Part shown: piece after piece, positions 1 through 64,000 of the stretch | Numbering within the stretch: the stretch's first letter is position 1 | How the letters are laid out: every line of letters starts with the position of its first letter | Assembly (NCBI RefSeq): GCF_004358445.1 | Contig: NZ_CP037951.1 | Span: forward strand, 1,537,501 to 1,601,500 | DNA from: Parashewanella tropica | GTDB taxonomy: Bacteria; Pseudomonadota; Gammaproteobacteria; Enterobacterales; Shewanellaceae | DNA: 64,000 bases | Direction of reading: 5' to 3' | Made by a program: the position numbers and the translations under genes | Notes under the pieces: model-generated | Told to the model about the DNA's origin: nothing | Seen by the model: only the letters and a program-made list of their open reading frames with translations | Databases searched by the model: none

Positions 1-201
1 TTTTTTAACTCCAAGATGAAAACAAGAGGCATGAGTTGCAATAGATGTGGCATTGATGGCTCCTGCTGAAGAACCAGAAAGAATATCAAAAGGTATACTA
101 TGATTGCGTGGATAGTCTTCAACTATTGCTTTGAGAACACCGACTTGATAAGCCGCTCTAGCGCCACCGCCACCCAAAACTAATGCAATGTTTTTATTCA
201 T
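1..201 (-). CDS. Patatin-like phospholipase, N-terminal part (cut by window edge)
   Basis: Reading leftward from an ATG at 199-201, the 67 visible codons stay open to the window edge. They begin [19 protein letters not shown], the glycine-rich oxyanion-hole motif of bacterial patatin-like lipases. Around residues 43-47 comes GSSAG, the G-x-S-x-G nucleophile elbow with the catalytic Ser. Proteins of this family hydrolyse acyl esters of membrane lipids; some are housekeeping and others are secreted toxins. The catalytic Asp and the C-terminus lie outside the window, so the subtype cannot be told. No signal peptide is visible. It diverges from the unknown gene at 304 across a 102-bp gap. Confidence 0.85.
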
Positions 202-303
202 AAAATTTTTTATATTAAAAAAATGTTAATTCATAACCTTCATAGGTTTAATGTAGCAGAGCTATACTAATTTCAAAGTAAAAGATGAAGTTAAGTTTGA
301 TAT

Positions 304-873
304 ATGGCTATAGGTGCTAGTAAAGTTTCTCCTCGACTCTGCTCACTGAATACCCCTATTCGTAAATTGCCTAGAGTTGTTTTTGAAAATGGAACGAGTT
401 TAGCTGAAAGAGCTGAAGGGGGAATAGGCGGGATTATGACTATTCCTATTACTGGCGTTTTAAAATTAGAAATTGAAGAAGAGGATTTGTTTTTTGACTA
501 TGTTGTCACTTTTGTCGGGAAAAAAATTGTATCAATTCATCCTGATGATCCGCGATTAAGAGCATTGGAATCAATCCAAAACTTTTGCTACAGAATCGTG
601 CCATTTACCCCCAAGGCTACAACTAGCGATCTTTTAAAAAGGTATATTGTTAAAAGATTAGCTGCCCAAAAAGAGTTTGATGTGGAATTGAAATGGGCTG
701 ATCCTGAGAGTGAGCATATGATTAATGTTGATGTAGAAATCGCAAGTGAAGTGACTGAAGGTGAAATTGGCGATTTAGTTGATTATAAAGAAGCCGTTAA
801 AGAAACGATACTTGATAGTTCTATGAGCATAAAGGAGCCTATTCCAATTGAGTATAACGACTCTGAGGAATAG
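304..873 (+). CDS. Hypothetical protein, 189 aa
   Basis: I do not recognise this protein. It has no signal peptide, membrane segment or obvious catalytic motif. Residues 45-80 look like beta strands and the C-terminal half is acidic, ending DSEE. The ATG at 304 has only a weak purine-rich stretch before it (AAAGATGAAG). An internal ATG at 433 follows GGCGGG, so the first 43 codons are uncertain. It is transcribed away from the patatin-like gene and converges on proS. A G5AG/CTC5 hairpin starts right at its stop codon. Confidence 0.5.
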   Translation: MAIGASKVSPRLCSLNTPIRKLPRVVFENGTSLAERAEGGIGGIMTIPITGVLKLEIEEEDLFFDYVVTFVGKKIVSIHPDDPRLRALESIQNFCYRIVPFTPKATTSDLLKRYIVKRLAAQKEFDVELKWADPESEHMINVDVEIASEVTEGEIGDLVDYKEAVKETILDSSMSIKEPIPIEYNDSEE

Positions 874-891
874 GGGGAGAGTTACTCCCCC
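873..891 (+). terminator. GC-rich hairpin at the convergent end with proS
   Basis: GGGGGAG (873-879) pairs with CTCCCCC (885-891) around a 5-nt loop, starting at the stop codon of the 304-873 gene. There is no T-run on either strand, so it is either a weak terminator or an mRNA 3'-end hairpin. Confidence 0.5.
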
Positions 892-905
892 GTATGATGA
901 GTTTA

Positions 906-2609
906 TTACAGCCCTTTTAAAAAGCTGAGCACATCATCCATAGGTACGTCTTGCTTCTCACCGGTTTTACGGTTTTTGTATTCCAAAACGCCATTATCAA
1001 TATTGCGATCACCAATTACGATAGTGTGAGGCACGCCAACAAGTTCCATATCGGCAAACATCACACCTGGACGTTCTTTACGATCATCAAACATCACATC
1101 AATGCCAAGTTCGGTTAGATCTTGGTATAGCTTTTCTGCAATGTCTTTAACGCGATGAGACTTATGCATGTTCATTGGTAAAATACCAACCTTGAACGGT
1201 GCAATAGCATCAGGCCAAATAATGCCGCGGTCATCGTGGTTTTGCTCAATCGCAGCCGCCACAATTCGGCTAACACCCACACCATAGCAGCCCATAAGTA
1301 GAATTTGTGATTTACCTTGCTCATTAAGGACAGTTGCGTTCATCGCTTCAGAGTATTTAGTACCCAGCTGGAAAATATGACCCACTTCAATACCGCGAGC
1401 AAAACCGTATTTACCACCATCAGGCGCTTGTTCACCTTCAACCACATCACGAATATCAGCGGCTTGTGCAAGAGGAAGATCGCGTTCCCAGTTAATGCCA
1501 AAGTAATGTTTATCATCAATATTAGCACCAGCGCCAAAGTCACTCATAACTGCAACACTGTGGTCGATTACGATAGGTAGCTCTAGATTTACAGGACCTA
1601 GAGAGCCTGGGCCCGCACCGATAACGGACCTAATTTCTTCTTCTGTCGCAAATTCAAGTGGAGAAGCAACTTGAGGCACTTTTTCTGCTTTGATTTCATT
1701 AAGCTCGTGATCGCCACGAACCAGTAAAGCAACATAAGGCGTGTCTTCTTCTGCGCCTTTAACAATCAAAGTCTTAACAGTTTTTTTAATGTCTAAATCG
1801 AATTGCTCAACGAGTTCTGCAATGGTTTTCGCATTAGGTGTATCAACTAAGGTCATTTCTTGAGTTGGTGCACCGCGCTCTTCAGTTGGCATAGGGGCTT
1901 CAGCGCGCTCAATGTTGGCGGCATATTCACCATCAACAGAATATGCAATTAAGTCTTCACCACTTTGAGCCAGTACATGGAATTCATGCGACATAGCACC
2001 ACCGATAGAACCAGAATCAGCCAATACTGGACGGAATTCTAGTCCCATGCGAGATAGAATATTGCTATACGCATTGTGCATAGATTGATATGTATCATCC
2101 ATGGTTTCTTGGTCTAGGTGGAAAGAGTAGGCGTCTTTCATTAAGAATTCACGACCACGCATTACACCAAAACGAGGGCGAACTTCATCACGGAATTTAG
2201 TTTGAATTTGATAAAGGTTCATTGGAAGCTGCTTGTATGAGCTCACTTCTTTACGAACAATGTCTGTGATCACTTCTTCATGAGTTGGACCTAATACGAA
2301 GTCTCGGTTATGGCGGTCTTGAAGGCGTAATAGTTCAGGACCATATTCAACCCAACGACCGCTCTCTTGCCAAAGATCAGCAGGCTGAACCATGGGCATT
2401 AACACTTCTTGCGCACCTGCTTTTTCCATTTCGTCGCGAACGATGGCTTCGACTTTACGAAGTACTTTTAAACCTGTCGGTAGCCAGCTGTATAAACCAG
2501 AGGCATTTAGACGAATTAGACCAGCACGAAGCATTAGCTGGTGGCTTATCACTTCTGCATTAGCAGGTGTTTCTTTTTGTGTTGAAAGCAGGTATTTGCT
2601 GACTCGCAT
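906..2609 (-). CDS. proS: Prolyl-tRNA synthetase (bacterial type)
   Basis: Class II aminoacyl-tRNA synthetase that charges tRNA-Pro with proline in the cytoplasm. The 567-aa length and order fit the bacterial form. The N-terminal catalytic part has GPTHEE near 107-112 and the motif 2 [10 protein letters not shown] near 139-148. A long insertion (about 225-395) matches the editing domain that removes mischarged Ala-tRNA-Pro. Motif 3 (GCYGVGVSR, about 440) and the anticodon-binding domain follow. The ATG start gives the usual [10 protein letters not shown] opening. In E. coli the order is rcsF-trmO-proS on one strand; here the orientation is kept, but about 5 kb of unrelated genes lie between trmO and proS. 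Confidence 0.98.
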
Positions 2610-2763
2610 TCCCGTTGTCCATTAGAAGTTGAAATGGGCGCTATTTTAACATTTAGACTTCTGTTGTCACTTAAAGAATCGAGATTAATCTTGATTCATG
2701 TATCTGCTGTTTCCGCATACCTTCGACTAAACTTGTCATTCGTGCAATTTAAAAGAGAAAAAC

Positions 2764-4356
2764 ATGGCAACTGCTAGTGGAGATACATCTGGTTTAGTAG
2801 AAAAAACAGTATGGATTACTGCTGCTGCTGAAAGTTTTAAAGCTCATCATGGAAAGAAAATTTCAGTTCGTCTGAAAGACGATTCATTACTTGAATTTGA
2901 TTGTGAAAAAAGAAAAGGAAGATATGTAGCGGAAGAGTTTCATCAGCAAGATTCCGAGTCTACAGCTATGTTGGAACGCTCACAAATAAGTAAGAACTTT
3001 ATCATTACCCAGTTAAATAAAGGGGATAACTTTCTTAAGGCTGTTGCGAGTGGGGACATAAATAATGTTAAAACCTTTATAGAGCAAGGCATTGATATAA
3101 ATTGCACCAATAAACATGGTGAAACAGCATTACATTTGGCTTGTCGAGCAGGAAATGTTGAGCTAGTAAAACTGTTACTTGCTCAAAGAGCAGATGTTAA
3201 TTTTTGCGATAAGTACAACACTACACCTTTGATGTGTGCGGTTGGCTCAAAACATCTAGGCACAGTTCAGTTGCTATTAAAATCAGAAAACATAGACGTC
3301 AATGCTAGAAATAACCGTAAAACAACCGCTTTTTCATTAAGCTGTAGTTTACGGCATACGGGGATAGCAGGGGCATTAGTCGCCAATAATGCAGATGTAA
3401 ATTTAGGCCCTGAAGGGGATGATTGTGCAAGCCGTAACTTTAGAAATCTAGTTATAATTGATCTGTTCTCTCATCAAAATAGCCCCAGCTTTCAGGACTT
3501 TGTAACTGAATCTAATCATGAGCTATTGATAGCTTACTTAAAATATGAGGCGCAATATCTAAGTGCAGTTTTGTATGCTCTAGTGATCACTCAGCAGGTT
3601 GGGTTTAACAATGCAGAGAAAGTTAGGATACTGGTAGAACATAAACATGCCCAAACTTTTCCGGTTTCAGAACCTGGTCAAACTCCATTAGTTAATATGA
3701 TTCTTCGTGGGAATAAAAACATTGTGATGTTCAGAGCATTGCTTAAATGTGAGATGGCAGCAGATAAAGTGTATAGAGATTCTAGAAGTTATTCGTTTTT
3801 TAATTATTTCTTACGTGGCTACGACTCTGCTCTTGATGCCCCCTTGTTAAATGAAATGCTCACTTATGGTTCAGATCTACAAAAGCTTTTTTATACTAGT
3901 ACGTTTTGGACTGGTTCTCGTACTCGAAGTGTTGATGATATTAAAGCGTTAGCTAACTGTCACTCAGTGACGCTTATTGTGAAATTTGTTGAAAGTTGCC
4001 CTTGGTTACAGCAACCAGAGCAGATGGAGATTATTGTAGACGTCGCATTGTCTCGATTAAGCACGAGGTTAATTGAGCGGTTAGTTAAAGACTTTCAGGC
4101 TGCTAAAGATGAGTTGGATAAGCCTGGGAAAGCTGGAAACACAAGGCTTCACCGAGCTTGTACAGCTGGCAATGCTCCAATGGTTAAGAAGTTATTAGCT
4201 GCAGGCGCTGATACTACAATCACTAACAATACAGGTAAAACGCCGTTTCAACTAGCTAGAAAACAAGATGTGATAGCGGTTATTGATAGAAATAGTATTC
4301 AAGTCACAGAATTAGACGGTGAAGAACAGGATTGGATGGATGTTAAAAAACTCTGA
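2764..4356 (+). CDS. Ankyrin-repeat protein, 530 aa
   Basis: At least three or four ankyrin repeats are readable at about 86-214: the helix-turn pattern GETALHLACRAGNVELVKLLL, one repeat with NTTPLMCAV, and one with KTTAFSLSC. One more repeat lies near 458-490 (GNTRLHRACTAGN...VKKLLAAGAD). The 240 residues between are helical and diverged; they may hold decayed repeats. The first 80 residues are not recognised and there is no signal peptide or membrane segment. Ankyrin repeats bind proteins, so the partner is unknown; in host-associated bacteria such proteins are often secreted effectors, which is inference here. Purine-rich AAAAGAGAAAAAC precedes the ATG. It sits with the C19-protease gene in the insertion between proS and trmO. 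Confidence 0.85.
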   Translation: MATASGDTSGLVEKTVWITAAAESFKAHHGKKISVRLKDDSLLEFDCEKRKGRYVAEEFHQQDSESTAMLERSQISKNFIITQLNKGDNFLKAVASGDINNVKTFIEQGIDINCTNKHGETALHLACRAGNVELVKLLLAQRADVNFCDKYNTTPLMCAVGSKHLGTVQLLLKSENIDVNARNNRKTTAFSLSCSLRHTGIAGALVANNADVNLGPEGDDCASRNFRNLVIIDLFSHQNSPSFQDFVTESNHELLIAYLKYEAQYLSAVLYALVITQQVGFNNAEKVRILVEHKHAQTFPVSEPGQTPLVNMILRGNKNIVMFRALLKCEMAADKVYRDSRSYSFFNYFLRGYDSALDAPLLNEMLTYGSDLQKLFYTSTFWTGSRTRSVDDIKALANCHSVTLIVKFVESCPWLQQPEQMEIIVDVALSRLSTRLIERLVKDFQAAKDELDKPGKAGNTRLHRACTAGNAPMVKKLLAAGADTTITNNTGKTPFQLARKQDVIAVIDRNSIQVTELDGEEQDWMDVKKL

Positions 4357-4367
4357 GTGAGTTTTAG

Positions 4368-4976
4368 CTATCTCTCCCTCCTGTCCCCAATAATTTTGGC
4401 GGGATTTCCGGCAACGATTGCAAAATCAGGCACATTTTTAGTGACTACAGCTCCCATTCCAATCACTGCATGGTCACCAATGGTAATACCATCAACAATA
4501 CCTGCTTGGGCACCAATCCAAACGTCTTTGCCGATGACGATGCCTTTTGACGTAACCGCTTGTTGATAGATATCGGCGGAAGGTGACATACCATGATTAA
4601 ACGCGTAAATCGTAACATTGTTGGCTATACGAGTTTTGTCTCCGATGCTGATACCAGCTTTGCTTCCATCAATTGAACAGCCATGATTAATAGCCACTTC
4701 ATTTCCCATTTTGATGGGGCCATGAATAAAGCTGTCAGCGGCAATCATGCAAGAGTTTTTCATGCTGATAGTACGGCCGGGCTCAGCAAATAAATTAGCT
4801 TCTGGTGCAACAAAACAGTTATCACCAATTTCGATGGTTTCAAGCTGCATAAATTGCTGCTGGATTTCATCTTGCCAAGGTTTAGCCCATTTAAGGTGTT
4901 TTTCTTTTAGAGAAAAATACAGCCAAGGCATATACGAGAGGCGTTTCTTGTGCTGAGCTTGGTAATCTATAGGCAT
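4368..4976 (-). CDS. Hexapeptide-repeat acyltransferase (LbH family)
   Basis: This 202-aa protein shows the left-handed beta-helix hexapeptide pattern from about residue 48 to the end. It has AFNHGM at 125-130 with the likely catalytic His128, then [10 protein letters not shown] at 151-160 and VAGNPAK at 188-194. This layout is typical of O-acetyltransferases related to maltose/galactoside acetyltransferases and sugar-decorating enzymes of surface polysaccharides, which use acetyl-CoA and work as trimers. The acceptor cannot be told from sequence. The first 45 residues are an N-terminal helical extension. It is convergent with the ankyrin gene (11 bp apart) and divergent from the C19-protease gene. 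Confidence 0.85.
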
Positions 4977-5081
4977 AACTTAAATCGAGAGATTGAAAAT
5001 GGGTATCCTTGCGATTATACCTGAACTATCAACAGGCTTTGCTATTCTTTTTATATTATTAACTGGTGGTTAGGTACTATC

Positions 5082-7592
5082 TTGGATCCCTTAGGAAAGA
5101 AAACTGATCTCGTGAGTCATTCATACGATGCTACCGTCGATGACTTTGCTCAAAATAACGATAAGAACCTAACTGAAGATGTCCAATCCTTTGCGCAGAT
5201 ATGGACACCAGATATAAAGCCTGCATTACCGAAAGAGTTTGAGGAAAAGGAGCTTCGTATAAAGTTGTCACAAGCTTTTCAAGCAGCTCTTGAAGCCGAA
5301 ACCAAAGACGTTGCTGAACAAGCGATAGCACAAGTAAACCAACGGTGTGATGGAAGACTCAAGTTAGAATTAGAGTTTTATCGTCGTTATGGGAAAAATG
5401 ATGGTTATACATTGGTGCTAAAAAACCAAAACGGTAGCGATGTTCAAAGGTTTAAACATGTTAAGGTTGAATTAAACCCTCCTCAAGCTTCACCTTGTGC
5501 TGCTGGAGTCAAATCACAAGAGCCTCTACAAGAGTCAGATTTAACTTTAGCATTAGATTCTGATTTTTATGTCCCCACAACCGATGATTTAAATGTAGCG
5601 GGTACATGGGAACTTATGAATCAAGATATTTCTATTTTTGAGCCAAAGTATTCGGTTGAAACATTAAATCAAGTTCAGGCATCCTCCCCAAAAGCTAAGG
5701 GTGGCTTGAAAACCAAAGGAGCAGCCAAGAAAAGTGAAACTCCAGTGGCACGAAAAAAAGATAAAGAAAAGCAGAATCAAAAGCCTAAAGTAAGTACTCC
5801 TCCTCTTCGCCAGCCTACCGTACAGCTAAAACATCCAGAAGTAGTTTATTCAGAACAGCTACCCGATCCTCGAACTCCTGTCAATATGACGAAGCAGGTT
5901 CTTAAAGAAAAATTGATGCAAGGTGGATTAGTTAAGTCTAAGGAGCACTTTGATGCTTTATTTTCCAGAGTCGATGTTTCTCTATATTCGGAGCAGCAAT
6001 TAGCACACTGGTTGGCCATTTATCAAAAGGTTCAGCCAGTTCAGCCTGAAGATTTACTGGATGAATATTTTGGTTTGGCTCTTGATGCACCTTATTTTGA
6101 TTTATCAATAAACCAAATTGGTAACGCTATAAACACATTGGACATCGTCGCCAAGTCTACTTACACTCAAATTACTGGCAAAATAAACATCGTTCCAAAA
6201 ACATCCGAGGCAAGTAAAGTCATTGCGAGAGGGGTAAAACCCAAGGCGGCAGGCTTGTATAACTGGGGAAATACCTGTTTTATGAATAGTGGCTTACAGT
6301 TGCTAGGTATCCACTTGAAATCAACTGAGATCCTTGAAGAGCTAAAACATGGAATACCTTCTGCTGCTGTCAAAGATATTGTATTAACTGCATTACCTCC
6401 CATTGACTTTAGCAGTGTACCCAAAGTTTTATGTATCGAGGAGCTTGAAAGACGAGAAGAAGTCATTCAACTTGAAAGAGCTGAATATATAGATCGTTGG
6501 ACAAAGAACATTTGTGAGATGTCAGAAGAGGAACTTGTTTCTAAGCCGATCATTCTGCCTGAGTACCCTGATGTTGATATTAACGCCAAGCTTAATGCAT
6601 TAATGAACTTTAAAAGTGAGTTTGTAAAACTACTGGAAAGACTCCAGATGGATGTCACCGTTCCTACTGAAATTGTGTCTCCTGCACAGCAGCAACAAGA
6701 CTTTTTAGAGGCTTATTATCACTTTGCGGAAGCAACTGGAAGGTTTATATCTCAGTATCTGCTGACTCCTGACTTTGGACAATTAAGGTACGCCAAAATA
6801 CGTCAACAAGATCCTCAAGAGTTTTTGAATGAAGTCATGGATATTATGGGGCTTAAAGTTGCTCCAGGGAATCATATTGAGACAGTGGAAGTTACTCATT
6901 TACATTCTTCAGATGGTCGAAGATATTTAGCACAAAGTCGTGCCAATACACCTTCGCCTTTAGCTACGGTGAATCTTCCTTTAGAGGGAGATGAGGTGAC
7001 TTTAGACAGTTACTTAAAACAATATTGTAAAGAAGAAAAAATGAGGAAAACTGAAAACAAGCGCTGGGAACATAGCGTACTTGAACAACATAAAATGACA
7101 GCCGAAGATGTCATTACCAGTAAACAATTTAAATTCTATGCAGAGTCATCTCCGCCAAATCAATTCATGGTTCAGCTTAAATTATTTGAAGGCCTCACTG
7201 AAAAACCTACTTGTATGGTAGTTGACAGAAAAAGTGGAAAGCCTCGTAAAAAGGATGCTGGATTAGAGGTGATACATTCTTTACTTGAAAGTGGTCGTAA
7301 GGTTAAGGTCTCTATGTTTATAGGTAATGATTCACAACCACAGGATATTGAGTATCAAGTCGTAGGCATATCCTGTCACGCAGGCGATAACATCGTATCC
7401 GGTCACTTTACCGCTTTAAAATTTAATCCTGATGGCAGTGCAGTGTTTCTTGATGACGAGGTTGCTGTAGATTGGCAAGATTATTATCAGGCGAGAGACA
7501 TTACTGGTTCAGCGCAATCACTTAAAGAGTTTTGCGAGCAGAAGAGGTTGAGTGGCTATTTATTTTCCTTAAAGCGGGTCACGGCTGAATAA
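5082..7592 (+). CDS. Ubiquitin-specific-protease-like (C19/UCH) protein, 836 aa
   Basis: The C-terminal half carries the boxes of eukaryotic ubiquitin-specific proteases. The Cys box LYNWGNTCFMNS has Cys399 as nucleophile and Asn394 in the oxyanion position. QQDPQEFL follows at 575-582. The His box SGHFTAL has His775, and FLDDEV has Asp791/Asp792. All catalytic positions are present, so cleavage of ubiquitin or a similar substrate is plausible. Residues 1-350 are not recognised; about 200-250 is a Lys/Pro-rich, probably disordered linker. An insertion of about 100 residues after the Cys box is rich in charged residues. The start is probably TTG at 5082 (TTAGG upstream) or GTG at 5112 (AGGAAAG upstream); there is no nearby ATG. 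No classical signal peptide is seen. Such domains in bacteria are mostly effectors acting in host cells. Confidence 0.85.
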   Translation: MDPLGKKTDLVSHSYDATVDDFAQNNDKNLTEDVQSFAQIWTPDIKPALPKEFEEKELRIKLSQAFQAALEAETKDVAEQAIAQVNQRCDGRLKLELEFYRRYGKNDGYTLVLKNQNGSDVQRFKHVKVELNPPQASPCAAGVKSQEPLQESDLTLALDSDFYVPTTDDLNVAGTWELMNQDISIFEPKYSVETLNQVQASSPKAKGGLKTKGAAKKSETPVARKKDKEKQNQKPKVSTPPLRQPTVQLKHPEVVYSEQLPDPRTPVNMTKQVLKEKLMQGGLVKSKEHFDALFSRVDVSLYSEQQLAHWLAIYQKVQPVQPEDLLDEYFGLALDAPYFDLSINQIGNAINTLDIVAKSTYTQITGKINIVPKTSEASKVIARGVKPKAAGLYNWGNTCFMNSGLQLLGIHLKSTEILEELKHGIPSAAVKDIVLTALPPIDFSSVPKVLCIEELERREEVIQLERAEYIDRWTKNICEMSEEELVSKPIILPEYPDVDINAKLNALMNFKSEFVKLLERLQMDVTVPTEIVSPAQQQQDFLEAYYHFAEATGRFISQYLLTPDFGQLRYAKIRQQDPQEFLNEVMDIMGLKVAPGNHIETVEVTHLHSSDGRRYLAQSRANTPSPLATVNLPLEGDEVTLDSYLKQYCKEEKMRKTENKRWEHSVLEQHKMTAEDVITSKQFKFYAESSPPNQFMVQLKLFEGLTEKPTCMVVDRKSGKPRKKDAGLEVIHSLLESGRKVKVSMFIGNDSQPQDIEYQVVGISCHAGDNIVSGHFTALKFNPDGSAVFLDDEVAVDWQDYYQARDITGSAQSLKEFCEQKRLSGYLFSLKRVTAE

Positions 7593-7670
7593 TACAGACT
7601 GTAACATCAGCTCTAAACACCGCTGGCCGTAGAAATTTAATAGATAAAGACGTCCATTTGGCGATATAAA

Positions 7671-8375
7671 TTACGCTTTAATTAACTCTATTGAGAAAAC
7701 GACAATACATTGCTCAATCACTTGCCAACCAATATTAAACTTATCTAGAGTAATAAAATATTGCTTATCATCAGGCTTATTTTTCTTATATGCAGGACGA
7801 GGGTCTTGAGCGAGGACTTGTTCAATTAATCGTTTTAGTTCTTCACCTTTATACATTTGACTTAACTGAGTTAAACACGAATCATTGAAGACTATTTCAC
7901 ATAACTCTGGCGATTCTTGTGCCATACCTGCCTGAGCATCAGGTAAACTGTCTGAAAATGGTAAATAAGGTTTGATATCCAGAATTGGCGTACCATCAAC
8001 CAAATCCATACCTGAAATATCAATAATGACTTGGTTTGACTCAAACCTTACCCCTTCAAGCTTTACTACCGATTGACCAATACCGTTTGGACGAAAGGTT
8101 GATCGAGTGGCAAATACACCAATTTTTTCGTTACCGCCAAGGCGAGGGGGGCGAACTTTAGCTTTAAAGCCTTGCTCAAGGTTTTCGTGAAAACTGAATA
8201 ACAGCCAAAGGTGAGAGTATTGCTCAATGCCTTGAACAAAATCGAGGTGGTTATATTCTCCAGTAAGTCGTATCTGCCCCTTCGCTTCAACTAAGCCGGG
8301 TTGTCTGGGAATGCCAAATTTTTGTTGGTAAGGGGTTTTACAAATACCGACTGCTTCTATGGTTTGCGTAAACAA
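7671..8375 (-). CDS. trmO: tRNA (t6A37) N6-methyltransferase TrmO
   Basis: TrmO (formerly TsaA/YaeB) uses S-adenosylmethionine to methylate t6A37 of tRNAs reading ACY codons. The 234-aa protein has the family hallmarks: PRQPGLV near 23-29, HLWLLFSFH near 55-63, RPPRLGG at 75-81, and ATRSTFRPNGIG at 89-100 forming the SAM site. The C-terminal DPRPAYK matches the family tail. The start codon is TTG at 8373-8375, preceded by AAGG; no ATG fits before the conserved region. It lies downstream of rcsF as in E. coli. Confidence 0.93.
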   Translation of the reverse strand: MFTQTIEAVGICKTPYQQKFGIPRQPGLVEAKGQIRLTGEYNHLDFVQGIEQYSHLWLLFSFHENLEQGFKAKVRPPRLGGNEKIGVFATRSTFRPNGIGQSVVKLEGVRFESNQVIIDISGMDLVDGTPILDIKPYLPFSDSLPDAQAGMAQESPELCEIVFNDSCLTQLSQMYKGEELKRLIEQVLAQDPRPAYKKNKPDDKQYFITLDKFNIGWQVIEQCIVVFSIELIKA

Positions 8376-8428
8376 TTTTTAGCCTTAGCTCCAATGAATT
8401 GATTTAGTTTTGGAAGGGGTAACCGTGA

Positions 8429-8797
8429 TTATTTAATTTTAATCGCTTTACCACTGCACATAACTTGGGTAAGGCATTCTGGAGTTGGCGTTGAAAGATT
8501 AACGCAATGCTCTACGATAAATCCATTCGCACCTAAGTCGGCAGCTTTACGACGAGCATCGGTTCTCGCATCAGCTTCTGTTGCGATTTTATCATCGCTA
8601 GACATTTGACAAGCTTCACCATTCACAATTTTAATTGTCTGAAAGTCAGCTGGAGCAGGATGATTTTTGTCAAACAGCTTTACATCTGCTGCTTTAAAAT
8701 AATCTTTGATGGTCTCTTTGTCGATATTACTATGGAAGGCGTAATTCCCCGAACACCCAGTGAGAAAAAGGGGAAAGAAGAAGATGAGTTTTTTCAT
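8429..8797 (-). CDS. rcsF: Outer-membrane lipoprotein RcsF, envelope stress sensor
   Basis: RcsF senses outer-membrane and peptidoglycan damage and passes the signal to the Rcs phosphorelay through IgaA. From ATG 8795-8797 the product is 122 aa with a lipoprotein signal ending at the lipobox LTGC (Cys15). The C-terminal domain keeps four cysteines (GEACQ, EHCV, PECL, VMCSG), as in E. coli RcsF where they form two disulfides. The start has GAGG ten bases upstream; a longer frame from 8845 would run through a terminator hairpin and lose the signal peptide. The neighbour trmO supports the call. I see no other rcs genes in the window. Confidence 0.9.
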   Translation of the reverse strand: MKKLIFFFPLFLTGCSGNYAFHSNIDKETIKDYFKAADVKLFDKNHPAPADFQTIKIVNGEACQMSSDDKIATEADARTDARRKAADLGANGFIVEHCVNLSTPTPECLTQVMCSGKAIKIK

Positions 8798-8825
8798 ATT
8801 AACCTCATGGGCATAAAAACACATC

Positions 8826-8845
8826 ATGCCCGAAATTACGGGCAT
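8826..8845 (-). terminator. Terminator hairpin after the amidohydrolase operon
   Basis: ATGCCCG/CGGGCAT (8826-8832 with 8839-8845) around a 6-nt loop lies 24 bp past the stop at 8870. On the minus strand a short GATGTGTTTTT run follows. Confidence 0.6.
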
Positions 8846-8869
8846 GATTTATAAAGATGAAACGATATC

Positions 8870-10150
8870 CTATCGCTTCAAGTACTTTTGATAAAGCTGA
8901 TTATGGCGATTATTCAAATCAACTTTACGACCATCAATGTACAGCTGTTCAACTTTACCTTCAGCTTGGTCAAGCAAATCACCTTGTGTGATCACAAAGC
9001 TCGCCTTATAGCCTTTTTGCAACGAGCCGATATCTTTTAGGTTAAGAATATCAGCGGCGTCTGCAGTAATCGCTTTGAGTGCTTCTTCTTTGCTCAAACC
9101 ATGACTGACGGTTTGCCCTGCTGCAAACGGAAGGTTGCGAGTATTCCAATCAGCTTTGATAGCTAAAGCAAAAGGAACACCAGCTTGTTTAAGCAAGCTA
9201 GGGACTTTAAACGCTTGGTCTACCGGATCATCATTGCGTTGAGGCAAGCCAAACACATTGGTGTAAATGACTTTAGCGCCAATTTCATTGATTGAAGTTG
9301 CTACTCGCCAAGCATCATAACCACCCACAATAACAAGCTTGAATTTGTACTTTCTAGCAATAGCAATGGCTTGTTCAATTTGCTTCTGTTTATTGGCATG
9401 AACATAGAGCTGCCCTTTGCCTTCAAACAGCGGGAGCATACTCGCTAAGGCTTTATTGCCCTCAACGTCATCACCAGCTTTGGAAGCCAAAAAGTAGCGG
9501 TATCCATCCTCAAAGGCTTGATAGACTTCTTTTATTTGCTTATTTTGGTTGTCCAATTGTTGCTTGTAAATTTTTGGATTTGATGAAGCCCAACGAATAG
9601 ATGGCCAATACAAGTTCATTTCTAAGCCTGTTTTGACCAGAGCGTCATCAACATTCCATGAATCCAAGTTAACAACAATAGATTGGCCGGCAATACCGTT
9701 ACCACTTGGGATCACTTGCGCATAAGTGACTCCATTACGACGAACGGTCGGAATGATTTCTGAGTCTGCGTTGTAAGCAACAGCAGGGGATAGCTGAGGA
9801 TTAACAAAACCGACTTCTCGATTATCGACACTTTCTTTTACGGCATTCACTTCTACCAAGCCTAAGCTGGTGCTGAGTGCAATTAATCCCGGGTAAACGT
9901 GCTTACCTGTAAGGTCGATGATTTGTGCCGAGTTCGATGTCAAATCTTGGCCGATTTCTACAATACGACCGTTATCAAACAGCATATCACCATTTTCAAT
10001 CACACCATTTGCAGCTGTGTGAATGGTCGCGTTTTGGATCAAAATAGCTTGTTTTTGTTGTTCAGCTGGCACGATGTCGCTGGCTAACGTCGCTGTTGAA
10101 AATAACCCTGCCACTGACAATAAGCTGATGGCTAAAAAATTCTTTTTCAT
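8870..10150 (-). CDS. Exported amidohydrolase-superfamily protein, 426 aa
   Basis: An N-terminal signal peptide (MKKNFLAIS...TLASD, cleavage near residue 24) indicates export. The fold reads as an imidazolonepropionase-like amidohydrolase: a beta-sandwich start (ENGDMLFDNGRIVEIG), the segment GKHVYPGLIALSTSLG, and the C-terminal LQKGYKASFVITQGDLL. The metal-binding H-x-H normally following PG(L/F)ID is replaced by ALSTS, so the usual metal site is incomplete and catalysis is doubtful. It lies 11 bp after the 1023-aa amidohydrolase and has its own strong AAGGAG site, so the two form an operon and may form a complex. Confidence 0.8.
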   Translation of the reverse strand: MKKNFLAISLLSVAGLFSTATLASDIVPAEQQKQAILIQNATIHTAANGVIENGDMLFDNGRIVEIGQDLTSNSAQIIDLTGKHVYPGLIALSTSLGLVEVNAVKESVDNREVGFVNPQLSPAVAYNADSEIIPTVRRNGVTYAQVIPSGNGIAGQSIVVNLDSWNVDDALVKTGLEMNLYWPSIRWASSNPKIYKQQLDNQNKQIKEVYQAFEDGYRYFLASKAGDDVEGNKALASMLPLFEGKGQLYVHANKQKQIEQAIAIARKYKFKLVIVGGYDAWRVATSINEIGAKVIYTNVFGLPQRNDDPVDQAFKVPSLLKQAGVPFALAIKADWNTRNLPFAAGQTVSHGLSKEEALKAITADAADILNLKDIGSLQKGYKASFVITQGDLLDQAEGKVEQLYIDGRKVDLNNRHNQLYQKYLKR

Positions 10151-10161
10151 TGTTCTTCTCC

Positions 10162-13100
10162 TTAGTGGCTGTGATTATGGTTGTGTTTGTGTTTGCTATC
10201 CCAAGCATGGAATAGTGTGTCACAGTGCCATTCAGGTTCTTTAAACAATGGTGCCGCTGACTTCGGCTTCATTTTGGTGCCGCTGGTTAAGATCTTTTGA
10301 ATGAGAGCTTGGCGCTCATCGGCAACTTGTTGCTGCTTTTGTTTATCCTTTTCGATATCAAAGTAGCGTTTGCCATCAACCCATACTTTTTCTGCTTTAG
10401 CATAAACTGAAAGTGGATTGTGACTCCATAAAGCTAAATCTGCTTGTTTACCTTCTTTGATAGAGCCAACGTATTTATCAACACCGAGTTGTTTAGCTGG
10501 GTTGATAGTCACCATGTTCCATGCATCAATTTCGCTCATATCACAGTAAAACATTGACTTGGCGGCTTCTTGGTTAAGACGGCGCATCATTTCTCTATCG
10601 TCTGAGTTAACACTTGTAAGTACACCTTTTTTCGTCATCAAGCAGGTGTTTTGTGGTATCGCGTCATACACTTCGAATTTGTATGCCCACCAATCAGAGA
10701 AGGTAGAAGCGGTTGTACCATGCTTTGCCATTTCATCAGCAACTTTATAACCTTCAAGAATATGAGTGAAGGCTTTTACGGTAAAGCCGTAAGTATCAGC
10801 CACTTTTAAGAACATAAGAATTTCAGATGCAACATAAGAGTGAATGTGAACATCGCGCTTACCATTTATAACTTGGCTAATGGCTTCGAGGCGATAGTCC
10901 TTTCTTGGAGCAACAATTTTACGTTTAGAGCTGCGACGTAAATCGTCGTAATCCTTTTGCGCTTTTTCGTACTCAAGTGTTGCATCCATGGTTTCACGGA
11001 AGAGGGCATCAACACCCATGCGGCTCTTAGGGAAACGACGAGAGAACTTATCACCCCAGTGAGTTTGTTTTACGTTTTCACCCAAAGCGAACTTTATGCT
11101 TGGATTAGCTTCTTTAAACTTTAATTGCTCAGCAGTATCGCCCCAACGAAGTTTAATAGTTTGTGCTTGACCGCCAATAGGGTTGGCACTGCCATGAAGT
11201 AGCTGCACAGTTGTTACACCACCAGCAAGAGCACGATAAATGTTGATGTCGTTAGGATTGAGAACGTCACCAATGCGAACTTCTGAAGTCACGGCATGAG
11301 TTGCTTCGTTAACACCGCCATTTACCGCAATGTGCGAGTGTTCATCAACAATACCTGCGGTAAGGTGTTTGCCTGTACCATCAATGACAGTCGCATTTCT
11401 TGGAGCGTTTAATCCCTGACCAATTTCTTCAATTTTGCCGTCTTCAATTATTACATCAGTATTTTTAAGAATCCCTGATTTTTCTGATGTCCATACAGTA
11501 ACGTTTTTGATTAAAACGGTTTCTTGTGTTGGTAATGAATCAAGACCGTAAGCTACATTTGGATAAGTCAGCTTACTGACATAACTTGCTTTGGCTTTTT
11601 TATCTTTAACTATTTCTGTTGGTTTCGAGTCACTGCCTTTTTCAAGCTTTATACGCTTAGCGGTAACAGGATGCTGCGTACCATCCGCGGTTTCCATACG
11701 TCCCGTTAGTTCATTGCCGTCTAACCATAAAACAAAACGAGTAACGCCTTGATAACCCGCTTCACTGAGATCGGCAATGAAGGTGAGTCGCTCGTCGTTG
11801 TACTTAAGCTTATCTAAGTCAACTTGTTGCTCACCGCTTGCAAGCGTTGCATCTAACTTTTTGCTTTTCTCTAAGCCAAAGTCAAAGTCGATTTGATTAA
11901 GTGTGAGCTGGTAATCGCCTATAAGCTTGTCGTAACTACGATCAAGCAGTTGAGTTTCATTACCTTGCAACCAAACGCTATAAATTTTACCGTTTTCGAA
12001 CAAATCGCCTTTTGAAATCACAAAATCAGCTTTGTAGCCTGGTTTAAGCTTGCCTGCGATATCAGAGATATTAGCCATTTCAGCAGGGTTAGTGGTCAGT
12101 GCCGCGAGCGCATCTTGCTTTGATAAACCAGCTTTAATCGCTTTACGAAGCTCTTTCAAAAAGCCTTTTTTATTGCTGCCAGACATTGTAAAAGCAAATG
12201 GAATATCAGCTTTTGCCAAAGCGGCTGGGTTTGAAGCGGCACGTTCCCAATGCCTTAGTTCTGCTAGCTCTACATCTTTTGCTGCATCGCTGTCTGCAAC
12301 ATTAGGCGCATCAGGGAACTTTAGCGGTAAGATGATCGAATAATTTAATGCCTTGATTTCATCAATTCGACTGTATTCGCTACCAGTACCAACAATGGTT
12401 GGAGTTAAATTAAACTCAGCTAATTCACGAGCAGCACGTAATTGGTTATTAAGGTTATCGGTTTCAAAAATAACTTGTTGCTTGCCTAAGTTTGCTAGCT
12501 TTTCAAATGCGGCATTAAATTCGATTTCATTGGGTTGAGATATCGTTCCCGGCTTCTTGTAATTTTCGTTGTACCATTTTGCATCCGACAGTGTTTGACG
12601 AATAAGGGCAATACTACCCATAAGTGAACCTGGGTAGTCCTGTTTTGAGCTGCCTTTATTGAAAGACATAAATTGGTGACCACGAGCCTGATAGATCACT
12701 TTGTTAGGAATATCCTTATCCAAGGACAGACTTACCCCACGACCACGAAAAATCCCGTCTAATTTCGCAGATTGAACACTGGTAAAGCCATTGTTAATCC
12801 AAGTTTTCGCACTTTTATTACTTGGCTTTATGTAGTTGAACCATTCTTTTTCAGCATGAATTGCATCATTTGAAGCATTACCGCCGATACGGTCATTGTG
12901 GTAAATCGGCTTGGTTTTCTTGGTTTCAGGGTAGCTATAATCAATCCCATATTGAGTGTAAGGATCGATAAAACCTGGGTAGATGGTATATCCAGTGAGA
13001 TCGATTTCTAAAGCAGACTTTGGAAAGTCATTATCTTTTATGATAGCTTTAATACGATCGTTTTCAACCAATAAGGTTGCGTTTTCAATAACTTCACCAG

Positions 13101-13233
13101 GGGCAACAATAATATTGGCGTGAGTTAAAGCCGTAAGTTTATTGTTCGCATTCGGTGTAAGTACACTGGCGAAACTGGATGATGACAGAACAACTAACGC
13201 ACTAGCGCTTATCACTTTGTTAATATTTATCAT
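10162..13233 (-). CDS. Exported two-module amidohydrolase, 1023 aa, His-rich tail
   Basis: I place the start at ATG 13231-13233, which opens directly into a signal peptide (ININKVISASALVVLSSSSFAS). The longer frame from 13284 would put 17 polar residues before it. The N-terminal module (about 40-450) resembles an amidohydrolase but has PGFIDPYTQ where H-x-H is expected. The C-terminal module (about 580-1000) keeps the motif (TAGIVDEHSHIAV), IHSY, FTHILEGY and the Asp of SVNSDD, so it is the likely active centre. The substrate is unknown; homologues are linked to cyclic amides or peptides. The protein ends with alternating His residues (KHKHNHNHSH). It is followed by the 426-aa paralogue. Confidence 0.85.
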   Translation of the reverse strand: MININKVISASALVVLSSSSFASVLTPNANNKLTALTHANIIVAPGEVIENATLLVENDRIKAIIKDNDFPKSALEIDLTGYTIYPGFIDPYTQYGIDYSYPETKKTKPIYHNDRIGGNASNDAIHAEKEWFNYIKPSNKSAKTWINNGFTSVQSAKLDGIFRGRGVSLSLDKDIPNKVIYQARGHQFMSFNKGSSKQDYPGSLMGSIALIRQTLSDAKWYNENYKKPGTISQPNEIEFNAAFEKLANLGKQQVIFETDNLNNQLRAARELAEFNLTPTIVGTGSEYSRIDEIKALNYSIILPLKFPDAPNVADSDAAKDVELAELRHWERAASNPAALAKADIPFAFTMSGSNKKGFLKELRKAIKAGLSKQDALAALTTNPAEMANISDIAGKLKPGYKADFVISKGDLFENGKIYSVWLQGNETQLLDRSYDKLIGDYQLTLNQIDFDFGLEKSKKLDATLASGEQQVDLDKLKYNDERLTFIADLSEAGYQGVTRFVLWLDGNELTGRMETADGTQHPVTAKRIKLEKGSDSKPTEIVKDKKAKASYVSKLTYPNVAYGLDSLPTQETVLIKNVTVWTSEKSGILKNTDVIIEDGKIEEIGQGLNAPRNATVIDGTGKHLTAGIVDEHSHIAVNGGVNEATHAVTSEVRIGDVLNPNDINIYRALAGGVTTVQLLHGSANPIGGQAQTIKLRWGDTAEQLKFKEANPSIKFALGENVKQTHWGDKFSRRFPKSRMGVDALFRETMDATLEYEKAQKDYDDLRRSSKRKIVAPRKDYRLEAISQVINGKRDVHIHSYVASEILMFLKVADTYGFTVKAFTHILEGYKVADEMAKHGTTASTFSDWWAYKFEVYDAIPQNTCLMTKKGVLTSVNSDDREMMRRLNQEAAKSMFYCDMSEIDAWNMVTINPAKQLGVDKYVGSIKEGKQADLALWSHNPLSVYAKAEKVWVDGKRYFDIEKDKQKQQQVADERQALIQKILTSGTKMKPKSAAPLFKEPEWHCDTLFHAWDSKHKHNHNHSH

Positions 13234-13574
13234 TTTTCCATGTGATGTTTTGTTATAGGTAGCGTTAGGATACTGCAAAGGCAATAGGGAAAAGAAGTTT
13301 TTTTGTAACTTTTTATTATCAATTTACGTCATTTAGATATTGAATTTGAAATTGGTTTTCGAACTTTTGTCACTTGAACTCGTTGTATCAATTAAATGTG
13401 ATATATAAGAACAAAAGCTAAATTTGCAATTGATATTATTCTTATTTAGGAGTTGCTTTAAAATAATTCAGGCGGCATATAGATGTGATTTTTAATAGTT
13501 TTGAAAATGAGGTTTAAATTGAATCCATAGAAAAAGCCCGAACTTATCGTCGGGCTTACTTTAATTAAATAGCG
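13234..13574. other. Intergenic region between H-NS gene and amidohydrolase operon
   Basis: 341 AT-rich bases. They contain the terminator of the H-NS-like gene (13530-13557) and must carry the leftward promoter of the amidohydrolase operon. I could not fix a convincing -35/-10 pair by eye and see no other gene. Confidence 0.6.
13530..13557 (-). terminator. Rho-independent terminator of the H-NS-like gene
   Basis: AAGCCCG (13534-13540) pairs with CGGGCTT (13551-13557). Read leftward the stem is followed by TTTTTC, 17 bp past the stop codon. Confidence 0.85.
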
Positions 13575-13964
13575 TTATTTAATTAAAAACTCATCAAGTT
13601 TGCGACCTTTATCAACTTCGTTTTTAAATACGGTTGGCATGCGACCTTGACCAGTCCATTGAATTAATTGACCATCAACCGTGATTTCATACTTAGGTGG
13701 ACGAGGAGCGCGTTTTTTAGGTGCAGCTTTAACCGCACCTAGATCTTCTACAGATAAGCCAATGGCTTCCATTTGTTGGCGAATCTTTTCAATTTCAGCG
13801 TCTCTTACAGCGTTTGCTTTTTTTAGCTCTTCTTCTTGTTGTTCACGCTCAACAATAATCTTATCTAATTTAACCGCTAATTCTTTTAATTCTTCAACCG
13901 AAAGCTCTTTTACTGCAGCTTTAAAACGGCGACCATGAGTTAAGATTTCTAAAAAATCATTCAT
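13575..13964 (-). CDS. hns: H-NS-family nucleoid-associated protein
   Basis: A small DNA-bridging protein that silences AT-rich, often acquired, genes. From ATG 13962-13964 it is 129 aa. The first 70 residues are a charged coiled-coil oligomerisation domain. The C-terminal DNA-binding domain ends YEITVDGQLIQWTGQGRMP, with the family core W-T-G-x-G-R-x-P. Residues around KKRAPRPPK form the basic linker. AGGA lies nine bases before this ATG but only one base before the alternative ATG at 13973, which decides the start. It stands alone with its own terminator. The large tandem unknown genes next to it are AT-rich, the kind of DNA H-NS would bind (inference). Confidence 0.93.
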   Translation of the reverse strand: MNDFLEILTHGRRFKAAVKELSVEELKELAVKLDKIIVEREQQEEELKKANAVRDAEIEKIRQQMEAIGLSVEDLGAVKAAPKKRAPRPPKYEITVDGQLIQWTGQGRMPTVFKNEVDKGRKLDEFLIK

Positions 13965-14253
13965 TGCAAACATTCCTATTCAATAATTTAAATATTTGAA
14001 TGAAATAATAATGAACTGAAAGTAATAGATCAATCAAAAAAGTGTCAAAATTTAGAAAGGTAAGTTATAGGTTAAAAGTTGAAAGATTAACGTAAGAATA
14101 ATCCAATATTAAACAAGAGTCATAATTAGATAAAAAGCATGAAGATAAATGGATATACGGTTTAAGTTGAGCAATAATCAAATTTTTCAGGGACAATTTT
14201 TAGAAAACGGATTTAGAGTTTTATTTTATTAATACTGAATAATTGGTGTCCCT

Positions 14254-16659
14254 ATGGCAAGTGCATCACTTTTACCTTCACAAACTCGCTCCTTAGATGT
14301 TTTACATACCTTGGATTATAAAAATATTGAACAAAAAAGCGGTATTAAGGCTAGGTTAACTTTTAATGGAGTGAGTGTAAGAAAAGAATATCTTTATGAA
14401 GTACACATTCAAGTTTTAAATGGTGAAATTGATGTTAGCTGCAAGCACATAAAAACGGAGTGGATTCAATTTCAGCCAAAAGATTTAAAAGCCGCCAAAA
14501 GACAGGCGAAAATTTATGTTATTTCAGCTTCTTCGATACCAAAGGTTTTATTTTTAAAAGCCTTAAAATCACCATCACTTGAAGATCTAGAGCAAGTAGA
14601 AATTATACAAATGTTAGAGTTAAATCGATGCGTTGAACTTGTTTTATCAGATGATGTAGATGCCGATTTAAAGCCGAAACTACTTAAACAAATCCTATTG
14701 AAAAATAGAATTGATAACGAAGCTCCTGAATTAAGCCTGACAAACGCACAGCTGCTTCCAAAAGAGTGTGTAAATATTGACGATATCATACAGCTAATGA
14801 AGTTCAAGTGTTGGGATGAACAGCCTAAGTATATAAGGCTTCGTTTTTATTCTAGGCTACGCAATAACGAGTTAAAAGCGTTGTTTAAATTGGCTTCGCT
14901 CCCACAGAAGGTGGAAATCCTTAATTTATTGATTAAAGGCTCTACATATACGGCAATATACGCTGATCAAGCACAAGCAGAAGCTGTGGCTAATTTTGAA
15001 GATTGTGCTTTTCTTGACGTAGAGGATGAAGAACCAAAGGTTGAACCAAACAATGAACTTCTTCTTGAGTTAATTGGTGAGTCTCAAAACATTCCTGAAC
15101 TCTGGAATGGTGTTTTTGAGGAGCTAGCTTCACCTGAATTGAGCTATGTACTAAGTAAAGTATATGAGTTCGGCATAGAGAAACTTCCGAATATGCAGCA
15201 GTTATTACTAGCGAGCTCTTTTAGAGTATTAAGCATTGTAGGGGCAGAAATAACCGATCTAGCTTTTAACAAGCTAGAACCAGAATTACGCTTAGCGGCA
15301 CTTCTAGATCAAGAACAACACTTATTCGCTGCTTTAGATCATGCTGACGAGCAAATAATCATTAACTTTTTAAGGGGGACCTTAGGTAAGTGTAAGGTTT
15401 CTGAAATGGGTGATCCAGCAATCAGGAGCTTAGTAAGAAGAGTTGTTAGTGATCAGAGACTTAAGACGATTTTTTTGGAGAGCATTTCGCTCTATTTCTT
15501 CGATGTTCAAAGAGATGTGTTTGCAAATCATTTGGACGATGCCGAGTTACTAGACTTATTTAAAGCTTCTGTTGAGATGAATAAAGGACTTGTTGATTTA
15601 ACAAGGCTTGTGATGCTGCGATTTAATAAGAGACCTGAAGCCAGAAAGTTATTTATGGAGGGGTTAAAAGTAGATAAAGAAGAAGCGATGGCACAATGTA
15701 GATGGATGGTTCGTGATAAACACAAGCTGACCACTTATTTATATTGCTGTCCAGTTACTGTATCAAAAGAAATCGTTACCGATTTTGCTACTGCTTGCAC
15801 TTGTGAAGATTCGGAAGCGCGTAATCGCCATGGCAGTTATCGTTTATACATTCATAGGCCCACTGAACTTATAAGTCTTGTTCCTTATTTAACAAGTGAT
15901 ATTTGGATGCAGATGCTGTCTCATTCACAGTATTTATTTCAACAGCCAAAAAGTGATGTATCTTCTGAACCACTCTTGTCTCATTTAAAGGGAGATGAAG
16001 CTTTAGAGTTACTCATGGATCAAGAAACTCAATGTGGTTGTAACAAAGTTTTAGATAATCTAACAGAGGCTCAACTAAGCAGTATGATTTGGCGTCTACA
16101 AAAAAATCCAACGATATTCAAACTAGTACGTGATTGTGCAAAGATTGAGTTGTTTTATCATTGCGAAAAAATAGGAAGAGACCTTTCTACTTTTAAATCG
16201 AAGTTACAGGATACCCCAGACCAACTGAAATTATTTGACGCTGATTTGCAACGCTTGGCTAAGAAAATGGTTGAGACTGAACCTACAAGGTTTTATACCA
16301 TGATATCTAGAATCAGGCTGTATTTAGATATTGCAGTCGAAATGTTAGAGGATTTTTCGTCTGACCAGCTTTTAGATACATGGTTAAATCTAAGTTCTTT
16401 TGACAAAGAAAGTTCTAGGATCCCTCTGCGAGAAAGACTGTGTCATGAAGCTAAATTTCAACGCAGTATGTTAAGCAATAAAGAAAAGGCCGTAGAAATT
16501 CTATACAGCCTTTTGCACAATGAAACTCAATCACTTTTGAGTGAATTAGCACAAGAGCATTTTACACAAGAAGAAGTGACAGACCTTCAAACCGCTTTTA
16601 AGCAGTATCACCCTAATGAAAGTGAAGCTCTAAATAGCTATTTTTGTAAATCACATTAA
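14254..16659 (+). CDS. Large hypothetical protein, 801 aa (tandem paralogue 1)
   Basis: I do not recognise this protein. It lacks a signal peptide and transmembrane segments. Residues 1-110 are mixed alpha/beta; the rest looks like an array of amphipathic helices, which could be an alpha-solenoid, though no repeat consensus is clear. It is paralogous to the next gene along its whole length: IWDEQP-like, ELWNGV versus ELWDGV, YCCPVTVSKE versus YCCSVAVSKE, and the same ending F-C-K-S/G. Cysteines are frequent. No clear ribosome binding site precedes the ATG. It lies between hns and etfBA with 280 bp of AT-rich DNA upstream, so it appears to be accessory DNA. Confidence 0.75.
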   Translation: MASASLLPSQTRSLDVLHTLDYKNIEQKSGIKARLTFNGVSVRKEYLYEVHIQVLNGEIDVSCKHIKTEWIQFQPKDLKAAKRQAKIYVISASSIPKVLFLKALKSPSLEDLEQVEIIQMLELNRCVELVLSDDVDADLKPKLLKQILLKNRIDNEAPELSLTNAQLLPKECVNIDDIIQLMKFKCWDEQPKYIRLRFYSRLRNNELKALFKLASLPQKVEILNLLIKGSTYTAIYADQAQAEAVANFEDCAFLDVEDEEPKVEPNNELLLELIGESQNIPELWNGVFEELASPELSYVLSKVYEFGIEKLPNMQQLLLASSFRVLSIVGAEITDLAFNKLEPELRLAALLDQEQHLFAALDHADEQIIINFLRGTLGKCKVSEMGDPAIRSLVRRVVSDQRLKTIFLESISLYFFDVQRDVFANHLDDAELLDLFKASVEMNKGLVDLTRLVMLRFNKRPEARKLFMEGLKVDKEEAMAQCRWMVRDKHKLTTYLYCCPVTVSKEIVTDFATACTCEDSEARNRHGSYRLYIHRPTELISLVPYLTSDIWMQMLSHSQYLFQQPKSDVSSEPLLSHLKGDEALELLMDQETQCGCNKVLDNLTEAQLSSMIWRLQKNPTIFKLVRDCAKIELFYHCEKIGRDLSTFKSKLQDTPDQLKLFDADLQRLAKKMVETEPTRFYTMISRIRLYLDIAVEMLEDFSSDQLLDTWLNLSSFDKESSRIPLRERLCHEAKFQRSMLSNKEKAVEILYSLLHNETQSLLSELAQEHFTQEEVTDLQTAFKQYHPNESEALNSYFCKSH

Positions 16660-16855
16660 GTAATTCATAAAAATACCAAAAAAGTCTCTTAAATATCACG
16701 CCTCTATAGTTGATGTACCAAAAACTTAATATTAATAAAAATATACATTCAAGACGTTTGTGCATAAATAATGGATAATCATCGAGTCACGTTGGAAGTT
16801 CGAATATTTTTAAAAGGACTAAACGCTTAACCCTTATTAACTCGATGGTATAAAC

Positions 16856-19276
16856 ATGACTGCTGAAGCTTCATTTCCCGTTCAGGCCTTAACTTTAGAT
16901 ACTTTGCATAACCTCTCATTAAGTGGCTTAGCAAATGGAAAACGTGTTGAAGCCAGTTTTATATCATCTCCTTCTGGTAGAAAGTACCATTTTTCCTTAG
17001 TTGTTGAGGCTCATGAGTCAAAAGTTCATGTTTTTTGTGAGCAAAAGGGAGAACAAGGGTACTCGAAGAAAGTAAAAGCAAAAACGGCTAGGCTTGCAGA
17101 GCTATATGTCATTACTTCACCGTCTTTGCCAGAAGATTTATTTTCAATAACCGTAATAACTAAGCCTGATGAAGTGCGAGCAGAAATCCTTGGGGAACTA
17201 AAGCTAAGCCGCTGTATAAAACTTTGCACTTTTGAAAAGAAAGTTCCTGTAAAGCTAAGGAAAGAGATCCTTTCACAAATATTGAACGGAAAAAAACACG
17301 AGAAAGATACTGAGCCTGAATGGTTTACTGCGAATGAATTATGCCAACTCATAGAGCTTTCTATATGGGATGAACAACCTGCCCACATGAGAGCTGAGTT
17401 TTATTTAAGACTTCCGCTTGAGCAATTTAGAGAAGTATTTAAGTCTTTATCATTAGCAAAGAAAGCGGAAGTGCTTAACGTTTTGGCTAATGAACAACTC
17501 CTCAGAAAACCTACAAGTGAGCTCCTGCTTAGTGAAACTGAGACTAGTGAAGCGTACACACTTGTTAGTGTTGAAAGCGCATACGATCAAAGTGATGTTG
17601 GGGTTGCTCAATGTTTTATTAACCAATTAATACAAGAATCACTTCACACCTCTGAGCTCTGGGACGGTGTTCTGGATAAACTGGAACCAGAGTGCTTAAA
17701 ATTTGTTATAAAAGTAGTGAGTGATTCTGCTTATTATCGAAGCTTTAATACGATTCCAAATTTTCAAAAGTCATTATTAGCCAGTTCTTTACCAACCTTA
17801 CTGATAGCAGGACAATGTGTTCCTGAAGAAGAATTCGACAACATAGACCCCATCTTAAGATTAACCCTGCTGCTCGGTAAAAAAGAGGCATTACTTGCTG
17901 ACTTAAAGTCTGTAAGTCAAGAGGTGGTTACCGGTTTTTTACAAATCATTTTATCTAAACACCCTTCGGGTAAAGAGCCTAATTCTGCACTGGCTGATTT
18001 AATAAATGGCGTGATTAATGATGAATATCTCAAAGCGCTTTTGATAACCTGCGTATTGTATAAGTTGGAAGATTCACAACTTGAAACTTTTTATGTTCAT
18101 ATAAAAGATCTGGATCTGGGAGAGTTACTAAAAGCATCTATAGAATATCAGCAATCTCTAGATAGCTGCGCTAGGCGCGTTTATCTTACAAATCCTCCAC
18201 AATATATTGATGCGAGCATCAGGATGGTTGCTACTCGAATATCCAGAAGTGAAGAATCAAGACATTTTTTTCAAGGATTACTAAATATCACTAAAGAAGA
18301 GGTTAAACAGCTTTGGCACGTTTTGAATGACAGCCGAATCAAGATGACAGTGTTTTTATATTGTTGCTCAGTGGCAGTTTCTAAAGAGGTTGTAATGGAA
18401 ATGGCACTTAATAAACAGTTTGTTACTTTAGATGATCCGTACCCTACAAAAGGAGAAAATGCTGATTTAGCGAATGCGGCTGAATTAGAAGAGTTAATTC
18501 CTTATTTAACCGATGACGTATGGTTGAAAATGCTATCTGTGCCGTATATTTTATTTCATCAGAATCCTTATTATATCTCTCGGAACTTACTTTTATCGAA
18601 CCTTGAACCAGCGATAGCATTAAAATTAATCAAAAGCCAAACTTCACATGAAGGGTGTCATCAGGTAGTGCGTAATCTTAGCCAAGATCAATTAAATAAA
18701 ATTATGAGGAGAATGGAGAAAAACCCTGATGAATTCTTGTCTCTATCTGATTTTCAGAAGACGGAGTTACTTTTTAATTGCGCATCTATCGAAAGCTCAC
18801 TCCATTTTATGCAGGAGAGCATTGGAAATGATGACGATAAATTACGAGAGTTTAGATTGGTTCTACAGCGTGTAGGCAAGGCCATGTTGGAATATGACGA
18901 ATCAAGATTTCATTCTCTGATAAAAACTTTTTATATTGATCAGGATATTGCGATAGAAATGTTATCTGAACTGAATCCTGAACAATTTCTGAATACTTGG
19001 TTGAGTTTATATCCTTTAAATATTTATCCCTCTATAACTCCTCTTCGTAATAGGCTTTGTCGTGAAAATCAAATGAAAGTAAGTATGTTAGAGAGTAAAG
19101 AAAAAGGTATTGAAGTGCTTTATACCTTGCTACATAGAGAGCAGTACTCACTGTTAAAAGAAATTGCACAGAATATGTCTACAGAGGAAGAAGTGTTAGA
19201 ACTTCAAGATGTCTTTAAAAAGCATCACCCCGGAACAAGTGAAGAGTTTAATCAGTGGTTTTGTAAAGGCTCTTAA
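16856..19276 (+). CDS. Large hypothetical protein, 806 aa (tandem paralogue 2)
   Basis: Second member of the tandem pair, colinear with the 801-aa protein and similar in length. The conserved landmarks include SIWDEQP, FYLRLP, LLASSLPTL, ELWDGVLDKL, FLYCCSVAVSKE, WLKML and the final FNQWFCKGS. It looks cytosolic or secreted without a classical signal, and mainly helical. As with its partner, no strong ribosome binding site is seen before the ATG. The two coding regions have diverged well beyond simple recent duplication, so both were probably kept by selection. The function is unknown. Confidence 0.75.
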   Translation: MTAEASFPVQALTLDTLHNLSLSGLANGKRVEASFISSPSGRKYHFSLVVEAHESKVHVFCEQKGEQGYSKKVKAKTARLAELYVITSPSLPEDLFSITVITKPDEVRAEILGELKLSRCIKLCTFEKKVPVKLRKEILSQILNGKKHEKDTEPEWFTANELCQLIELSIWDEQPAHMRAEFYLRLPLEQFREVFKSLSLAKKAEVLNVLANEQLLRKPTSELLLSETETSEAYTLVSVESAYDQSDVGVAQCFINQLIQESLHTSELWDGVLDKLEPECLKFVIKVVSDSAYYRSFNTIPNFQKSLLASSLPTLLIAGQCVPEEEFDNIDPILRLTLLLGKKEALLADLKSVSQEVVTGFLQIILSKHPSGKEPNSALADLINGVINDEYLKALLITCVLYKLEDSQLETFYVHIKDLDLGELLKASIEYQQSLDSCARRVYLTNPPQYIDASIRMVATRISRSEESRHFFQGLLNITKEEVKQLWHVLNDSRIKMTVFLYCCSVAVSKEVVMEMALNKQFVTLDDPYPTKGENADLANAAELEELIPYLTDDVWLKMLSVPYILFHQNPYYISRNLLLSNLEPAIALKLIKSQTSHEGCHQVVRNLSQDQLNKIMRRMEKNPDEFLSLSDFQKTELLFNCASIESSLHFMQESIGNDDDKLREFRLVLQRVGKAMLEYDESRFHSLIKTFYIDQDIAIEMLSELNPEQFLNTWLSLYPLNIYPSITPLRNRLCRENQMKVSMLESKEKGIEVLYTLLHREQYSLLKEIAQNMSTEEEVLELQDVFKKHHPGTSEEFNQWFCKGS

Positions 19277-19442
19277 TCGACAACTTATTGGATTTGTCAC
19301 TCCCAATAATTTCTACTCAATAAATCAACTCATCCGAGGTGCAGGATCTTTTAATTACTGCAAGGTTGACGTGAACGTAAACTGGAGTTAGAGTTGAGTC
19401 CATTAAACCTTATGAGATAACAAGTTTTATTAAGGAACCTCC

Positions 19443-20192
19443 ATGAAAGTATTGGTACCCGTCAAGCGCGTCGTTGATGCCAATGTAAAAGTCAGAGTCA
19501 GTGCTGACAATACAAAGGTAGAAACCGCTAATTTAAAAATGGCTATTAACCCGTTTTGTGAAATTGCAGTAGAAGAAGCGGTTAGATTGAAAGAAGCTGG
19601 TATCGCTACTGAGGTCGTGGTAGTGAGTATCGGACCTAAAGTGGTTCAAGAGCAAATTCGTACTTCTATGGCATTAGGAGCTGACAGAGGTATTCAGGTT
19701 GAAACTGATGCTGAATTAGTTCCACTTTCTTTAGCCAAGATCCTTAAAGCGATTCAAGAAAAGGAAAATGCAGAACTCGTTATGTTCGGTAAACAATCGA
19801 TTGATGGCGATAATAACCAAACAGGGCAAATGTTTGCAGCCTTAACAGGGATGCCACAAGCAACGTTTGCTTCTGAAGTTAAGGTTGAGAATAACCAAGC
19901 GATTGTGACTCGTGAAGTAGACGGTGGTTTACAAACTTTATCTATGCCACTACCTGCGGTAGTGACCACAGATCTTCGCCTTAATGAGCCAAGATACGCT
20001 AAGTTACCGGATATCATGAAAGCTAAGCGTAAACCGTTAGAGGTTATTTCAATTGATGACTTGGGTGTTGAGCTTAAAGAACATCAAACCGTATTAAAAG
20101 TTAATGCGCCTGCGGCTCGTGAAGCTGGTGTTATGGTTTCTTCTGTTGAAGAGCTGGTGAAAAAACTACAGAACGAAGCAAAGGTGATCTAA
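19443..20192 (+). CDS. etfB: Electron transfer flavoprotein beta subunit
   Basis: EtfB pairs with EtfA to carry electrons from acyl-CoA dehydrogenases and related flavoenzymes to ETF:quinone oxidoreductase. The 249-aa product opens [17 protein letters not shown] and contains the ETF-beta signature region (about 120-200: [11 protein letters not shown], then ADLR-like [16 protein letters not shown]). AAGGAACCTCC lies directly before the ATG. It is followed without a gap by etfA. Confidence 0.97.
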
Positions 20193-21116
20193 ATGGCAAT
20201 TTTAGTATTAGCAGAACACGATAATGCAAGTTTAAAACTAGAAACAGCTAAAACCGTTGCTGCGGCAAATGCATTGCCAGGTGATGTGCATGTATTGGTT
20301 GTGGGCCATCAAGCTCAAACGGCAGCAACAGCAGCGCAGAGCTTAACTGGCGTAAGCAAAGTATTATTACTTGATGATGCGACTTATGAAGCTCAATTAG
20401 CTGAAAACGTTTCAAAAGCCATATTAGATATTGCTTCAGACTACGAATTCATTTTGGCAACGGCAACGACAACAGGTAAAGATGTTTTACCAAGAGTTTC
20501 AGCACTGTTAGATGTTGCTCAAATTTCAGAAGTGGTTGAAGTAGTATCTGAAGATACGTTTGTTCGTCCAGTGTATGCGGGCAATGCAATGGCGACTGTT
20601 CAGTCTCACGATAGTAAAAAAGTGATGACGGTTCGTGCGAGTGCTTTCGATGCAGTATCCAGTGAAGGAAGTGCAGAACTTGTATCTCTTTCAAATGCTA
20701 TTGAAGCGAGCACACAGTTTGTATCTCAAGAATTAACCGAATCAGAGCGCCCTGAACTAACCAGTGCTGGTGTGATTGTTTCTGGTGGTCGTGGTATGGG
20801 AAGTGGCGAGAACTTCGCTATCCTTGAACAGCTGGCAGATAAATTAGGTGCAGCCGTTGGTGCATCACGTGCTGCTGTTGATGCTGGTTTTGTACCGAAT
20901 GATATGCAAGTCGGCCAAACAGGTAAGATTGTTGCCCCTGATTTATATATTGCAGTTGGTATTTCTGGTGCAATTCAGCACTTGGCAGGTATGAAGGATT
21001 CTAAAGTGATTGTTGCAATTAACAAAGATCCTGAAGCGCCAATTTTCCAAGTTGCCGATTATGGTTTAGAGGCTGACTTATTTAAGGCTCTACCAGAGCT
21101 GATTGAAAAATTATAA
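20193..21116 (+). CDS. etfA: Electron transfer flavoprotein alpha subunit
   Basis: EtfA holds the FAD of the ETF heterodimer. At 307 aa it has the usual length. The C-terminal FAD domain shows [30 protein letters not shown], and [11 protein letters not shown] with [12 protein letters not shown], the standard FAD-contact motifs. Its ATG follows the etfB stop immediately, so the two are translationally linked. A terminator follows at 21138. Confidence 0.97.
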
Positions 21117-21137
21117 ATGCTGTAATTGATTGAATCT

Positions 21138-21171
21138 AAAGTCCTAAGTGCATTTGTAGTTAGGACTTTTT
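21138..21171 (+). terminator. Rho-independent terminator of etfBA
   Basis: AAAGTCCTAA (21138-21147) pairs with TTAGGACTTT (21160-21169), followed by TT; it lies 22 bp after etfA. Confidence 0.85.
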
Positions 21172-21262
21172 GTTTATGCGGTTAACTTAATTTAATTATT
21201 TTTCTTCCAATTTTGTCGTTATGCTCTAGCGTTACTTATGCTCTAAAAGTAAGAAAGGCTGT

Positions 21263-22825
21263 ATGACAATACTTTCCTATGCTGACTCACCATTATCAAT
21301 TTTTCCTCCCTTATTAGCGATTGTTCTAGCGATTATTAGCCGAAGAGTTTTACTCTCTTTAGGTTCTGGCATTCTTGCAGGCGCTTTATTGGTTACTAAC
21401 TTTTCAATAGAGCATGCCGGTAAGTATATTGCTGATACTGTTACAGGGCTATTTTGGAGTGATGGCCAGTTAAGCACATGGAATATTTATATTTTACTTT
21501 TCTTAATTTTACTCGGTGTAATGACAGCATTAATGACGGTAAGCGGAAGTGCGAAAGTATTTGCTCAATGGGCCAAAGTGCATGTTAAAAGTCGTCGAGA
21601 TGCGAAAGTATTAACCATGATCTTAGGCATTGTGATTTTCATTGATGATTACTTCAATAGCCTAGTGGTAGGCTCAGTAGCACGACCGTTAACAGATAGA
21701 TATTACATTTCAAGAGCCAAGTTAGCTTACCTTTTGGATTCAACAGCTGCGCCAGTATGTGTGATCTCTCCTGTATCAAGTTGGGGGGCCTATATTATCG
21801 CTTTAATTGGTGGAATATTAACGACGCATGGTTTTCATAATGTCAGTTATTTGGGAACCTTTGTAGAAATGATCCCTATGAATTTTTACGCCATTTTTTC
21901 ACTCCTGCTTTTGTTTTGCGTATGCATGTACGGTTTAGATGTAGGTTCGATGAAACAACATGAAATAAATGCTCAAAGAGGGGAGCTGTATGATCCCATC
22001 AAGGGCACACCACCAGGCAGCATTGCTGATTTACCCGAAGAGCAGAATGGTAAGGTTTCAGGATTGTTTATTCCTATTGCAATCTTAGTCTTTGCAACTG
22101 TGAGTTTTATGATTTTGACAGGTGTTCAACAATTACAAATGGAGCATTTGCCACTTAGTCTAATAAAAGCTTTTGAAAAAACGAATGTGAGTTTGTCTTT
22201 AGTTCTCGGTTCCAGCACTGGCCTTATAGTGACGTTATGGTTGGCAGTAAAACAAAAAATGCCAGCAGACAAAATCAAATTGGCGATTTTACACGGCATT
22301 AAATCTATGTTGCCTGCCATTTATATATTAATTTTTGCGTGGACAATTTCTGGCGTTATAGGACACTTGCAAACGGGTAAATATATGGCGACTCTTGCTT
22401 CTGGTAATATCCATTTTGCGCTACTGCCAGCAGTAATGTTTGTATTAGCAGGCATTACCTCCTTTTCCACAGGTACGAGTTGGGGAACCTTTGGGATCAT
22501 GCTTCCTATTGCGGCTGATATGTCTATGGGAACGCATTCATCTATGATGGTTCCTATGCTAGCTGCAGTGCTTTCAGGCTCTGTATTTGGCGACCATTGC
22601 TCTCCCATTTCTGATACGACTATTTTGTCTTCAACAGGGGCGAGTTGTCATCATATTGATCATGTCACCACTCAATTACCTTATGCGTTAATGGCGGCGA
22701 CTATCAGTATGTTTGGGTATTTAGTCTTAGGGTTAACGAGCTCAGTAATGTGGGGATTAGTCACTTGCTGTACTTTATTTATTGGATTGGTCGCAATATT
22801 GAAATATAAAGCTTCTAAGCCATGA
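21263..22825 (+). CDS. NhaC-family Na+/H+ antiporter
   Basis: Polytopic inner-membrane protein of 520 aa with about 11-12 hydrophobic segments. The conserved centre FIDDYFNSLVVG and the STAAPVCVISPVSSWGAY segment match the NhaC family of secondary transporters. A second signature appears near the C-terminus (TSWGTFGIMLP ... GDHCSPISDTT). These carriers exchange Na+ for protons or small carboxylates; the exact substrate cannot be told. AAGAAAGG precedes the ATG. It is followed closely by tdk, which has its own ribosome binding site. Confidence 0.88.
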   Translation: MTILSYADSPLSIFPPLLAIVLAIISRRVLLSLGSGILAGALLVTNFSIEHAGKYIADTVTGLFWSDGQLSTWNIYILLFLILLGVMTALMTVSGSAKVFAQWAKVHVKSRRDAKVLTMILGIVIFIDDYFNSLVVGSVARPLTDRYYISRAKLAYLLDSTAAPVCVISPVSSWGAYIIALIGGILTTHGFHNVSYLGTFVEMIPMNFYAIFSLLLLFCVCMYGLDVGSMKQHEINAQRGELYDPIKGTPPGSIADLPEEQNGKVSGLFIPIAILVFATVSFMILTGVQQLQMEHLPLSLIKAFEKTNVSLSLVLGSSTGLIVTLWLAVKQKMPADKIKLAILHGIKSMLPAIYILIFAWTISGVIGHLQTGKYMATLASGNIHFALLPAVMFVLAGITSFSTGTSWGTFGIMLPIAADMSMGTHSSMMVPMLAAVLSGSVFGDHCSPISDTTILSSTGASCHHIDHVTTQLPYALMAATISMFGYLVLGLTSSVMWGLVTCCTLFIGLVAILKYKASKP

Positions 22826-22882
22826 TATGCCGAAGGTTTCTTGTTATCATTTTACAACGATAATAAGAAAGGACCCTTGGCT

Positions 22883-23464
22883 ATGGCTCAGCTGTATTTT
22901 TATTACTCTGCAATGAATGCAGGTAAATCAACTTCTTTACTTCAATCATCTTATAACTATCGTGAGCGCGGAATGAACACTTTAGTGTTAACTGCGGCAA
23001 TTGATGATCGATATGGTGTAGGTAAAGTGGCATCTAGAATTGGACTTGAAACTGAAGCCAGTATTTTTGGTGCTGAATCGAATTTGGTTGAGCTGGTTGA
23101 ATCAGCATTAAAGGAACAAGAAATCCATTGTATTTTAGTGGACGAAAGCCAATTTTTGACAAAGGAACAGGTAAAGCAGTTAACTCATGTTGTCGATAAT
23201 ATGGATATTCCGGTTTTGTGTTACGGCTTGAGAACTGACTTTCAAGGTGAGTTGTTTAACGGCAGTCAATACTTACTCGCGTGGGCAGATAAGTTGGTTG
23301 AGCTCAAAACTATTTGCCATTGCGGACGTAAAGCTAACATGGTTGTTCGTCTTGATGGTGATGGCAAGGTGATGAAAGAAGGTGAGCAGGTCGCCATTGG
23401 CGGTAACGAAAGTTATGAATCAGTTTGCCGTAAGCATTATCGCGAGTTTATTTGGGATCAGTGA
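22883..23464 (+). CDS. tdk: Thymidine kinase, type II
   Basis: Phosphorylates thymidine with ATP in nucleoside salvage. From ATG 22883 the protein is 193 aa and begins [17 protein letters not shown], placing the P-loop at about 9-16. DESQF carries the catalytic-site Asp-Glu, and [17 protein letters not shown] is the lasso/substrate region. CHCGRKA and the later VCRKH supply the structural zinc cysteines. AGGA nine bases upstream supports this start over the ATG at 22841. A 147-bp palindromic element begins 40 bp after the stop. Confidence 0.96.
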
Positions 23465-23504
23465 TTGTTTGAAAAACTGGATAAATTAGCTTGTATATAG
23501 CAAC

Positions 23505-23651
23505 AGAGTAATAGCGTAAACAGCAACCGAAGCGCACATCTGATAGGCAGGAAGCCTGAATGCCATGAAGCACATGGATGTGCGAGAATGGCCCTGTGCT
23601 GACGACCGTGACATCCTGTCACGGACGGTTGTTTTATCACGCTATTACTCT
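23505..23651 (+). repeat. Palindromic intergenic element, long copy (147 bp)
   Basis: Outer arms AGAGTAATAGCGT and ACGCTATTACTCT are exact reverse complements. Inside lies the common core hairpin CCGTGACATCCTGTCACGG (23606-23624) and a larger second arm. Compared with the 97-bp copies it has about 50 extra bases inside the GCACATC...GTGC arm. It sits 40 bp past tdk, convergent with the thiamine operon, and may act as a bidirectional terminator. Confidence 0.88.
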
Positions 23652-23682
23652 CATTGGATTATTGGTGGCCTTTGTAATCCCT

Positions 23683-24624
23683 TTACTTTGCTAGAGAGTA
23701 ATATTCCTTAAACTGTTTACTCGTTTCAGTAATTTCGCTACTACTTTCCAACTGTTCGATAAGAACCCGACCCGCCATAATCACTACCCAATAATCATAA
23801 AAACTCCAAAAGAGTTTAGTGGCGATTTCAAATTCAACTCTATTTGATAAATTCAATTCTGAATGTGATTTTAGATAATCAGTAACGATTAGTTTTTTAT
23901 CACTTTCAGTAAGATCATGGTTTTCAATTAACGAAGCCAGTTCAAAAAGTGGGTGTGATTGGCAGGCGTATTCAAAATCAATACAGATTAATTGTCCGTT
24001 TTTGATGAGTATATTCTCTGGGTTTAAATCCCTGTGACAGAATTGAGGTTTTACGTTTAAGCTCTCAAGAAAATCGACCCAACCTTTGATGTTAGGTTGT
24101 AGTGAATCTAGTTTTGATTTCAGTTTATTCCATTGCTCATATTCAGTGAGCAAATCAAAGTTATTCGTTTGTAGCAACTGAGTTGTAATAGATTGAACTT
24201 GTTGCTGATAGATTTGCCATTGCTGTTCGCAAGTGATTATTTTTGTGGGCAAGGGCAGAGTGCTCAGAGCATTCAATAGTTTTTGGACTTCTTTTAATCC
24301 ATATCCTTTATCTATCGGTTGCTGAATATATTCACTCAAATAGAAGTTATTATCTCCACTTACCCAAAACAACTTTGGCGCAAGACTACTTTGCTCTGCT
24401 ATTCGCCAACACTCAATTTCATTTTCTCTATCGCAAATAAAACTGGATTCAGCAGAATTGACTCTGAGTACATAATCTTGCGTAGGAGTATTGATTAAAA
24501 AATTACGGTTACTTTTTCCCGCAGTCAGAGTAGAGACTGAAGTCATGTGCGGAATGATCGAGAGCCTCGTATCATGTTCACAATACTCAAGTGCACTTAT
24601 TACTTCTGCGGGAAAAGACTCCAT
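23683..24624 (-). CDS. Thiamine kinase-like phosphotransferase (APH/ChoK family)
   Basis: The 313-aa protein has the kinase-like fold of aminoglycoside/choline phosphotransferases. GKSNRNFLI occupies the nucleotide loop, CHRDLNPENIL (about 197-207) is the catalytic loop with Asp, and CIDFEYA carries the metal-binding Asp. As the last gene of a TPP-riboswitch operon with a thiamine receptor and PnuT-like carrier, it most likely phosphorylates imported thiamine (ThiK-type); the substrate is inferred from context. Its ATG overlaps the stop of the transporter gene by one base (TAATG), indicating translational coupling. Confidence 0.8.
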   Translation of the reverse strand: MESFPAEVISALEYCEHDTRLSIIPHMTSVSTLTAGKSNRNFLINTPTQDYVLRVNSAESSFICDRENEIECWRIAEQSSLAPKLFWVSGDNNFYLSEYIQQPIDKGYGLKEVQKLLNALSTLPLPTKIITCEQQWQIYQQQVQSITTQLLQTNNFDLLTEYEQWNKLKSKLDSLQPNIKGWVDFLESLNVKPQFCHRDLNPENILIKNGQLICIDFEYACQSHPLFELASLIENHDLTESDKKLIVTDYLKSHSELNLSNRVEFEIATKLFWSFYDYWVVIMAGRVLIEQLESSSEITETSKQFKEYYSLAK

Positions 24625-25253
24625 TAAGCAAAAGACTCCGTTTTATCGCTACTTGAGTTTTGTTTCATTGAATCTCGCCATTGCTTATAACCAATGACAG
24701 AAAGTACAAGATACAACCCAAACAACACTGAAGTTAGCATCAACTCTTTATTGATATAGAGGTAAATAGATACTGAGTTTATTACTAACCAATAGAGCCA
24801 GTTTTCCAATACTTTTTTAGCCACTAAGTAAGTCGTTACTACTGCAAAACAGGTTGTAGCAGTATCTAAGTATGGATACGAGGCATGGGTATGGTTTGCC
24901 ATAAAGTACCCTAAGATAAGCGATACGATTGTGGTTGTGGCAATAATGGCTAAATGCCTTTGCTTAGACCAAGAGACAACTTTTACGCCATGTTGCTCAG
25001 CACCGCCTTGGGTCCACATCCAATACCCATAAATCGCCATTGCTATGTAATAGAAATTCAGGATTGAATCCATTAACAAGGAGACTTTCCAAAAGATAAT
25101 GGTATAAATGAGTGAGCTAGTAAAAGCGGCAGCCCAACACCAAATATTCTGTCTCATTGCTAATACTAGGTAAGCAACAGCAAGAATAACAGCAAGTGCT
25201 TCCCAATTGGTCATTACAGACATTTCAGACTGTATTTTTGTAATTAAATCCAT
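24624..25253 (-). CDS. pnuT: PnuC-family vitamin transporter, probably thiamine (PnuT)
   Basis: A 209-aa inner-membrane protein with about seven hydrophobic helices. The NFYYIAMAIYGYWMW stretch (about 66-80) is the characteristic PnuC-family motif. PnuC proteins move riboside or vitamin precursors by facilitated diffusion, trapped by phosphorylation inside the cell. The riboswitch, the outer-membrane receptor upstream and the kinase downstream point to thiamine as substrate (PnuT); this is inference from context. The C-terminus is polar (KQNSSSDKTES). Confidence 0.85.
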   Translation of the reverse strand: MDLITKIQSEMSVMTNWEALAVILAVAYLVLAMRQNIWCWAAAFTSSLIYTIIFWKVSLLMDSILNFYYIAMAIYGYWMWTQGGAEQHGVKVVSWSKQRHLAIIATTTIVSLILGYFMANHTHASYPYLDTATTCFAVVTTYLVAKKVLENWLYWLVINSVSIYLYINKELMLTSVLFGLYLVLSVIGYKQWRDSMKQNSSSDKTESFA

Positions 25254-25347
25254 ATTGAACCTGAGTTTTGGATAATGAAATCTATTAATTTTTCATGTAG
25301 AGAGTGCATAATTCTATAGAGGTTTGCTTATCCTGAATTCAGGTTCA

Positions 25348-25608
25348 CTACTCTTTATGGGTTAAGTCGAGTTCCGAGCCGATAAATTTACAAACAAATA
25401 CGGCTTTGCCCCATTTAGAATGTGCTGCTTCCATTTCTGTTGCTAGCATACTCATGACTTCCTGATAATCACCACATACTTGAGTTGCCATAGCGTTAGT
25501 AGTACGAGTGATGTTTGGATAGTTGCGTAGGCGTTCAATAAACCACTGGATAGGCTCTAAGTAGTTTTCATTAAACGGATACATGCTGATTTCAGCTGTA
25601 AGTTTCAT
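25348..25608 (-). CDS. Small YkoF-like thiamine-binding protein
   Basis: From ATG 25606-25608 the protein is 86 aa (MKLTAEISMYPFNENYL...). The pattern AEISMYP, then an amphipathic helix, then TNAMATQVCGDYQEVMSML and a final FVCKFIG strand matches one half of YkoF-type thiamine/HMP-binding proteins. No signal peptide is seen. Position between a TPP-controlled receptor and a PnuT-like carrier supports a thiamine role. A longer frame from 25677 would start inside the palindromic element, so I reject that start. AAGGAACC precedes the chosen ATG but is folded into a hairpin (25615-25635). Confidence 0.65.
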   Translation of the reverse strand: MKLTAEISMYPFNENYLEPIQWFIERLRNYPNITRTTNAMATQVCGDYQEVMSMLATEMEAAHSKWGKAVFVCKFIGSELDLTHKE

Positions 25609-25614
25609 GGCTTG

Positions 25615-25635
25615 GTTCCTTTGATATAAAGGAAC
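25615..25635 (-). promoter_or_regulatory. Hairpin covering the ribosome binding site of the YkoF-like gene
   Basis: GTTCCTTT (25615-25622) and AAAGGAAC (25628-25635) are perfect reverse complements with a 5-nt loop. In the leftward mRNA the strand next to the ATG contains AAAGGA, the ribosome binding site; its partner strand is the end of the palindromic element. Confidence 0.55.
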
Positions 25636-25726
25636 TATAGTGCGCACGACAACAGAGGCGTACGTCCATGTACTCACGACCGTTACATCCTGTAACGGAC
25701 GGTTGTCTTAGCGCACTATAGTTCCT
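25630..25726 (+). repeat. Palindromic intergenic element (97 bp)
   Basis: The arms AGGAACTATAGTGCGC and GCGCACTATAGTTCCT are perfect reverse complements. Inner hairpins are GTACGTCCATGTAC (25660-25673) and CCGTTACATCCTGTAACGG (25680-25698). Both differ from the other copies by paired changes that keep the stems. It lies between the receptor gene (46 bp after its stop) and the YkoF-like gene, inside the thiamine operon. Confidence 0.92.
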
Positions 25727-25772
25727 ATCAAATTCAAATCACTGAATACGGAAATTAATATATTGAGTTCAA

Positions 25773-27905
25773 TTAGAACTTAATATTAGTGGTGATACCA
25801 AACGCTCTAGGATCACCAAAGCGAATGTACTGCTTCTTCACCCAATCTTGGTCAGGTTCGTTACCAAAGAAGAAACCACGAACGCCGTATTTCTTATCAA
25901 ATAAGTTACGTCCCCAAAGGTAAACACCCCAATCCTCAGTTTCATAACCCACTCTAGCATTGAAGATTTGGTAACCTTTTGACTTAGAGTCGTTACTGTC
26001 AGAGTAGAAAAACTTACTCTTACCACTGGTATTTAGGTTCACAAAAATACCATTATCAGCACGATAAGTCGCACCTAAGCTGTTAGTAAATTTAGGAGCA
26101 TGTGCAAGCTCACGACCCGATAAATCGATAACTTTACCGCGTTTGTCTTTATAGCTGTAATCGCCGTAAGTAGCACGTAATAAACCTAAGCTTGCATAAA
26201 CCTCTAGGTTATCCGTTGCTTGCCATTTAGCATCAACCTCTAGACCATAGTTGCTTGAGTTACCCGCATTCTCTGTATAAAGGATAAAGCGATCTGGACG
26301 GTCAGGATCTTGTTGTGATGCAGAAACTTGCTGATCTTGTCTATCCATGTAGAACAACGCAACATTAGTGCTTAGAGAATTATCCAACCAACGAGATTTG
26401 AAACCTAGCTCGTAGTTATATAGCACTTCAGTGTCGAACTGCTTTTTATCTTCAAAGCCTTTTGGCAAGCTCATATTAAAGCCACCAGCTTTATAGCCAC
26501 GAGCAATTCGAATGTAAGTGCTGTGTTGCTTAGAAAGCGTTTTGCTTAGTGAGATATGGCCACCCCACATATTTTCAGATGGTGAGAAAGCCTCTTTTTT
26601 ACTGTCTGTGTAGTCGCTATTACGACGCTCAAAACGAAGGCCATTGGATAAGCTATAGCCATTACCCAAATCAGTATCTAATTGACCGAAAACAGCATAG
26701 TTTGTCGCTTCATAATCTGAATCGATGCCACCACGGTCACCGTTATAAACATCGAATTGACTGTTGTCTTCTTTGAGGTTCATGGCGTAAACACCCACCA
26801 ACCAATCAGTCGAGCCAGCGAAGATACGTCCCGATTCTTTTGGAGTTAAACGGAACTCTTGTGACAGAGTTTTACGATTGCCGGTTTTGCTCCAAATCGC
26901 ATTGTATTCACATGGCTTATCACCACATTTACGGCTTTCCCAGTATTTAGGGTTTGCCCAATCACTGTCATAAGCGTGTAGATGTTTACTCTCTGAAAAA
27001 GAGGTAATTGACGTAATGTTAAAGTCATCAGCACCAGTATGGCTTATTTTAAGGCTTGAACCTGTGGTGCGTTGGCTGTCTTTACCCGGTTTGTCACTTA
27101 AGGTTTTAAAGCCGTTGTTATTTAATGTCCAAGCGTCATAACCATTGTCGAAATTGGCATGTAAAACGGTTAAGTCAGCAGTCGTGCCATCGTTGATTAA
27201 CCAACGTAGTTTCATTCTGCCAGAGAATTCATCACGCTTGTTGGTATCGTCACGGTTTAAGAAGGTGTTTTTTCTAAAACCGTTTTGATTATGTTGCTGA
27301 ATAGAAACACGATAAAGCACTGAATCAGAAATAGGGCCAGAGCTAAAACCACTGAAAGTACGTAAATCGTCATTACCTACTGATACTTCAGCACCGTGTT
27401 CAAAAACATCGCTAGGGTCATTACTTTTTAGGTAAATAAGACCAGCAAGTGCATTTGCACCGTAGCGAGTACCTTGAGGGCCACGAAGTACTTCAACTTG
27501 CTGTAGGTCGTACATGCTAGAAACCATGCCTAAACCAGATAAGTCGATATCATCAATGACATAACCTACTGATGAGTTCGGAGCACCTTTATAATCTTCT
27601 TGCTCACCAACACCACGAATTTGGAAGTAACGTGGGCGAGAAGTCGCACCAGACCAGTTAAAATTGGCGATAGAATTCAGTACGTCTTCAAAGTGCTGAT
27701 CGCCTTCATCTTCTAATTGTTTAGCATCAATGATGGTTGCACTAGCTGGTAAGGTAAGTAAGTCGTGTTGGCGGAAATCAGCGGTTACTTTGATAACTTC
27801 GATATCGTCATTCTGCTTGGTTTCAGCAATAGCTTGTCCACAAACAGCTGCAGAAATGATCAGTGCAAGTGGAGATAATTTTTGTTTTAAAGCTTGGTTT
27901 AACAT
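25773..27905 (-). CDS. TPP-riboswitch-controlled TonB-dependent receptor (thiamine uptake)
   Basis: Outer-membrane beta-barrel of 710 aa. It has a signal peptide (ending GQAIA-E near residue 27), a plug domain beginning with IEVIKVTADFRQ (TonB-box region) and VEVLRGPQGTRYGANALAGLIYL, and a barrel ending in a C-terminal Phe (TTNIKF). The TPP riboswitch upstream and the transporter and kinase downstream identify thiamine or a derivative as likely ligand; Shewanella has a comparable riboswitch-linked receptor. The ribosome binding site GAGG is inside a hairpin at 27907-27930. First gene of a four-gene leftward operon. Confidence 0.92.
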   Translation of the reverse strand: MLNQALKQKLSPLALIISAAVCGQAIAETKQNDDIEVIKVTADFRQHDLLTLPASATIIDAKQLEDEGDQHFEDVLNSIANFNWSGATSRPRYFQIRGVGEQEDYKGAPNSSVGYVIDDIDLSGLGMVSSMYDLQQVEVLRGPQGTRYGANALAGLIYLKSNDPSDVFEHGAEVSVGNDDLRTFSGFSSGPISDSVLYRVSIQQHNQNGFRKNTFLNRDDTNKRDEFSGRMKLRWLINDGTTADLTVLHANFDNGYDAWTLNNNGFKTLSDKPGKDSQRTTGSSLKISHTGADDFNITSITSFSESKHLHAYDSDWANPKYWESRKCGDKPCEYNAIWSKTGNRKTLSQEFRLTPKESGRIFAGSTDWLVGVYAMNLKEDNSQFDVYNGDRGGIDSDYEATNYAVFGQLDTDLGNGYSLSNGLRFERRNSDYTDSKKEAFSPSENMWGGHISLSKTLSKQHSTYIRIARGYKAGGFNMSLPKGFEDKKQFDTEVLYNYELGFKSRWLDNSLSTNVALFYMDRQDQQVSASQQDPDRPDRFILYTENAGNSSNYGLEVDAKWQATDNLEVYASLGLLRATYGDYSYKDKRGKVIDLSGRELAHAPKFTNSLGATYRADNGIFVNLNTSGKSKFFYSDSNDSKSKGYQIFNARVGYETEDWGVYLWGRNLFDKKYGVRGFFFGNEPDQDWVKKQYIRFGDPRAFGITTNIKF

Positions 27906-27906
27906 G

Positions 27907-27930
27907 GGACCTCAAAATAATCTGAGATCC
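27907..27930 (-). promoter_or_regulatory. Shine-Dalgarno-masking hairpin (riboswitch expression platform)
   Basis: In the leftward mRNA GGATCTCA (27930-27923) pairs with TGAGGTCC (27914-27907), hiding the GAGG site just before the ATG at 27905-27903. The masking strand also contains GATCTCAG (27929-27922), which is exactly complementary to the CTGAGATC of the TPP aptamer (28070-28063). The two pairings exclude each other. Confidence 0.7.
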
Positions 27931-28015
27931 GGCATTCGGTAAGCGCTATGAAAGTGCGAATAAAATGTTCACGACAGAATGTCATGACATTTTTTCATGG
28001 CATTAAAAAGCCATT

Positions 28016-28107
28016 TAGCCCATTCCTACGCCGGTATAAGCCGGATCAGGTTCTAAGGGTTTGATCTCAGTTCACAGACTTTTATCTGCAAACACCCCTC
28101 GGCGGCG
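28016..28107 (-). ncRNA. TPP riboswitch (THI element) aptamer
   Basis: Read leftward, the conserved order is visible: GAGGGGTG, a small stem-loop GCAGATAAAAGTCTGT, the THI signature CTGAGATC, ACCC, GAACCTGATC, and the hairpin CCGGCTTATACCGG followed by CGTAGG. All of the conserved TPP-contacting blocks are present. It lies 110 bp upstream of the receptor gene and so controls the thiamine uptake operon. The remaining intergenic bases to 28275 hold the presumed promoter; I see no gene there. Confidence 0.96.
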
Positions 28108-28275
28108 GCAATTATATAGGAAATTAAAATAAAAAATGAGACAAATGTTGCGAAAATATGAATTAAAATAGCTTTATTGGTTTAATTGTGAGCAATTGTA
28201 CGGTTTTGGTTGAAATGAGTGATGTCTAGAAGGGAAAGCGGCTTTCAGGTATCAACCGAAAACCGCTCAATAAGA

Positions 28276-29805
28276 TTAAATGATAGCTGGGATACCTTTA
28301 ATCATGCCAACTGCAAGCATAGCTGCAAGGCAAATCACAAAAGCTAGAGTTGGAATAACAACACGGTCGGCAAATGAAAGTTGTTTTGGTCTTTCTTTAT
28401 CACCAATCAATCCATTGTTATCTAAAAGCATGGTTAGTGCCCATGCTAACACTGGGTTAGCAACAAACGCCGCAAAAATACAAATGCCAGCAGCTTGACT
28501 GCTGACGCTGTCTTTAACCATTTGCAAGCCAGCTTCAAGTAGTGGTAAGAATACACCAACAAGTAAAGCAATTGACATTACTGGTCGCCAAACCGCAACA
28601 TCCATAGGATAGCCAAGTATCGCGACTACAATACAAAGCAAGCCAAGTAAGATTGCTCCAGCTGGAATAGGGCGTTTGGCAATCGCAGCAGGGATCATAT
28701 AAGTTCCCCAAGACGAAGTGATGTTACCACCACCAACAGCTGTACCAACAATCTGACGAAGAGAACAAGTGGTCATGGTATCGTCAACGTCCATGAGCAC
28801 TTTATCTGTACCTTTAGGGTAGTTCAGCTCTTGGAAAATACGGTGCCCCAAAAAGTCAGGCGACCACATGGCTACAGCTAAAATCGCAAATGGTAAAGAA
28901 GCAATAAAGTGTTCAACATTAGGTAAGCCTAGCTGCCAACCTGTTTCAGTTGAGCCCCACCAATAAACAGGGTTTAAGTTTGGAAGACCTGGAGCGGTTA
29001 CAAATTGTAAATCTAACCCTGCACCTAAACCAAAAGCAACGATAATTGCCGTAATTGAGCAAAGAGGAATCGCTAACCAACGCTTTTCAATTTTTGCTAG
29101 GAAGGCATAAAGCACCACGTTGATAAGTAAGATAACAAACGCAACATATGATAATGAATAGTCGAGAGCATGTTTAGCTTGAAGCCCAGCAGACCAGTCA
29201 AATAATGAAGTGATTTGACCTTTGGCTCCCATAAACCCTAAATAAACGAGTAAACCACCGGCAACACCACTACTGGTGAGGTTTACGAGTCGGGAACCTC
29301 CTTTTAGCCAACTGAGGATCAAACCAAATACACCAATAAGAATGGCGAGAGCAAGAGGGTGAGCACCAGCAAGAGCAATTGTGCCAATAAGAGGGATCAT
29401 TGGGCCATGATTGCCGCCAAGGTTAGCTCTAGGGTTGATAAAGCCAGAACTTAGTACGCAAAATAGTAACGCTGGAATCAACATTTCGACGCGCATTACT
29501 TGAATCGCGAAATCTGCACCTAAATTAACATGAGGCCATTTCTCCGTTAAACCCGCTGCCCAAGCCGCCATTACAGCAGAATACATTACGGTAATACCGA
29601 TAGTACCCGCTATGGCTGGTACAAGATCTTCCCATTCAAATCGAAAGTCACGCCCGGGTAAATTAAGCCCCCAACGGCGTGGCTTCATAATTTGAAGCTC
29701 GTGTTCTAAATAGTCGCTTCTGGATTCGAATTCAGAAGCAGGTCGATGCAGTTCTTGATAGCTTGCATTGTCCAAGTTTTGATCATTCATTTTATTTTCT
29801 GACAT
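28276..29805 (-). CDS. Multipass permease-like membrane protein (DUF3360-like)
   Basis: The 509-aa protein has an N-terminal cytoplasmic stretch of about 60 residues followed by roughly 12 hydrophobic segments. GNHGPMIPLIGTIALAGAHPLALAI and the GGGNITSSWGTYMIPAAI segment resemble the substrate-site halves of NCS2/SulP-like permeases. It seems to match the uncharacterised DUF3360 family common in Shewanella and Vibrio; this is from memory of the family. The substrate is unknown. GGGAG lies upstream of the ATG. Its neighbours (thiamine operon and TonB receptors) are separate units, so context adds little. Confidence 0.75.
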   Translation of the reverse strand: MSENKMNDQNLDNASYQELHRPASEFESRSDYLEHELQIMKPRRWGLNLPGRDFRFEWEDLVPAIAGTIGITVMYSAVMAAWAAGLTEKWPHVNLGADFAIQVMRVEMLIPALLFCVLSSGFINPRANLGGNHGPMIPLIGTIALAGAHPLALAILIGVFGLILSWLKGGSRLVNLTSSGVAGGLLVYLGFMGAKGQITSLFDWSAGLQAKHALDYSLSYVAFVILLINVVLYAFLAKIEKRWLAIPLCSITAIIVAFGLGAGLDLQFVTAPGLPNLNPVYWWGSTETGWQLGLPNVEHFIASLPFAILAVAMWSPDFLGHRIFQELNYPKGTDKVLMDVDDTMTTCSLRQIVGTAVGGGNITSSWGTYMIPAAIAKRPIPAGAILLGLLCIVVAILGYPMDVAVWRPVMSIALLVGVFLPLLEAGLQMVKDSVSSQAAGICIFAAFVANPVLAWALTMLLDNNGLIGDKERPKQLSFADRVVIPTLAFVICLAAMLAVGMIKGIPAII

Positions 29806-30052
29806 AAATAGTATCGCTCCCAGATGGTCAAACTGAGACAGTCTCTTGAAGAGAGTTTAAATCTAAATTGGTATTACCAATTTACCTATTGGGGATAGTA
29901 ACAGAAGATGTGGTGCGGCATCAGTACTGAAATCACAGCTTAAAAGATTGAATGGAAAAAATTGAGATCTTGGTAACAAAATCGAGAGCTTAATTGATAG
30001 TTCTAAATAAGTTGAGTGCTGGATGTGAAATTACAGTTTTGTTATTGGAAAG

Positions 30053-30081
30053 AAAAAAGCGACTTCATTGAAGTCGCTTTT
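30053..30081 (-). terminator. Rho-independent terminator of TonB receptor gene at 30098
   Basis: AAAGCGACTTC (30056-30066) and GAAGTCGCTTT (30070-30080) pair around ATT. Leftward, a run of six T follows. It ends 17 bp past the stop. Confidence 0.9.
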
Positions 30082-30097
30082 GAATATTCGTTAAATA

Positions 30098-32794
30098 TTA
30101 GAATTTAACTTCAGTTTCTACAAACCATTCACGTCCGCGAGCGTTGAATAGCGAACGCTCATAGTGTGGCCAGCTTGATAATGTTGGGTCAAAGTTAGGA
30201 CCTTTATCAAATAGGTTCAAGATACCTGCTTTGATTTGAACATCGTCAGAAACGTTGTAAATCGAAGTGAAGTTCCACTTAACGTATGAAGCTACTTCAT
30301 TAGCCTTTTCATCAAAGTTCTTAGAGTTAGCTTTTACTGACTTATAGCTTGCACCATGGTGTCTTGCAGTGTAGAACATACCAAGAGTTGTTGTGAAATC
30401 TTGATAATTCCAAGCTGTAACGAAGCTACCTTTTAGTCGAGCAATACCGCCGTCATCGATGTCATCATCAACAGGAGAAGCTGCATCAATTTGGCTTTCT
30501 GATTTAAGCAAGTAGGTCGCTTTAGTTTTGAAAGAAAGCTCACCTAGAGCGTCCATTTCATAAGTGTAACCACCTTCTAAATCAATACCGCTTACCTTTT
30601 TAAATGAAAGGTTTTGCGCTACAGAGTTGATGTGAGTAATTTTTCCTTGAGCATCACGAGTAATATCTTTTTCGTAAAGCTTATGTTCACGAGCTTTTCT
30701 AGAAGCTGATACAGTAGTAACCATATCATTTAGCTTCCACTCCCAAACATCAATAGAAACGTTTAGCTCGTCAGTACCGTATACGGCACCAACATTTGCT
30801 GTATAACCTTTCTCTGCTTTCAGATCTGGGTTAGCGCCTGTTGTAATATCGATGTGTAATTCATTACATACGGTATTTACATTGTCAGGTAGACCTTTAA
30901 TAACCTTGTCAGGTGTTCCACCAAGTTCTAGGCATCGTTTAACGTCAGTTACTTGAGAGAAACCTGTAGAAGGGTCACCGTATACACGTTGCATATCTGG
31001 AGCACGGAATACCTTGTTATATGAACCACGTACTAGAAGTTCATCAATTGGACGGTATTCTACAGCGATAGATGGCGTAACATTACCACCAAAGTCACTG
31101 TATTTGTCATAACGAAGTGCTAAGTCAAAAGTCAGCTCATCTAAAACAGGAACTCTAAGCTCTGAGTACACTGCGTAGAATGAACGCTCACCTTGACCAG
31201 AAGAACCACCAGTACCTACAACATTACCAGCTTTAGATTCAGTATCTGCATTAGCACGATATTTTTGCTTAGACCACTCAGAACCTAAAGCAAATTCTAG
31301 ATCATTACCATTTGGAAGCTGTAAAGCAACACCTGAGATATTTGCTTGGAAGTTCAGTAGCGAAGAAGTCGCACGAGAATGAGGCGTGTACTCTAACTTT
31401 TTGTATGCATCTTTTGAAATAGGATCAAGAAGAGACTTACCATTTTTCTCAGAAGTGATGTAGTCTACGATTTTTTGCTCTAGGCTATAACCGCTATTAA
31501 ATACATCTAAATCTGTTTTTCCGTAGTTTGCAGATACGTCCCAGCTATATTCGTCAGCTAAAGTACCCTCTAGAGCAAATGAGCCATAATAGTTTTGGGT
31601 ATTGGTTTCACCTTTACGGTTACCCAAACCATTCAAACGTCTGATGTAGTAGTACTTACCGTCTTCAGCGTTCGCAAAATCCCCGCCAAATGCATCAGCC
31701 TTGTTATAAGTAAATTTTCTACCATAAGCATTAACATTTACTTTATTTTCTTTAACTTCAACATCCACACCATCAGTTGACGTAGGTTCAATCAATGTGG
31801 TTGATTTAGCTTTTGCGAAATCAATTCGGCCATTAAAAATGGTGTCATCAGTTAACTCGTAATTAAAAATAGTCGAGCTGATAAAACGGTAACTTTCTGG
31901 GCTTAGGTCACGTTGCTTAGAGCGGTCATATCCACAACGATTGTTTGCTTTATCCCATAGTAAGTCTTGGGTTTCACATTGTTCTTGATTAAGTGCTCTT
32001 TGGCCTTTTGCACCTTTAGAGTTTGGAGCAATACGTGCACCGTATGAGCTGTATTTAGATTTAACACTGTGTGGTACTTTATCTGTATCTAAGCCAAAGT
32101 TAGCTCTGTCAGTAGTCTTTAATTGTTCATTGAAGTTAAGTTCAACAAAGCTAGATACATTACCACGTTCTGAACTAGAACCAAGAGATAAAGCTACACG
32201 AGAGTTAGCTCCACCACCATGAGTAGTATCACCGCGACGGGCTTTTAATGCGATTCCTTCAAAATCTCTTTTCAAAATGATGTTGATAACACCACCAACG
32301 GCATCTGCACCATAAATTGCAGACGCACCAGATTGAAGAATTTCAACACGAGCTACAGCTTCCATTGGCAAGTTTGCAGTATCTACAAAGTTATCTGTAC
32401 CATTTAAGAATTTAGGGTATTGATTTAATCGTTTGCCGTTAATCAAGGTAAGGGTACGGTTAGCTCCTGCACCTCTTAGGCTAATTGCAGATGCTGAAGG
32501 AGTATATCCATGCACTGATTGTGTAGTAACTGCACCTGTTGTTGCGCTTAGATTTTCAAGAGCATCTTGAACATTAGTAAAACCTTGCTTGGCCATGTCA
32601 TCAGCACTTAATACGACAACTGGATTAGCAGTTTCCATATCAGTACGTTTAATACGAGAACCAGTAACTTGAATACGTTCTACATTTGCTGACTCTTCTG
32701 CTGCGATTACGTTTGCAGTAGACAATGTTGCAGATGTTGCACCAGCTATTAACGCGAGGCGTACAGCTTTGGCTAATACAGCATTAGCTTGCAT
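30098..32794 (-). CDS. TonB-dependent receptor, 898 aa
   Basis: Outer-membrane active transporter powered by TonB/ExbBD. It has a signal peptide (cleavage near AAEES, about residue 32), a TonB-box-like VERIQVTGSRIKRTDME, a plug domain (residues about 60-175, ending VEILQSGASAIYGADAVGGVINIIL), and a 22-strand barrel ending in ETEVKF. The large size and VTGSRIKRTD leader are typical of Alteromonadales receptors for peptides, glycans or other non-siderophore nutrients. The ligand cannot be told. A long extracellular loop holds paired cysteines (CETQDLLWDKANNRC). It is a diverged paralogue of the next receptor. Confidence 0.93.
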   Translation of the reverse strand: MQANAVLAKAVRLALIAGATSATLSTANVIAAEESANVERIQVTGSRIKRTDMETANPVVVLSADDMAKQGFTNVQDALENLSATTGAVTTQSVHGYTPSASAISLRGAGANRTLTLINGKRLNQYPKFLNGTDNFVDTANLPMEAVARVEILQSGASAIYGADAVGGVINIILKRDFEGIALKARRGDTTHGGGANSRVALSLGSSSERGNVSSFVELNFNEQLKTTDRANFGLDTDKVPHSVKSKYSSYGARIAPNSKGAKGQRALNQEQCETQDLLWDKANNRCGYDRSKQRDLSPESYRFISSTIFNYELTDDTIFNGRIDFAKAKSTTLIEPTSTDGVDVEVKENKVNVNAYGRKFTYNKADAFGGDFANAEDGKYYYIRRLNGLGNRKGETNTQNYYGSFALEGTLADEYSWDVSANYGKTDLDVFNSGYSLEQKIVDYITSEKNGKSLLDPISKDAYKKLEYTPHSRATSSLLNFQANISGVALQLPNGNDLEFALGSEWSKQKYRANADTESKAGNVVGTGGSSGQGERSFYAVYSELRVPVLDELTFDLALRYDKYSDFGGNVTPSIAVEYRPIDELLVRGSYNKVFRAPDMQRVYGDPSTGFSQVTDVKRCLELGGTPDKVIKGLPDNVNTVCNELHIDITTGANPDLKAEKGYTANVGAVYGTDELNVSIDVWEWKLNDMVTTVSASRKAREHKLYEKDITRDAQGKITHINSVAQNLSFKKVSGIDLEGGYTYEMDALGELSFKTKATYLLKSESQIDAASPVDDDIDDGGIARLKGSFVTAWNYQDFTTTLGMFYTARHHGASYKSVKANSKNFDEKANEVASYVKWNFTSIYNVSDDVQIKAGILNLFDKGPNFDPTLSSWPHYERSLFNARGREWFVETEVKF

Positions 32795-33315
32795 TGATAT
32801 TTCTCCCTAAAAAACGATTTGTTATTTAATTTTTTTAGATTTTAAAATGTAATTTCAGGTTTATTTTGAAATAAAAATCTAATTACATTGACCCGAATAT
32901 AATCACATTAAATTTTTATCGGCAACACTGTGTATACAAAATCTACAATGGTGTGATTTAACAAATTAAGCAACAATCAAATGGTTTCTGCTTATGTTTG
33001 TTAACATTTGATTTGTTTTTGTTCTGACAGGAGAAAAACTTAGAGAAAGATCAAATATAATGTTTATTTAAAGTTAATTATGTTTTTATTTTTTTTTAAA
33101 GTATTGGTTAATGTTTTATAATGTTTTCAAGTTGTTTTAATTAAATAAAATTATAATTAAGTGCCGTTTGGTTATATTTTAGTCTTTATTTGGGTGTTAA
33201 CAGAGAAGTTTAGAGATAGTGAGCGAGTTAAAGAAGGGGTAATAGTAAGAATAAACAGTCTTTTTAACAAAAGAGAGGCTTAAATTTAAGCCTCTCTTTA
33301 CTGTTAAATTAGTAT
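32795..33315. other. AT-rich intergenic region between the two TonB receptors
   Basis: 521 bases, very AT-rich. A plausible leftward promoter for the 898-aa receptor is TTGCCG (32925-32920), 18 bp, TATATT (32901-32896). The palindrome TGTATACA (32931-32938) lies just upstream and could be an operator. The terminator of the second receptor lies at 33270-33299. I see no open reading frame worth calling. Confidence 0.45.
33270..33299 (-). terminator. Rho-independent terminator of TonB receptor gene at 33316
   Basis: A nearly perfect 30-bp palindrome of AAAGAGAGGCTTAAA and its reverse complement; read leftward it is followed by TTTTG. It ends 17 bp past the stop. Confidence 0.85.
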
Positions 33316-36093
33316 TTAGAATTTAACATTTGCTTTGATAAAGAAGAATCGACCAATAACGTCATAAGTGTATGGGTCAGTGTTCGAATCATTGTTACCT
33401 GAGTAGTATGGAGGTTGCTTATCAAATAAGTTCTTAACACCACCTGATAGGGTTACATCATTAGTTAATGAGTAAGAACCTAATAGGTCGTGATAAACAA
33501 CGCTACCAACAGACGGTGCAGCACAGTCTTTTGGATTCTTCTTACATTTAGAAGAGAATGAATCCATACCGTCGATGAATCGTGCAGCATAAGTCGCAGA
33601 CCAATCATCACTAGAAGCCTTAATGCTTAGGTTTGATTTAAGTTTAGCGTAAGCACCTACACCACCAGTGATATAACCTTTATAGTCAACAGCTTTACCA
33701 TCAGGATCGAACTCTTTGAACTCTGTCAAAATAGACGTATCAAGGTTTGTCTTCCACTCAAGGCCGAATGCATCAAAGCCATAGGCTAGGTTGATGTCAA
33801 ACCCAGAAGTTTTAGCTGCACCGATGTTTTGTAGACCATTGTTGAAGCTAATACGACCTGTTGAATCTAAGTTAATATCCGCAGACTTACATAATGCAGT
33901 GTCTTGGTTGATTTTCTTACCGTTGGCACCTAAACACTTATCAGCGATGTAGCTTGAATCCACTTTAGTGATAGCGTTAGTAATATCGATGTTGTAGTAA
34001 TCAACTGTCAACGATAGGTTTTCAATAAAGCTAGGTTCAATAACAACACCTGCAGTTAAGGTTTTCGCCTCTTCTGGAGTCAGTAATGGGTTACCACCAA
34101 CAGTAACTTCTGCCTGAGTCTGCTCTGTTGCAGGGTGATCAACTTGATCAAATGATGGAGACTTACCACCGTATAATTCACTTACAGTTGGAGCGCGGAA
34201 TGCCGTCGATTTAACACCACGTAGCATAATGCTGTCATTTAGGCGCCAAGTTAGACCAAGTTTCCAAGTCTTATCAGAACCAAAGGTACTGTAGTCGAAG
34301 AAACGTGCTGCAGCACTTAATTCAACTTGCTCAGCCATCGGCAATTCACTTAATAGTGGAATTGCAAATTCAGTGTAGGCTTCTCTTACGCTAAATGAAC
34401 CAGACGTTGGCTCAACACGTGGGTCATTCGCAAGACCTTGAGCTGTTAATGAATCTGGAGTGAAGTATGCAGACTCTTTACGATACTCAATACCGGATGC
34501 GAAACCGACTACACCAGCAGGAAGTTCGAATAGTTCACCAGCAAAGTTTGCTGCAGCAATATCTAACTCACTACCACCACTGTTCATTTCGGTGTAAATG
34601 AATGGCTTAATACTGTCGCCTCTCCAAGAAGATTGCTTAAATGGGTCAAACTTCTTGTCTTTAACTGCTTTGTCGATAGCACCTAAATTATGAAGGTTAG
34701 CTAGCTTGTCTACCGAGTCATTTTTCCCTTTGTTGTACGAAACGTCCCATGTGATGCCGTTATCAAATTCACCCTCTAGACCTAAAACTAGGCGAATAGT
34801 ATCAACATTTTGTGAGAAGTTACGAGTACCAGATTCAACCATACGGCGACCATAGCTCACTTTCTCACCATTCTGAACCCAAGGAAGTAAATCATCAGTC
34901 ATCCAACCGCCATGCTTCTTAGGCATGTAAACCCAAGGAGACTTGTTCCAGATTGGTTGAGGGGCCATTTGTTGAGTCGACCAACGCTTGGTATACATTG
35001 CTTCTGCAAAGAAAGTTGTTGTATCAGTTAGCTCATATGTACCAGAGAAAGTTAGGTTTAATCTTTCCATTGGTGTAGTAAGGTAGCTGTCTTTAGCGTA
35101 GTTATATCTGTCGTTATTGTCGCCAGAGCCTGCAAATGGGTGGTATTTGTCACCACGACCACTTAGATCAGCTTGCTTTTTATTATCGTCAATATATTTA
35201 AAGACGCGTTCACCTTTTTCCATGGTGTAATAACCATAAGAGCCTTTTTTGTCTAGCTCAAATACGTCTTTACCATCTTTGTCTTTTACAGTTGGAATAC
35301 CGTGGTTTTTATCACCCCAAATGTGTCCGCCTTCTGAGTATGAGCTACCGCCACAGAATTTGGTTTTACTACCCGTTTTACCGGTTTCAGCAATTGGGCA
35401 ATTTGAAAAATCACGGTCAGCTTGACTTGCATCTCCACGCTTGGTGTATTGAGCGTTGATAACAATGTTACCTTTCTCAAACGTATTACCTAATGTAAAG
35501 TCGATGCTAGTTTCGTTAGCGTCATCATGACCAGATAAGCCTGTTTGTGCGTTAAGTTCTAGACCATCAAAGTCACGTTTTAGAATAATGTTAACAACAC
35601 CAGCAATCGCATCCGTACCATAGATTGCAGAAGCGCCATCTTTTAGGATTTCAACGCGTTGGATCATTGAAACTGGAATGGTGTTTAAGTCAACAGTAGA
35701 AGCTGCACCTGTACCAGATGCAATCATACGACGACCGTTAACAAGAATAAGGGTACGGTTAGAACCAAGACCACGAAGGTTGATACGACTGTTACCGCCT
35801 GAACCATTGTTGATACCTGAATTGGTCATAGCACCGCCAGCTGCAGTCATTTTTTGCAGTACGTCATCAATAGATGTAGCACCCGTTGCGCTGATAGCTG
35901 AAGCATCGATGGTGGTAACTGGACTTGCCGTTTCCATGTCAGTTCTTTTAATACGAGAACCAGTAACTTCAATACGCTCTACTTTAGCAGACGACTCTTC
36001 AGCCATAACATTAGAAGCTGTAAATGCACCTGTAGATGCACCAGCGATTAATGCTAAACGAACTGATTTTGCTAATACAGAATTAGAACTCAT
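33316..36093 (-). CDS. TonB-dependent receptor, 925 aa
   Basis: Outer-membrane receptor with the same leader type as its neighbour: signal peptide ending near VMAEES, then VERIEVTGSRIKRTDMETASPV. The plug domain runs to about 175 (RVEILKDGASAIYGTDAIAGVVNIIL), and the barrel ends FFIKANVKF. Loops are Lys/Gly/Asp-rich and contain Cys pairs. No riboswitch or Fur box is evident upstream, so the ligand is open; peptides or other organic nutrients are likely for this subtype. The two receptors are separated by a terminator and AT-rich DNA, so they are probably controlled independently. Confidence 0.93.
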   Translation of the reverse strand: MSSNSVLAKSVRLALIAGASTGAFTASNVMAEESSAKVERIEVTGSRIKRTDMETASPVTTIDASAISATGATSIDDVLQKMTAAGGAMTNSGINNGSGGNSRINLRGLGSNRTLILVNGRRMIASGTGAASTVDLNTIPVSMIQRVEILKDGASAIYGTDAIAGVVNIILKRDFDGLELNAQTGLSGHDDANETSIDFTLGNTFEKGNIVINAQYTKRGDASQADRDFSNCPIAETGKTGSKTKFCGGSSYSEGGHIWGDKNHGIPTVKDKDGKDVFELDKKGSYGYYTMEKGERVFKYIDDNKKQADLSGRGDKYHPFAGSGDNNDRYNYAKDSYLTTPMERLNLTFSGTYELTDTTTFFAEAMYTKRWSTQQMAPQPIWNKSPWVYMPKKHGGWMTDDLLPWVQNGEKVSYGRRMVESGTRNFSQNVDTIRLVLGLEGEFDNGITWDVSYNKGKNDSVDKLANLHNLGAIDKAVKDKKFDPFKQSSWRGDSIKPFIYTEMNSGGSELDIAAANFAGELFELPAGVVGFASGIEYRKESAYFTPDSLTAQGLANDPRVEPTSGSFSVREAYTEFAIPLLSELPMAEQVELSAAARFFDYSTFGSDKTWKLGLTWRLNDSIMLRGVKSTAFRAPTVSELYGGKSPSFDQVDHPATEQTQAEVTVGGNPLLTPEEAKTLTAGVVIEPSFIENLSLTVDYYNIDITNAITKVDSSYIADKCLGANGKKINQDTALCKSADINLDSTGRISFNNGLQNIGAAKTSGFDINLAYGFDAFGLEWKTNLDTSILTEFKEFDPDGKAVDYKGYITGGVGAYAKLKSNLSIKASSDDWSATYAARFIDGMDSFSSKCKKNPKDCAAPSVGSVVYHDLLGSYSLTNDVTLSGGVKNLFDKQPPYYSGNNDSNTDPYTYDVIGRFFFIKANVKF

Positions 36094-36702
36094 GTTTAAC
36101 TCCCAATACGTTGTTGTTTTGTTTTTATTGTTAGATTTATTTTTCTTGAAAAAGTAATTTTTGATTACTTGTAAGAAACATAATTCATATTTAATTAACT
36201 TTGCAACATTGGGTTCACAATAAATGTGGCTTGTTAGTTTTACATTTAATTAACCTATTGGTTGATTAGTAGTCTGTTTTTCTGGTTTTTTTGTTCTTTT
36301 ATGTAAATAGTTAATTTGACATTTTAATCTAGCTCTTAAAATATACATCTATATTTCAAATATGTTAATTTAGTAGCCGATATGTTTTATATGTTTGTTT
36401 ATTGTTATTTGAAAATAAATCTAAATCTGAAATTGTTTGGTTGATTTTTATTCTATTTAGGTTGTTGAATTATTATAAATTCAGTTTCGATGTGTTTTAT
36501 TTCACAATTTGTAACACCAATCATTTACATTCTTGGTAGTGAGGTGTTTGACTAACCGATTTTGATATTTCTATTCAATTTAGGAGCTAGTCACGTGCGA
36601 ATTAGTGAAAATCATTATCATTTGGATCCGTTGTGGAGTATGATTTGCCCAATAAAAACAATTTATACATAACAAGGTTAGCCCTTAAGCAAGGTAGGTG
36701 TC
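36094..36702. other. AT-rich divergent control region between TonB receptor and feoAB
   Basis: 609 AT-rich bases holding the promoter region of the leftward receptor gene and, on the right, the Fur box and promoter region of feoAB. I see no gene in it. Confidence 0.5.
36606..36620 (+). promoter_or_regulatory. Fur box upstream of feoAB
   Basis: TGAAAATCATTATCA matches the 7-1-7 Fur consensus TGATAATnATTATCA with one mismatch. It lies 83 bp upstream of feoA, consistent with iron-repressed transcription. Confidence 0.75.
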
Positions 36703-36933
36703 ATGAAGCTAAGTGAGCTTGAACCTGGAGACAAGGTTACCGTTTCTGAAGTAGGTAATTCTGAAATGTCCCAGACGATTAAAAGAAAGTTATTATCTAT
36801 GGGGATCACGCCCAAAAGTAAGATCACATTAATAAGAAGGGCACCTTTAGGCAGCGGGTTAGAAATAGAAGTCCGTGGATCACGTCTTTGCGTTAGAAGC
36901 GAGTTAGCTGATGCTATTGAGGTAACAAGATGA
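36703..36933 (+). CDS. feoA: Ferrous iron transport protein A
   Basis: A 76-aa cytoplasmic SH3-like protein required for FeoB activity. MKLSELEPGDKVTV, then KRKLLSMGITPKSKITLIRRAPLG and LEIEVRGSRLCVRSELADAIEV match the FeoA family throughout. The stop overlaps the feoB start (ATGA). A Fur box precedes it. Confidence 0.96.
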   Translation: MKLSELEPGDKVTVSEVGNSEMSQTIKRKLLSMGITPKSKITLIRRAPLGSGLEIEVRGSRLCVRSELADAIEVTR

Positions 36934-39170
36934 AACAGACATTCACTTGCGTCACAGTTGGTAATCCAAACGCAGGTAAATCAACACTATTTAATGCGTT
37001 AACAGGTTCTAATCAACAAGTTGGTAACTGGTCGGGTGTAACAGTAGAGAAGAAAACTGGAACATTTGAACAAGCGGGCTTAGAAGTTGCGATTACTGAT
37101 CTACCTGGTATTTATGATTTAACTGCAGCAAGTGATGGTTGTGATTGCTCATTGGATGAAACCATCGCACAGCAGTTTTTATCTCAACAATCTGTAGATT
37201 GCATCGTTAACCTTGTTGATGCTTCAAATGTAGAACGTCATTTATATTTGACCACTCAATTACTCGAGCTAGGCATTCCCGTTGTAGTCCTATTAAATAA
37301 GCACGATGTTGCTTTACAGCGTGGTATTGAAATTGATCTGAAGAAGCTTAGTGAGCGTTTATCGTGTCCTGTTATTAATGTCTGTTCTCGTAACGAGCAG
37401 GATATTGAGAAAGTAAAGCAACTATTGAGCGACATTCTAAAGGCCGATCATGCTCAATCCCCTTTACGATTAAATTACGATGTGCAAGTTGAAAGAAAGA
37501 TTGCTGAGCTACAAGAAGATGAAGAAATATCACGCTCGCAAGCGTTAACTCAACTTACACGTAAACAAGCTTGTGGTGAAACGCTAACAACAGATAATAG
37601 CGACATTGAAATTCTCATTGCAAGTGCTCGATATCAATTTGCAGATCAAGTTTGCCAAGATGTTATTGCTGATGAAAAAAAAGCAACCTTTACGGATAAG
37701 TTCGATAAGTTAGCACTTCACCCGTTCTTAGGCATACCCTTCTTCTTATTTATGATGTACATGACATTTATGTTGAGCATAAATGTGGGTAGTGCATTTA
37801 TCGACTTTTTTGACATTACATCTGGGGCATTGTTCGTTGATCACTTTGGGCTGCTCTTATCAAATATAGGAACGCCAGACTGGTTGGTCACGATTTTAGC
37901 TGGAGGTGTGGGGCAGGGCATACAAACGGTATCGACCTTTATTCCCGTTATCGCTGCACTTTTCCTAGTACTTTCAATTTTAGAAAGCTCAGGTTACATG
38001 GCGCGTGCGGCATTTGTCGTAGATGGTTTGATGCGTCGTGTTGGTCTACCAGGCAAAGCTTTTGTACCTATGATAGTTGGCTTTGGTTGTAATGTGCCAG
38101 CGATAATGGCAACTCGGACTTTAGGTAACGAAAGAGAGCGTATTGTTACGGGAATGATGGCGCCGTTTATGTCTTGTGGTGCACGTTTGTCTGTGTATGC
38201 TTTATTTGCTGCGGCTTTCTTCCCTGAGTCTGGGCAAAACATCGTATTCCTTCTTTATATTCTTGGAATATTGGTTGCTATAGGAACGGGCTTACTGCTG
38301 CGAAAAACCATTCTTCCAGGAACTAGCAGTACATCTGTAATGGAGCTGCCTGATTACGAAGTACCACAATTTAAAGCGGTAATGTCTAGAACTTGGAAAA
38401 GAACCAAGAGCTTTATTTTTGGTGCAGGTAAAACCATTGTAATCGTTGTAACACTGCTGAACTTTATCAATGCCATCGGAACAGACGGTTCGTTTGGTAA
38501 CGAAGATTCCAGTAACTCAGTTTTAAGTGTGGCAAGTCAGAAGGTGACACCTTTGTTCTCGCCAATAGGCGTCAAAGAAGATAACTGGCCTGCAACCGTC
38601 GGTATCATCACTGGTATCTTCGCTAAAGAAGCGGTAGTGGGCACCTTGAACAATTTGTATTCTGGTGGACAAGATTCAGAAGTTCAGCCATTTATACATA
38701 GTTTGAATGAAGCGATTGCCACGATTCCAGCAAACTTGTTGGATATTAAAGTTGAGGATCCATTATCGTTAAATATCGGTGATGTAAAAGATAAACAAGT
38801 GGCAGCTGAAGACCAAGACGTGAATGTCTCGACGTTTGGCGCATTACAAGCTGGATTTGTTACAAAGACTGCCGCGTTTTCTTACCTACTCTTTATTTTA
38901 CTTTATACACCTTGTGTAGCAGCACTAGGCGCATTGGTGAGTGAATTCGGTGGTAAGTGGGCTAGATTTGCTGCATTTTGGACATTCGGAATGGCTTACG
39001 GCAGTGCCGTATTAGTTTATCAAACAGCAACATTTACTCAGCACCCATTGTCATCGTCTGCGTGGATTGTTGGTGTTCTACTCGCTTTGTTTGCTTTTTA
39101 CCAGTGGCTTAAAAAGAAAGGAAAGCAGGTTCAGCAGGTTATTCCAGGTATAAAAGTAGTAACAGGATAA
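36930..39170 (+). CDS. feoB: Ferrous iron transporter FeoB
   Basis: GTP-dependent Fe2+ importer in the inner membrane, 746 aa. The N-terminal G domain has GNPNAGKST (11-19), DLPG (57-60) and NKHD (123-126). The helical regulatory domain (about 170-270) and two Gate-type membrane halves follow (SGYMARAAFVVDGLMR, VGFGCNVPAIMATRTL). The C-terminal tail is Lys-rich; no FeoC gene follows. It is translated from the overlapping ATGA with feoA. A reversed copy of the palindromic element and a terminator follow. Confidence 0.97.
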   Translation: MKQTFTCVTVGNPNAGKSTLFNALTGSNQQVGNWSGVTVEKKTGTFEQAGLEVAITDLPGIYDLTAASDGCDCSLDETIAQQFLSQQSVDCIVNLVDASNVERHLYLTTQLLELGIPVVVLLNKHDVALQRGIEIDLKKLSERLSCPVINVCSRNEQDIEKVKQLLSDILKADHAQSPLRLNYDVQVERKIAELQEDEEISRSQALTQLTRKQACGETLTTDNSDIEILIASARYQFADQVCQDVIADEKKATFTDKFDKLALHPFLGIPFFLFMMYMTFMLSINVGSAFIDFFDITSGALFVDHFGLLLSNIGTPDWLVTILAGGVGQGIQTVSTFIPVIAALFLVLSILESSGYMARAAFVVDGLMRRVGLPGKAFVPMIVGFGCNVPAIMATRTLGNERERIVTGMMAPFMSCGARLSVYALFAAAFFPESGQNIVFLLYILGILVAIGTGLLLRKTILPGTSSTSVMELPDYEVPQFKAVMSRTWKRTKSFIFGAGKTIVIVVTLLNFINAIGTDGSFGNEDSSNSVLSVASQKVTPLFSPIGVKEDNWPATVGIITGIFAKEAVVGTLNNLYSGGQDSEVQPFIHSLNEAIATIPANLLDIKVEDPLSLNIGDVKDKQVAAEDQDVNVSTFGALQAGFVTKTAAFSYLLFILLYTPCVAALGALVSEFGGKWARFAAFWTFGMAYGSAVLVYQTATFTQHPLSSSAWIVGVLLALFAFYQWLKKKGKQVQQVIPGIKVVTG

Positions 39171-39230
39171 CGATTGGAGCATAAAATCTGCACTATGAGT
39201 TGACTCTCAAGACTCTAAATAGACACAGAT

Positions 39231-39327
39231 AGGAGTGAGAGTGTGATAAGACAACCGTCCGTGACAGGATGTCACGGTCGTCAGCACATGGACGTGCGTT
39301 TCTGTTGGCGTTCACACTATTGCTCCT
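39231..39327 (-). repeat. Palindromic intergenic element (97 bp), reversed orientation
   Basis: Arms AGGAGTGAGAGTGTGA and TCACACTATTGCTCCT form an imperfect inverted repeat. The core hairpin (39259-39277) and the small hairpin GCACATGGACGTGC (39284-39297) appear in the opposite orientation to the copies at 23505, 25630 and 51401. It begins 61 bp after feoB and precedes the feoAB terminator. Confidence 0.92.
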
Positions 39328-39368
39328 GAGTTATGTCAGGGCAAATTCGCCCAAAGGGTAAAAACCTT

Positions 39369-39397
39369 TAAAAAGCGACCAAATGGTCGCTTTTTTT
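39369..39397 (+). terminator. Rho-independent terminator after feoAB
   Basis: AAAGCGACCA pairs with TGGTCGCTTT around two A residues, followed by a T-run. It lies after the palindromic element and before glnS. Confidence 0.9.
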
Positions 39398-39492
39398 ATA
39401 AAGATCATCAATAGGGCATTGTAACTCACGTTCAACTGTAGGATTATTCACTGTTATTACTAATATCAATATTTGAGTCACAGAGGACATTC

Positions 39493-41166
39493 ATGGATCA
39501 CGAGGGCAACGAAGTACGTCCAAGTAACTTCATTCGTAATATTATCGATGATGATCTAGAAAGTGGTAAGCATACCGAGGTTCACACGCGTTTTCCGCCA
39601 GAGCCAAATGGTTACCTTCACATAGGTCACGCAAAATCAATCTGCTTGAACTTTGGTATCGCACAAGACTACCAAGGAAAGTGTAATTTACGATTTGATG
39701 ATACTAACCCTGAAAAAGAAGATATCGACTACGTTAATTCGATTCAGGCAGACGTTAAGTGGTTAGGCTTCCAATGGGAAGGCGACGTTCGTTACTCTTC
39801 AAATTACTTTGATAAGTTACATCAGTACGCAATTGAGCTAATCAACAAAGGTTTAGCTTATGTATGTTTCTTGAATGCTGATGAAACGCGTGAGTACCGT
39901 GGAACTTTAAAAGAGCCGGGTAAGAACAGTCCTTACCGTGATACTTCACCTGAAGAAAACTTAGCCCTATTTGAAAAAATGCGTTTAGGTGAATTCAAAG
40001 AAGGTGAGTGTGCGCTGCGTGCCAAAATAGATATGGCATCGCCATTCATGTGTATGCGTGATCCTGTGATTTATCGAATTCGTTTTGCTGAGCATCATCA
40101 GACGGGTGATAAGTGGTGCATTTATCCAATGTACGACTTTACTCACTGTATTTCGGATGCCATTGAAGATATTACTCATTCGTTGTGTACACTTGAGTTC
40201 CAAGATAACCGTCGTGTTTACGATTGGATTTTGGATCATCTGGATGATTTTAATAAGCCAAGTCGAACTCATCAGTATGAATTTTCACGCTTAAACCTAG
40301 AATATACTTTGATGTCAAAGCGTAAATTGAATGACTTGGTTGAGCGTAAAATCGTAAATGGTTGGGACGATCCTCGTATGCCAACTATTGCGGGTTTGCG
40401 CCGCCGAGGCTATACGCCAGCATCAATTCGTGAATTCTGTAAGCGTATCGGTGTAACCAAGATGGATAACTTGGTTGAAGTGGGTATGCTTAACGCTTGT
40501 ATTCGTGAAGACTTAAATGAAAATGCACCTCGTGCAATGGCGGTTATTAAGCCAATTAAAGTCATCATTGAAAACTATCCTGAAGGTGAAGTTGAGAAAC
40601 TTTCTGCTCCAGTTCACCCAAATCATGAAGATTTAGGTGTTCGTGAACTTCCTTTTGGTCGTGAGCTATTCATTGATGCCGCTGATTTCCGTGAAGAAGC
40701 CAATAAAAAGTACAAGCGCCTTGTTTTAGATAAAGAAGTTCGCCTGCGTAATGCTTATGTGATCAAAGCTGAACGCTGTGATAAAGACGAAGACGGTAAT
40801 GTAACCACGGTTTACTGTACTTATGATCCTGAAACACTTGGTAAGAACCCAAGTGATGGTCGTAAGGTGAAAGGTGTTATCCACTGGGTTGAAGCGACAC
40901 ATGCAAAACCAGCTGAATTCCGTTTGTACGATAGCCTATTTACTGATGCTAACCCAGCTGCGGCTGAGTCAATTGATGACATCATTAATCCAGAATCATT
41001 AGTAGTTGAGCATGGTGTTGTGGAACCAAGCTTGGTTAACGCTGAAGTTGAAAAAGCGTATCAGTTTGAGCGCGAAGGTTATTTCTGTGCGGATAACAAA
41101 GATGCATCAGCGGACAACTTAGTGTTCAACTTAACGGTTGGCTTAAGAGATACGTTTGCTGGTTAA
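39493..41166 (+). CDS. glnS: Glutaminyl-tRNA synthetase
   Basis: Class I synthetase that charges tRNA-Gln. The 557-aa length matches the proteobacterial enzyme. [13 protein letters not shown] carries the HIGH motif at 43-46, and LMSKRKL (MSKRK at 274-278) is the KMSKS equivalent. The beta-barrel anticodon domain follows. GAGG lies nine bases before the ATG. It is a separate unit with a terminator on each side. Confidence 0.98.
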
Positions 41167-41191
41167 ATAGATTTTTGTTATCTCTTAACTG

Positions 41192-41221
41192 AAAATGCCA
41201 GTCACAATGACTGGCATTTTT
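41192..41221. terminator. Bidirectional terminator between glnS and the Yip1-family gene
   Basis: AAAATGCCAGTCA (41192-41204) pairs with TGACTGGCATTTT (41208-41220). It has T-runs on both strands and serves the convergent genes. Confidence 0.9.
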
Positions 41222-41236
41222 TATGGTGGATAGTAT

Positions 41237-41842
41237 TTATCCACCCGCTAATTCAGGCCCGAAACCGTTACTCCATAAAATTACGCTGGTTGCCATCAGT
41301 CCAACGAGTAGCACTAAACCGCAAGTGACCAGTGAGCTCGCATAAATAAAGCCCTTTTCTTCGGGAATATTCATAATAATGGGGACACCGGTATAGAGCA
41401 GGTAAACGGAATAGCTGATCCCTATTAAGGCTACCGTCATCATAAACCAAAGCTCAGGGTAGAGCGCCGACAAACCTACCATGAACATCGGCGTTGCGGT
41501 ATAAGAGGCTAGTTCAATGGCTTGAGTGAAAGTTGGATTGGCATCGAAGGTTTTTGCCATCCAATGAGCCAAATACGCAAGAGCTAATACACCGATAATT
41601 AATCCGAAGTACATGCCTACAGACATTAATACGGCGCTATGTGAAGTTAAAAATAGTTTTTCAGCACTGGCCACTGGGTTCCAGCCAATATGAGCAGAAC
41701 CTATATAAGCACAGATTGCAGGAATTAAGGCGACTAACAATACATGAGATAGGCTACTTTTTAATGACTCATGATTTTTTTCGATGTTATGCCATTCTTG
41801 TTTCGGTTGGGTATATAAACCCATTAAGTGATTTAAGATCAT
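41237..41842 (-). CDS. Yip1-family membrane protein
   Basis: A 201-aa protein with five hydrophobic segments. The N-terminal LMGLYTQPKQEWHNIEK, the first-helix VLLVALIPAICAYIG and the middle TFTQAIELASYTATPMFMVGL are typical of bacterial Yip1 (PF04893) proteins. The function in bacteria is not known; some relatives sit beside cell-envelope genes. It is convergent with glnS. Confidence 0.75.
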   Translation of the reverse strand: MILNHLMGLYTQPKQEWHNIEKNHESLKSSLSHVLLVALIPAICAYIGSAHIGWNPVASAEKLFLTSHSAVLMSVGMYFGLIIGVLALAYLAHWMAKTFDANPTFTQAIELASYTATPMFMVGLSALYPELWFMMTVALIGISYSVYLLYTGVPIIMNIPEEKGFIYASSLVTCGLVLLVGLMATSVILWSNGFGPELAGG

Positions 41843-42131
41843 TATAATTATCCCTTTTCATTACTCATTTACCATCCGTGGTCACTATCAACTAATGATC
41901 CACAGTACCTCGGACAAAGTCGCAATTGCCTTAACCAACTCCCGACGAAATAAATAATGGTTTAGACAATTTTACGTCTCACACCACAGTACAGAAATTC
42001 CTGCACAAACCTTATGGTTATAGCTTATTTATTAAACAAAAAACCTTAAGAGTCAAGTCACACTTTTAAATCAATAGCTGGATATGCATTGAATTGACAC
42101 TATTTTCGGTTATGGTATATTTATTTTCAAT
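41843..42131. other. Intergenic region with promoter of the Rieske oxygenase operon
   Basis: 289 bases upstream of the small frame at 42132. The right end has TTGACA (42094-42099), 16 bp, TATATT (42116-42121), a good sigma-70 promoter for the genes to the right. Otherwise nothing is evident. Confidence 0.55.
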
Positions 42132-42314
42132 GTGACAATTTATCGTTGTTTGTTTCTATCACTTCCATGGAGTTATTGGTTGGGTTTTGGATTAACCCTT
42201 TGGCTGCTGTTTGATTTAGTTCGAGGAGAAGCGTATATCTGGGAGTCGTACAAACGCTCAGAACAGCTAGTTGCTTTATATTTGTTTAACAAAATCTTAT
42301 GTTTGGAATATTAA
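42132..42314 (+). CDS. Possible small membrane protein, 60 aa (GTG start)
   Basis: A frame with GTG start, a hydrophobic helix (WLGFGLTLWLLFDL) and a charged C-terminus, ending one base before the Rieske oxygenase ATG. The predicted transcription start from the promoter at 42094-42121 falls within a few bases of the GTG, so it would be translated leaderless or not at all. No ribosome binding site. It may be a leader peptide, a decayed gene or chance. Confidence 0.3.
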   Translation: MTIYRCLFLSLPWSYWLGFGLTLWLLFDLVRGEAYIWESYKRSEQLVALYLFNKILCLEY

Positions 42315-42315
42315 A

Positions 42316-43473
42316 ATGAAGAAAAATGATGTAATTCCATTAAAAGCTTACACAGACCCTAAGTGGTTCGATCTTGAAATGGAGCATATTTTTTCAAAAA
42401 CTTGGTATTACGCGGGGTTGATGGAAGATATTTCAGAGCCAGGCCAGTTTAAGTGTATACAAGCAGGGCTCAATAGCATCATTATCGTGATGGGGCGAGA
42501 TTTTCGTCTTAGAGCTTTTCATAACATGTGTCGGCATAAAGGCACACAGCTATTACGAGCAGAAGGTAAAGCACAAAAGTCAATAACTTGTCCCTACCAT
42601 GATTGGACTTATGATCTAGAAGGCGATCTTATATCCGTACCCAAAATGAGTGCGGAATTTGCGAATTTAGATAAAACTTGTCTTGGCCTTAAACGTGCTT
42701 CAGTGGATATATGGCGTGGTATGTTATGGGTTCATCCTGAGGAAAATCCAATATCAATAACAGAATGGTTTGCCCCTGTCGAAAATCTGTTAGGTCCACA
42801 TCAAGTTGAACATCTCGTCGAAGCAAAAGACTACAAGGTTGTAGAAGAAATTAATGCCAATTGGAAAATCGTCGTTGAGAATTACATCGATCACTATCAT
42901 CTCGCTCAACTCCATAGCGGTACTTTAAATATGTACGATCATGCAAAAGCTGAGTTTGGCTTTGCGGGACCTCATTTTGCTTTTTGGGAACCTCTGGATG
43001 AAGAGTATGCTGCAAATCTAGAAAAGCACACATCAATGCCATTGATTGATCATATTCCTAAAGACCAACTGGGCGCATATGTTCCTATGTTATTTCCCGG
43101 GATAGGCTTGGGAGAATCAGAAGCGGCTTGGTCGGTGTTTCATGTGATACCGATTGCTGTTGATAAAACGCGTGTTGAAGTCAGAACCAAGGTCATGCCT
43201 GCATCTGACTGGGAATTTGCCAAATACAGTATGCGCTCAGCTTCGTTTTGGATGAAGAGAATAAAACCAAAGTATGCGACCGAAGATAGTAAACATCCAC
43301 TTGGCTCTGCTGATTTTATGCAAGAAGACATTTACGTGTGTGAACAGCAACAAAAATCATTTCAAAGTCCTTATTTTGAACTGGGACCATCGGCAGAATA
43401 TGGTGAATCACCGGTGAGAGAACATCAAAAGGTGGTGTTAGAGTACTTAAAACCGTTTGTACCGGAGAAATAA
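42316..43473 (+). CDS. Rieske non-heme iron oxygenase, large subunit
   Basis: From ATG 42316 the protein is 385 aa. The N-terminal Rieske [2Fe-2S] centre is C72-x-H74 and C92-x-x-H95 (CRHKG...CPYHDW). The catalytic iron site is the D192-x-x-H195-x4-H200 motif (NYIDHYHLAQLH). This class takes electrons from a reductase, the next gene, and hydroxylates or demethylates small molecules; relatives include carnitine (CntA/YeaW) and glycine-betaine (GbcA) oxygenases. The substrate here cannot be told. The longer frame from 42271 has no support, since homologues start near KK-x-D. Confidence 0.88.
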   Translation: MKKNDVIPLKAYTDPKWFDLEMEHIFSKTWYYAGLMEDISEPGQFKCIQAGLNSIIIVMGRDFRLRAFHNMCRHKGTQLLRAEGKAQKSITCPYHDWTYDLEGDLISVPKMSAEFANLDKTCLGLKRASVDIWRGMLWVHPEENPISITEWFAPVENLLGPHQVEHLVEAKDYKVVEEINANWKIVVENYIDHYHLAQLHSGTLNMYDHAKAEFGFAGPHFAFWEPLDEEYAANLEKHTSMPLIDHIPKDQLGAYVPMLFPGIGLGESEAAWSVFHVIPIAVDKTRVEVRTKVMPASDWEFAKYSMRSASFWMKRIKPKYATEDSKHPLGSADFMQEDIYVCEQQQKSFQSPYFELGPSAEYGESPVREHQKVVLEYLKPFVPEK

Positions 43474-43474
43474 A

Positions 43475-44515
43475 ATGAACAGGTATGATTTAACCGTTTC
43501 AGATATTTCACAAGAAACAAAGGACTCTGTTTCTGTTTACTTTTCAATTCCCGATAGTTTAAAGGATTTATTTCATTGGAAAGCAGGGCAACATATCAGG
43601 CTTCAATTGGAAGTCGGTGAAGAGCTATTTACACGAAACTACTCAATCTCATCAAGTAAGCCTGAAGAGCTTAAAATTACGGTTAAGAAAGTCAAAAAAG
43701 GTCGAGTTTCCACTTATATCAATGAGAAATTGAGTATTGGTGAAACAGTTAAAGTTACTCAGCCAAATGGCAATTTTATTTTAGAGCCAGAACAGAGTAA
43801 AAGACGAAGCCATTACTTTTTTACTGCAGGTTCAGGGATCACACCTATTTACGCTATGTTAACCAGCGTCCTTGAGAATGAAGCCAATAGTTTTGTTTAT
43901 TTACTTTATGGTAACAAAGATGGGGCAAGCACCATATTTTCCGGTGAGCTTCATCAACTCGAAGAAAAGTATTCTGAAAGATTAGTCATTCAACACTGTC
44001 ATAGTTCTCCAAGTTGGTTTAAATCAAGTCCTTGGCGAACAGGAAGAGTGGATGACAAAGCTGTTCAGGCTTTTATCAATGAAAATCCACCATATGCTCA
44101 GGATTGTCAGTATTATATTTGTGGTCCAGATACCTTTATCCCAAATGTTAAGTCCGCTTTAAAGGCCATTGATGTTCCAGACAGCCGCATCCATGCTGAA
44201 TACTTTGGCTTGGGAAAAAAGACAGAAGTTCAAGGTGGTATGGATGCAGACTTACAAGTGGAATTGAATGGTAAGAAACAACAGCTAAAAGTCAATGCTG
44301 GCGAAAGCTTACTACAAGCCATGTTAGAAGCTGGGATCAGTGCTCCTCACTCATGCGAGGCTGGGCTGTGTGGTACTTGCCAATGTAAATTAGTCGAAGG
44401 CGAAGTTAATATGCCAAATAATTCAGCATTGGAAGAATCAGAAGTTAAATCAGGGATAATACTAGCCTGCCAAGCGGTGCCTCACTCCGCAGCATTAAAG
44501 ATTAGTTATAAATAG
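43475..44515 (+). CDS. Ferredoxin reductase component of the Rieske oxygenase
   Basis: From ATG 43475 (GGAG upstream, one base after the previous stop) the protein is 346 aa. It has an FAD/FMN-binding barrel with RNYSISSS, an NAD-binding domain with FTAGSGITPIYAML, and a C-terminal plant-type [2Fe-2S] ferredoxin domain: C294, C299, C302 in CEAGLCGTC and C332 in ILACQ. It passes electrons from NAD(P)H to the Rieske oxygenase. The domain order matches CntB/YeaX and GbcB. Confidence 0.9.
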   Translation: MNRYDLTVSDISQETKDSVSVYFSIPDSLKDLFHWKAGQHIRLQLEVGEELFTRNYSISSSKPEELKITVKKVKKGRVSTYINEKLSIGETVKVTQPNGNFILEPEQSKRRSHYFFTAGSGITPIYAMLTSVLENEANSFVYLLYGNKDGASTIFSGELHQLEEKYSERLVIQHCHSSPSWFKSSPWRTGRVDDKAVQAFINENPPYAQDCQYYICGPDTFIPNVKSALKAIDVPDSRIHAEYFGLGKKTEVQGGMDADLQVELNGKKQQLKVNAGESLLQAMLEAGISAPHSCEAGLCGTCQCKLVEGEVNMPNNSALEESEVKSGIILACQAVPHSAALKISYK

Positions 44516-44593
44516 AGTTACTCAATGTAAATACAGATTTTGTTCAGTTAGACCAAATTAGTATTAGGGAATTATAACTAATCCCTTAATGCT

Positions 44594-46105
44594 ATGAACA
44601 TTAGAAGTAAAAGCTTATCTATTCTGTGTGCCTGTTTTGCTGTCGGGGGCAGTGCCGCTTCAGCAGCAACGATTCCAGTTCACGTACAATGTAATGTTAG
44701 TGCACACACTGCAATGGCCGCTACCCTCACATTGCCTAAAAATCTTGGTTTTTTCTTTGTTAACTCAGACGTAAGCCCGAGTGATATACAAGCACTTTAT
44801 GTATCAGGTACAAAGAAAGACAGTTATTTTTCCTTTGAAGGGCTACAAAATAATAAAAATTTCACCGTTACTTATAATCAGCTTGTGACTGATCAACAGT
44901 CAAATCAACCTGTCAGACGTTATAAACTTAAATTTGGTAGCCCACAACAAGACAGCAACTTTAGTCATGTTTTCATAAATAAAAATTTACTTAATTCGGC
45001 TAATAATTTGGTACAAATAGATGGACGGGTTGAATATTGCTTGGATCACCCTGATTTTAAAGAAGATCTGAATGCCCAAATCACCTTACAAGTCCCATAT
45101 GATTATGATGGTGATCAAATATTGGATTATTGGGAAGTAAGCAAGCCAGGCGTTCAAGTGACAGATGATGCTATTCCTGTTGATTTTAAAGGTGGTAATG
45201 GCTCTCCATTGAGTATTTATATTGAAGCAGGAGTGACTGAAACTGGAATAAATTATCATAAGGCACTCCAAGGGGATAGCCCTTTTGACAGCATAGATTT
45301 GACTTTAATCCCTAATGATAATAAATCGTTGCTTCCGGATTCTTCCGTTAGACAAGGATTTATAGATCTTCTTCCTACTTACTCCAAGAACATCGATATT
45401 AGAGATGTCCCATTAGGTAGTGCGATGTCAGAAATTGATGCACACGCGATAAACATACAAACAGCATATCTTAACAATAGTACAGCCAATGAAACGGATT
45501 TCAATTCTTTACCCTCAGTTTTACGGGTTGTAGATAATACTTTCTATCTAAATCATTATAATGCACCACCTCCTACTCCGGGTTGGTATATACCTGACGT
45601 TACTGTTGAAAAATTCAACGACTCTGTTGGGGGAGATACATTTAAATCTGTAAAGTCATTCACTGATGTTCCACCTGTGATTAGTAGAAATGATTCGATA
45701 GTTTCCAATCAAATATCAAAGCTCATAGAGTTGGGGAGTGCGTTTCAAAATCAAGTATTAGATTTTGATGTTTTCAAGCAAGAAAGATTTTATATCGTAA
45801 ACAGTGTCGATTCTGAAGGCAGAGTTAAGTTAGCTAGAATTCGATCAGGTGACAGTGCTACTAATCCCATCTGTTTTGATTTTTCAAAGCTAAGTAATGG
45901 CGATATAACATGGTGGGGCAGTAGAGTGCGCTGGCTGATTAAAGATGAAAACGGTAACGTCAAAATTCAGGAAGGGTATTTTGGTTGGCATGCTCCAGAC
46001 GGTAACTACGCTTTCCTAAATTTAAATGATGGTGTTAAATCACTATCAACCTTACCTAAAAAAGGGGATGTGATTGCGTTTGAATTCGCAAAAGTTGATC
46101 AGTAA
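44594..46105 (+). CDS. Secreted hypothetical protein, 503 aa (tandem paralogue 1)
   Basis: I do not recognise the family. A signal peptide is clear (SKSLSILCACFAVGGSAASA before ATIPV). The mature part is beta-rich and contains NLGFFFVNSDVSPSD, LVTDQQSNQ, VDFKGGNGSPLSIYIE and, near the C-terminus, DITWWGSRVRWLIKDENGN and GWHAPDGNYAFLNL. All of these recur in the next gene. Few cysteines after the signal. It could be a surface or matrix protein; that is a guess. Confidence 0.75.
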   Translation: MNIRSKSLSILCACFAVGGSAASAATIPVHVQCNVSAHTAMAATLTLPKNLGFFFVNSDVSPSDIQALYVSGTKKDSYFSFEGLQNNKNFTVTYNQLVTDQQSNQPVRRYKLKFGSPQQDSNFSHVFINKNLLNSANNLVQIDGRVEYCLDHPDFKEDLNAQITLQVPYDYDGDQILDYWEVSKPGVQVTDDAIPVDFKGGNGSPLSIYIEAGVTETGINYHKALQGDSPFDSIDLTLIPNDNKSLLPDSSVRQGFIDLLPTYSKNIDIRDVPLGSAMSEIDAHAINIQTAYLNNSTANETDFNSLPSVLRVVDNTFYLNHYNAPPPTPGWYIPDVTVEKFNDSVGGDTFKSVKSFTDVPPVISRNDSIVSNQISKLIELGSAFQNQVLDFDVFKQERFYIVNSVDSEGRVKLARIRSGDSATNPICFDFSKLSNGDITWWGSRVRWLIKDENGNVKIQEGYFGWHAPDGNYAFLNLNDGVKSLSTLPKKGDVIAFEFAKVDQ

Positions 46106-46232
46106 GTTGCGCTGATTATTATCCATATAGAAGTGGAGAGTAAGATGCTAATCATACCTAGCAATGGGTTAAGGTGTAATTCAGCTCTTTTGATTAGGAT
46201 AGAAAAATGCTCTTTTAATCAAAAGTAAGATT

Positions 46233-47750
46233 ATGGACATTAAACGTTATTTTCTTGCAACTGTTTGTTGCTTAAACTTAGTGACGTTCAGCTCTGTAGC
46301 CGCAACAATTCCACTGCACATGGAATGTGCTCACACTTCTGGTTTTAACAATACTGTTTTTCAATTTCCAAAAAATCTTGGTTTCTTTTTCGTTAACTCG
46401 GATGTCAGCCCAAGTGACGTTTATGGCTTAGAGTTTAAAGATCCCAACTCGGAAACTACCTATGCCGTTTCAGGCTTTAAATACAATACTGATTTTGCCG
46501 TTACGTTAAATAAACTGGTTACCGATCAGCAATCTAATCAAAGAGTTCGGCGTTTTAAAGTTAAATTTTTAGAGCGTAAGCAAGATAGTAATTTTGATCA
46601 TAAAAACTTAATGAATGGTGAGCATTCAACACCAATTAGCAACTCTACAGATAACGATACTTTTGGAGTCACTACCTTTACCAAGTATTGTGATATATAC
46701 CCTAAATACAGTGCTGATCTGCAATACGAAGTCAGGTTAATCGTTCCTTATAGCTCTGGGGGGCGCTGGGGTGTCAGTAAACCAGGGACTCAAATATCAG
46801 AAAATGCTATACCTATCGATTTTAAAGGTGGTAATGGTTCACCATTAAAAATGTACATTGAAGGTGGGTTAACCGTTACAGGGATTAACTATCAAGATGA
46901 AGTTAGGTCTAGTCTTTATCCTCAAACGATAAATTTAAAGTTAACTTCGCTAGGCAGTAATTTGGGTGTTGCAGCATTTGATTCAGTTGATGGAGAAGTT
47001 AACCGCTTTAATTATTATTCGAATATAAGAAAATTAGGGAGCCATGCAGGCGTTACCAATTTTGTCATTGATCATAATTCGCTAAGTTTTGAAATGGGAT
47101 TAATAGATAATGCTACTCTACAAGAAACTGAGTTTAATTCTTTACCTTCAGTTCTCGAAACGGTAACAGAGAGAAATAATTCGATATCTCCAGCGCTTTA
47201 CAACGCTCCAACACCTGAGCCGGGTTGGTATTCTCCAGATATTGTGGTTAACACTAGGATTCACTCATCTCTTGGAAATAAAGGGATAATATCTTCAGCA
47301 TCAGTTGATGAAAAACAGACGGTTATTACTAGTAATTCAACTGAAATATCTGAACAAATATCTAAATTAATGGAAGCGGGTGATGCATGGCAAGATGAGC
47401 TTCTTGCTCCAGAGGCTTTTCCATTTGGTCGCTTTTACACTATCAGCAGTATTGATGGTGATGGAAGGATCAAGTTGAAGTCAATTGAACCTAATACTTC
47501 TAGTGATGGCAATGTTAACTATTTGGATTTTTCAAAAATAAGTGATGGCGACATTGTGTGGTGGGGAAGTTTAGTGCGTTGGTTTATAAAAGACGACAGT
47601 GGGAATGAAATAGTTCAACAGGGATTCATAGGTTGGCACGCACCAGATGGCAGTTATGCTTTTCTTAATTTAAGCGGCAATACAAAGTCCCTTAATACCT
47701 TGCCGCATATAGGAGATATTGTGGCGTTTGAATATGTGATGCTAAATTAA
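46233..47750 (+). CDS. Secreted hypothetical protein, 505 aa (tandem paralogue 2)
   Basis: Diverged tandem copy of the preceding gene. It has a signal peptide (FLATVCCLNLVTFSSVAA before TIPLH). It shares the blocks NLGFFFVNSDVSPSD, LVTDQQSNQRVRRFK, DFKGGNGSPLKMYIEGGLTVTGINY, and the C-terminal DIVWWGSLVRWFIKDDSGN and GWHAPDGSYAFLNL. The middle part differs most. The 127-bp gap to the first copy holds no obvious terminator, so the two may be co-transcribed. Function unknown. Confidence 0.75.
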   Translation: MDIKRYFLATVCCLNLVTFSSVAATIPLHMECAHTSGFNNTVFQFPKNLGFFFVNSDVSPSDVYGLEFKDPNSETTYAVSGFKYNTDFAVTLNKLVTDQQSNQRVRRFKVKFLERKQDSNFDHKNLMNGEHSTPISNSTDNDTFGVTTFTKYCDIYPKYSADLQYEVRLIVPYSSGGRWGVSKPGTQISENAIPIDFKGGNGSPLKMYIEGGLTVTGINYQDEVRSSLYPQTINLKLTSLGSNLGVAAFDSVDGEVNRFNYYSNIRKLGSHAGVTNFVIDHNSLSFEMGLIDNATLQETEFNSLPSVLETVTERNNSISPALYNAPTPEPGWYSPDIVVNTRIHSSLGNKGIISSASVDEKQTVITSNSTEISEQISKLMEAGDAWQDELLAPEAFPFGRFYTISSIDGDGRIKLKSIEPNTSSDGNVNYLDFSKISDGDIVWWGSLVRWFIKDDSGNEIVQQGFIGWHAPDGSYAFLNLSGNTKSLNTLPHIGDIVAFEYVMLN

Positions 47751-47829
47751 AGTAATTTGTGCTGTAATGGCTATGGGCTAAAGACTGGTTACGGTACAAT
47801 TATGATTTTTAATCACAGGAATTCAGTCG

Positions 47830-48591
47830 TTGAGCTACACAGAGTTACTATCTCCAATTCATCAATTTTTAAAATGCAGAACGCCTGAACAATGGATAGA
47901 AGAGGCGATAAAGCCTGAAAATTTGTCAGTGATTTTAATCGATCATTTAATTTGTGAATTAAAGGCGGCTCAAAGTGCGATGTACTTAATTCGTAAATAT
48001 GCCGTTGATAAAGAAAGTGGAGATGCGCTATTAGAATGGCTGAAGCCTTTTGAGGATTTTGCTTACCGTAAAGAGGGAAATTGGCGCGAACTGGTTAAAC
48101 ACAATACGTTAACAAAATCTATGTTACCTAAGTCAGGCACGCCTTATGGGCAAGACTTGATTGATAAAATGGTTTTGCTGATAAAAGAAGAGTTACATCA
48201 TTTTTATCAAGTATTAGAGCTGATGGATGAGTTTAACGTTCCTTACGAAAACATCACTTCAAGTCGATATGCCAAAGGTATGATCCGTCATGTAACTAGC
48301 TATGAACCAGATACCTTGATTGATAAATTGATCATCGGAGCTTATATCGAAGCCAGATCGTGTGAACGCTTTGCAGCGATTGCTCCTCATGTTGATAAGC
48401 GATTAGGTGATTTCTATGTTTCTTTACTTCGTAGTGAAGCTCGCCATTATCAAGATTATTTGACGTTAGCAGAAGAAATTGCTGGTGGTGATATCAGTGA
48501 GCGCGTTAAGTTCTTCGGAGAAAAAGAAGCTGAGTTAATCAGTACTCCTGATGCTGATTTTAAGTTTCATAGTGGAGTACCAACAATCTAA
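47830..48591 (+). CDS. miaE: tRNA 2-methylthio-N6-isopentenyladenosine hydroxylase
   Basis: MiaE is a non-heme di-iron monooxygenase that hydroxylates ms2i6A37 in tRNAs reading UNN codons. The 253-aa product has the ferritin-like metal motifs: E-L-K-A-A-Q-S-A, KEELHHFYQ, the later IEARSCERF and SEARHYQDY. The start is TTG at 47830 with AGGA nine bases before it; no upstream ATG fits. It converges on lpxH with only two bases between. Confidence 0.92.
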   Translation: MSYTELLSPIHQFLKCRTPEQWIEEAIKPENLSVILIDHLICELKAAQSAMYLIRKYAVDKESGDALLEWLKPFEDFAYRKEGNWRELVKHNTLTKSMLPKSGTPYGQDLIDKMVLLIKEELHHFYQVLELMDEFNVPYENITSSRYAKGMIRHVTSYEPDTLIDKLIIGAYIEARSCERFAAIAPHVDKRLGDFYVSLLRSEARHYQDYLTLAEEIAGGDISERVKFFGEKEAELISTPDADFKFHSGVPTI

Positions 48592-48593
48592 AT

Positions 48594-49304
48594 TTAAAAA
48601 GGTAGTGTGTGTAAAGTGGCTCCATCATGTGACACTTCTAACATACTGCCTTGTTCATACCAATCACCAACTACAATCCGTTCTTTGGTTTCATCAACTT
48701 GGTTATACCCAGGACGATGCGTATGCCCGTGAATCATTTGCACAGTCTTGGTTTGCTGCATCAGTTGCTTAACCGCTGATGGTTCAACATCCATTATCTG
48801 AGTTGTTTTGTATTGGTTTGAGCTTTTACTTTTATTGCGGATCTTTCTAGCAATTGCTCGGCGTATCCCACCTGGTAGGCTAGCATAAAGCCATTTTACC
48901 CATGCCTTATTTCGAAACTTACGAAATTTTTGATAATCTTCATCCAAAGTGCAAAGGCTGTCACCGTGTAAAATTACGGTGGGCTTACCATACAAATCGA
49001 GGGTATGAACTTCATCAAGAATTCTCATTCCGGCTTGGCGTGCATATCTATGACTTAATAAAAAGTCACGGTTGCCATTAATAAAATAAATTTTGGTATA
49101 TCGAGAAATCGCTTTGAGTTTTTCAGCGACTTCAATAGCAAAAGGTTCTGCTACATCGTCACCAACCCAAACTTCGAAAAGATCACCAAGGATATACAGC
49201 GCCTCAGCTTTTTGAGCGTGAGTCTGTAAAAAGTGAAAAAAACAATCTGTGATATAAGGGTGATCTTCACTTAAATGAAGATCACCAATAAAAAGTACAC
49301 TCAT
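48594..49304 (-). CDS. lpxH: UDP-2,3-diacylglucosamine pyrophosphohydrolase
   Basis: LpxH makes lipid X in lipid A biosynthesis at the inner membrane. The 236-aa calcineurin-like phosphoesterase shows the metal motifs GDLHLSED, GDLFEVWVGDD, NGNRDFLL, HGDSLCTLD and GHTHRP. It lies downstream of ppiB on the same strand, 9 bp apart, as in E. coli. Confidence 0.97.
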   Translation of the reverse strand: MSVLFIGDLHLSEDHPYITDCFFHFLQTHAQKAEALYILGDLFEVWVGDDVAEPFAIEVAEKLKAISRYTKIYFINGNRDFLLSHRYARQAGMRILDEVHTLDLYGKPTVILHGDSLCTLDEDYQKFRKFRNKAWVKWLYASLPGGIRRAIARKIRNKSKSSNQYKTTQIMDVEPSAVKQLMQQTKTVQMIHGHTHRPGYNQVDETKERIVVGDWYEQGSMLEVSHDGATLHTLPF

Positions 49305-49313
49305 ACTAAAAAA

Positions 49314-49808
49314 TTAGCCGTCGATAGATACTTTTTCAATGATAACAGCCTCTAATGGTACGTCAGCATGCATGCCTTTAGTACCAGTAGCTACGCCTTT
49401 GATTTTCTCAACAACGTCCATACCTTCAACAACTTCACCGAATACACAGTAACCCCAACCTTGAAGGGTTTCTGATTTGAAATCTAAGAAATCATTATCT
49501 TTAACGTTGATAAAGAACTGTGAAGAAGCAGAGTGAGGCGCTTGAGTACGAGCCATTGCAAGAGTACCTTTCTTGTTAGAAAGACCATTGTTTGCTTCGT
49601 TTTGAATCGCTTCTTTAGTGGTTTTTTGCTGCATATCTTCAGTGAAACCACCACCTTGGATCATGAATCCATCAATAACACGGTGGAAGATAGTGCCATC
49701 GAAAAAGCCATCTTTAACGTAAGACTCGAAGTTTGCAGCTGTGATAGGCGCTTTTTCGTGGTTAAGTTGGATTTTGATATCACCAAAGTTTGTATGTAAT
49801 GTGATCAT
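49314..49808 (-). CDS. ppiB: Peptidyl-prolyl cis-trans isomerase B (cyclophilin)
   Basis: A cytoplasmic cyclophilin of 164 aa without a signal peptide. [13 protein letters not shown] is the active-site block with the catalytic Arg, and [13 protein letters not shown] and [15 protein letters not shown] complete the fold. It is divergent from cysS across 187 bp that must carry both promoters. Confidence 0.97.
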
Positions 49809-49995
49809 TTTGATAACTACTTCAAAGAATAAAACTGAATTTTAGCTTAATCCTTATTTTCACTCAATTAGATCCCGTCTTATAAAAAACAAGAGTATTC
49901 AAGTTAGTCAACACCATGCTAGAATTTTATCTCGTTGTCGGTGGTTGTGGGATATCACACCACTATTGTTATAGTTTTTTCAAAAGAGATCGAAG

Positions 49996-51375
49996 ATGCT
50001 GAAGATATACAACAGCTTGACCCGCAAAAAAGAAGAATTTACGCCAATTCGTTCAGACAAAGTTGGCATGTACGTTTGTGGAGTCACCATCTACGATCTC
50101 TGTCATATTGGTCACGGTCGAACGTTCGTGTCTTTCGATATGATTGCTCGTTACCTTCGATACAAAGGCTACAATCTGGATTATCACAGAAACATCACTG
50201 ATGTTGATGACAAAATCATTAAACGTGCCAACGAAAACAACGAGTCATGCGACGAGCTTACGGAACGCTTGATCAGTGAAATGTATGCTGATTTTGATGC
50301 GCTTAATATGATCCGCCCAGATCTTGAACCTCGTGCCACTCAACACATTCCTGAAATGATTGATATGGTTGAGCGTCTAATTGAACGTGATCATGCTTAT
50401 GTGTCAGAAAGTGGTGATGTGCTGTTCCGCGTTGAATCATTTGCTGATTATGGTCGTTTATCTGGTCAGGATTTAGATCAACTTAAAGCAGGTGCGCGCG
50501 TTGAAGTTGAAGACTCAAAAGAAAATCCAATGGACTTCGTACTGTGGAAAATGTCTAAGCCAGGTGAGCCAACTTGGGATTCACCATGGGGACCTGGTCG
50601 TCCAGGATGGCACATTGAATGTTCAGCGATGAATAGCAAGCATTTAGGCTTACATTTTGATATTCACGGTGGTGGTTCAGACTTACAGTTCCCACACCAT
50701 GAAAACGAAATCGCGCAATCATGCTGTGCCCATGACACGCCTTATGTGAACTATTGGATGCACTCTGGCATGGTGATGATCGACAAAGAGAAAATGTCGA
50801 AGTCATTGAATAACTTTTTCACCATTCGTGATGTACTTGAGCATTATGATTCTGAATCAGTACGTTACTTCTTGTTGTCAGGTCACTACCGTAGCCAAAT
50901 CAACTACACCGAAGATAACTTAAATCAAGCTCGTGCTGCGGTTGAACGTTTATACACCGCAATTAAAGATTTAGATTTGAGTGTTGAGCCTGCTGAAGCC
51001 CCAGAGTTAGTTGCTAAGTTTGATGCGGCTATGGATGATGACTTCAATACACCTGAGGCTTATTCGGTGCTATTTGACATGGCCCGTGAAATCAATCGCT
51101 TGAAAGGTAAGGATGATGTTGCTGCTAATGCATTAGGTGCAAAACTGAAGCAACTTGCTGATGTGTTAGGTTTATTGAAGCAAGAACCTGAAGCCTTCTT
51201 TAAAGGTGAGGGCAGTCAAGATGAAGTGGCTGAAATCGAAGCTTTAATTGTTGAGCGTAACCGTGCAAGAACGGAAAAAGATTGGCCTGCAGCCGATAAA
51301 GCTCGTGATGCGTTAAATGCACTTGGTGTCATTTTAGAAGATGGTGCAAACGGTACTACTTGGCGTAAGAAGTAA
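49996..51375 (+). CDS. cysS: Cysteinyl-tRNA synthetase
   Basis: Class I synthetase charging tRNA-Cys; 459 aa. The zinc ligand Cys28 lies in [16 protein letters not shown] with HIGH at 37-40; KMSKS is at 266-270. The zinc site is completed by the GWHIECSAM and [13 protein letters not shown] regions. The 97-bp palindromic element begins 26 bp after the stop. Confidence 0.98.
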
Positions 51376-51400
51376 CTATTCAACCAAAGTAAGTTATAAA

Positions 51401-51497
51401 AGGAGCAATCATGTGGACGTCAACTGAAGCGCACGTCCATGTGCTGACGACCGTGACATCCTGTCACGGACGGTTTCCTTTCCACACAATTGCTCCT
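51401..51497 (+). repeat. Palindromic intergenic element (97 bp)
   Basis: Arms AGGAGCAATCATGTGGA and TCCACACAATTGCTCCT pair with few mismatches. The small hairpin is GCACGTCCATGTGC (51431-51444) and the core hairpin CCGTGACATCCTGTCACGG (51451-51469). It starts 26 bp after cysS and precedes the shared cysS/folD terminator. Confidence 0.93.
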
Positions 51498-51540
51498 ATC
51501 TGACTAGATTGAATTTTTTCTTACTTACATATTGCAGATC

Positions 51541-51573
51541 AAAAAAGCCAGCTCAATAAATGCTGGCTTTTTT
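51541..51573. terminator. Bidirectional terminator between cysS and folD
   Basis: AAAAAAGCCAGC (51541-51552) pairs with GCTGGCTTTTTT (51562-51573) around a 9-nt loop, giving T-runs in both directions for the convergent genes. Confidence 0.92.
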
Positions 51574-51592
51574 GTTGCTGAATAACAAAGAA

Positions 51593-52447
51593 TTAATCGT
51601 GATACTCTTCAGCTGCAAATAAGGTGTTTTCCAACAAGCTCACAATAGTCATAGGACCAACTCCACCCGGTACAGGTGTAATAAAGCTAGCTCGCTTAGC
51701 CGCTTCTTCATATTGAATATCACCAACTAAGCTGCCGTCTTCAAGACGATTAATGCCTACATCAATGACTACAGCACCTTCTTTAATCCACTCTCCAGGG
51801 ATAAAGTTTGGCTTGCCGACGGCAACGACCAATAAATCGGCTTGTCGAACCTTATCCTCTAAGTTTTTAGTAAAGCGATGGCAAGTTGTAGTTGTGCTGC
51901 CAGCTAAAAGCAATTCGAGTGTCATTGGACGCCCAACAATGTTTGATGCACCAACTATCGTTGCATCAAGGCCATAAGTATCTACACCCGTTGACTCAAT
52001 TAAGGTCATGATCCCTTTGGGAGTGCATGAACGAAGAAGAGGAATGCGCTGAGCAAGACGTCCTACATTATAAGGGTGGAAACCATCAACATCTTTATCA
52101 GGGCGAATGCGTTCGATGATCTTTTCTTCATTGATATGTTCTGGAAGTGGTAGTTGTACCAAAATACCATCAACACTAGAGTCTTCATTGCATTGGTCGA
52201 TAATTCTAAGTAATTCTAATTCCGTAGTGTTGGCTGGAAGATCGTGGGAATGTGAGATAAAGCCTACTTCTTCACAAGCACGGCGTTTACTACCAACATA
52301 AACTTCAGAGGCGGGATCGGAACCGACGAGAATCACAGCTAACCCTGGAGCTCTTTTACCCTGAGCGATACGTTCAGCAACTTGGGCTTTTAATTGGCTT
52401 CGAATGGATTTAGCGATTGCCTTGCCATCAATTATTTGGGCAGTCAT
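51593..52447 (-). CDS. folD: Methylenetetrahydrofolate dehydrogenase/cyclohydrolase
   Basis: Bifunctional one-carbon enzyme, 284 aa, making 10-formyl-THF with NADP+. [13 protein letters not shown] holds the catalytic Lys; [13 protein letters not shown] and the C-terminal [11 protein letters not shown] are family signatures. [10 protein letters not shown] is the NADP-binding motif. Convergent with cysS. Confidence 0.97.
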
Positions 52448-52797
52448 AGGTGTAGGATATCCTTTAAATGCGGTGCAAAGGTTAAGTTATGACCTTAATT
52501 AAGTAATTTATATCGACCCACTATGTCTATTACTGGCATTTTATAATTGGAGGGTAGCAAGCCAGTAATTCATTTTTTATTTTATTGGAATAGGTTAACT
52601 CAATTAAAAATCCAGCGTATTCTATCAATAGCGAACATAGGTGTCATTCTGAAAGCACTTAAATATGGATGAAAAAAGCTTAATTAGCTTGTTAATTCAT
52701 CACACAGTCAGCTTTTTCAAAAAAATCGTTGACGGAAAAAATCGGACGCTATAATATTCGCTCCGTTCTCAAGCAGCAGGCTAGCTTGAAACACTCT
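52448..52797. other. Intergenic region between folD and the tRNA operon
   Basis: 350 bases with the leftward folD promoter region and, at its right end, the tRNA operon promoter. No open frame or repeat of note. Confidence 0.55.
52729..52755 (+). promoter_or_regulatory. Promoter of the tRNA operon
   Basis: TTGACG (52729-52734), 15-bp spacer, perfect TATAAT (52750-52755), 42 bp upstream of tRNA-Pro. The spacer is short, but the -10 is consensus. Confidence 0.55.
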
Positions 52798-52874
52798 CGG
52801 TGATTAGCGCAGCCCGGTAGCGCATCTGCTTTGGGAGCAGAGGGTCAGAGGTTCGAATCCTCTATCACCGACCA
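52798..52874 (+). tRNA. tRNA-Pro (anticodon TGG)
   Basis: 77 nt, cloverleaf intact, CCA encoded. Acceptor CGGTGAT pairs with ATCACCG; the anticodon stem TCTGC/GCAGA carries loop TTTGGGA; the T-loop is GTTCGAATC. First of three tRNAs in one transcript. Confidence 0.97.
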
Positions 52875-52959
52875 AATTTATTGTCATTTGCCTTAGTGAG
52901 TGACTAAAATAGCTAAGGAAGCTATTTCCGGTTTAGGACATTTTTAATAAAAATGCCAT

Positions 52960-53036
52960 GCGCCCGTAGCTCAGTTGGATAGAGCATCCGCCTTCTAAGC
53001 GGATGGTCGCAGGTTCGAATCCTGCCGGGCGTACCA
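52960..53036 (+). tRNA. tRNA-Arg (anticodon TCT)
   Basis: 77 nt with encoded CCA. Acceptor GCGCCCG pairs with CGGGCGT; the anticodon stem CCGCC-type with loop CTTCTAA gives TCT; T-loop GTTCGAATC. Confidence 0.97.
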
Positions 53037-53075
53037 TTCTTCTCTTGAAGAATTTAAAAAAATAAAAGTTTCAGC

Positions 53076-53152
53076 GGTGATTGTAGCTCAGTTGGTAGAG
53101 TCCCGGATTGTGATTCCGGTTGTCGTGGGTTCGAACCCCATCAGTCACCCCA
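53076..53152 (+). tRNA. tRNA-His (anticodon GTG)
   Basis: 77 nt including the extra 5' G (G-1) opposite C73, the identity element of tRNA-His. Acceptor GTGATTG pairs with CAGTCAC (one G-U); the loop ATTGTGAT gives GTG. CCA is encoded. Confidence 0.97.
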
Positions 53153-53159
53153 CTCTTTA

Positions 53160-53190
53160 AAAAAGGCGACCTCAATGGTCGCCTTTTTGC
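53160..53190 (+). terminator. Terminator of the tRNA operon
   Basis: AAAAGGCGACC and GGTCGCCTTTTT pair around a short loop 10 bp after tRNA-His. Confidence 0.92.
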
Positions 53191-53263
53191 TATTGGATAC
53201 ATTCTTTTCCTCGACATAATTCACACTCTTAAAACAGCTGAAATCACAGCTTTTCTGCCCCAC

Positions 53264-53292
53264 TTGAGTATATAGATAACCATGGCTATAAT
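53264..53292 (+). promoter_or_regulatory. Promoter of tig
   Basis: TTGAGT (53264-53269), 17-bp spacer, consensus TATAAT (53287-53292), 115 bp before the tig ATG. The leader between contains small hairpins such as GTGCTTAAGGCAC. Confidence 0.65.
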
Positions 53293-53406
53293 GGCGCGTC
53301 TTATATCAAAGTAACTCGGTGCTTAAGGCACCTAAGAACGAATTCTTAAACGTAGCTGAGGCTTCGGCTATGACAAAGGACGTTAGACAAATTTCGAGGT
53401 AACATA

Positions 53407-54714
53407 ATGCAAGTTTCTGTTGAAACAACCCAAGGTTTGGAGCGTCGTTTAACGATCTCTGTTCCTGCAGGCGATCTAGAAAAACTAATCAAAAACGCAC
53501 TGGTACAAGAAGCACGCCGTGCTAAAATCGCTGGGTTCCGTCCTGGTAAAGTACCTGTAAGCGTTATTCAAAAGCGTTACGGTGCGGCTATTGAGCATGA
53601 TATTAAAAATGAATTCATGCAACGTAACTTTGTTGAAGCAATCATTGCTGAAAAAATTAACCCAGCAGGTGCTCCAGCGTTTACTCCAGGTACTACAGAA
53701 GGCGAAAACTTCGAGTTCACAGCTACTTTCGAAGTTTACCCAGAAGTTGAGCTTAAAGCTTTAGATGCAATCAATGTTGAAAAGCCAGTTGCGGAAGTAA
53801 CTGACGCTGACGTTGATAACATGATTGAGACTCTACGTAAGCAACACGCGACTTATGAAGCTGTTGAGCGTGCATCTGAAGACGGTGACAAAGTTAAAAT
53901 GAACTTTGCTGGTACTGTTGATGGTGAAGAGTTTGAAGGCGGTAAAGCAGAAGATTTCGAACTTCAACTAGGTAGTGGTCGTATGATCCCTGGTTTTGAA
54001 GACGGCATCCTAGGTAAAAAAGCAGGTGAAGAGTTCGATATCGACGTAACTTTCCCTGAAGACTACCACGCTGAAAACCTAAAAGGTAAAGCGGCTAAGT
54101 TCGCTATCACTTTGACTGAAGTTCAAGGTGGTACATTACCAGAAGTAAACGAAGAGTTTGCTGGTCTATTTGGTGTAGCTGAAGGCGGCGTTGACGCACT
54201 TAAAGCTGAGATCCGTAAAAACATGACTCGTGAGCTTGAGCAAGCGCTTAAAGCAAACGTTAAAGAGCAAGTTATCAATGGTCTAATCGACAACAATGAT
54301 ATCGAGCTTCCTAAAGCGCTAATTGACGGTGAAGTTAACGCTCTACGTCAACAAGCTCTACAACGTTTTGGCGGTCAAGCTAACAACAATATGCCTGAGT
54401 TACCAGCTGAGCTATTCACTGAACAAGCTGAGCGTCGTGTTAAGATTGGTCTACTTCTTGGTGAAGTTATCAAGACTAACGAACTTAAAGCCGATGACGA
54501 TAAAGTTAACTCTCTAATCGAATCTATGGCTTCTGCATACGAAGATCCTTCTGAAGTTGTTGAATACTACAACAAGAACGAAGAACTTATGCAGAACATG
54601 CGTAACGTTGCCCTTGAAGAACAAGCAGTTGAAGAAGTACTAAAAGCTGCTAAGGTTTCTGATAAGGAAGTTCAGTTTGAAGAATTTATGAACAAGGCTA
54701 CTGCCCAAGCATAA
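53407..54714 (+). CDS. tig: Trigger factor, ribosome-associated chaperone
   Basis: A 435-aa chaperone that binds nascent chains at the ribosomal exit. The N-terminal domain has the ribosome-binding GFRPGKVP loop (about 43-50), the middle PPIase domain has [20 protein letters not shown] and [13 protein letters not shown], and the C-terminal helical arms follow. First gene of the tig-clpP-clpX-lon block. Confidence 0.98.
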
Positions 54715-54751
54715 ACTCAAGCTTGACTTGAACGGCTAGAAGCCATTTATA

Positions 54752-54787
54752 ATGGTTCGTATGAGGCTCCTCGTACGAGCCATTTTT
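54752..54787 (+). terminator. Hairpin terminator/attenuator between tig and clpP
   Basis: A 15-bp stem with two G-U pairs (54752-54766 with 54769-54783) followed by TTTTATTTT, ending just before the clpP ribosome binding site. Confidence 0.75.
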
Positions 54788-54801
54788 ATTTTAAGGAAAT
54801 A

Positions 54802-55419
54802 ATGCATATGCATAAAGCGCCAGAATCTGTCCTGAATTCATTAGTGCCTATGGTTGTTGAACAAACGGCTAAAGGTGAGCGTTCATACGATATATACTCT
54901 CGTTTGCTAAAAGAAAGAATCATTTTCTTAGTAGGGCAAGTTGAAGAGCATATGGCAAATCTTATCGTTGCACAGCTACTGTTTTTGGAATCAGAAAGCC
55001 CTGATAAGGATATCTACCTGTACATTAACTCGCCAGGCGGTTCAGTTACCGCAGGTATGGCAATTTATGACACCATGAAGTTCATCAAGCCAAATGTTAG
55101 TACAGTATGTATGGGACAAGCAGCAAGCATGGGCGCTTTTTTGTTAGCAGCAGGTGAAAAAGGCAAGCGTCATTGTTTACCTAATTCACGTGTTATGATC
55201 CATCAGCCATTAGGTGGCTTCCAAGGTCAAGCTTCTGATATAGCTATTCATGCTCAAGAGATCCTAGGCATTAAAGAAAAATTAAATAAAGTTTTGGCAG
55301 AACACACAGGTCAACCGCTGGAAGTTATTGAAAAAGATACAGATCGCGATAATTTCATGAGTGCTGAAGAAGCGATGAACTATGGTCTAGTTGATTCAGT
55401 AATGACACACAGAGACTGA
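54802..55419 (+). CDS. clpP: ATP-dependent Clp protease proteolytic subunit
   Basis: Serine protease forming the 14-mer chamber used by ClpX and ClpA. At 205 aa, the catalytic triad is Ser109 (GQAASMGAF), His134 (MIHQPLGG) and Asp183 (DTDRDNF). AAGGA is four bases before ATG 54802 and ten before ATG 54808, so either may be used. clpX follows 87 bp later after a CTCTGAG/CTCAGAG hairpin without T-run. Confidence 0.98.
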
Positions 55420-55506
55420 TTTTTTTACGTCTCTGAGTTATGCTCAGAGATATAGAGTATAAGATTCACTATGTCATAACCCTTTATGGCATAAAGAGGT
55501 AAAATA

Positions 55507-56787
55507 ATGGCCGACGATAAAAGTAATGGTGATAGCGGTAAACTGCTTTACTGCTCTTTTTGTGGAAAAAGCCAACACGAAGTGCGAAAGCTGATTGCTG
55601 GTCCGTCTGTGTATGTCTGCGATGAATGTGTTGAGTTGTGTAATGATATTATTCGTGAAGAGATCAAAGACATTTCGCCTAAGTCTGATGAAGATAAACT
55701 TCCCACTCCACATGAACTTCGTCAACATCTCGATGACTATGTGATTGGTCAGGATAAAGCAAAGCGTGTGCTTGCCGTTGCTGTTTACAATCATTACAAG
55801 CGCTTAAAGCATTCAGATCCAAGTAGTGACATTGAACTTGGCAAAAGTAATATTTTGCTTATCGGTCCTACTGGTAGTGGTAAAACACTACTGGCTGAGA
55901 CGCTTGCTCGCTCGCTAAATGTTCCATTTACAATGGCTGATGCAACGACTTTGACCGAAGCAGGTTATGTAGGTGAGGATGTTGAAAACATCATCCAAAA
56001 GCTGCTTCAGAAGTGCGATTATGATGTTGAAAAAGCTCAGCGTGGTATTGTTTACATCGATGAAATCGATAAGATCAGCCGCAAAGCAGATAATCCATCG
56101 ATTACTCGTGATGTATCAGGTGAGGGTGTTCAGCAAGCGTTACTTAAGCTAATTGAAGGCACTGTAGCAGCTGTTCCTCCACAAGGTGGTCGTAAGCATC
56201 CTCAACAAGAGTTTCTGCAAGTAGATACCTCTAAGATTCTATTTATCTGTGGCGGTGCATTTGCTGGTTTAGAAAAGGTTATCGATCAACGTATTGATAC
56301 AGGTAAGGGCATTGGTTTTGGTGCGACAGTCACCAGTGAAGCTGATAAAAAATCGGTATCTGAAACCTTTGAGCATGTTGAGCCAGAAGATTTGGTAAAA
56401 TTTGGTTTGATCCCTGAGTTTATCGGTCGTTTACCTGTGGTAGCTACGCTAAAAGAGCTTGATGAAGATGCGTTAGTTCAAATCTTATCCGAGCCTAAAA
56501 ATGCCATCACTAAGCAGTATGCTGCTTTATTTGACATGGAAGAGGTTGAACTCGAATTCCGTGAAGATGCGTTAAAAGCGATCGCTCAAAAAGCAATGGA
56601 ACGAAATACTGGTGCTCGTGGTCTTCGTTCAATTGTTGAGAATATTCTTCTTGATAGCATGTACGACATTCCATCCAACAATGACGTAAGCAAAGTCGTT
56701 GTTGATGAATCTGTTGTAAAAGGTGAGTCAGATCCAATTCTGATTTACGATAACCAAGATGCTCAAGCGGCTAGCGGTGAGCAATAA
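55507..56787 (+). CDS. clpX: ClpX, AAA+ unfoldase of the Clp protease
   Basis: 426 aa. The N-terminal zinc domain has C16, C19, C38 and C41. Walker A GPTGSGKT is at 120-127; IDEIDKI is Walker B; the IGF-loop (GKGIGFGA) contacts ClpP and the pore loop is GYVGEDVE. It recognises tagged substrates and feeds ClpP. Confidence 0.98.
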
Positions 56788-56825
56788 TTCTAGATTTTAG
56801 AACAAAGAATTTAGATTCTAGGTTG

Positions 56826-56853
56826 AAAAAGGAGCAGTAAGCTCCTTTTTTTT
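56826..56853 (+). terminator. Rho-independent terminator of clpX
   Basis: AAAAAGGAGC (56826-56835) pairs with GCTCCTTTTT (56841-56850) with T-run to 56853. Confidence 0.92.
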
Positions 56854-56940
56854 GTCTATGCTATTGAAAGGGCATCCAACGCCCTTATATAGTCTTTATA
56901 TGGTTTTTTAAATTAACTTAATGCTCAAATTACTGAAGTA

Positions 56941-56966
56941 ATGTTGTTGATCACACTATTGCTCCC
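56941..56966 (+). repeat. Possible right-end remnant of the palindromic element
   Basis: TCACACTATTGCTCC at 56951-56965 equals the right arm of the 39231 copy, preceded by GTTGTTGA as in the intact copies (GTTGTCTTA). No core hairpin lies to the left. Confidence 0.45.
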
Positions 56967-57029
56967 GAAATAACGTAACTTAAGCATTGAGCAAATCTCC
57001 TTTTTTTACTCATCATACGGAATTGCAAT

Positions 57030-59399
57030 ATGACCCAAGAGAGTGCTACGCATATCGAACTCCCCGTATTGCCACTAAGGGATGTGGTTGTTTACCCGCA
57101 CATGGTTATTCCGTTGTTTATTGGCCGCGAAAAATCAATTCGTTGCCTTGAAGCAGCAATGGAGCAGGATAAACAAATTATTCTGGTTGCCCAGCGAGAC
57201 GCCGACCTAGACGAACCGACCACCGACGATATTTTTGGTGTTGGTACAGTGGCTTCTATTCTGCAATTGCTTAAATTGCCTGACGGTACCGTAAAAGTAC
57301 TGGTTGAGGGAGGCAAGCGAGCGGTTATTGAAAAATTCACTCAAGAACAAGACTTCTTTGTTGCCGATGCAAGTATTCAAGAAACAGAATCGCTTGAAGC
57401 TAAAGAAGAAGAAGTTTTAGTTCGTAGTGCTATTGGCCAATTCGAAGGTTATATCAAGCTCAATAAGAAGATCCCACCTGAAGTTTTAACTTCATTATCT
57501 GGCATCGATGAAGCTGCACGCCTAGCCGATACCATGGCAGCACATATGCCATTAAAGCTTGCTGATAAACAGTCAGTATTAGAAATGTTCAATGTTGGTG
57601 AACGTCTTGAATATCTGATGAGTATGATGGAAGCAGAAATCGATTTATTGCAAGTCGAAAAACGCATTCGTACTCGTGTTAAAAAGCAAATGGAGAAAAG
57701 CCAGCGTGAGTATTATTTGAATGAGCAAATGAAGGCCATTCAAAAAGAGCTCGGCGATTTAGATGAAGGGCATGATGAATTTGATGCTTTGACTCAAAAA
57801 GTCGAAGATGCTCAAATGCCTGAAGAGGCAAAGAACAAAACGCTAGCTGAGCTTAAAAAATTAAAAATGATGTCACCAATGTCAGCGGAAGCCACTGTGG
57901 TTCGAAGCTACATTGATTGGATGACGTCAGTGCCTTGGAAAAAGCGTTCTAAAATCAAACGTGATCTCTCCAAAGCTGAACAAGTACTTGATACCGATCA
58001 CTTTGGGTTGGAAAAGGTCAAAGAACGTATCCTAGAATACCTAGCCGTTCAAAGTCGAGTTAAACAGCTTAAAGGACCAATCCTTTGTTTAGTTGGACCT
58101 CCAGGTGTTGGTAAAACCTCTCTCGGTCAATCCATTGCTAAAGCTACGGGACGTAAATATGTTCGAGTAGCTCTTGGTGGTGTTAGAGACGAAGCGGAAA
58201 TTCGTGGTCATCGTCGTACTTATATTGGCTCTATGCCGGGTAAGATCATTCAAAAGATGTCAAAAGTTGAGGTGAAAAACCCACTATTCCTTCTGGATGA
58301 GATCGACAAAATGAGCTCAGATATGCGTGGTGATCCATCATCTGCATTACTTGAAGTGCTTGATCCTGAGCAAAACACTAGCTTTAACGATCACTATCTT
58401 GAGGTTGATTACGACCTTTCAGATGTAATGTTTGTGGCTACTTCGAATTCAATGGATATTCCAGGACCATTGCTGGATCGTATGGAAGTCATTCGCCTAT
58501 CTGGATACACAGAAGACGAAAAGCTTAATATTGCTAAACAGCATTTACTGCCTAAGCAAGTTGAGCGTAATGGTTTAAAGCCTGCTGAAGTGAATGTAGA
58601 AGATAGCGCGATTATTAGTATTATCCGTTATTACACTCGTGAAGCCGGTGTGCGTGCTCTTGAACGTGAACTGTCGAAGATTTGTCGTAAAGTGGTTAAG
58701 AAAATCCTGCTTGATAAGTCGATTAAGTCAGTTGATGTTACTGCTGAAAACATTAAAGAGTTTTTGGGTGTGCAACGTCACGATTACGGTAAAGCGGAAT
58801 CTAACAACCAAGTAGGGCAAGTTACTGGCTTAGCTTGGACGCAAGTTGGTGGTGATTTACTCACCATTGAAGCGACCTCTGTTCCTGGTAAAGGTAAATT
58901 AACCTATACCGGTTCATTAGGTGACGTGATGCAAGAATCTATTCAGGCGGCATTGACGGTTGTTCGTGCACGTTCCGAAGAACTTGGTATCAACGCTGAT
59001 TTCCACGAGAAGCGTGATATACACGTGCATGTACCTGAAGGCGCAACGCCAAAAGATGGTCCATCGGCTGGTGCGGCTATGTGTACTGCATTGGTGTCAA
59101 GTTTGACTGGTAATCCCGTGTGTGCAGATATTGCAATGACAGGTGAAATTACCCTTCGTGGAGAAGTTCTACCCATTGGTGGATTGAAAGAAAAACTGCT
59201 TGCCGCGCATCGAGGTGGGATTAAGCGAGTGCTTATTCCGTACGAAAATGAAAGAGATTTGGAAGAAATCCCAGAAAATGTGATTGCAGATCTCAAAATT
59301 TTCCCTGTAAGATGGGTGGATGAAGTGCTTGAACTGGCGTTGGAAAACCCAGTTAAGGGCTTTGAAGTGGTAAAAAAAGAGCAAAAAACAAAAAAATAA
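57030..59399 (+). CDS. lon: Lon ATP-dependent protease
   Basis: A 789-aa homohexameric AAA+ protease degrading misfolded and regulatory proteins. N-terminal LAN domain starts [14 protein letters not shown]; Walker A GPPGVGKT begins near 356; the protease domain has the Ser679-Lys722 dyad (DGPSAGAA and GGLKEK). It is a separate unit after the clpX terminator. I could not identify a heat-shock promoter by eye. Confidence 0.98.
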
Positions 59400-59645
59400 C
59401 AGTATTCACTTAAAAAAATTGAAAAAAGGGCTTAACAAACCGCAGACCTGTGGTAGCCTAGGTAAGTGGATAATCAAGCCTCGACAGGTGTTGGGGCACT
59501 TGGTTTATAGCTGTTTCCAATATTAAATTGGTTTTTTATTTAGCTTGAATATTATTTTCAAGTTTTACACAAAGCATCCGCAAACCGCGTATATATTAGA
59601 AGGACTTGGTTGCGGTGATTAAAATAGTACATTCAAGGGGATGAC

Positions 59646-59918
59646 ATGAACAAATCTGAACTAATTGAGAAAATTGCGTCTGATGCAGACATTACTAAAG
59701 CTGCTGCAGGCCGCGCACTAGACTCTTTTATTGCTGCTGTAACTGATACTCTAAAGAGTGGTGAAAAAATTTCTCTTGTTGGTTTTGGTACATTTGAAGT
59801 ACGTGAGCGCGCTGCACGTACTGGCCGTAACCCACAAACTGGTGCAGAAATCAAAATCGCAGCTGCTAAAGTACCTGCTTTCAAAGCTGGTAAAGCACTA
59901 AAAGACGCTGTTAACTAA
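59646..59918 (+). CDS. hupB: DNA-binding protein HU-beta
   Basis: A 90-aa nucleoid protein that bends and binds [14 protein letters not shown] opens it; [21 protein letters not shown] is the DNA-contacting beta arm, and [13 protein letters not shown] the C-terminal helix. The 246-bp upstream region carries an inverted repeat CTTGAA...TTCAAG (59544-59562) that may be a control site. A terminator follows. Confidence 0.98.
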
Positions 59919-59957
59919 GAATAGCGATTTTGATAAGCCTTTATGGTATTTGTATTT

Positions 59958-59981
59958 AAGCACTGCATTGCAGTGCTTTTT
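59958..59981 (+). terminator. Rho-independent terminator of hupB
   Basis: AAGCACTG and CAGTGCTT pair around CATTG and are followed by TTT (59958-59981). Confidence 0.9.
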
Positions 59982-60042
59982 ACAAAATAGGGCTCTGGAT
60001 TTTTAAGTTAATCTAACACCCATTATGACTGATATGTGCTCA

Positions 60043-60140
60043 TATAATGTGTATAAGACACACCTCAACCATAATTGATGTTGACTTGATTTAAAGCTCC
60101 ATCTAACCGAAGAAAAGGCGCACAGTTAGGGCGCCTTTTT
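60043..60140 (+). ncRNA. Possible short transcript or ppiD leader ending in a terminator
   Basis: TATAAT at 60043-60048 could start a transcript near 60055. AAAAGGCGC (60113-60121) pairs with GCGCCTTTT (60131-60139) plus T-run, a good terminator placed only 27 bp before the ppiD ATG. The segment between could be a small RNA of about 85 nt or a leader attenuator. The -35 is poor. Confidence 0.35.
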
Positions 60141-60166
60141 TATTTTCAAACAAAGCGAGATATCTG

Positions 60167-62053
60167 ATGTTAGAAAAGATTCGCGAAGGATCACAAGGTG
60201 TTATAGCTAAGACTATTTTGATTCTTGTGATTTTGTCATTTGCCTTTGCAGGTGTAAGCAGTTATTTAGGTTCGAAAACAGAAGTAGCTGCTGCCACAGT
60301 GAATGGCGATGAAATTAGTAAAGCTGAGTTAGAGCAGTTGTATCAAAACGAACGTAATCGTTTGCAACAACAGCTTGGTGAGATGTTTGACACCTTGGCA
60401 TCCAATGATGGTTATTTAAAAAGTGTTAAGCAAAGTGTTTTAGAGCGTTTGGTAGCACAAAAACTCGTTGACCAAGCAGCTGCAAACTTAAATTTAACTG
60501 TCTCTGATGCACAAGTTAAACAAGCGATTCTTTCAGAGCCAGCTTTCCAAACAGATGGCCATTTCGACAATGATCGTTTTCAAGCCGTTCTTCGCCAACT
60601 TGGTTATCAACCAGCCGCGTTTAGTGAAAGCATGCGCGTAGATATGACTCGTCGTCAGCTTATTGAGGCACTGATTGGTTCTGAGTTTGCACTTAAGAGC
60701 GAAGCAAAAAATATTGCTGAAATCCAAGGTCAGAGCCGTGATATCCGCTATGCCATCGTTGATGCTGAGCCTTACAAAGCGAATATTGCCGTTACTGATG
60801 CTCAGGTCAAAGAATACTACGACCAAAATACAAGCCAGTTTGTTCGCCCAGAGCAAGTTAGCCTTGATTACGTTGAGTTAAATGCTTCTGATTTTGCTAA
60901 TAACATCAAAGTGACAGCTGAAGATGCTAAAGCATATTATGATGAACACAAAAATCAGTACCAGACGACTGAAAAGCGTTTACCTGCACATATTTTAATC
61001 CCATTTGGGGATGACGAAGCTAAAGCTAAGGTAAAAATTGAAGCCATTAAAAAAGAATTAGATAACGGCGCTGATTTTGCTGAACTAGCCAAAAAAGATT
61101 CTCAAGACACTTTTAGTGCTAAAAACGGCGGCAAGCTTGATTGGTATGAGCAAGGTGTAATGGATCCTGCTTTTGATGATGCTTTATTCAAACTGAAAAA
61201 AGGTCAAGTTTCTGGCATTGTTAAAACAGAATTTGGTTTTCACTTGATCAAACTACTAGATGAAAAGCCTGTTGAAACTCAGCAATTTGAAGCTGTCAAA
61301 GCTGATATCGAAAAAGAACTAAAACAGCGTAAAGCTGATGACCAGTTCTATTCATTACAGCAAAAGTTGGCTGATACCAGCTATGAAGTACCTGATACGT
61401 TAGAAGATGCTGCTAAAGCGGTAGATGCTAAAGTAATGCATACAGCACTCTTCTCTCGTGCTAATCCTCCTGTTTCATTAAATGATCCTAAAGTAATTAA
61501 AGCGGCTTTCTCAGAGCAAGTACTTGATCAAGGCATGAACAGTGATGTGATCGAACTTGGTAATAACCATGTGATTGTGTTGCGTGTTAATGAGCATAAA
61601 GCTGCTGGTACTAAGTCATTTGACGAAGTAAAGTCAGATATTGTTGCTCGTATAAAGCAAGATAAAGCCAATGAACAAGCTAAGACTAAAGCTCAAGAGT
61701 ATGCTGCGAGCATTAAAGCAGGCAAGTCAGAAGTTAAGCTAACGGCTAAATCTAAAGTTCATCGTTATGACAGGGAGCTTCAGCCTGCTCTTATAGGTAA
61801 AGTGTTTAAGCTTGCTAAACCAAACGATGCTCCTACTGTTGGTACTGTAGAATTACCTAATGGCTATGCGGTTGTTGTACTTGATAAAATCAATGCTGCT
61901 GAAGGGATTAACGACTCTGTCATTAGTTCTCTAACTCAGCAACTAGCCAATAACTATTCTGAATTAGATTATCGTTCTTTGATTTCTTATTTGAAATCTA
62001 AAGCTGAGATCACTTATGCTGAAGATGCTAATGAGATTAATGAACTGCAATAA
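60167..62053 (+). CDS. ppiD: Periplasmic folding chaperone PpiD (SurA-like N domain)
   Basis: Inner-membrane-anchored periplasmic chaperone of 628 aa. One helix (about 16-33: TILILVILSFAFAGVSSY) anchors it. A SurA-like N-terminal domain (50-190), a parvulin domain (about 262-365, RLPAHILIPFG...GFHLIKLLD) and helical C-terminal regions follow. It helps outer-membrane and exported proteins at the SecYEG exit. Synteny lon-hupB-ppiD matches E. coli. Confidence 0.97.
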   Translation: MLEKIREGSQGVIAKTILILVILSFAFAGVSSYLGSKTEVAAATVNGDEISKAELEQLYQNERNRLQQQLGEMFDTLASNDGYLKSVKQSVLERLVAQKLVDQAAANLNLTVSDAQVKQAILSEPAFQTDGHFDNDRFQAVLRQLGYQPAAFSESMRVDMTRRQLIEALIGSEFALKSEAKNIAEIQGQSRDIRYAIVDAEPYKANIAVTDAQVKEYYDQNTSQFVRPEQVSLDYVELNASDFANNIKVTAEDAKAYYDEHKNQYQTTEKRLPAHILIPFGDDEAKAKVKIEAIKKELDNGADFAELAKKDSQDTFSAKNGGKLDWYEQGVMDPAFDDALFKLKKGQVSGIVKTEFGFHLIKLLDEKPVETQQFEAVKADIEKELKQRKADDQFYSLQQKLADTSYEVPDTLEDAAKAVDAKVMHTALFSRANPPVSLNDPKVIKAAFSEQVLDQGMNSDVIELGNNHVIVLRVNEHKAAGTKSFDEVKSDIVARIKQDKANEQAKTKAQEYAASIKAGKSEVKLTAKSKVHRYDRELQPALIGKVFKLAKPNDAPTVGTVELPNGYAVVVLDKINAAEGINDSVISSLTQQLANNYSELDYRSLISYLKSKAEITYAEDANEINELQ

Positions 62054-62078
62054 TTTCTAAATATCGTCATTAGATACT

Positions 62079-62113
62079 AAACTCCTCCACTGTAAAATGG
62101 AGGAGTTTTTTTA
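62079..62113 (+). terminator. Rho-independent terminator of ppiD
   Basis: AAACTCCTCCA (62079-62089) pairs with TGGAGGAGTTT (62098-62108), followed by TTTT. Confidence 0.92.
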
Positions 62114-62165
62114 TTATGTTTTAAAGGATAATTTGAAGCATAGTTACTAGATTTAAGTGGCATTG

Positions 62166-63311
62166 TTAACCATTTTTGTCTTGCATAAAAGCAAAGCATT
62201 GTGCCGGTGAACCTTCAAAAGGTTTCAAGTCACGAATTAGTTGCTCCCAACCACCTTCACTTATGATTACTTTATCATCTTGACCTATAGCTTCTGCAAC
62301 TAGCAACCCAGCACCAGTAGCGTAACGTACACAATTATTAAAATCGAATCCGTCCCCACCCGTATAAGACTTAAATTGAAATGTAGTAGTTTCGAAATAT
62401 TTTGAGTCTGGGTATTCATTATTATTACAGTCAATAATGATGGTTCCGTGCTGTCGAGTGAAGATTGCTAAGACTGCATGGTCAATATGAAACAGAGACC
62501 TTCTGATTCCAACGACCTGCATTAGATATTGCGTGTCACTTGGATATCGTGAAAATATTTCTTTGTACATAAAGTTAAGATAGTCTGCAAAATTACTTTC
62601 AGGTACACCTTTAACGTATGATTGATCTGGAAATGCAGGCCCTATGTACTTAACTAATCTAGGAACATCTTTCAAATGATGATCAAAAGCATTAAGAGCG
62701 ATTGAAACCGGTAAAGTTCCTGTATCTTTTGGCTTATATGTATACTTGTCTTTATCTTTATCAACTAGTTTGACTTCATCGCCATCTTTAGCCACCTTAC
62801 CATCTTCGTCTAATTCGAGCATGTCATCGAGGTTGTCACAGCCGTCTAGAAAACTATCTGTAGAGTCTGAGTCAGGCTCTTTTTCTTTCATACATTCATG
62901 TGCTTGAGTTTTTTGTTTTACTCCAGTTTCACATTGTAATGATTTGGACGATATTGCTTCTTGCATTTCTGGTTCTTGACGCTGTTTTTCTTCGGTATGA
63001 TCAGGTTGTTGACTTACCTGATATGAGAAATGAGGCTCCTGAGTTTCTTGTTGTTTTGTTTGAGTTGAAAGAGGTGATCCCCCTGATGATATTGAAGTTT
63101 TATGTGTTGCTTGAATAAAATTAGCTAAATGTGACGGTGATTCAGTATCTGGCTGTGCTTTGAAATCATCTGGTTCTACAATAGTATACTCTGATTCGAT
63201 TCCTGCATAGTCATTTCCAAGGGGGCTCCAGTGCACTGAAACGGGCTTCTTATATCCTTCATGAGGTGAACTCGATTGTAGTGTATAAGGTTGAGGTTTT
63301 TGTACTGCCAT
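62166..63311 (-). CDS. Hypothetical protein, 381 aa, with His/Asp/Cys hydrolase-like domain
   Basis: Not recognised by name. Residues 1-190 are Gln/Glu/Ser/Pro-rich and probably disordered, with an acidic stretch (LDEDGKVAKDGDE). Residues 210-381 form a globular domain with IDHAVLAIF (His278), IIIDCNN and FNNCVRYATG (Cys327). His-then-Asp-then-NC order resembles circularly permuted papain-fold enzymes (LRAT/NlpC-like NC motif). That assignment is tentative. It has no signal peptide. It is paralogous to the partial gene upstream, which reads the same way. Confidence 0.7.
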   Translation of the reverse strand: MAVQKPQPYTLQSSSPHEGYKKPVSVHWSPLGNDYAGIESEYTIVEPDDFKAQPDTESPSHLANFIQATHKTSISSGGSPLSTQTKQQETQEPHFSYQVSQQPDHTEEKQRQEPEMQEAISSKSLQCETGVKQKTQAHECMKEKEPDSDSTDSFLDGCDNLDDMLELDEDGKVAKDGDEVKLVDKDKDKYTYKPKDTGTLPVSIALNAFDHHLKDVPRLVKYIGPAFPDQSYVKGVPESNFADYLNFMYKEIFSRYPSDTQYLMQVVGIRRSLFHIDHAVLAIFTRQHGTIIIDCNNNEYPDSKYFETTTFQFKSYTGGDGFDFNNCVRYATGAGLLVAEAIGQDDKVIISEGGWEQLIRDLKPFEGSPAQCFAFMQDKNG

Positions 63312-63417
63312 GACTATATCTCAAAACACTTTTATACCCAACAGTAAACCTCTAGGTATAAAAGTGAAACAAAGGTAAACAATAAATAATGAAATCAAAT
63401 TTGATACTAAGATGATT

Positions 63418-64000
63418 TTATTCAGTCTCTATTGAGCTGTTATTATCAGCTTCAGGCGCCATTGCTCTTGGTAATTCAGCTGCAGGAGTCATTGGTTGTG
63501 GTAATTCAGCTTCTTGATTTAGCTCTAGCTCCTCTAAAAATGCAAAAACCTCCGAAGGCTCTTCATTCGACACAGGTAATCTGCTTTTTAAGCCTTTCCA
63601 GCCACCCAGTAAAGCACTTCCGTCACAAAATTCACGGGCAATTAATATTCCACTTTTAGTGGCGTGTCGAACACAGTTATTTCTATCAGATTCGCATTTG
63701 TAGGGTTTAAAGTGGAAACTTCTAGTTCGGTAGTTTTTAGAGTTTGAGTAGGGAAAAATAAAACGAGAGCTATCAAAGATGATGGTCTCTTTTGCTGTGT
63801 AAATAGCCAGTATTGCATGATCTGGCCTGACTGTTCTCTTTAGACCCACAACTTGCATAAGTAAATCACATTTTTTAGTTGGAAATACTTCCGTATGCAT
63901 TGTTTCTAAAAACTTAGCAAGTTTGCCTTCTGGTACATATTCAGGATAATCCATATGTGGGCCAGTCCAATTAATTGGTATATCTAACCCCTTCAAGTGA
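63418..64000 (-). CDS. Hypothetical paralogue of the 62166 protein, 5' end cut by window edge
   Basis: The frame is open to the edge. The codons read ...H-L-K-G-L-D at the border and match the H-L-K-D of its neighbour, so the TTG at 63994-63996 is unlikely to be the real start. Conserved points are PDHAILAIYT, IIFDSSRF and RNNCVRHATKSG. The C-terminus has a short duplication of about 11 residues (AELPQPM / AELPRAM). Function unknown. Confidence 0.7.
   Translation of the reverse strand, partial: HLKGLDIPINWTGPHMDYPEYVPEGKLAKFLETMHTEVFPTKKCDLLMQVVGLKRTVRPDHAILAIYTAKETIIFDSSRFIFPYSNSKNYRTRSFHFKPYKCESDRNNCVRHATKSGILIAREFCDGSALLGGWKGLKSRLPVSNEEPSEVFAFLEELELNQEAELPQPMTPAAELPRAMAPEADNNSSIETE

Follow-up and report, generated by a model that had tools for sequence, protein, structure and literature searches.

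A YPAL-like dispersed element with a putative dual CsrA-binding RNA module in Parashewanella tropica

The original description of YPAL/RU-2 is reportedly that of De Gregorio in 2006. YPAL/RU-2 is a palindromic sequence of Yersinia (PMC2759123, PMC2229807, PMC2267715), and one of these sources lists it with an RNAz score of 1.00 and '+++' in a further column (PMC2267715). For the RNA-binding regulator CsrA, PMC7652899 gives the consensus RUACARGGAUGU, in which ACA and GGA were fully conserved in SELEX with the GGA in a hairpin loop. It also reports that a single CsrA dimer can span two sites separated by 10-63 nt, the optimum being above 18 nt, and that the SELEX winners mostly had four or fewer contiguous stem pairs. 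A family of intergenic palindromes that was not recognised when first predicted occurs in the 64-kb stretch of P. tropica DNA analyzed here (the window). Its nearest described kin appears to be YPAL/RU-2, represented in Rfam by Ysr224, and its loops fit the CsrA consensus. With confidence slightly above even, we read the family as a YPAL-like dispersed element with a putative dual CsrA-binding RNA module.

The original prediction of four copies, three of them exactly 97 bp, was borne out (Table 1). The copy at 23505 measures 147 bp because an extra domain of ~52 bp sits in the loop of its small hairpin. A core pattern with up to three mismatches matched four times in the window and in none of 100 shuffles, and on folding as RNA all four copies, on both strands, beat 200 of 200 dinucleotide shuffles (z -3.65 to -9.14). 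The loops that had been called fixed, TCC and GTCCAT, correspond to AGGAN and ATGGAY on the sense strand. The paired changes claimed for the 25630 copy, in the core and in the small stem, were both real, and the nearest stop codon lay 25-60 nt from each window copy, in keeping with the placement after stop codons.

Table 1. Element copies and their parts in the window. The strand is the sense strand of the element; neighbouring gene names are readings of open reading frame translations.
Feature	Position	Strand	Remarks
Copy, 147 bp (long)	23505..23651	-	Flanked by a tdk-like gene and, convergent with it, a kinase-like gene
Extra domain, ~52 bp, in the long copy's P2 hairpin loop	23541..23592	-	Also present in G001, G002 and G004 as part of a larger repeat
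Copy, 97 bp	25630..25726	-	Between a TonB-receptor-like gene and the following same-strand gene
Copy, 97 bp	39231..39327	+	Flanked by feoB-like and glnS-like genes and in the sense direction of each
P1 5' outer arm of the 39231 copy	39231..39246	+	Partner 39312-39327; in the family the letters vary and pairing is kept
P1 3' outer arm of the 39231 copy	39312..39327	+	Partner 39231-39246
Hairpin P3 of the 39231 copy	39256..39280	+	AGGAN loop, GGA at 39267-39269
Hairpin P2 of the 39231 copy	39284..39297	+	ATGGAY loop, GGA at 39290-39292, 23 nt past the first GGA
Copy, 97 bp	51401..51497	-	Between convergent cysS-like and folD-like genes

The family is widespread and dispersed. A search for further copies, fixed beforehand as a check, found at least 72 in the P. 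tropica genome with model R1, and model R2 gave 88 matches; the related genome G004 had 29 and 36 copies with the two models, respectively. R2 matched in 61 of 369 sampled Gammaproteobacteria genomes, P. tropica included, and in 56 of 272 genera. Species differ in which loci carry the element, and one locus shows an inversion: the copy at 25630 lies in the opposite orientation in G004, and the aligned sequences of G001 and G002 contained no element. The extra domain is missing from the copy at 3954115 of G000 and present in its G004 counterpart (C60). These observations support the mobilised side of the predicted "mobilised or selected structured element", and the strand-specific selection on the structure described below supports the selected side. 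Strong pairing and conservation stop at the 97-nt ends. Beyond them we detected a single weakly paired position (32 Watson-Crick pairs against 24.2 when shuffled; 17 G-U to 3 A-C), no clear longer arms in the Parashewanella copies, and weak flank preferences (A at -8 in 66 and T at +1 in 70 of the 101 Parashewanella copies). When the two flanks of these 101 copies were scanned for identical stretches of 2-8 bases, at offsets from 0 to 11, no clear excess emerged that would mark a target-site duplication; for no length did any of the three best combinations exceed the largest of 300 shuffles, and decayed duplications would escape such a scan.

Across copies, variation in the stems kept pairing oftener than it broke it, the second check set beforehand. 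In A3, a gapless alignment of 41 copies, 96.0% of the cells are paired, two-sided changes occur at 19 of the 35 pairs, and compensation is seen in 98 cells compared with 23 in shuffles. Two-sided changes affected 31 of 35 pairs in alignment A5. In the class-wide alignment A6 they affected 33 of 35, and the compensated cells numbered 416, compared with 112 in shuffles; A6 holds 33 copies and leans to the consensus, since only the best-scoring copy of each genome was taken. The three-way-junction fold is thus maintained by paired changes. In-place compensatory selection was thinly shown: the four shared-locus pairs with clearly aligned flanks had three pair-sites changed on both sides and five broken. 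The total of changes between shared loci looked strong, but 35 of the 38 two-sided changes came from locus pairs without alignable near flanks: on one side or both, these flanks resemble each other no more than unrelated ones do. These copies may therefore have arrived separately, which makes the CsrA reading slightly less likely and a mobilising enzyme (see below) slightly more so.

Mispairs in the arms are strongly asymmetric. Among 87 gap-free 97-nt copies, the sense strand carried 90 G-U and 10 A-C mispairs (binomial p 3e-17 if cells are independent, which those of related copies are not), and the 46 copies outside the model seed gave 44 to 10. The 41 copies collected by blastn or an exact pattern, without a structure model, had 46 G-U and 0 A-C on the sense strand, equivalent to 0 G-T and 46 A-C on the reference strand, and the class-wide set gave 17 to 1. 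Deamination of C was ruled out as the cause of the wobble excess, since the bias appeared at A-U pairs (32:3) as well as at G-C pairs (58:7). Transcription of the neighbouring genes was ruled out likewise, since copies antisense to both neighbours (44:3) and sense copies (23:2) were equally biased, indicating selection on the element's own sense strand rather than through a neighbour's mRNA. One strand of the element is therefore favoured by selection, and it most likely works as RNA. A fold of single-stranded DNA would yield an identical bias, which counts against the RNA and CsrA reading.

The loops and their spacing are nearly invariant. In the gap-free set the P3 loop AGGAN was kept in 86 of 87 copies and the P2 loop NGGA in 84 of 87; class-wide, the two GGA motifs were kept in 32 and 33 of the 33 A6 copies, and they stood 23 nt apart in 27 of the 31 measurable rows. 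The P2 loop fits RUACARGGAUGU, exactly so in 8 of the 33 class-wide copies. The positions that correspond to ACA and GU on either side of GGA in the consensus for CsrA were nearly fixed (A34, C35, A56, C57, G64 and T65 at 99-100%, G41 at 98% and T42 at 100%), while the next outward pairs (33-43 and 55-66) covary. Hence the copies have A(N)GGA in hairpin loops and a site spacing within 10-63 nt, as CsrA targets do, suggesting that CsrA is a putative ligand of the element RNA. Several observations count against it. The P3 stem has at least 7 bp, against four or fewer contiguous pairs in most SELEX winners (PMC7652899); the simple P2 loop is lost in the copies that carry the extra domain, of which there are six to eight; and 46 of the 101 Parashewanella copies are antisense to both neighbours. 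G000 to G004 each have a single csrA gene. Among good-quality genomes, csrA was present in 48 of 49 with the element and in 232 of 265 others (Fisher one-sided p 0.018, kinship ignored); since 280 of 314 good-quality genomes of the class carry it, this co-occurrence is weak evidence. It was not found in four lower-quality element-bearing genomes, nor in G509, a good-quality genome with five element matches, which also counts against CsrA. The portions of the open-licence literature consulted contained no link between CsrA and such repeats.

On the favoured reading, the sense strand, once transcribed, would fold as a three-way junction of ~97-103 nt. The outer arms would act as a clamp that needs pairing and leaves the letters mostly free, and the junction would display the two GGA loops 23 nt apart so that one CsrA/RsmA dimer per copy could span both hairpins. 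The copies might act jointly as many small CsrA decoys or, alternatively, as landing sites through which CsrA would alter the fate of the transcripts that carry them. The broader proposal, that a class-wide dispersed family spreads dual CsrA-binding RNA copies through gammaproteobacterial genomes, is in our estimate less likely than not. If it is true, mobile DNA would determine how much of a global regulator is free and would bring new genes under its control. At least 72 copies with two sites each could rival decoys of the usual CsrB type. Whereas short palindromic repeats tend to be regarded as DNA debris or as sites for DNA-binding proteins, in this family copy after copy favours one strand as a folded molecule. 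The fold occurs across a class of bacteria, and its conserved loops suggest one particular global regulator that binds RNA.

The most serious competitor, in our estimate unlikely, is a mobilising enzyme that would recognise the fold in a single-stranded DNA or RNA intermediate, so that only foldable copies are copied and the GGA loops and junction serve as its handle. The independence of the strand bias from neighbouring genes, the inverted copy and the possible separate arrivals are all in line with it, as are the near-identical units of G562, dispersed and in tandem with a common TTA at their junctions. Taking position 1 as the origin, near which a dnaN-like frame was read, copies also lie mostly against the replication fork (48:24, p 0.006), although this orientation is tied to that of genes. 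What lowers this explanation is that the constraint on loops and closing pairs matches a known RNA-binding site, that the Parashewanella copies lack visible target duplications, and that no companion transposase was found with PF01797, the sole family searched. Its one match in the genome (E 0.001, a 137-aa frame) was IS200-like with ends unrelated by eye, so that REP/RAYT was rejected and the "REP-like" label of the prediction was not supported.

The prediction had also suggested an mRNA 3' structure, and a generic 3'-end or intercistronic structure that protects or stabilises transcripts without a dedicated ligand would explain the stable folds and the position near stop codons, with only 5 of 101 Parashewanella copies between divergent genes (a raw count, uncorrected for the genome-wide background). 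The nearness to stop codons thus stands, but such a structure needs neither loop identity nor fixed spacing, and the wobble bias does not track gene direction; the equal bias in the antisense contexts weakens a function in the 3'-UTR only, and we consider this explanation improbable. Least credible, at least as the sole cause, is a passive MITE in which template-switch (quasipalindrome) correction keeps the arms palindromic and the fold is not selected. It would account for well-paired arms of differing sequence, such as C32 and the copy at 1649901 with 13 of 32 arm bases in common, but correction is strand-blind and would not produce 90 G-U to 10 A-C, and it leaves the fixed loops across the class unexplained. 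A peptide gene was rejected as well: some copies show an open frame by eye, but in the TTAC variant the ATG is followed at once by a stop codon. Integron attC sites have the core sites RYYYAAC and GTTRRRY; they were set aside by inspection only, the copies being dispersed and not arrayed.

Among known repeats, REP/BIME with RAYT, ERIC, Correia and other MITEs are short, palindromic, intergenic and dispersed like the window family, which differs in its multi-branched fold and conserved loops and in that neither a RAYT partner nor a target duplication was seen; ERIC and Correia were set apart without sequence comparison. The CsrB/CsrC and RsmX-Z sRNAs share GGA in hairpin loops and possible CsrA sequestration, whereas in the window family each copy has two sites and the copies are many and dispersed; CsrB/C and Rsm models of Rfam gave no match over the elements tested and a weak CsrC match in L160 outside the element. 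Rfam RF02770 (Ysr224) matched nothing over the window elements at its gathering threshold of 70 bits, and L001 had no match even at E 5, while it scored 88.6 and 91.3 bits over the g64 copies L073 and L075 and more weakly on several other distant copies, in each case on what is here taken as the antisense strand. As far as the cited descriptions of YPAL/RU-2 go, its unit is 168 bp rather than 97, target duplications of 3-26 bp are reported that were not seen in Parashewanella, and the cited portions make no mention of CsrA or strand-specific selection; like the window family it is dispersed and mainly intergenic. The RU-2 sequence printed in Table 1b of PMC2759123 shares, by eye, the junction core and both GGA hairpins with L073 and L075. 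Models R1 and R2 link the window copies to the g64 copies, the RU-2 core in the latter being judged by eye, and on these sequence likenesses YPAL/RU-2 of Yersinia and Rfam Ysr224 appear to be the closest known kin of the element.

All four copies of the original prediction were confirmed in the window. The element folded as a three-way junction, consisting of arms (16 pairs), an inner stem (6 pairs) and the hairpins P3 and P2. Pairing was intact in 96.0% of the 1435 cells (pair positions counted copy by copy) of the gapless alignment A3; the controls gave 89.3% with the 3' letters shuffled and 25-53% with the partners slid. Two-sided changes were found at 31 out of 35 pairs in A5 (36 sequences, four genera) and at 33 out of 35 in A6, which holds 33 copies from 29 loci, one per genome; these loci score best in their genomes and represent 29 of the 60 further genomes that had a match. 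Since A5 and A6 were fitted to a model, both lean towards the structure; A3 is free of model-fit and best-score biases, being gapless, with copies collected by blastn and a core pattern.

Copies in the window and 101-nt copies near 97-nt copies (window genes named from translations)
Feature	Position	Sense strand	Neighbours
Copy	23505-23651	minus	tdk-like and kinase-like genes
Copy	25630-25726	minus	TonB receptor-like gene and next gene, same strand
Copy	39231-39327	+	feoB-like and glnS-like genes
Copy	51401-51497	minus	cysS-like and folD-like genes
101-nt subfamily	L091 931-1031		97-nt copy within 50 nt, inverted
101-nt subfamily	L103 1010-1110		97-nt copy within 50 nt, inverted
101-nt subfamily	L127 1332-1432		97-nt copy within 50 nt, inverted

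Under neutral transitions, G-U and A-C cells are expected alike. Counting only the 87 distinct copies of 97 nt among the 101 (the remaining 14 differ in length), the sense-strand arms held 1218 Watson-Crick, 90 G-U, 10 A-C and 74 other cells. The G-U to A-C ratio was 46:0 in the 41 A3 copies, 44:10 in the other 46 and 17:1 in the class-wide set, and the G-U excess was present at both A-U and G-C pairs. By gene context, the ratio was 23:2 in copies sense to both neighbours (25 copies), 44:3 antisense to both (40), 16:1 between convergent genes (12), 4:2 between divergent genes (4) and 3:2 in the pooled incomplete contexts (6). Because the bias is equal in sense and antisense contexts, the transcripts of the neighbours are not its cause. 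We are nearly certain of the structure and of strand-specific selection on it. With a simple frame caller, the 101 copies were antisense to both neighbours in 46 cases, sense to both in 28, between convergent genes in 15, divergent in 5 and incomplete in 7, and 12 overlapped a predicted frame; these are raw counts. A TPP riboswitch lies at 28005-28109, upstream of the TonB receptor-like gene preceding copy 25630, and a 30-40 bp stretch at ~25314-25357 is another dispersed repeat with several 90-94% matches in G001 and G003, two other genomes of the genus.

Search model R1 rests on 41 gap-free copies, of which 31 belong to the window's genome and 10 to P. curva. R1 and the broader R2 were run on the genus with a ceiling of 150 scored candidates per genome. 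R1 had at least 72 and 29 matches in these two genomes, respectively, and none in G001, G002 or G003 among the candidates scored. R2 found at least 88 and 36, at least three in G001 and one in G002 (all four weak, 31-34 bits), and none in G003 among the candidates scored. It also added a second subfamily, of 101 nt. The exact core pattern, searched in 84,980 species genomes, returned Parashewanella curva C51 as the sole organism, the window's own records being possibly excluded. The domain added in the long copies (window 23541-23592; L199-L213) is also the centre of a larger repeat, 190 bp or more in length, in G001, G002 and P. curva. Further hairpins in this repeat have, by eye, GGA loops on one or other strand, and it is a possible third subfamily built on the same plan as the element.

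At least 14 of the 29 P. curva copies have a counterpart in the corresponding intergenic region of the window's genome: 13 were matched through BLAST of both flanks, and one is inverted (window 25630-25726 versus G004:C66:10687-10783 in P. curva). At the inverted locus G001 and G002 have, by eye, an unrelated small hairpin instead. Our comparison took in 11 pairs of 97-nt copies, among them the inverted one, and left out two pairs of unlike length and one of unlike subfamily. Of 385 pair-sites, 301 were identical; one-sided changes numbered 17 and two-sided changes that preserved pairing 38, and 29 sites were unpaired in at least one copy. The overall split calls for caution. The four pairs with a clearly aligned near left flank (C70, C19:48858, C96 and C52) contributed 123 identical, 9 one-sided, 3 two-sided and 5 unpaired pair-sites; the other seven, with left-flank identity of 0.55-0.63, as between unrelated flanks (0.60, sd 0.04), account for 35 of the 38 two-sided changes. 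C32 and 1649901 form a pair with an identical 65-nt core and only 13 of 32 arm bases in common, yet the arms paired at 15/16 and 16/16 positions, with both near flanks at the unrelated level. Either these two copies came in separately, or they share descent, the arms having been constrained only to pair as the spacer drifted. Rare core variants present in both copies tentatively favour common descent.

The copies are dispersed in both orientations, and sister species have few or no matches. In G562, a genome of the class sample, near-identical units of ~230 bp are dispersed, with a shared TTA at their junctions, and also arranged in tandem. Together with the inverted locus, these observations point to an element that is, or once was, mobile. 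Target duplication, looked for as exact flank matches of 2-8 bases, was not seen in the 101 Parashewanella copies, and a search for the transposase family PF01797 gave no mobilising enzyme.

The P3 loop read AGGAN in 86 of 87 copies (32/33 in A6) and the P2 loop contained NGGA in 84 of 87 (33/33 in A6). The GGA-to-GGA distance was 23 nt in the 97-nt copies, counted by alignment column, and also in 27 of the 31 A6 rows where it could be measured. The CsrA consensus is described, in PMC7652899, as RUACARGGAUGU with GGA in a hairpin loop and bridged sites 10-63 nt apart. The exact 12-mer occurred in 8 of 33 A6 rows; stem pairs near the loops covaried while the bases matching the consensus were almost invariant. 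On the antisense strand, ACA(N)GGA was matched in only 2/33 A6 rows and 4/87 copies. Sampling the class evenly and scoring up to 11 candidates per genome, R2 matched at least 61 of 369 genomes, the window's genome included (at least 49 of 314 of good quality; at least 56 of 272 genera), and across the order R1 matched at least 11 of 295, again with that genome included. csrA was found in 48 of the 49 good-quality element-bearing genomes (47/48 plus the window's genome) and, by subtraction from 280/314, in 232 of the 265 others (p 0.018, one-sided, genomes counted as independent). The exception, G509, had no csrA match, nor had four less complete element-bearing genomes (G322, G383, G414 and G655). 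Judged from sequence, CsrA is a likely candidate ligand of the element RNA. Three genomes (G610, G654 and G560) each have seven to eight csrA-family matches.

By eye, RU-2/YPAL of Yersinia, as presented in published accounts, has the same core and both hairpins as the element. Two loci of g64, a genome of the order sample, scored above gathering for Rfam Ysr224, on the strand opposite to the element sense. The window's own family had no match to Rfam Ysr224 and is thus a YPAL relative, not a member by every test. As far as literature searches tell, the CsrA link and the class-wide distribution of the family are new here. The case for kinship with YPAL is strong.
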